This document shows positions 1 to 29,592 of a stretch of 29,592 nucleotides of DNA, piece by piece. The notes beneath the pieces are model-generated. The model was not told the origin of the DNA. It searched no databases and was given only the letters and a program-made list of their open reading frames with translations. This stretch comes from Physcia stellaris. Taxonomy: Eukaryota > Ascomycota > Lecanoromycetes > Caliciales > Physciaceae. The stretch's first letter is position 1. Every line of letters starts with the position of its first letter. Both the position numbers and the translations under genes were made by a program. The stretch lies in assembly GCA_018902385.1 (NCBI GenBank), contig JABSSW010000088.1, positions 1-29,592 on the forward strand, given 5' to 3'.

Positions 1-3000
1 AATCATCGTTAATTTCAAACATGATTTTTTTTTTATTGTTGAAATGATCGATTATGACGATCAACAACGACAAAAAAAATAAAACATTGTTTTTTGCTAT
101 ATTAATATTCATATTTTTAACAAAAATTTTTCGTTAAATTTCGAATTTAAATATTCGAATAAACGATAAATAAAACAACGTTAATGATATTTGTCGCAAT
201 CGTTGTTTTTTATAATTTGTATTTTGCGATGTTTTTCGAAATATTCAAAATTGAAAACACAATTGCGAAAATTAACGAATCGTCACAAATATTTGATCGC
301 GACAATTCAAAATTTTCGCAACACGATTGTTGTCGATGTTAATTTGAAATTCGAAATATGACAAAATATTCGAAATAAAATCAAATCAACAAACGTGATA
401 TTTCGATCGCATTTGAATCGATTTGAACATTTATGAACAATTTTCGATCGTGTTCAATGATTTCAACAACAATTAAATGATGTTAAAAATGAATATCGAA
501 AATGTTTAAATACAATTAATGAATCGTGTAATCGCGAAAATTTTTTGCATTCGATTACGATATTCGAACTTTTTACAATTGACGTAATTGTAAAAAATTA
601 TATATTGTTTGACATCGAATCAAATTTATATTAAATTTAATTTGTTTTCAATCATATTTTCGATTTTTGTCAATTTTTTTGATTTTGTTTGAATATGTTT
701 CGTGTTGCAATTTTCGTTTTCGATTTTTAAAAATCGAAAAAGACGAAATAAATCGTAAAAAATATGTAAACAATAAAAAAAATTGAATAACGAATTGAAA
801 AATGATTTGAATACGAAAAATAAATTGAAAATGAAAAATGAAAAAAAAAACGAAAAAAAAAAATAATAAAAAATAAAAAATCGTTTTCGTTGCGACGATT
901 CGCACAAAAATGTTGAAATTGATGCATTTAATATTTTGAATCGAATTGATTGCAAAATATCGATTTTTTGAAAAATTGTGTATCGATTTTCTTTACAATT
1001 GAATACGTTAAATTTTAAAACGAATCATTAAATCAATATGTTTTTTTTATTTGCATTGATGATTTATTTTGATTTGATTTAATGAAAAATTGCAAATAAC
1101 GAAATTCATAAAAATATTTTTCGAAAATCGCGATTTTTCAAAAACGAAAAAAATCGCATCGTTAATTTTTGACATTTTTCAATTCATATAATTTACAATG
1201 TATGAATTTCGATTCAAAATTTATATTTACATTTTTTTTTTTTCAATATTTGCACAAACATATCAAATTTTAAATGTTTTATCGTGATTTTTTCGATGAA
1301 AATAATTGAAATCATTATGTTTTTTGATCGACACAATTCGTTATAACAATTTTTTTTAAAAAAAATGTAACAACATCGAAAACGAAATTGAATATTTGAA
1401 ATTTTATGATAAAATTGATATTGCACGATTTTTTTGATAATATCAAATTTACGTGTTTTTGTTTGCAATTGTTGTTGATTTTATGAATTTAATGAAACAA
1501 ATATGTTTTTTTATGTTGAATCGACATTGTCGAATATTGTCGAATATTGTTTTTTGATTGTGATAAAAATCGATTGCAATATTTTTTGATATTGACATGA
1601 TTAAATTTGTTATTCAATATTTCATTTCGAATCAATTTTTTTTTCAAAAAAACGTAAATTATTTTGTACGTTTTTTCGTTTATTTTTAAATCGTTGCGAA
1701 TGCGATCATTTGTTCAATAATTTACGTTCAGTTTTTTTCAAATTTTTTCACGAAAAACATTGTAAATAAACATTGTGTTCGATATTTTCGACATGTAATT
1801 CGCGCACGTACGAATACGTCAAACACGCATTTTAAAACAATTGATATATAAATTTGCAAATGATATTGTGTTTGATCGTCAAATTAAATTTTGTGTAACA
1901 ATACAATAAAATGTTTTTCGAAATTGAAATGTTAATTCATTTATTTAACGATTAAATGAAAATCGACGATTATGAAAATGATATGCAATGATATTCATGC
2001 AATTGTCAAAAAAATTAAATGAATTCGATTAAACGCGATCAATCGCGTTCGATTGAATTAATTTCAATCAAATTGTTTCAATTAATCGAATTTTCGAATT
2101 TTACGAATTTTGAAAAAAAATTCATACTGAACATTTTTCTATTTTTTTTTAAAAATACGAAAAATTTCGTATTTCGTACGATAACGTTTCGCGATCAAAT
2201 TTCGTTTCGTTGTTTGATTTATTTTTTCAAAATTCAATGTCGAATTTTTCAAATTGATTTTTTTAATTGCCAAATATTTTAGACGATCAACGCAATTCGC
2301 GATCGAATAACTTATATTATTTTTTAAAAATTTTCCAGAAATTTATTAATTTATTGATTTTCGAGCGCATTTTTTTCGTGTCAACATATTTGTCAATTAT
2401 TTTCGTAAATTTGATAAAAATCAAATTTTACGAACAAAATTAACATAAAATTTCGAACAGAAATTTCACATCGATATTAATTGCAAAAATGTCGACATTG
2501 TTTGTTCACATTCAATTTCAAACAAAATGAAATCATTTATTCGCAAATTTTCGATATCGCGATATAAAAACAGAAATTTGTATTGATTTTTCGATCACAA
2601 AAAAAAATATTGTTGTAAAAAAAAAAAAATAATCAAGATTTTCGAAATTTAAAATAATTTCAATTCAATTTTCGATGAATGTTTCGTCATTTTTTGATTA
2701 TTTCAAACGACACATTGATGTCAAATTTATTACGATTTCAATTGTTTTCAAACAAAACAACAAAAATACAAACGTCAATGCGTATCAAAAAAATTCGAAA
2801 TTTTATATTAATTTTTCGATTACGAACAAAAAAAAATTCATGTTGCAAAATTTCAAAAAAAATGATCAAAATTTTCGAAATTCAAAACAATTTTTTTATT
2901 TCGATTCGCATCGTGTTTTACGATTTCGTAATTCGTCAAATTGATATTCAATTTCGAAATTCAAATTAACAAAACATGAAACAATACGAAATTGACAAAA

Positions 3001-3110
3001 AAAATTTGAAAACTATGTACGATTTTAAAATTTTTCGTAATTTGACATTTTTTTAATAAAATTGTTGCGAAAAAATTAACGAAAAACGTGTTTTGTCGAA
3101 AACAAAAATC
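1..3110. other. AT-rich, heavily mutated DNA without recognisable gene
   Basis: No reading frame here resembles a known family. Open stretches on the plus strand (2019-2282, 2675-2969) and the Phe-rich ones on the minus strand (626-955, 1214-1468) are what T-rich and A-rich sequence with few stops produces by chance. Cytosines are almost all followed by A or G; in the first 600 bases I count two CpT, no CpC, no ApG, no GpG and about 36 CpG. One of the few CC dinucleotides in the window is at 2334-2335. The stretch is probably an old repeat mutated beyond recognition. Confidence 0.6.
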
Positions 3111-3317
3111 ATTTGTTCATTCGAATTCATGCAATTATTCGTTCGTTCATTCAAATTCATGCAATCATTCGTTTATTCAAATTCATGCAATCATTTTTTC
3201 ATTCGAATTCGTGTAATCATTCGTTCATTCGAATTCATGCAATCATTCGTTTATTCAAATTTATGCAATTTTTCGTTTGTTCATTTAAATTCATGCGATT
3301 GTTCGTTCAATTAAATT
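3111..3317. repeat. 26-bp minisatellite, array 1
   Basis: Seven units plus a partial one. The core is ATTCGTTCATTCGAATTC followed by ATGCAATC. Five units are 26 bp and two are 30 bp, the extra four bases being a duplicated GTTC/TTTG block before TTCAT. 26 is not a multiple of 3, so the array is not a protein repeat even though several frames stay open. The 3' flank (ATTATTGATTTTATTTCATG and onward to the ATCGCGTTAC motif near 3361) is the same spacer that follows arrays 2 and 3. Confidence 0.9.
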
Positions 3318-3808
3318 ATTATTGATTTTATTTCATGAATCAAAAAATTTCAGTTTAGAAATCGCGTTACATGAATAAATCAAATTTCGAAATTCGTTCG
3401 TGATTGATTTTTAAAACACACGTATATTGATATATATATATATATATCTTCGCGTCATCAAATACGTAATTGCATATTTTCAATAATTATTTCAATCGAA
3501 AACGATATCATTTTTGTTAATGAATTATCGCAATCGTCACAAATTAATTATTCGTTCGAAAAATTTCGAATTATCTAAAATATTTCTGTAAAAAACACAG
3601 AAAAAAAACATATTTTCAAACAAACAATAACAATGAATTTATTTTCACATTGAACATTTATGCAAAAAATTTCGTTCAAATTCAAATTTTAAATGCGTTC
3701 GAAATTCAATCATCGTACATGTTAACAAAGTTCAATACATTTGATTTCACGAATAATTTTTTATTTTTTCAATTTGTTTGAGCAAATTTTCGAATATCGC
3801 GAATTTCA
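3318..3808. other. Spacer copy, TA microsatellite and AT-rich DNA
   Basis: The first 55 bases or so are a diverged copy of the higher-order spacer that follows the minisatellite. A TA dinucleotide run lies at 3430-3447. The rest shows no gene, RNA or repeat that I can recognise. Confidence 0.6.
3430..3447. repeat. (TA)n microsatellite
   Basis: An uninterrupted AT/TA alternation of 18 bases, visible directly. It is the only long dinucleotide run in the window. Confidence 0.9.
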
Positions 3809-4348
3809 ATGAAAAATTTAATCGATGTATTTGCGTTCGAATCATTGAAAACAAAACGAAATAAACGTGACAAAAATGTTCAAAACTTAAAACGTATCAT
3901 AAATCAACGAAAAATTTCGAATTCGAAGAATTCAACACAAAATGAAAACAACGTATTCAAACAATATGATGACACGACAATTGAATCGTTAACAATAATT
4001 CGTATTACGCAAAAACACGTCAAAATCAAACTCAATATTAGTCGTTTTTTGATGAATTATCAATTCGAATTTTCTGAATTCAAGAAAAAAAATTTCAATG
4101 TCGAAAAATAATTCAGAGTTTTTTCAAATTCATTTATATTTGTTAAATTGTTCATCACATTTATTATCGAAAAATTGATTTTTTTTAATTCAAACGCAAA
4201 TTTTATCGATGAATTAAAATTTTCAAACGAACGAAACGTTTTTACATTCAAATTTTACGAACAAATCATTTTTTATTGTTTCAAAAACTTTGAAACGACG
4301 AAAATTCAAAACAACGTTGTCATTGACATTTATGAAAACAAAAATTAA
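3809..4348 (+). pseudogene. Decayed reading frame of unknown family
   Basis: One frame stays open from an ATG at 3809 to a TAA at 4346-4348, broken by a single TAA at 4109-4111, giving about 180 codons. The first half is Lys/Asn/Arg rich with hydrophilic character; the second half has more Phe and Ile. I recognise no domain, catalytic motif, signal peptide or membrane segment. It sits between minisatellite array 1 and the higher-order block of arrays 2-4. Open frames of this size may occur by chance here because TAG is rare. It could be a fragment of a transposon protein or not coding at all. Confidence 0.2.
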
Positions 4349-4409
4349 AATTCGATCAAAAAAATCATCATCGAACAATATTTTTTGAAAAATTACAAAA
4401 TTTATAATT

Positions 4410-4596
4410 TGAATTTATGCAATTATTCGTTCAATTGAATTCATGTAATCATTCGTTCAATTGAATTTATGCAATCATTCGTTTATTCGAATTCATGCAA
4501 TCATTCGTTTATTCGAATTTATGCAATCATTTGTTCAATTGAATTCATGCAATCATTCGTTCAATTGAATTCATGCAATCATTCGTTCAATTGAAT
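4410..4596. repeat. 26-bp minisatellite, array 2
   Basis: Seven near-identical units, consensus ATTCGTTCAATTGAATTC plus ATGCAATC. Most carry TTCAATTGAA, a 10-bp palindrome, where array 1 has TTCATTCGAA or TTTATTCAAA. All Cs in the unit are followed by A or G, so the array itself obeys the window-wide dinucleotide bias. Confidence 0.9.
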
Positions 4597-4712
4597 CATT
4601 ATTGATTTTATTTCATGAATCAAAAAGTTTCAAATTAAAAATCGCGTTACAAAAGATTCGATCAAGAAAATCATTATCGAACAATATTTTTTGAAAAATT
4701 ACAGTATTCATA

Positions 4713-4797
4713 ATTTGAATTCATTCAATTATTTTTTCAATTAAATTCATGCAATTATTTGTTCAGTTGAATTCATGCAATCATTTGTTCAATTAAA
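4713..4797. repeat. 26-bp minisatellite, array 3 (short)
   Basis: Three units of the same 26-mer, more diverged (for example ATTTTTTCAATTAAATTC), followed by the spacer that begins ATTATTGATTTTAT. Confidence 0.8.
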
Positions 4798-4912
4798 TCA
4801 TTATTGATTTTATTTTATAAATCAAGAAATTTCAAATTAAAAATCGCGTTACAAAAAATTCGATCAAAAAAATTATCATCGAACAATATTTTTTGAAAAA
4901 TTACAAAATTCA

Positions 4913-4986
4913 AAATTTGAATTCATGCAATCATTCGTTTTTTTGAATTTATGCAATTATTTGTTCATTTGAATTTATGCGTTCAT
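4913..4986. repeat. 26-bp minisatellite, array 4 (remnant)
   Basis: Two full units and a partial unit; the last is truncated at ATGCGTTCATATTG, after which repeat similarity stops. Confidence 0.75.
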
Positions 4987-6829
4987 ATTGTATTGATATG
5001 TTCGACAATTATCGTTGTCGACGAAACACATTTCGTCAATCGAAAACAAAAAATGAAAAAAATCACGAAAAAAATTAACGAAAAGCGTGTTTATTCGAAT
5101 AAAAAACTAAATTAAATTTGAAATCAAACAAAAAAATTTGATTATTAACGTGTTCGATTCGATTTAATTTATTTCATTTAACGTTCGTATCGTTTAACGT
5201 TACAAAAAATTTGTTGTTTTTTTGAAACATTTGCATCATTAACGTGTTTTAACGCATCGTAATAATTCGCAAATTCGTTATTTTGTTACAAAAACGATCA
5301 CATGTTTCAAATGTTTTAATTTTTAAAAAATATCAATCAATTCAAAATTTCATTAATATTTTTTATTTTCAATTTTCGTGTTATGACAATTTTTTTGATT
5401 CAATTTCAATGTTTTTTTGAAATTTTTGATCGTGAAATTTTTTGAATGTTTTTTTTTTTTCAAATATATTCGATGTTTGACGCGAAATTTATCGACATAT
5501 CGATTATCAACAATTTCATCAATTTTGCGAATTTGTCGACAAATGAACAATATTCAATGTTAATTCGAAATGAATAATTTGTCGATAATGATTTTTTTGT
5601 CAATTATTTTTTTTAAATTTTTGTGTGAACGTTTCGTCGAAATCGATCGAATTGCGAATTCGAATACAAATTTTGATTGATCGATTCAAATGTCAAACGA
5701 TTTTATTTTTTTCAATATCATTCATGAGTCAATTGTCAATGACGACGAAAAAAAAATTTTGTATTTCGATATTTTTCATCGAATTCAAATCGTCAATGTT
5801 ATGAAAAAAGTGAAAATCAAATGTCGCGACAGTTTTTGAACGATCGAAATTCGTATCAACAAATTGAAAAAAAAATTTAAAAAAAAAACGTGAACAAATT
5901 CGAAAAAAATATCAACGAACAATCATTGTTCAAACAAATTCGAATCACATTTTTTTCGTAATCACAATTCGTGACAACATTTCGATCGATTCGAATGATA
6001 TTGTCATAAATGTAAAAATTCAAAACTAATAAAATTAATGTGAAAAATTGTTTGATTTTATATAATAAACTAATCGCAAAAAGCGCATAATTGATTTTGA
6101 CAAAATTCAAAATCAGAATTGAATTTTGAATTTTAAACGAATATATCGCGTCGATTGTCGAAATGTTTTTTGTCAAACAATTTGATTATTACATTTTCTT
6201 TTTTTTAAATAACAAACAAATAAACAATCATATTGCGTATCATCATCAAAATTTTTCAAAACATCGTAAATTGATTTCAATTCGTGTACGATATTCGTGC
6301 TAAAAACGCGAATGTTAAAATCATTTGAATGACAATAAAATTTATTTCTTTTTCGCTTTTCGATGACAACAAACATAATCGAAAAATTTTAAATTATTTG
6401 TAAAATAATCACGTTCTCAATCAAATCGTATACGCAATTGATTGATTGAATGATAATTTATGACAACGATCGCGTGCGAATTGTCAATCAAACGATAATA
6501 AACGAAATCAAATTCAATGATAATCGTGATTAATAATGAACAATTTTTAAATCGTTTGACGACGCAATTTCGTGAAAAACATTCGAATTTGCGTCGAACA
6601 ATAATAAAAATAAACATCGAATATTTCAACAATGAAAATAATTTTCAAATTACGCATTTTCAAAATTTGACAACTATTTTAATTCAAATAATTTTTTTTT
6701 CAAATTTTCAATATTTTTTCGTTGAGCGCGTACGATGAACATTTTTGTTGACAATTAATTTAATATAACGATCGAAAAATTGAATTTTCATGCAATCAAT
6801 GTTCGAACATTCGTTCGTTCATTGTTTGT
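4987..6829. other. AT-rich DNA without recognisable gene
   Basis: Nothing I can assign. Minus-strand open stretches at 5353-5550, 5877-6176, 6173-6376 and 6417-6632 lie in different frames. A faint helicase-like resemblance in the last one is discussed among the rejected items. CpT and ApG are rare throughout, as in 1-3110. Confidence 0.5.
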
Positions 6830-7357
6830 ATGATTTTCACAAACGTTAATCAAAAAACATGCGACAATTGCATTTACATGTATCGTGTTTTCGAATGTTT
6901 TTTTAACAAATACGTTTTCGTTACAAATTTTGATTCGATAATTGAACAACACAATATTTCAATTACGTTCGATAATCGAATTGATACGCGTGTTTACGAC
7001 GATGCGATTGACAATTTATCGTCGTATTTTTTTGTGCGAATCAATCGACGAAAATTTGAAATATTATCAATTTCAACGATTTTGTTATCGTCATTATCGC
7101 AATCAATGTTTGCAATAACATCGATTGCGACGACGATTCAAACGCAATTCGATCAATCATCAAATGAAAATGAAATTTTTTTCATGAACGATGAAAACGA
7201 TTCGATGTTTTTGTCGTCAATTGTATCGTCGATCGAAATCGAAAAAAAAAATTTCGAATCAACGAGCGAAAACGAAATATTAAAATCGAATCAATTTGCA
7301 CAATCGTTCATTGTAACACAAAATTTCGAAACGATGTTTTATTTTTATTTTTCATGA
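6830..7357 (+). pseudogene. Decayed frame with N-terminal Cys cluster, unknown
   Basis: A frame open for 175 codons without a stop, one of the longest uninterrupted frames in the strongly mutated part of the window. Near residues 11-22 it has a CDNC pair followed eight residues later by another Cys, which could be half of a metal-binding site. The rest is Ser/Thr/Ile/Asn rich with an acidic Glu/Asp/Asn segment around residues 110-165. I know no family that it matches. No Gly, Pro or Trp codon is left, so an ancestral protein would have changed at many positions. Its neighbour downstream on the opposite strand is the element D integrase. It may be a decayed transposon-encoded or captured gene; an accidental frame is possible. 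Confidence 0.25.
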
Positions 7358-7978
7358 TCAAAATCATTTTTTTGATTAATTGATTGAACGTTTAAAACAA
7401 CGTCGTCGAAATGAAAAAAATGATGCACGTTTCGAACGTGTTTATGTTTAATTCGTCAAAATTAAAAAATCAATCGTTGCGTTACGACGTCAAAGAAAAA
7501 CGTTCGATCGTTCGATGTCGTGATATCGATAACGTTGAAAATTAAAAATTTCGTAAAACATGATTTTCGAAATGAAAATTGAAAAAAACGATGAATTTTT
7601 TTTGTTGAAAATTAAAAATTCGACGTTGAACGTTATTTGCTTTTATGAATCATGTTACAAAAATTTAATGTTATGAAAAACGATTTCATCGTGTTTGCGT
7701 TACAAACGACGATACGAAAAAATCAATCGATTATTTTTTGATTGCATTGATTCATGATTTATTCGTATTTCAAATCAAATTTCATAAAACGAAACAAAAA
7801 TACGAAAATTTGAATAATAAATACGATTTTTTTCATTTTTCGAAAATTTCAAAAGAAAAAAAACGACAATAACAACAACAATAATATAAAAAAAAAACAA
7901 AAAATTCGATTTTTCGCATCAAAATATTTTGTACGAATTTTACAAAATTCGACAAACATTTTTTTTAAATGATTCATA
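7358..7978. other. AT-rich DNA between unknown frame and element D
   Basis: No recognisable gene. If element D was complete, its 3' end and LTR should lie in or to the left of this stretch, because D reads towards lower coordinates. I could not find a matching LTR pair. Confidence 0.4.
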
Positions 7979-8891
7979 TTATGTTATCGTTTTCAAAACA
8001 TTCATTTTTCGAAAATGACACGTAATTTTCATTCGAATTTTTTTTTTAACATTTCGAATTTTGCGTGATTTGTCACGTTTTTTTTTCGATGTTACGATTT
8101 TTTTCGTAACGACGTCAATGATTTCAAATTGTTTTTTTGTTTTGAACAAACGTTCGCGATTGTTAAACATACGTCAATTTTTGTTCATTTTTTCATTTAC
8201 ATTGATCAATTTCATTCGATCATCATTGATAAAATATTTATTTGACGATTTTTCAAACGATTTGAACACATAAATATTTAAGATTTTATTGCGTACGATT
8301 TCGTAAAAATTATATCAATCGATTTCGAATTTTTTTGATTTTTTTGTTCGTATCAATATTTTGTCGTTTTCATGAAATTTTTTTTTTGATTTTCGCATTT
8401 CAAATTGTTTTGTTTTTTTTGATACGTTGCATGATTTTTTTGAATGCTTTTGCGCGTTCACGATTTAAAAATGAAATCGAATTTATTTTTTCGTTATAAA
8501 AATTTGAAATTAATTCATCGACATCGTTAAACAAAATCGAATTGATTTCATAAAAAAAATAAAAAAATGAAAAATCAATCGTTGTATGCGTTCGAATTCG
8601 CGTAACGAACAAAATTTGATTTAAATAAATGTTTCAATTTTTGATAAAATTTTCAATGCAATATTTGATCAACATATAATTCAAAACGTCATTGAAACGT
8701 TTCATTGTTTCGTTCGTTTTTGAATAATAAAAAATAATATTTTTATGTTTGATTTCAAGCAACGCAAATGTTTTGATCATAACAAATGTTCATAAATTGA
8801 CATTTTTATCAATGATGATTTTTTTGAAAATTTCGTAATCACGATAGATATCGTTGATTACGAAATTCGCAAAATTTCGAAAATTGTTTCA
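7979..8891 (-). pseudogene. Element D integrase, C-terminal half (Ty3/gypsy relic)
   Basis: Reading the minus strand from 8891 downwards gives the second half of a retroviral-type integrase. In order: an IYRDY motif, the second catalytic Asp (codon 8808-8810, intact), a KHKN/YY stretch, then MKRFN where the catalytic Glu is now Lys (8700-8702), the RTHTTIDFS motif typical of the end of the catalytic core (8560-8600), and a C-terminal segment with FHENDKILIRTKK and KKFEID followed by TGA at a Trp position (8280-8390). Stops at conserved Trp positions are TGA. Frames shift near 8870 and at a run of ten A in the minus strand (about 8379-8388). The N-terminal half lies at 16380-16770; element A sits between the two. 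Reverse transcriptase of the same element was not found. Family assignment is secure from motif order; the exact subfamily is not. Confidence 0.8.
8829..8867. repeat. Near-perfect palindrome beside the element A insertion
   Basis: Arms of 18 and 19 bases (AATTTCGTAATCACGATA and its complement with one extra base) around a two-base centre. It lies 25 bases left of the target duplication of element A and inside the decayed D integrase frame, close to that frame's 1-base shift. It may be chance or a scar of replication slippage. Confidence 0.7.
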
Positions 8892-8896
8892 GAAAT
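8892..8896. repeat. Target site duplication of element A, left copy (GAAAT)
   Basis: GAAAT directly precedes the TGTAA start of the 5' LTR and is repeated exactly after the 3' LTR at 16375-16379. Five bases is the usual duplication length for Ty3/gypsy integrases. Confidence 0.93.
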
Positions 8897-9093
8897 TGTA
8901 ATGAGGCGAAGTCGATCAAGCGAACGTTAGAACGCTGTGAGTCTAACTGTCGCATCTCGTGCTTATATATTCGAAATTTCACGAACTTTTTTCTGTTTCT
9001 TTAGCAATTAGTTCTACTATGTGTTTAGCATTTATCATAGCAATTAATACTATTATTCGCACATTCTAGTCACGCAATGCTTATATTTTTACA
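8897..9093 (+). repeat. Element A 5' LTR
   Basis: 197 bp, starting TGTAATGAG and ending TTTTTACA, with a 5-bp inverted repeat TGTAA/TTACA at the tips. A TATATAT stretch at 8964-8970 could be the promoter TATA element. It differs from the 3' LTR at 17 positions by my alignment, all transitions, no indels (about 91 percent identical). No classical tRNA primer-binding site starting with TGG follows at 9094; the site may be mutated or priming may be of another type. Confidence 0.95.
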
Positions 9094-9131
9094 GTTTTAA
9101 TTGTTTTACATCAAAAATTGTTCGATTAAAA

Positions 9132-10594
9132 ATGTTCAGTTCAGCAAATGCGTTTCGTCGTCGCGAGATTCGTTCGCAAATTCGTGATCGTGCGATCGTA
9201 TCGATTGCATCACAATCAAGCATCATTTCATCAAACAATTTTTTTATGTTTTTTTTTTTATCAATCGAGTTATTGAATTGTTTGATGATGTTCAATTCGA
9301 AAATTTTGATGAAATCAATGATTTTGTCGATTTTGATGATGTCGACGCTTCAATTAAGCACATTTCAATTTTCGAATTTCTGATTTCAAATGTTGATCAA
9401 TTTTTCAATTCAACATTTGTTACGCATTTTAATCAGAGTGAGACACAACGAAAAAATGATTTTGTTTCGTTGTCGTCAGATAACGATGTCGTTGTGTTTG
9501 TTGTTGTCGATTCAAACGTGATTTTCAAGCAAATGAAAATGCGTATCAAAATGCTGAAAATTGAGTCAAAGTTTAATGATTTTAAGATATCTTTGATCAA
9601 AACGAAGACGAAACGTGATCGAGATCGTCGTCGTCGTCGCAGCAACGATGATCAATATGAAGATTCGTTTTCGCATATCAAAAGACGAATCGCACGATCA
9701 AAGATTTCAGACACGCAAAAGTGTGAGAATTGAGACAATTTGAAAAACTGATTGCGTGATTGCGAGAAGTATATCGCTTTCGACTTTGTTAGCTTTCAGA
9801 CAGAGAAGATGAAAACAAGCTGATCGACGTCGTTTTTGATGACGACAAAGAAAGATCAATGACGTAATTATGTTGATGTTCAATTTGAAAAACAGACATG
9901 AAAGCAATATAGAAATTACTTGTTGACGTTGTTTAACAATTCGATGATTCGTGTCATGAACACGATTATTGTCATTGAAAATGTCAAGCAATTGTTTCGA
10001 CAAAACATTGTTGCGTTCAATCAATATTTAATTAAATTGTGAAACAAGTTGAAACGTCACGTTTCGAACGAGAAGCGACAAAAAAAATTGCTGATCAAAA
10101 TTCATGCTTTCATTCGCATCAAATGTGTGAAAATGCGAAATCATGAAATCGATTTTTATTTCAAATTAATCGTCAATTTGTTGATTGCGAAGCAACTGCT
10201 TGTCGACGATGATACGTTAAATAGATCGTCGAACAATGCTACGAAAGCAAAACAGAATAGTGAAAATGATCAAAAAGATCACGAAAATGACAATGACGAC
10301 GATAAAAGTAAAAACAGAAAAATTTCGCGTAACAGATTTGCTGAATTTGACAACGTTCAAAAGAACAATCAAAATCAATCTTCGAAGTCGCAACAAAATC
10401 AGCAAAATGAAAAAAAAAGTGAAAATCGAAATCAAAATCATAATTTCGCATTTTCAGAATTCGAAGAGCGCACATGTTTTTTATGTCACAAATCGAATCA
10501 CATAGCAAATGATTTTGTGTGTGAAAATTATGCGCAAACTCAAAAAAAACGCAATCAAAATCAAAATCAATCGTCGAAAAAAGAACGAGTTTGA
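9132..10594 (+). pseudogene. Element A gag (capsid and nucleocapsid), broken
   Basis: ATG at 9132 opens a short N-terminal frame. A shift at a run of 11 T (9249-9259) leads into the main frame, which continues to TGA at 10592-10594. The main frame has an acidic N-terminal part, an Arg-rich patch (about 9615-9645), then a retrotransposon gag domain at about 9870-10240 with repeated TGA at Trp positions, and a Gln/Asn/Lys-rich linker. The nucleocapsid zinc knuckle follows: Cys 10475, Cys 10484, His 10499 and Cys 10520, i.e. CX2CX4HX6C, where CX4C after His is usual. Gag would form the cytoplasmic particle and bind element RNA. At least six in-frame TGA codons plus the frameshift disable it. Start choice is tentative because the N-terminus is poorly conserved. 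Confidence 0.8.
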
Positions 10595-12720
10595 TGCTTG
10601 TCGCTAAAACATTGAAAATAAATCTAAAGCGAAGTAAATTTCGTGCTTTGATAATCACGTTATCAATCAAGACATTTGTTACGCAAACAAACAATACAAC
10701 AATTATTTGTTTGATTGATTTTGATGTCGAAACGAATTTTATATCACAAATTCTTGTCAAACAAATGCAGTTGTCTGAATTCAAAAAGATTGTTAAACAG
10801 CATGTAGAAATTGTTGACGATCGTGTGATTCAAATGTATGAACATCATGAAAACGTGCATATCATGACACGAAATAATGAAAAACATGTAAAAAAGCAAA
10901 ATGTTGATTTTTGAGCGATTGACATGCGTGAATACGACATGATTTTTGAATATTCATGATTGAATGTTGTCGATTTTGACATTCGTTGACATGATCGTCG
11001 TTGACTATATCGTGATGATGATTATGAGAAATTCAAACAAATCTCAATCAATTTTTGTTTTGCGAAAAAGTTCGTTGATTTAATTATGACTGTCATTGCG
11101 AATCGCGATCGTGCTTATGTCGCAATGTCATATCAAATGCTTCTTTTAGCACAAAGTTATCAGTATCGAAAACGAAATGTTGCTCGTTGTGATGCGTTAC
11201 AAATGAATCGCAACGATCACATTTCTGATGTTATCAAAAAAGTAATCGAAGTATTTTTCAAAACGTTGTCGAACAACTTGAATACGCATGATCAAATCGA
11301 GCATGTTATTGACTTGCAGTCAAACAAAAAATCGCGTTTTGAATTTATATACAATATGTCGCATGACGAATTTATTGTTATACGCAATTATTTCGAAAAC
11401 GCGTTGACGAAGAAATGAATTCGTTTTTTCAACGCATTTGCGAAAACATTTGTGCTGTTTGTCAAAAAGTCAAATGACAATTTGCGTTTATGTGTGAATT
11501 ATCGAAAACTCAATGAAATCACGATCAAGAACAATTATTCATTGTCGTTGCTGTTTGAAACGTTAAAACGCTTCGCGAATGCTAGACATTTCATCAAAAT
11601 AAACATTCGAAATGCGTATTATAAAATTCGTATTCGTCAGAAAAATGAGTGAAAGATTGCTTTTCGTACTCGCTATGAACAATACGAGTATCAAATTATG
11701 TCTTTCGATTTTGCTAACGTTTTTGTTATTTTTCAATTTTATGTTAATGAAGCATTGAAATCATACATTGACGTCTTTTGCGTGATGTATTTGAATGATG
11801 TGCTGATTTATTTCGAAAATGAACAACAGCATTGAAAACATGTTCGTTTGATGTTTAAAGCGTTGTTACGCTATCGCTTGTATGTCAAGTTGAAAAAATG
11901 CGAATTCAACAAAGAAAAAATCAATTTTTTAGACTTCGTTGTTGAACGCAATGATATTCAAATGAAACGTTCGCGTATAGACGCAATCGTCGATTGATTT
12001 GAGTTCGAAAATGCGAAAAATATCATGATTTTTTTAGATTTTGTTGAATTTTATAGACGTTTTGTTAGAAAATTTTCGCAAATCGTAGCATCATTTACGA
12101 ATTTGACGCGTGATGCGAAAAAAAAAAAAGTCGTTCTTCATTTGTTATGACAAAGAAAATTAAAGTTGCGTTCAACGAACTCAAAATTAGATTCACGATT
12201 GTTTTTATTTTTACGCATTATGATTGAGAAGCGAAGTTACGCATGAAAACTGATGTTTTTGATCGCGAAACAAATGATGTGCTCAATCAAAAAAACAAAA
12301 ACGATCAATGACATTTCATTGCGTTTTTCAATTACAAATTCAAAAAAACAAAGATTAATTGAAATACGCATGACAAAAAGTTGTATGCGATAATGTTTGA
12401 TTTCAAAAACTGAAAACACTATTTGCAAAATAGCAAACATTTCATTCGCGTTATTTTTGATCACAACAATTTTCGATATTTTATGACAATCAAAAAATTC
12501 AATGCGAAGCAGATTCGCTGAATTGAAAAACTAATTGCGTTTGACTTCAATATAGAATATCGCAAAAGCAAATTGAATTTTGCGAACGCGTCGTCGAAAA
12601 GATTTGATTTTATGAAATCGAACGATAACGACAAAAACAACGATAAATTTTTGCTTATTTTGCGAAACAAATTTCGCAATCAAAATTATCAATTTGATTT
12701 GCAAAACGATCAACATGTGT
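10591..12720 (+). pseudogene. Element A pol: protease, reverse transcriptase, RNase H
   Basis: Pol starts in the -1 frame relative to gag; its ATG (10594-10596) overlaps the gag stop as TGATG. Aspartic protease: LIDFDVETNFIS at 10711, where the family has D-S/T-G; the Asp remains but Ser and Gly became Phe and Asp. Reverse transcriptase about 11310-11990: LFVKK, LRLCVNYRKLN, AFRTRY and the polymerase motif YLND at 11788-11799, where YxDD is needed, so the first Asp is lost. RNase H about 12200-12590: catalytic Asp 12252-12254 intact, Glu changed to Lys at 12378-12380, third Asp 12459-12461 intact. A run of 12 A at 12118-12129 shifts the frame between RT and RNase H. In-frame stops are nearly all TGA at conserved Trp positions. 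The enzyme would make cDNA in the cytoplasmic particle; this copy cannot. Confidence 0.93.
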
Positions 12721-13090
12721 TTGTTTCAATCAAATTTGCAGCATCGACAACGCGATTGCGTAGCATTGTTACGACAGATATTCGAAATATTGTTTCGAAT
12801 GAAAAAGCTTTCGATAAATGTGTTTGCAAAATTCTAGACATTGTCGCATTTCGACTCTTAGTTCATCAAATTATGAAATCGAAAAAATCTTATTTGAAAT
12901 TGCGAAAATCAATGATTGCGTGATTATTCAAATTACAGCAAAAGAACGCTTTTGTTGTTGAAAAGCAATGACGTCAAAAGTACGCAAACAAACAAGACGA
13001 ACTTTCGAAATGAAATGTTGAAAAAAATGAATTGCTTCGTCGTGATTTCGCAATTTATGTGTTTGAAAACTTCGTTACAAAACAAGAAAT
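12721..13090 (+). pseudogene. Element A pol linker between RNase H and integrase
   Basis: Connects the two domains in Ty3/gypsy pol. Here it is open in alternating frames (12573-12923, then 12916-13101), without a motif that I recognise, so it holds at least one more frameshift. It is the expected length for the connection. Confidence 0.6.
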
Positions 13091-14030
13091 TTTTCGTATG
13101 AATCATGATGATTCAGATGTTGAACATTTTGCGCGCGCAAAAATCGAAAATGTTGTGCGACGCAAATACTTTTGATTTGACATGATTAAAAAAATAGCAA
13201 ATTATGTACGCATTTGTTCAAATTGTCAACGAATGCGAATTCATCGACATAAACTTTATGACGATATGATAACAATCTCATCAAATGAAAAACAATCATT
13301 TGATACAATTATCATGAACTTCATTACAAATATGTCTTTTGTTAGAGATTTTTATATTGAAAAGATTAGCGATTCAATATTAATATTGATAAACAAATTG
13401 ACGAAATACGCAACGTACATAACAATCACAAAAACGTTAAACGCGATAGATTTTGCGAACTTGCTATGACGAAAATTCGTATGTCGTCATGAAATGATGC
13501 GTAACATTATTTCGAATCGGAAGTTTTTTTTCACAAGCAATTTTTGATCTATTTTGTGTTGAAATTTGAAAGCGAAACGTAAATTTAGCACTGTTTTTCA
13601 TTCACAAACAGATGAACAAACAAAAAAACAAAATGTTGTGCTCGAACATTATTTGCGTGTGTATTGCAATTTCAAACAAAATAATTGATCAAATTTGTTA
13701 TTCATGACACAATTTGTCTACAATAATAGCAAGCATTCAAACATTGATCAAATTTTTCAAAAATTCTTGTTTGAATACGTTGCGACTCTAGACAGCGATT
13801 TTGTGAACAATCTTCAAAAAAAGAAGACAGCATTTGCAACAAACAAAGCAAAAACGTTGCGAAACAATCGAACGCATTTAATGAAATTGTGAAAAGCGAT
13901 TTTCGAGCAGCAAATCAAATATTATAATGAAAATCATATAATGAAAAACTTTGAATTTGAAAAAAAAATGTTGTTGCGTGAAATCAATATACGCACATTG
14001 CGTTTCAAAAAGAAAATTGATCATAAATAA
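13091..14030 (+). pseudogene. Element A integrase, catalytically dead
   Basis: The N-terminal HHCC zinc-binding module is intact: His 13104, His 13125, then 29 residues to CSNC (His-X6-His-X29-Cys-X2-Cys). The catalytic core has lost all three acidic residues. The first Asp is Asn (13317-13319), the second, in the SNRK motif, is Asn (13515-13517), and the Glu in DEQTKKQN is Lys (13623-13625). VYNNSKH at about 13716 marks the end of the core. TGA replaces Trp at several positions, including the YF-stop-F motif near 13172. In an active element this enzyme inserts cDNA into chromosomal DNA in the nucleus; the 5-bp duplication flanking A fits that activity by the ancestral protein. It is one frame with RNase H and the chromodomain. 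Confidence 0.93.
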
Positions 14031-14504
14031 CTGAATTTTTTTGAAATTGTCAAAAAAATAAATACGCAAATTTACGAGCTTGATTTGTTTAAACAATATG
14101 AATTCATACATTTTGTGTTTCATGTTTTTTTATTCGAATTTTGATATAGTCGTGACGACGCAAATTCAGAGTCGCAATCAATATTAATAAAAAACGAGAA
14201 AAAGTGAAAGATATCGCAAATGCTAAACAAGCGCATTAAAAAAAATCAATTTGAATATTTTATTGCATGAATAAATTCATCGTCATATGAAAATTCGTGA
14301 AAATCAATGAAGCATTTCGAAAATGCGAAAGACGCAATTGTCAAATTCGAAAATGCGCGCGAGCTACGCAAATCTGAAAGAATTGCGAAACGTCGAAAAA
14401 CAAACAAATTCAAAACGAAATCGAACGAGAAACTTTCAGCAAAAAAACAGACACGTCAATCTTTAAAGCTGAAAAAACGTGAACGATTCAAAAAGCAAAA
14501 ATAA
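14031..14504 (+). pseudogene. Element A pol C-terminus with chromodomain
   Basis: After the integrase core comes a FEIVKKINTQIYELDL stretch and an EFIHFVFHVFLFEF segment, which match the conserved 'PAFHVSLL' region before chromodomains. The chromodomain spans about 14193-14355: a KK-stop-KISQMLNKRI start, EYFIA-stop for the usual EYLVKW, and a YENS-stop-KSMKHFENAKDA end for the NTWEPxxNLxNA helix. Each stop is TGA at an aromatic-cage or neighbouring Trp. A basic Lys/Arg-rich tail runs to TAA at 14502-14504. One in-frame TAA (14028-14030) is an exception to the TGA rule. Chromodomains of this class are known to bind methylated H3K9 and steer integration to heterochromatin. Confidence 0.88.
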
Positions 14505-16163
14505 CAGTAATTGCGACGCGAAAACACAAACAATAAAATGATATTGCGAATTGTTTTTGATTACATGCGCAATTTGCATACACTTCGATGCTATAAAAGT
14601 ATATTGAAACATCAACATCTCAGCGCAAACAAGCACAGAAACAAGCAAAATCAACATCAGATATGCGATTTAATGAATTCAAAAAAACACGAAAATGTAC
14701 GTCAACGCGTCGATAAGTTCATCAATCAAAATTCAAATCACAACAATCAAATCGATTTCGATTGCGTCATGTTAATTGTCGTCGCGTTTAATTGAAACGT
14801 TGCTTATCATGTATTACGCGATTTTGTTGCGCGAAAGCAAACGCAAAAACAGACGCGACAACAAACGAATTTGTTTGCGACGCAAACGAAACGAAGTCGA
14901 AAACAGACGCAAACGAGTCGAAAACGAAAAAAATCGGAAAAAAAACAACGCGAAGCGAATCAGAATTAGAATCAAAGTCAACAGACGAAACAAAAAAGAT
15001 CTTGATTTGCTTTCGAGCAAGCGCAGAAACGAACGAAAACGAAAAAACAGCGAGCAAAAAGTCGTTTTTTGTGACAAATTTTGATGTAATTGTTGCAGCA
15101 ATCTTGCGAAACGCGATCAGAACAAAAGACAGCGAATTTTTTCGATTTGTTTTTGCATCATGTTAGTCACGTTACGCACAAAACTTGCATGCTATTATTT
15201 TTTCAAAATTTCAAAGTTGCTTTCAATTTGTTTTGAGCGCTATTTTGAACAGCAAGAACGCGAACAGTAATTTGAAATTGCGAAGAAATCATGTTTTTCT
15301 CGCAATAATGCGAATTTTTGTTACAGAGTTGACATTTGACGCGTTTGCTATTTTTCGAAGTTTCGCAAACGTGCTTAAAATTTGTGCGAAGTTTTCGAAC
15401 GCAACGCTGACATCAAAAATGAATTGATTTTGTCATACATTAACATTGATTCGAAACAATTGTGCGTGCTTGTTTATTAGATTTTGACAACATGCGCTCG
15501 CGATTGTCACGCGAAAAAAACATTTGAATTGTCGTGTTCTCATTCAACTGTTCAAATGAAAAGAGTTTATCAATTTAACATTGAATCAACAACGTCAACA
15601 TCATAAGCAATACATTTACAGCAGAAATTGCAAAAAGCGACTTGCGAAATGTAAAAAGCAAAAAAGACGACGTCATGATTTATTGCGTTGTTAGCACACG
15701 TACTACATTGTCGACAATTGAAAATTCAATTTCGTCGTCATTGAAACATCATTGCGACAGCATTATCATTTGCAAAAGCGATGTGATAATTGTACAGACA
15801 ACGATATATCATGTTGACATCATTGTCACAATAGTTGTTGCTATCGCAAAACAAAAAAAATCAAATGAAATATCTATTATGTTATGAAGTAAAGATGCTA
15901 AAAAAAAAAAATTCAAAAAGTGAATTGAAAAATTGAAATAAACATTCATCAACACACGACGCGATTCATTTCGATTCGACTTCACAACACGAACGCGATA
16001 TTTGAAATTGCATTACATTGTTATTGTTATTTCTATCTATTGAATTACAGTGTTTCAAAATTACACGTCGAAAGCACAAAGTTATTTACAAAACAACGTT
16101 GTTGCGATACATTTTTGATATGCTATAGAGACATTGATAGTTGACGCGAAAAATCGATCATTC
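14505..16163 (+). other. Element A 3' region with extra open frames, unassigned
   Basis: About 1.66 kb between pol and the polypurine tract, longer than most chromoviruses need. One plus-strand frame runs from ATG 14792 to 15427 (about 211 codons) with a single TAG at 15164-15166. It starts with a Cys-rich patch, then a Lys/Thr/Glu/Ser-rich low-complexity region (about 14850-15060), then a more ordinary part rich in Phe, Ala, Leu and Asn. The in-frame continuation of pol to 14795 and a frame at 15642-15887 are also open. Minus-strand frames across 14788-15101 are open too, so the low-complexity part has few stops in any direction. No similarity to an envelope, RNase H or other accessory protein is visible to me. 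It may be a decayed extra gene or long 3' untranslated region. Confidence 0.45.
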
Positions 16164-16177
16164 AAGAAAAAAACAAT
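16164..16177 (+). other. Element A polypurine tract
   Basis: AAGAAAAAAACAAT immediately before the 3' LTR. Its position and purine content fit the plus-strand primer site of LTR elements. An originally G-containing tract would read like this after loss of ApG and GpG. Confidence 0.6.
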
Positions 16178-16374
16178 TGTAATGAGACGAAATCGATCAA
16201 ACGAACGTTAAAACGTTGTGAGTTTAGCTGTCGCATTTCGTGTTTATATATTCGAAGTTTCACGAACTTCTTTTTGTTTTTTTAACAATTAGTTCTACTA
16301 TGTGTCTAGCATTTATCATAGCAATTAATATTATTATTCGCACATTCTAGTCACGCAATGCTTACATTTTTACA
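16178..16374 (+). repeat. Element A 3' LTR
   Basis: 197 bp, TGTAATGAG to TTTTTACA, aligned without gaps to the 5' LTR. It carries T/A at 12 and C/G at 5 of the 17 differing positions, so both copies were mutated after insertion, this one more heavily. Confidence 0.95.
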
Positions 16375-16379
16375 GAAAT
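16375..16379. repeat. Target site duplication of element A, right copy (GAAAT)
   Basis: Exact match to 8892-8896. Removing element A and one copy joins the two halves of the element D integrase in the same reading frame. Confidence 0.93.
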
Positions 16380-16770
16380 AACGCGTGCAATAAATCATTG
16401 AATCGTATAATCAATAACAATCACGATTCATTTGTTATTATTGACAATGATAAATAATGATTCGATCAAATCGAAATTTCAACGTTTTAATAATTGATTT
16501 TTATCAAATCAAATTTTAAAAAAATGCATTACATTTTTTTGACGTTTTTGAATTTGACGATCAATTGATATTTGAAACACATTCGCACAAAATGTTTGAT
16601 GTTTTTGCGCATGTCGAATTATCATTGTTTGATTTTAATGATGTCAAACAAAATCGTATTCGAACAATAATCATAAATTTTGTGAACATGATTCAAATAA
16701 TTTGCACGAATTCAAAATTCGACATAAAAAATTCAATTATTAACGAAAAAATCTCGATGATGCGAAACAT
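16380..16770 (-). pseudogene. Element D integrase, N-terminal half (Ty3/gypsy relic)
   Basis: Reading the minus strand from about 16770 downwards: a RDFFVNN segment, then HVHKIYDYCSNT (the His-His part of the zinc module; cac at 16682-16684), FDMRKNIKHFVRMC with the first Cys near 16580, and a second Cys now Tyr. After a frameshift comes NFDLIES, whose Asp (codon 16470-16472) is the intact first catalytic Asp. Then IVIVIDYTIQ, TGA at a Trp position, and FIARVISETI, which runs straight across the element A insertion point into 8891. Catalytic residues 2 and 3 are in the other half at 7979-8891. This places the insertion inside the integrase core. CpT/ApG depletion is far stronger than in element A. 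Confidence 0.75.
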
Positions 16771-17343
16771 TATCGTCGTTCAATTTGAATTGATTTTTAT
16801 ATTTTTTCAATTTCGCATTTCATTTTATTTTATTTGACAAAATTTCATCGCGCGTATAAATTATTATCGTTTCGTCGAAAATGATAATACGCAAATTTAT
16901 TTGCAAAAATCGCAAACGATAATCGTTTTTTCGATTCAAAATGTCGAACACAATCATTTCAAATTTCGATTTGTATTTGATGTTCAAACGATATTTTTCG
17001 AATTCAACGAATCAACGAATTAAACGATTCGATGATTTTATCGTATTTTTCAAATGTTGCAATTCGACGTGATTCGTACGCATCAAAATTGTCGTTTCAT
17101 TTTTCACGTAACATTTTTATTTTCGTTGTCATGTCATGTCAAGATCGTCAAACACGTTAATCTGATCGAATTTAGCGTTTTGATCGATAGAATATAACAT
17201 TTCGAGAATTTTCATTTTTTTTCGTTTTCACAATTCAATTTTATCATTATTCACAATGTTATCACGATAATTCATCATCGTTTTGTAAATATTGCGTTTG
17301 TTTGTAATTATTTGATCATTCAATCGTATAATTTTTTACAATT
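16771..17343. other. Old sequence between element D and element B
   Basis: On the minus strand two frames stay open over about 100 codons each if TGA is read as a former Trp codon (about 16830-17130). The stretch nearest the integrase is compatible with the linker upstream of the zinc module, but I recognise no RNase H or reverse transcriptase motif. The left boundary of element B must lie here or just to the right; no LTR could be identified. Confidence 0.35.
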
Positions 17344-18005
17344 TTGAATCGTTTAAATTTTCGTGAACGATTGTTCGATCAAATGATATCATTTAAAATT
17401 TCGAAAACATTTGTTGTCATTGCGTTCGTGATTCGAAACAATATCGTTATTTCGTTTCAACAATCATCATTCGACAACACGATCGTGAAATCGTTTCAAT
17501 TTGAAATCGATCAATCAAACGAATTGATTTCAATTCATGAAAATTCATCAAACGACGAACGCATTGTTGTTGTTTTTCGCGTGTCGTTTCGACGTATTAT
17601 CGTCGTTTCAACGAACGTCGACGATTTCGAATTCGATAATCAAATTGATTATGCACAATTGCGAACAATTCAAACAATAATTGAAAAAAAAAACGAAAAA
17701 CAAACGTGAATATAAATTGTTTTTGAAAAAAATCAAACGTTTCGATTCAACGTCATTTCGAAAAAACGAAATTAATTCAATTCGCGTTGTTGAAAAAAAG
17801 CGAAAACATTCATAAACGTTTTTCAATAACGAAAACGACGATGACAATGACGACAACGAAAAATTTCGTAATAAATTTATTTCGAAACGTTCGCGTTTTC
17901 GACAAATCATCGAATTCAAATTCAAAAATTTATTTATTTATAACGTCAAAAATATTAAAAAATTTCAATCGTGAATTCGAAACGTCGCGTGAATTTTCGA
18001 TGTAA
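17344..18005 (+). pseudogene. Element B 5' coding remnant (probable N-terminal gag part)
   Basis: Open from 17344 to 17709, then TGA and TAA codons, and a second open frame 17787-18005 in another frame. It is acidic and Ser/Asn rich with no motif. Its place directly upstream of the gag domain suggests the poorly conserved gag N-terminus, but it could be leader sequence or pre-existing DNA. Confidence 0.35.
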
Positions 18006-18081
18006 ATTTTAATTATTTTTTCAAACGTCGTATCAAAATCGTTTGAACGTAACAGTTTTTTGATGCGATTTCAATCGAATT

Positions 18082-18800
18082 ATGAAAATCGCATCAAAAA
18101 GTCAATCAACATCGAAAAAGATTGATGATGACGTGATCGTATTTTTCGAAATTTTTTACAACGATGTCGAATTTTTTGAAATTCGTCGTTTTGATGTGAA
18201 TCAAAAATACGTTAATGTCAAAAAAACGATGAATGAATTCGCGACGCATTTCGAATCGTTGAAAACAAAATTGAACGTCATTGAAAACATCAAACGAAAC
18301 AAATTTTTTTATGATTTGAACGATATTTTACGAAAAATTATCACATTCGATGCAATTTTGTCGACGATTCGTCAAAAAAATTTGATCAAAATCGTCAATG
18401 CGAAACGATCGTCATTTTATCAAAAATTTTCAAAACGTTTTCGATTTTCGCAAATTTTTTGATTCGAAAATCGTGAACATCAAAAAAACAAAAATTTCGT
18501 CAAAAATGATTTTTTTGCGCAATTTGATAAAACGAAAAATCAATTTGATAAAAACAAAAAAAACGACGTCAATTCGTCGACGAAAAAAAATCGAAATTGT
18601 TACAATTGCGATAAATCGAAACATAAAAAAAAATTGTTTTTATTCAAAAAAAAAAAAACAATCGTCGACGTTAATGCGATTCGCAAAAATAAAAACAAAA
18701 TATTTTCAAAATTTATCGAAATCAAAAACGATTCGAAAAATTGAAAAAATTTGTTGCGATAATCGTCGTTATCGTGACGAATTTACACAAAATTCAATCA
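18082..18800 (+). pseudogene. Element B gag with zinc knuckle
   Basis: One frame from ATG 18082 carries a gag-like helical region (18200-18450, including FATHFESLKTKL and ILRKIITFDAIL) and then the nucleocapsid knuckle: Cys 18598, Cys 18607 and His 18622, i.e. CX2CX4H. The last Cys is out of frame because a run of nine A follows the His and TGT occurs one frame over. In-frame stops are TGA. The protein would package element RNA; this copy is broken by stops and the A-run shift. I did not find a convincing protease downstream (18640-19130 is scrambled). Confidence 0.7.
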
Positions 18801-18886
18801 AATGATATATTTATTCGCGTCAACGTCAATATTTTTGAAAAATGACAATCGCAAATGAATTTTATAAATTCGATCGTTAACATAAA

Positions 18887-19350
18887 TTGCATTTCGAAAT
18901 CGTTGAAAAAAAAAATTTACAAAACATCGACGAAACGTTCATGAAAATGAATAATTTCGATATCGAAAACAAATTTTTCATTAATACGTATCAAATAAAA
19001 ATAAATGTTCGTAATGACAAAAATAATTTTTTTATTTCGATGCAAAAATTTTTTTCGTTTCAAAATTTGATGTATTTTTTGATAATGAATTTTTCATACA
19101 TGATAAAAAACAATTCACACGTACATTGATTCACGATGACGTAACGTTACACAATCAAAAAAAATCGATTGAAATTAAATATTTTCGAAAATTTCACGAC
19201 AATGTTAAACGATAACATTATTTCAATGTATGCGTTGATATGCATCATACAAAAAAACGACGAAACATCGATCGAAATTTCGAACGAATTGCAAACATTC
19301 GAAAATATTTTTTTTTTTCAAATCGACGATTACGTTTTTTTCGCACGACG
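18887..19350 (+). pseudogene. Element B gag-pol junction, decayed
   Basis: Open frames 18887-19129 and 19169-19369 in different phases. The second contains ISNELQTFENIFFFQIDD, which fits the conserved segment before reverse transcriptase (the family's 'F.DVFSE.....LP' region). The protease D-S-G motif is not visible. Confidence 0.5.
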
Positions 19351-20690
19351 AACACGATCATGTCATTGATTTAATGTCGAACAAATTTTCGTTTTTCGAA
19401 TTTTTGTACAATATGTTTCAAAAAAAATTAAGAAATTTTCAAAAATATATTCGCGAAAATTTTGCGTTAAATCGTATCAAATATTCGATTGTCGATATTG
19501 ATACGTCGATATTGTTCATTTTCAAAAAAAATGAAAATTTAAAATTTTGCGTGAATTACAAAAATTTAAATGCGATCACGATCAAAAACAAAATTTCATT
19601 ATTATGAATTGATGAAACATTGAATCGTTTAATGAACGTCGCGTATTTTATCAAATTAAATTTGAAAAACGCGTATTATCGTATAAAAATCAAAACGAAT
19701 AACGAATAAAAAATCGCATTTCGAACACGATACGATTTTTTCGAATACGTTGTCATGTTTTTCGATTTTGTCAACGCGTCGACGATTTTTCAATTTTTCA
19801 TGAACAAAATGTTTGCAAAATTGATAAACAAATTGTGCGTATTGTTTTTAAACGACATTTTGATTTATTTTCGAACGAAAAAAAAACATTGACGTTACGT
19901 AAAAACGATGTTTAAACGTTTTCGAAAATTCAATTTTTTCGTCAATTTGATCAAATGTCGATTTATGCAAAAATTCATCGAATTTTTAAATTATATCATC
20001 AATAACAAAAAAATATTCATGAACATAAAAAAAATAAATTCGATCAAATTATGATCGATTTTTGATAATTTCAAAAAATTGCAAATTTTTTTGAAATTCG
20101 CAAATTTTTATCGAAAATTCATCGTAAAATATACGAAAATGTCGCGTTCATTTTTCGAATTATTGAAAAATAACAAAAATGAAAAACAAATCGACGAATT
20201 CATTTAAAACGACGAAACAATAAAAATTTTCAAAAAATTTATTCGTATGTTCATCGAAACGTTCATGTTGATACATTTCGATTTCAATAATTGAACAATG
20301 ATTGAAATCGATATTTCAAAATTCGTTATCGCAAAAATAATTTCGCAATTGATGAAAAATTTCGATATCGAAAATCAAACGCAATAACATTTCGTCGTTT
20401 TTTATTCAAAAAAATGATATTTGTCGAAATCAAATATTCAACGCACGATCAAAAATTGTTTGTTATCGTGAAAAATTTCAAACAATGACGTCATTATTTA
20501 AAAAATTATCAATTTACGATTATCGTAATGTCGAATTATAACAATTTGAAATATTTCATGTTTATCACGTTTTTGAACAAACGACAAATCAAATGAATTT
20601 TATTGTTCAATAAATATGATTTCGAAATCAAATACAAAAATGAAAATTTCAATTCAACAAACGAATCATTTCGACGTTCAAATTACGAAA
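19351..20690 (+). pseudogene. Element B reverse transcriptase and RNase H
   Basis: One frame from about 19351: HVIDLMSNKFSFF, a YIRENFALNRI segment, LKFCVNYKNLNAITIKNK, KIAFRTRY and the polymerase motif FLND at 19845-19856. Tyr is Phe and the first Asp of YxDD is Asn; the second Asp is intact. RNase H begins near 20295 with the first Asp intact in EIDIS. Later, in shifted frames, THDQKLFVIV has Lys for the catalytic Glu, and the third Asp is Asn in VMSNYNNLKYF (about 20525-20560). Stops are mainly TGA at Trp positions, with a few TAA. The frame shifts once near 20430. Conserved order and spacing make the assignment firm despite heavy damage. Confidence 0.88.
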
Positions 20691-21170
20691 ACGAAAACGA
20701 AAACGATAACATTTGTTTGTTCATATTGCAAAACAAATTTCGAAACATCGCAATTGCGAATATCGCGTTTTCAACAAAATCGAAACAATGCGAAAAAATT
20801 TTTGATGAAAAATTTTCAAAAAAAAATTTTCAAAACGAAATTGTCGCGATATCGCAAACAATGCGTCGAAAAAAAATTGTTGAAACGTGTGACAAAAAAA
20901 ATTCGTACGAAAATTTATTTCAAAAAATTTTCAACAAAATTGAAAAATTGCAAATATTCGACAATGAATGCGTAAAACGTCGCGCGTTCATACGAAACGA
21001 CAAAAAATTTAAAAATTGAACGTTAAATTCGAACAATGTTTTACGATATTGACATGTTGTATATGTATCAAATAAAACAAATTTAAAAATCGAAATTTTG
21101 CGACGTTGTCACGACGATTTTTTTGCGAAACATTTCGAAATTGAAAAAATCGTTGATTTCATTCAACGAA
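20603..21170 (+). pseudogene. Element B linker between RNase H and integrase
   Basis: Open from 20603 to 21019 in one frame, starting with NKYDFEIKYK and FNSTNESFRRSNY, which correspond to the end of the RNase H region (the conserved 'I.Y..G..N..AD.LSRR'). The remainder is Lys/Asn rich linker. Confidence 0.6.
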
Positions 21171-22080
21171 AATTTTATTGAATATACATGCGAAAAAACA
21201 TCAAAAAATACATCAAAAAATGCGCAATATGTCAAAAAACAAAAATTCATCATTATCGTTTTTACGAAAAATTGTCGAAATTGTCGATGTCAACGAAATC
21301 ATGAAAAAAAATTATTATCGATATGATCACAAAATTTTTATCAAACAAATGACACAAAAAAATTTACGATTCAATTATGATAATAATAAATCGTTACACA
21401 AAAATGACAATTTACGTTTCGATAAAATTCATCATGAAAACGAACGAAATGTGTAATTTGTTTTTCGACGACGTTTTTTTAAAATATGAATTATCGAAAA
21501 ACATAATTTCAAATCGTGAATTTTTGTTCACAAACAATTTTTGATTAACATTGTGTTATCACGCAAAAATTAAACGTAAATTTAATATCGTTTTTTATTT
21601 ACAAACGAATGATCAAACAAAAAAACAAAATCAAATTTTTGAACATTATTTGCGATGTTTTTGTAATCACAAACAAAACAATTGAATTTCGTTATTGTTA
21701 ATAATAATTTTCGTATACAATTGTGCGAAACATGCGTTTATTGAATTAATTTCGTTTGAAATTTTGTTCGAATACATTTCAAATTTCAATTTTAAATTCG
21801 ATTTTGTTCAACAAAACATTTCGACAACGAAACAAAAATTTCAAAATTTGTTCGATAAACGAAAAAAATTACAAAAAAATTTGAAACACAATAATGAAAC
21901 GCAAACAAAATGAATCAACAAAAAAACATTCGCGAAAACATACAATGTTGAAAACAAAATTATGTTGTCGATCAAAAATTTAAAACAAATGCAATCAAAA
22001 AAAAATTGTCGAACAAATATATCGAATTTTTTGAAATTGAAAACGTTGTCGACACGCAAATTTATCGTTTAAAATTGTTA
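21171..22080 (+). pseudogene. Element B integrase
   Basis: The zinc module ends in CAIC (Cys 21221, Cys 21230). The first catalytic Asp is intact (21320-21322, in IIIDMITKF). The second is Asn (21512-21514, in ISNREF) and the Glu in NDQTKKQN is Lys (21620-21622). FVYNCAKHAF at about 21710 closes the core. A C-terminal segment up to about 22130 contains IEFFEIENVVDTQIYRL and HSIFHVFLFE, matching the region before the chromodomain. The one surviving catalytic Asp is the one whose codon is preceded by C. Stops are largely TGA. Confidence 0.87.
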
Positions 22081-22164
22081 TTCAAATAACGCATTCATTC
22101 AATATTTCACGTGTTTTTATTCGAAAAATATTATATCAACGAATTCACAAAATCGTTTGCGAAA

Positions 22165-22335
22165 ATAATTTTGATAAACGATCACGAAAAATGAAAAATA
22201 AAAAAAAATTCGACGTGAAAAAAAAATGTTTCGATATTTAATTCGTTGAAAAAAATATTCATTATGTGATAATGAATGAATTAAAAAGAATTTGAATAAC
22301 GTCGACGAAACGTTGACGACGTTCAAACGAAAACG
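22165..22335 (+). pseudogene. Element B chromodomain remnant
   Basis: HEK-TGA-KIKK in the place of the chromodomain start, then frameshifts, then a frame with NLNNVDETLTTFKR (22290-22330), which fits the C-terminal helix. The middle strand is scrambled, so the call rests on position after the integrase and on both ends. Confidence 0.5.
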
Positions 22336-22769
22336 TGTTAAAATTCAATTGTCATTTTTTGTTTCGAAAAAAAAAACGATCGTTCAAACGAAATTTTGCG
22401 AAATCAAAATTGAAATTTTCAAAAAAAAACGACGATTTGTAACAACGAAAACGCAAAATGCGAATTTTTTTACAATAAATTGTTTCACAAATAATAAAGT
22501 CAATAAAGTTCATTTTTTTAATAATTGTATCGTTACATTGAATATGTACAAATGATTAATAAACATGTTGAAATTATCAATTAATTTTTTCATACGATGT
22601 TTTTTCAATTCGTCGTCGTTTTTGTGTTAAAAAAATCACAAACAAAAATTTGTGAATTACAATGAACATCGTTTTGAATTTTATTTTCGTTTTTATCGTA
22701 TCGATTTTTTCGATTGATTACGATTTGTTCGATTTGAATAAAAGTAATGTTCAAAAACGATTATCACGT
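22336..22769. other. Sequence between element B and the old minus-strand frame
   Basis: Plus-strand open frames continue to 22555 (basic tail, possibly the end of element B pol) and at 22662-22871. An LTR of B would be expected here; no copy of it is recognisable upstream. Confidence 0.35.
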
Positions 22770-22888
22770 TTATTCGACGTCATTTTCGTCGAAATTTATA
22801 ATTTCAACGTCAACAAAAATTTGATTTTCGTTTTTTTCATCATTCGAAAAATTCGCAAAACGTATAATTAAAAAATTTTCATTAACGC
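22770..22888 (-). pseudogene. Old minus-strand frame, C-terminal part (split by element C)
   Basis: Minus-strand frame ending in TAA at 22770-22772, about 39 codons from the element C insertion. Taking out element C and one copy of its target duplication, it continues in the same frame into the open minus strand of 29371-29592, giving about 115 codons with only two TGA. Acidic and Asn rich here; I recognise no family. It may belong to element D, which reads the same way. Confidence 0.35.
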
Positions 22889-22893
22889 GAAAC
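22889..22893. repeat. Target site duplication of element C, left copy (GAAAC)
   Basis: Five bases before the TGTAA start of the LTR. The right copy at 29366-29370 is AAAAC. The single mismatch is a G that follows C here but followed A (the LTR's last base) on the right, the context in which G is lost throughout this window. Confidence 0.8.
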
Positions 22894-23187
22894 TGTAAAA
22901 CATTCAGAATTCAAATCGACATAAAATATGATCGAATTTCGATAAAATCGAAATATGCATCATGACAACATGCAAAACAAACATCGAATTCGAAAAAATG
23001 TTGTTTGCATTTCTTTATACAACAACAAACAACAAATCGAATGATTTGCAATTGAAATTTTTTATTTTTTTATTCGTACATTTGTATATAGCGAGAAAAT
23101 AATGATTAGAATTTCTGATTTTTTAAAAATTAATTTAATTATCAATCAGAAACTATACATTTCTGATGTCATATTTCGTATTTTACA
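22894..23187 (+). repeat. Element C 5' LTR
   Basis: 294 bp, TGTAAAACATTC to CGTATTTTACA, with the same TGTAA/TTACA tips as element A. TATATA at 23085-23090 may be a promoter element. Against the 3' LTR I count 11 transitions, a 3-bp and a 2-bp indel and a slipped T run. Confidence 0.93.
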
Positions 23188-24250
23188 TTTTAATTTCTAT
23201 CATAATCATCAAATTAACATCATTCGTGTATACAGCACATCAAGTCAACAACATTTTTTTTTTTTTTTCACGAACATCAATGAATCGATTTTTGACTTTT
23301 CAGAATCAGACGTCATTTCGCAAAAATATCGAACATACATTCAACAACAAATTGTTCGATATGAAACATTACGCAATCAAATCATTTCATCAATCGTTCA
23401 AACTATTTTTTTCAAGAAAAAGTCATTTTATATCAAAGTAATGAACGACAAATCAAATTTATTCTCAAAAAACAATTTCAAAAAATGAACTCAATACGTT
23501 TGAGAAATGAAAAATCAATTCGACATGAATCAAGCGAACGAATACGTCGAAAATTCGAACAAAATCAAACTTTTTTTTGTCGTCATTTTTTTGAAGAAAA
23601 AATTTAATGTTCAATTGTTGTGAAATGTTAAAATCAAAAACAATTCAGATAAAAAGTATACATGAAAAAAATATGTTGATTTTCTCAAAAAAAACATTCA
23701 AAAAATCTTCATTAAAAAAGAAAACAATTTTCAAAAATATAGAAATTATAAACAACGAATCAATCAATCAATACGAAATTACGATGTTCATCGTATTGTT
23801 TTCGTTGCGAATTTACATTTTATCATGAAGTTTTCATTTGCAATAAAATTACAGAATTTCATCTTGAATTTCATTCAAAACAATCAGAACTTTCTTGCAA
23901 AACAAAATATCGAAAACAACAAAAATGAAATTCTGAAACGTTTCAAATGTCGAAAAAATAATGAACGCAAAAAGCAACGCAATTCAAACAAAAATAAATT
24001 TAAAAACGATTATAATAAGCGCAAAAAAAACGAAAAAATTTCGACGAAAAAAAAAACAATAATCAATTTCGATTCAACAAAAATCGAAAAAAAAAAAGCG
24101 ATAAAAAATTCAAATTTGATAATTTTAATCAAAAATTAATCAAATTCAAGAAATTATGACGTTGAATCAAGAACGAATTCAAAAATATTGTGAACAACAA
24201 TAAGTGCAAAAATTGCGATAAATCAAATTGTATTTTTAAAAATTGTAAAA
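23188..24250 (+). pseudogene. Element C gag
   Basis: A single frame runs through 23188-24139 with in-frame TGA at positions compatible with Trp. The gag domain is at about 23490-23950, containing NQANEYVENSNKIKL, a NYKQRINQSIRNYD stretch and FILNFIQNNQN, followed by a Lys/Asn-rich basic linker. In another frame, Cys 24205, Cys 24214, Cys 24229 and Cys 24244 give CX2CX4CX4C, the exact spacing of a CCHC zinc knuckle with Cys in the His position. This is the best-preserved coding part of C in dinucleotide terms. It would form the particle shell and bind RNA. Start codon uncertain; any ATG lies between the LTR end and about 23280. Confidence 0.7.
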
Positions 24251-24272
24251 ACAAAAAATCGAAAAAACATAC

Positions 24273-24818
24273 ATGAGAAATAATATTCGATTCGAAATCA
24301 AAAAAATAATCGATTTGATGATTTTCAATCAAATTGACACAACGAAAAATTCTATATTGAATGACGAAATTGATTTTAATTTTGACGAATCGTTTACAAT
24401 CGATATCGAAATCAAAAACGTCAAACGTCGTCGAAAAAAATTTCGCATGATTAAATGCAAAAAAACAATGATCAAAATAAACAAAAAATCAAACGAGAAA
24501 AACAAATTAAAATTCGAAACAATCATGAATTCAGAAACAAAAATCAATTTGATAAATAATATTTTTGTTAAACAATTCGAATTAAAATTATTCAACGTGT
24601 TTAATTGCGAAACAATGATTATCGACAATCATTTTTTCAAAATTTATGACGTTTATTTTGTGCAATTCGAAATGCAAAACGAAAACGATGTGAATCGTTT
24701 TTTCAATGATAATTTTTTAAAAACGAATTTGACATAAAACATGACGTTAAATTTGTCATGAATGCAATTATCAAACGCAAAAATAAATTGAAAAATCGAC
24801 AAAATCGAATCGTGATTA
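24273..24818 (+). pseudogene. Element C protease region
   Basis: The frame from 24273 contains METI-like sequence then MNSETKINLIN, with codons 24528-24536 reading Asn-Ser-Glu where aspartic proteases have Asp-Ser-Gly. Both changes are G to A after a purine. INLINNIFVKQFEL downstream is the usual segment after the active site. The protease would cleave Gag-Pol; the Asp to Asn change alone would inactivate it. The frame carries on into reverse transcriptase without a shift. Confidence 0.8.
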
Positions 24819-26520
24819 TTGATTGTAAAATCAATTTTTTTTATCGTAAATCGTATCGAAAAAATCGAATCAAAAAAATTAATCAACGTTGTCGTCGATG
24901 ACAAAAAACAAAATTTCGTTATATTCGTACGAATTTTTCATGACGAAAAAACGAACATGAATAACGTTCATATCGAACGACGAACACAAATTGATTCGAT
25001 TTTCGCGAAAATGAAAAATAAATCAAATATCAAAATCATCATTTTCGAAATTTTGAAAAAATTCGCTGATTTGACAAATGAAAACAAAACATACGAATTA
25101 TTTGATCATGAATCAAACGATCATGTTATTGATTTGAAATCAAACAAAAAATTTTTTTACGATTTCATTTATTCATTGTCAAAAAACGAATTCAAAATAT
25201 TACGAATTTATTTGAACAAACATTTCAAAAACGATTTCATCAAACTTTTCATTTTTTCAATCGAAACATCAATTTTGTTCGTCAAAAAAAAAAACGAAAT
25301 TTTGAAATTATGTGTGAATTACAAAAACTTGAATTTTTTGACGATTAAAAATAAATATTTTTTGTCGTTAATCGATGAAAGTTTAAATCGTTTGAACAAA
25401 ATTCGCATTTATACAAATTTTGATATGATAACAACATACAATAAATTACGTATCAAAAAAAATAATGAATGAAAAACGACGTTCAAAACACGATATGAAC
25501 ATTTTGAATATATCGTTTTGTTTTTCGATTTAATTAATGCATTCGCGACGTTTCAAAATTTCGTCAATAAAATTTTGATCGAGCGATTCGATTTCATTGT
25601 CATAATTTATTTGAATGATATAATCATATATTTCATGAACGAAAAACAACACATCGAAAACGTCAAATGAATGTTAAATCGTTTGCGAAAACACAAACTT
25701 TTCATCAATATGAAAAAATGTAAATTTTTCAAAAACAACATTGACTTTTTAAATTTCGTTGTATTTTCAAAGAAAATACAAATGCAAAAAAATAAAATCG
25801 ATGTTATACAAAAGTGATCGACATTCAAAAACGTGTCAAAAATTTTGAAATTTTTGAAATTATGCAATTTTTATAAACGATTCATCAAGCATTTTAATAA
25901 ATTGACATTATTTTTAATTTTAATGCTAAAAAAATCAACAAAATTTCATAAAAAAAAAATCAAATGAAAACGTGATTCGAACAAAAATCGAAACAAAAAT
26001 TACAACAAAAAACGATTGTCGAATGATTTTTTGATTTTCGAAATTTACGAAATTTTCAAACGTTTACGAAATGCATTTTTGAAAACATTTATTTTGCAAC
26101 ATTTCGATTCGATTAAATTCATACGTGTGAAAATCGACGTTTCGAACAAAACAATAAATGAAATTTTTTGTCAATTCGACGATCAAAATCATTGATATTC
26201 GATAATTTATTTTTTCAAAAAAATAATTTCAGCGAAATGTAATTATGAAATTCACGACAAAAAATTTTTGATCATAATTTTCGCATTCAAACAATGACGT
26301 CATTATTTCGAAAAAACGAAAAAACAAATATTCGTTTTGACGAATCATCGAAATTTCAATCGTTTCATGATCACAACGAAATTATCATTTCGACAAATAC
26401 GATAAACGCAAAAATTGTTTCGTTACAATTTCGTCATCGATTATCGTTTTGACAACAAAAATTTTGAAAACGATTTGTTTCGACGATTTGATCATATGAT
26501 CACAATTAAAAAAAAATTGA
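24819..26520 (+). pseudogene. Element C reverse transcriptase and RNase H
   Basis: Same frame as the protease. HVIDLKSNKKFFYDF (about 25120), ILFVKKKNEILKLCVNYKNLN, a YNKLRIKKNNE motif followed by TGA at a Trp position, KTRYEHFEY, and the polymerase motif YLND at 25608-25619 (first Asp lost, second kept). RNase H follows: VKIDVS near 26130 with the first Asp intact, HDKKFLIII with Lys for Glu (about 26250), and LTNHRNF with Asn for the third Asp (about 26340). Stops are TGA at Trp positions. One reading frame covers protease to the end of the RT, longer than in A or B, so indels are fewer. Confidence 0.9.
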
Positions 26521-26960
26521 AAACAATCGTCAAATTTTGACGCGTTTGTGACAATTTTTGCAATCGATTTCGAACGAATTTCAAATTTGCGTGAACGAAA
26601 TTAAAACAACGATGTTCGAATTCAATAATAAAAAAAACAAATTTGCGAATGATTTTTTTGATTTTCAAAAATGTGCATCAAACGTGATCATCGATGAATA
26701 AAAAATATTAATATTGAATAATGCAACGATTTTTCAATCGATCAACGAAATGTTTGCAAAAAAACATATTCACGAACATGATACAACATACGACGATAAA
26801 ATCATTGACAATTTCGTCGAATTAATACGTTCATTGTTAAATCAAAATTCATGCGCGATTCAAATGAAACAGAAATTAATTATTTTTGATATGTCACATT
26901 CGCATTGACAAAACGAGAAAAAAATATTGTGACACGACAATTGTTTATACGTTTCGTCAA
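26521..26960 (+). pseudogene. Element C linker between RNase H and integrase
   Basis: Frame 26714-26908 is open and contains no motif that I recognise. Position and length fit the connection domain. Confidence 0.5.
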
Positions 26961-27945
26961 GTTTGAAAAAAAATGTCATAAAAACGAATTATGACAATTT
27001 TCTCGTCGATCATTTCGAAATAAAACGTATTTTCGAACTGATACGAAAAAAAAAATTATTGATTTAATCAAAAGCGAAACAATCTCGAAAAAAACGTCGA
27101 ACACGATTCGAACATGCGAACACAAATAAAAAAATATTGCGAAACATGTGCAATTTGCAAAAAAAACAAAACATTTCGTCACAAATCATATGAAAAATTT
27201 TCGTTTTTTTTTATATCGAAATTCAAATGAATTGATTTTACAATGAATTTCGTAACAAATTTTTCAAAAAACAAAATATGAAATGAAACGACGTATAATG
27301 CAATATTCGTCGTGATAAATCGTTTGATCAAAATAACACATTATATTTTAATCACGAAAACAGTGATCGCAAAAAATTTCGTCGAAATTTTAATTCGAAA
27401 AATCATTAAATTTCATGATTTTTTCATCGTCAATAACAACAAACAAAAACTCGATTTTTATCGTTAAATATCATAACGCATTGTGTTATGTTTTGAAAAT
27501 AAAATTGAAATTATTCACGATTTATTATTCGCAAACAAATGATCAAACGAAACGACAAAACTCAATCATGAAACAATATTTCAAAATTTTTGTCAATTTC
27601 GAGCAAAACGATTGAATAAAATTATTGTCGATGATTGAATTTGTTTATAACAATAATAAGCATGCGTTCACGCAAATGTCATCGTTCGAAACGATGCAAA
27701 AATATACGTTCAAAATGTTTTTCGAAAATTTTGCAAATTTTAAAGTTAAATTTAAATTTGTTAAAAAGCATGTCGAAAAACTGATCGAACTGATGAAAAT
27801 ATTGAAAATCAATTTAGTTTACGTTCAAAAACAACAAATCAAATACAAAAATGTTAAAATCAAATTGATAAATTTCGACGTAAATAATTACGTCAACGTT
27901 AACGTCAAAAATATTCGTATCAAACGCAACAAAAAATTGAAATAA
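26961..27945 (+). pseudogene. Element C integrase
   Basis: Zinc module: YDNFLVDHFEIKRIFELI (about 26990-27045) holds the second His, and CAIC lies near 27148-27160. Core: first catalytic Asp is Asn in TMNFVTNF (27246-27248); the second is Asn in the ITTNKNSIF segment (27442-27444), after a frameshift near 27415; the Glu is Lys in NDQTKRQN (27550-27552). FVYNNNKHAF (about 27640) marks the core end, followed by the C-terminal segment to 27945. All three catalytic residues are gone, and each lost codon is preceded by A or G. Confidence 0.88.
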
Positions 27946-28340
27946 AAATTTTTCGAATCATTCAAAATATTGAATACAATAAAAAATCAAACATATCGCA
28001 TAAATATATTCAAACGTTGACGAATTCACAATGTTTTTCACGTTTCGTTGTTCGAAAAAATCATATTTAAAAAAAAAAAAAATTTCGTTAAAATTCACGT
28101 ATCAATCAAATGACATCGATATCGAAAAAAACGAAAAATTCATCAATGAAAAATATTGAATCGAAGTCATTTTAAACAACAAAATTTACAAAGAAAAAAA
28201 CAAATTTCGAACAAATTATATAATGAATCAGAACTTTATTATTTCGTTCAATGAAAAAATTACGAAAAACGCATTTGAAAATTCGTTTCAATGATCAAAC
28301 ATTTTAAAAATATGTTCAAAAATTTCATATGAAAAATTCG
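27946..28340 (+). pseudogene. Element C pol C-terminus, probable chromodomain
   Basis: HNVFHVSLFEK (about 28026-28060) is the conserved segment before chromodomains. From about 28112, IDIEKNEKFINEKY, TGA at a Trp position, IEVILNNKIYKEKNKF and TNYIMNQNFIISFNEKITKNAFEN fit the start, loop and C-terminal helix of a chromodomain. Divergent from that of element A. Moderate confidence because the aromatic residues are lost. Confidence 0.55.
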
Positions 28341-29070
28341 AAAAAAAACGATGTCAATAAATTTACGAATCGTCGACGCGTTCGACGTCAAATAAATGTA
28401 ATTTTCACGATAAAATCGTTGACAAAAAAATCAACATTTCACATTTGATTCGATGTTATTTATTGTTTAAAATTTACGACGCATGAAAAAGTTGAATCGT
28501 GTCAAAAACATTTTCAAAAATTGCTGTTCGATTTGATTGAACGTTGAATATGAATATGAAATATGATGTTGAATGCAACGATGAAAATTTCGAAATTTGA
28601 TATGTCAATTGCGATCGCGATTATTCGAATTTATTTCGTTTAACAACGTGCAATAACATATCGACTTTGATATACGAAAACAAAAAAATAAAATATGCAA
28701 AAAAAATTCGAATTCGATTTCGCTGTCAACAAATCAATTGTTAATCATCATATCGAAAATTGTGAATGTACGAAATCAAATCATCGATATTGAAAACAAC
28801 AAACAGTAAAATCATCAAATCATGTTTTTTTGAATCATTTCAAAAAATGTTTTTCAAATTTTTAACGCAAATTGATTGTGAATTGCGAAAAATATTCGAT
28901 GCGAAAATCACGATCACAATGATTTTTCAAATCAACGATTTTCGATGCGAAAATCACGACAACAATGATTTTTCAAATCATAAAATATACAAATTTAAAA
29001 ATTTTTGCTACAAAACAAATGAAAAAATTCTGATCATTTCAAGAAATTTCGATGTTAAAAAAAAAACGCA
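28341..29070 (+). other. Element C 3' region before the LTR
   Basis: Contains an open frame 28766-29101 that reads into the LTR. Within it a 45-bp unit is tandemly duplicated (about 28896-28985: the TTCGATGCGAAAATCACGA motif occurs twice, followed each time by CAATGATTTTTCAAATCA). No recognisable protein. A run of ten A followed by CGCA just before 29071 is the only candidate polypurine tract. Confidence 0.5.
28896..28985. repeat. Tandem duplication of about 45 bp in element C
   Basis: Two adjacent copies sharing TTCGATGCGAAAATCACGA and AACAATGATTTTTCAAATCA or its close variant, with small differences (ATCACA versus ACAACA). Seen directly. Confidence 0.75.
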
Positions 29071-29365
29071 TGTAAAACATTCAAAATTCAAATCGACATA
29101 AAATATGATCGAGTTTCGATAAAATCGAGATATGCATCATGACAACATGCAAGAAAACAAACATCGAATTCGAAAAAATGCTGTTTGCATTTTTTTACAA
29201 CAACAAACAACAAATCGAATGATTTGCAATTGAAATTTTTATTTTTTTTATTCGTACATTTGTATATAGCGAGAAAATAATGATTAGAATTTCTGATTTC
29301 TTAGAAATTAATCTAATTATCAATCAGAAACTATATATTTTTGATGTCACATTTCGTATTTTACA
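29071..29365 (+). repeat. Element C 3' LTR
   Basis: 295 bp, same tips as the 5' copy. It keeps more CpT/ApG than the 5' copy at several positions (GAGTTTCG, GAGATATG, GCTGTTTG, TTTCTTAGAAATT) and fewer at others, so the two copies mutated independently. Confidence 0.93.
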
Positions 29366-29370
29366 AAAAC
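29366..29370. repeat. Target site duplication of element C, right copy (AAAAC)
   Basis: Matches GAAAC at 22889-22893 except for the first base, which follows the final A of the LTR (ApG context). Confidence 0.75.
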
Positions 29371-29592
29371 GAATCGATCATAAAACGTAAAATTTTATTG
29401 ATATCGACGAGTCGAAATTTCAAACAATCGACAAATTTTCAATAAAACGATGTTGATTTGATTTTTTTGTTTTGTGAAATGTTATTGAATTTTCACAATC
29501 GCATTTTTTCAAACGCAATTGCAAATTGAACATCAAATTTGTGCGTTTGTTTTTTATTGCAATTGTCAAAATCATCAAATGTTGTTGAATTC
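29371..29592 (-). pseudogene. Old minus-strand frame, N-terminal part (split by element C)
   Basis: The minus strand is open from the window edge to the insertion site (73 codons) with two TGA and no TAA or TAG, and joins in frame to 22888-22770. It contains CNKKQTHKFDVQFAIAFEKM and a FVDCLKFRLVDINKILRF stretch, of no family known to me. It runs beyond the window. It could be gag or another part of element D, a different old element, or an accidental frame. Confidence 0.35.

Follow-up and report, generated by a model that had tools for sequence, protein, structure and literature searches.

Transposon-rich repeats of Physcia stellaris probably shaped by RIP-like C-to-T mutation of cytosines that precede a pyrimidine

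The stretch of Physcia stellaris DNA analysed here (29,592 nt, referred to below as the window) very probably consists of transposon-rich repeats mutated by a RIP-like C-to-T process whose targets are cytosines followed by a pyrimidine (CpY). An earlier note had read the window in this way from its letters alone, and that reading is supported by alignments of element copies and by the sparing of gene loci. Several features of RIP in the broad sense were found, with C-to-T change dominant on both strands, repeats hit and the sampled genes spared, and a RID/Masc1-family gene present in the genome.

The whole window holds five CC or GG dinucleotides where 1036 are expected from base composition: two CC (at 2270 and 2335; 547 expected) and three GG (at 8905, 13519 and 14936; 489 expected). 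The earlier note was right about this near-absence, though it counted about four and placed two of them 1–2 positions off. CT (210 observed vs 1375 expected), AG (363 vs 1498) and TA (1621 vs 3981) are depleted as well, and CG is overrepresented (1732 vs 517). CpA and CpG thus remain common, as had been claimed, with CA at 2079 vs 1585 expected and TG at 1706 vs 1299. A recount of bases 1–600 gave 37 CpG, 34 CpA, 36 TpG, 2 CpT and no CpC, ApG or GpG, in agreement with the earlier figures of about 36 CpG, two CpT and none of the last three. The pattern had also been described as lying on both strands, and CC and GG are indeed both depleted, as are CT and AG; the strands of one element copy were also counted apart (see below).

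Table 1. Features of the window, with observed/expected ratios (o/e) where determined
Feature	Position	Strand	Remarks
Nearly saturated CpY-mutated repeat DNA	1..8890		GC 0.238, CC/GG o/e 0.01, CT/AG 0.08
26-bp tandem array in mutated repeat	3107..3317		Tandem Repeats Finder
26-bp tandem arrays and 202-bp repeat period	4409..4980		Tandem Repeats Finder
Retroelement with 201-bp direct terminal repeats	8894..16375	+	Repeats 8894-9094 and 16175-16375, 92% identical
Nearly saturated CpY-mutated repeat DNA	16376..29592		GC 0.252, CC/GG o/e 0.00, CT/AG 0.10
Reverse transcriptase remnant	19527..19997	+	Internal stops: 2 TGA, 1 TAA
LTR-type retroelement	22894..29365	+	Terminal repeats 22894-23187 and 29071-29365; TG...CA ends
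Part alignable to little-mutated copy L053	23957..27257		74% identity

The depletion is uneven, since the retroelement at 8894–16375 is less fully mutated (CC/GG o/e 0.01, CT/AG 0.48 vs 0.08 and 0.10 in the flanking parts) and retains about half of its CpT. Its terminal repeats differ at 17 positions, 15 of which are C/T differences at CpT, and its reverse transcriptase match (11464–11934) contains two TGA codons, as does that of the LTR-type element (25308–25757). Both kinds of DNA are repeated in the genome, with at least 70 match rows for window positions 1–2000 (40 of 64 candidates scored) and at least 28 for the 8894–16375 element (20 of 164 candidates scored), the query itself included in each case, and window positions 18030–21544 are 92% identical to another locus, L064. 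When the part alignable to L053 was compared with that copy, T had replaced C at 318/331 CpC, 387/414 CpT, 41/415 CpA and 20/386 CpG sites, with T-to-C differences at 18/315 TA and 16/415 TG sites.

Depletion of CpC and CpT was also looked for in gene loci and is absent from the 13 that we sampled from the genome (the non-overlapping ones among 30 loci, 51.7 kb), where o/e is 0.93 for CC/GG and 1.07 for CT/AG. Several repeat families, both retroelements and DNA transposons, are CpY-depleted, and from GC alone we estimate that about one quarter of the genome is affected. Four loci of the DDE_1 DNA transposons were inspected, of which two are CpY-depleted and one is patchy, and TGA stops occur in nine of ten DDE_1 matches. 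TGA dominates the stops in matches to all three domains, with 249 TGA, 33 TAA and 3 TAG for RVT_1 (149/150 rows; 150 of 527 candidates scored), 401, 101 and 3 for RVT_2 (137 rows; 150 of 165 candidates scored) and 44, 3 and 0 for DDE_1 (10 rows), in line with the change of TGG to TGA that the CpY rule predicts. The RVT_2 TAA stops (101/505) exceed what TGG change alone would yield, and the excess may come from leakage at CpA together with TAG-to-TAA change. Among the database proteins related to one window ORF, 62/63 have no more than two Pro plus Gly residues each; these may come from Physcia or its close kin, and they give no evidence of spread.

The mutation spectrum was obtained by aligning copies with unmutated references. 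When the retroelement L039 was compared with 11 copies, C-to-T change was found at 4349/4442 CpC (97.9%) and 4029/4643 CpT (86.8%) sites, but at only 321/4422 CpA (7.3%), the preferred target of canonical RIP, and 147/4111 CpG (3.6%) sites, against a T-to-C background of 3.2% at both TA and TG. The alignments had been checked for CpA or CpG as the main context, and CpC and CpT lead instead. In the cleanest copy, L056, change had reached 439/441 CpC, 454/465 CpT, 26/440 CpA and 0/408 CpG sites (893/906 for CpY in total). The same order, CpC > CpT >> CpA, was seen each time when a second reference, L041, was compared with five copies at different stages, and we note that the two families follow the same context rule while having no DNA match between them. 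Across these 16 copies the CpA rate is 26–198 times below that of CpT after subtraction of CpG. The contrast is weaker in five relatives of L053 that are more diverged (CpA 0.20–0.24, CpG 0.11–0.21).

The earlier note had taken CpA and CpG to be spared, and here its main rule stands but total sparing does not. Individual copies from the two reference families have 3–15% of their CpA sites changed, which exceeds background in most copies, while CpG change equals background in most copies but exceeds it in L049 (7.2% vs 3.7%) and L073 (4.1% vs 1.7%), and the CpY rule is therefore not absolute. The CpA leak is mostly at CpApY in L056, a bias not evident in the L041 family (CAC 0.068, CAG 0.064, with the unmutated copy L040 left out).

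It could be argued that the window simply inherited the composition of an AT-rich foreign element or contaminant without any mutation, as its GC is 0.265 compared with 0.496 in the gene loci. We give this practically no credence, since L056 and L039 belong to one assembly and show scarcely any differences other than C-to-T changes, nearly all at CpY, and other element families of the assembly follow the same rule. A slow spontaneous deamination of 5-methylcytosine in heterochromatin methylated at CpY, for example by a DIM-2-like enzyme, rather than active RIP, is a more serious alternative, given that C-to-T is the product of such deamination and that the genome has a DIM-2-like gene. However, L056 shows 919 C-to-T changes against two other substitutions among the sites counted, and change must have been fast relative to ordinary mutation. 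In another copy, L069, a tract of 44 consecutive CpY sites is intact on one strand over 295 bp whereas 29/39 are changed on the opposite strand, and this suits an enzymatic event better, although such strand-specific tracts were found in just one of five copies examined. We consider slow deamination unlikely.

Editing of reverse-transcribed cDNA by an APOBEC/AID-type cytidine deaminase also deserves mention. APOBEC3G acts at CpC, which resembles the preference seen here, and many of the affected elements are retroelements. Such editing would, however, not be expected to saturate both strands of L056 (373/378 CpY sites changed on one and 516/524 on the other) or to affect the DDE_1 DNA transposons, and the L069 tract is changed on the coding strand (the L041 reverse transcriptase lies on the minus strand), where editing of minus-strand cDNA predicts the opposite. 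With neither a one-strand bias nor a restriction to reverse-transcribed elements found, deaminase editing is highly improbable.

Repeat-directed mutation remains our preferred explanation, and one variant of it would have two enzymes acting separately at CpC and CpT so that their products sum to CpY. The genome does have two RID-like genes, and the 8894–16375 element has lost its CpC yet keeps about half of its CpT. Nevertheless, the ratio of the CpC to the CpT hazard has a median of 1.9 and a range of only 1.1–2.9 in the 16 copies of both families, and this narrow range points to one activity. Likewise, change at the first C is less frequent in CCC than in CCA (0.929 vs 0.993, and 0.816 vs 0.942 in the L041-family pool without L040), which a single activity would produce if it meets CpT once the 3' C has changed. 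The two-enzyme variant is thus rather doubtful, though less so than slow deamination.

Among the observations that count against RIP, two L041-family copies share 95% identity across 3.4 kb without being mutated, and RIP should act on such duplicates; recent arrival or rare RIP may explain the pair. The unmutated L040 differs from L041 by 133 C/T differences, 79 of them at CpY, where half would be expected from the make-up of L041 (916/1819 C sites).

The order in Physcia, CpC > CpT >> CpA > CpG, departs from the CpA > CpT > CpG > CpC of Neurospora crassa RIP (PMC5496416), while C-to-T change in repeats on both strands and the presence of RID and DIM-2 homologues are shared; RIPCAL analysis of the Neurospora Tad1 family shows a major CpT increase beside CpA (PMC2621366). 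Experimentally demonstrated RIP in Trichoderma reesei (CpA ~ CpG, CpT > CpC) likewise departs from the Neurospora preference, but in Physcia CpC is the best target and CpG is near background (PMC5496416). Botrytis cinerea, Sclerotinia sclerotiorum and Magnaporthe oryzae have CpT and CpA signatures (Amselem et al. 2015, PMC4352252), and Physcia resembles them in having CpT as a main C-to-T context and a RID/Masc1-type gene but differs in largely sparing CpA, which is a signature in each of the three, and in having CpC as its best target. CpT-to-TpT is dominant in the LARD alignments of van Wyk et al. (2021, PMC7882544) for RIP-capable control fungi, and these also score as RIP by CpA-based product and substrate indices whereas the Physcia window does not. 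The term CpC has 0 matches in the text consulted of either PMC4352252 or PMC7882544. Basidiomycete hypermutation also goes beyond the CpA rule, being at CpG or TpCpG in Microbotryum (PMC4352252) and Rhizoctonia solani AG8 (PMC4014442), but both papers describe it as CpG-biased and Physcia spares CpG; in the Rhizoctonia table CpC changes are denser, at one in 214 bp, compared with 370 bp for CpG changes, R. solani AG8 mutates genes too (PMC4014442), and Amselem et al. did not find a RID/Masc1 gene in their basidiomycetes (PMC4352252). The lichen Cladonia rangiformis, also a lecanoromycete, has RIP-affected transposon compartments and RID and DIM-2 homologues, with a GC peak of about 16% in affected DNA compared with 21–27% in saturated Physcia loci, and the text consulted has 0 matches for CpC, CpT or dinucleotide (PMC12542154). 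A survey published in 2025 and spanning 1,239 fungal genomes came to the conclusion that a CpA preference is common to RIP-like defences (PMC12543289), and no CpY-only RIP-like case came up in the open-access library that we searched. In its CpY target rule Physcia differs from the repeat-mutation systems covered by the papers compared.

A search of the genome with PF00145 for RID/Masc1-like and other cytosine methyltransferases found three genes, one DIM-2-like (on contig C3) and two RID-like. The earlier note had suggested a methyltransferase- or deaminase-like system, and a methyltransferase fits this complement; one of the three genes may encode the actor. One RID-like gene (C5:498855-499792) is an ordinary lecanoromycete RID with the RID motifs in its PF00145 domain; P0121 is 100% identical to it over 306 residues, and in our tree (74 of the 94 collected rows, with short unnamed pieces left out) it joins a Heterodermia row with a support of 100, near Usnea, Alectoria and Lecanora. 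The other (C6:791557-792528) is a putative RID paralogue of the eurotiomycete DmtA type with the motif VI MEET that is common to DmtA rows, and the fork between its clade and the DmtA-containing clade has an SH-aLRT of 86, below the 95 mark, in what is a quick tree with long branches. Its sole named close relative among the best 120 of 2824 matches is from Heterodermia. As its close relatives seem lineage-restricted, the C6 paralogue is our first-choice candidate enzyme, though it may be uninvolved; the C5 RID orthologue is a further candidate, and the C3 DIM-2-like gene may also be considered.

We propose that such repeats passed through rounds of repeat-directed C-to-T mutation in which the target cytosine nearly always stands before a pyrimidine, CpC being hit at about twice the rate of CpT, CpA far more slowly and CpG at or near background. 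The change would be made in paired repeats before meiosis by a RID-family C5-cytosine methyltransferase that has come to recognise the +1 base differently.

It should be noted that near-saturated DNA of this kind falls on the unaffected side of both thresholds commonly applied to RIP (TpA/ApT >2 and (CpA+TpG)/(ApC+GpT) <0.7; PMC7296669), with values here of 0.42 and 1.42. An index of (CC+GG+CT+AG)/(TC+GA+TT+AA) gives 0.001–0.007 in three mutated loci, whereas two loci free of such mutation score 0.89 and 0.98. Since CpA-based indices miss CpY change, index-based tallies of RIP-proficient fungi may be underestimates. Loss of TGG to TGA also mimics a genetic code in which TGA encodes Trp, and this may mislead gene callers applied to lichen metagenomes. 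As the rule is strong and a single genome holds both an unmutated copy and copies mutated to different degrees, the question of how RIP chooses its target base becomes testable by methyltransferase comparison. More tentatively, and with less than even confidence, we suggest that the Physciaceae, and perhaps their relatives, may have exchanged CpA-directed RIP for a CpY mutator, the work of a DmtA-type RID paralogue which their lineage either retained or gained, with CpT favoured more than 500-fold over CpG in the cleanest target element, TGA as almost the sole nonsense codon produced, and the standard RIP indices blind to the outcome.

CC and GG occur only twice and three times in the window, where base composition over the 29,592 bases predicts 547 and 489, and CT and AG are also depleted (210 vs 1375 and 363 vs 1498 expected). 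CG (1732 vs 517), CA (2079 vs 1585) and TG (1706 vs 1299) are in excess and TA is low (1621 vs 3981), unlike the outcome of CpA-type RIP, which would raise TA. Our recount bore out the dinucleotide numbers given in the earlier note for bases 1–600, and CpC has been lost over the entire window.

The window forms the start of a 50,558-base contig in an assembly of 43.97 Mb and 147 contigs from this lichen-forming fungus (Lecanoromycetes, Caliciales, Physciaceae), and one methyltransferase gene of the assembly matches the Physcia stellaris protein P0121 (100% identity over the 306 residues searched). The accessible text of the genome paper gives 46.57 Mb in 184 scaffolds, a size differing from that of the assembly analysed here, with 43.32% GC and abundant apothecia, and the term 'repeat-induced' is absent from that text (PMC7513301). 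The earlier note had read the depletion as RIP-like hypermutation, and genes and repeats do differ in this respect: repeat copies are depleted, and 13 gene loci are not (GC 0.496; observed/expected CC/GG 0.93, CT/AG 1.07 and CG 0.91; 51.7 kb in all, with genes of the CCT chaperonin family or for methyltransferases, these being the loci out of 30 that do not overlap). Seven fetched copies of window bases 1–2000 (L002–L008) are depleted like the window, with L005 having no CC, GG, CT or AG in 5,088 bases alongside 624 CA plus TG and 280 CG. Depletion is weaker in L004 and L007 because of their flanks (CC/GG 0.15 and 0.05, CT/AG 0.35 and 0.13, respectively), and in L004 saturated DNA passes into partly depleted DNA at about 3250–3400, close to position 3374, where the match ends, which would fit a younger insertion starting there. 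As gene loci have about 49.6% GC, affected DNA about 26.5% and the genome 43.3%, we estimate from GC that the affected share of the genome may be about one quarter.

The reference for the direction of change was L039, a reverse-transcriptase element whose sequence is unmutated (GC 0.509); the loci fetched include 11 of its mutated relatives. We excluded positions adjoining a gap and those within stretches matching at less than 80%, with C-to-T and G-to-A differences forgiven. C-to-T was found at 4349/4442 CpC and 4029/4643 CpT sites, compared with 321/4422 CpA and 147/4111 CpG, making CpC and CpT the main contexts, as the earlier note had claimed. T-to-C, which we took as a measure of ordinary divergence, was 3.2% at both TA (103/3236) and TG (140/4420). 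Per copy, CpA change was 3.5–14.6% and CpG 0–7.2%, with T-to-C before purines at 0.1–4.4%; CpG stood most above background in L049 (7.2% vs 3.7%), and the main context contrast is independent of this excess and of that in L073, a copy from a second family (4.1% vs 1.7%).

The cleanest copy, L056, has just two substitutions besides C-to-T, with changes at 439/441 CpC, 454/465 CpT, 26/440 CpA and 0/408 CpG. Under a slightly different edge rule the counts were CpC 182/182, CpT 191/196, CpA 15/229 and CpG 0/204 on one strand, and 256/258, 260/266, 11/211 and 0/204 on the other. The corresponding hazards are 5.4 for CpC, 3.7 for CpT, 0.06 for CpA and <0.007 for CpG (95% bound). Leakage to CpA in L056 falls mainly at CpApY (21/186 vs 5/254 at CpApR; Fisher p = 5e-5), and CAC (0.149) and CAT (0.093) lead CAA (0.047) and CAG (0.033) in the 11 pooled copies, but this bias is not clear in the second family, that of the unmutated L041 (CAA 0.028, CAC 0.068, CAG 0.064, CAT 0.093). 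For the window itself, comparison with the little-mutated L053 gave C-to-T at 318/331 CpC, 387/414 CpT, 41/415 CpA and 20/386 CpG (T-to-C at 18/315 TA and 16/415 TG). Five more-diverged L053 relatives keep this order over a higher background (CpC 0.80–0.87, CpT 0.61–0.75, CpA 0.20–0.24, CpG 0.11–0.21).

Mutation is graded among five L041-family copies (see table), which were taken from at least 40 other matches listed after scoring 40 of 236 candidates. Across the 16 copies of both families the hazard at CpC exceeds that at CpT by a median factor of 1.9 (range 1.1–2.9). The first C is changed less often in CCC than in CCA (0.929 vs 0.993 in the L039 family, 0.816 vs 0.942 in the L041 family), which is expected if the 3' C mutates earlier and leaves CpT. 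In L069, 44 consecutive CpY sites are unchanged over 295 bases where 29/39 are changed on the opposite strand, and bases 1–500 have 2/53 changed on one strand vs 51/67 on the other; no such long one-strand tract was found in L070–L073 (longest run 5). L069 and L070 look to share descent after mutation because many of their per-window counts agree. We note that this agreement is on one strand, with L069 lacking top-strand change in two tracts, and the pattern may reflect either events confined to one strand or a history that the two copies shared once mutated. A simple RIP that always works efficiently does not account for the unmutated pair L040 and L041, 95% identical over 3.4 kb; these may be recent arrivals or may mark a gap in defence.

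Locations and characteristics of features (C-to-T fractions are relative to L041)
Feature	Location	CpC	CpT	CpA	CpG	Remarks
Window retroelement	window 8894–16375					CpT about half lost
Repeats within mutated DNA	window 3107–5003					26-bp tandem arrays, 202-bp repeat period
L040	C5:1165022–1168487					unmutated
L041	C12:58812–62288					unmutated
L069		0.775	0.438	0.034	0.020	
L070		0.871	0.508	0.034	0.022	
L071		0.933	0.757	0.049	0.022	
L072		0.914	0.735	0.076	0.028	
L073		0.992	0.986	0.119	0.041	
DIM-2-like gene	C3					DUF7893 and PCQGFS
Lecanoromycete RID gene	C5					SDAHT where many RIDs have SPAHT
RID-like gene	C6:791557–792528					513 aa; SPPCQSFSPAQ and MEET
L077	C25:434964–435467 plus flanks					CpY-poor patches at about 1000–1200, 1560–1950 and 2500–2700, rest normal

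In the accessible parts of earlier reports, CpT-rich spectra are described for Tad1 and Stagonospora (RIPCAL, PMC2621366), RIP control fungi (van Wyk 2021, PMC7882544), and Botrytis, Sclerotinia and Magnaporthe (Amselem 2015, PMC4352252), and CpC-to-TpT double changes for Monilinia. A Rhizoctonia table ranks CpC first among single C-to-T classes by frequency per base (PMC4014442). A motif-free k-mer screen still concluded a CpA preference (Badet and Croll 2025, PMC12543289). What was accessible of these texts, and of those on the Physcia genome, Cladonia rangiformis (PMC12542154), Trichoderma (PMC5496416) and Ramichloridium, PMC11969663 and PMC7296669, describes no case of CpC and CpT targets with CpA spared. 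Searches of an open-access library listed none in titles or abstracts either, and it is relative to this library alone that we claim the rule as new.

The earlier note had also called for a search for cytosine methyltransferase genes, and the PF00145 profile gave four matches, read as two RID-like genes and one DIM-2-like gene; these labels rest on characteristic motifs plus the relatives found. A quick maximum-likelihood tree built from 74 rows places the C6 gene in a 14-row clade (support 100, stem 0.86) which includes one row from Heterodermia, also of the Physciaceae, and adjoins the clade holding eurotiomycete DmtA (joining fork 86, under the 95 mark; sources give this name to the Aspergillus and Histoplasma rows); it groups the C5 gene with a second Heterodermia row. 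Among the 120 best matches to the C6 gene no other named lecanoromycete is a close relative, the next sharing 33–39% identity, and for this reason it would be our first candidate for the unusual target rule; its patchy distribution may reflect either an old paralogue that was kept or horizontal transfer. The C5 protein is a further candidate, with SDAHT common to Heterodermia, Usnea, Alectoria, Lecanora, Teloschistes and others. The enzyme, timing and methylation role behind the CpY change are what we infer.

Under the CpY rule we deduce that TGG to TGA should be the main route to stop codons. Reverse transcriptase profile matches contain 249 TGA, 33 TAA and 3 TAG for RVT_1 (149 of 150 matches listed, 10 without a stop) and 401, 101 and 3 for RVT_2 (137 matches listed, 4 without). 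DDE_1 DNA transposon matches contain 44, 3 and 0 (10 matches, 1 without), and these TGA-dominated stops speak against C-to-T editing during reverse transcription, as such elements never pass through cDNA. Of four fetched DDE_1 loci, L075 and L076 are CpY-depleted, L074 is normal and L077 is patchy in a way that short early tracts or gene conversion might produce. Among the database proteins with similarity to a window ORF, some (P0232, P0245 and P0250) keep W and have no P or G, perhaps because they were called under a TGA=Trp code. P0241 stands alone among 63 matches in having an ordinary content of Pro (17) and Gly (9 in its 242 aa), and its source is probably an unmutated element related to that of the window. 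The TGG-to-TGA change makes the affected retroelements resemble DNA in which TGA encodes Trp.
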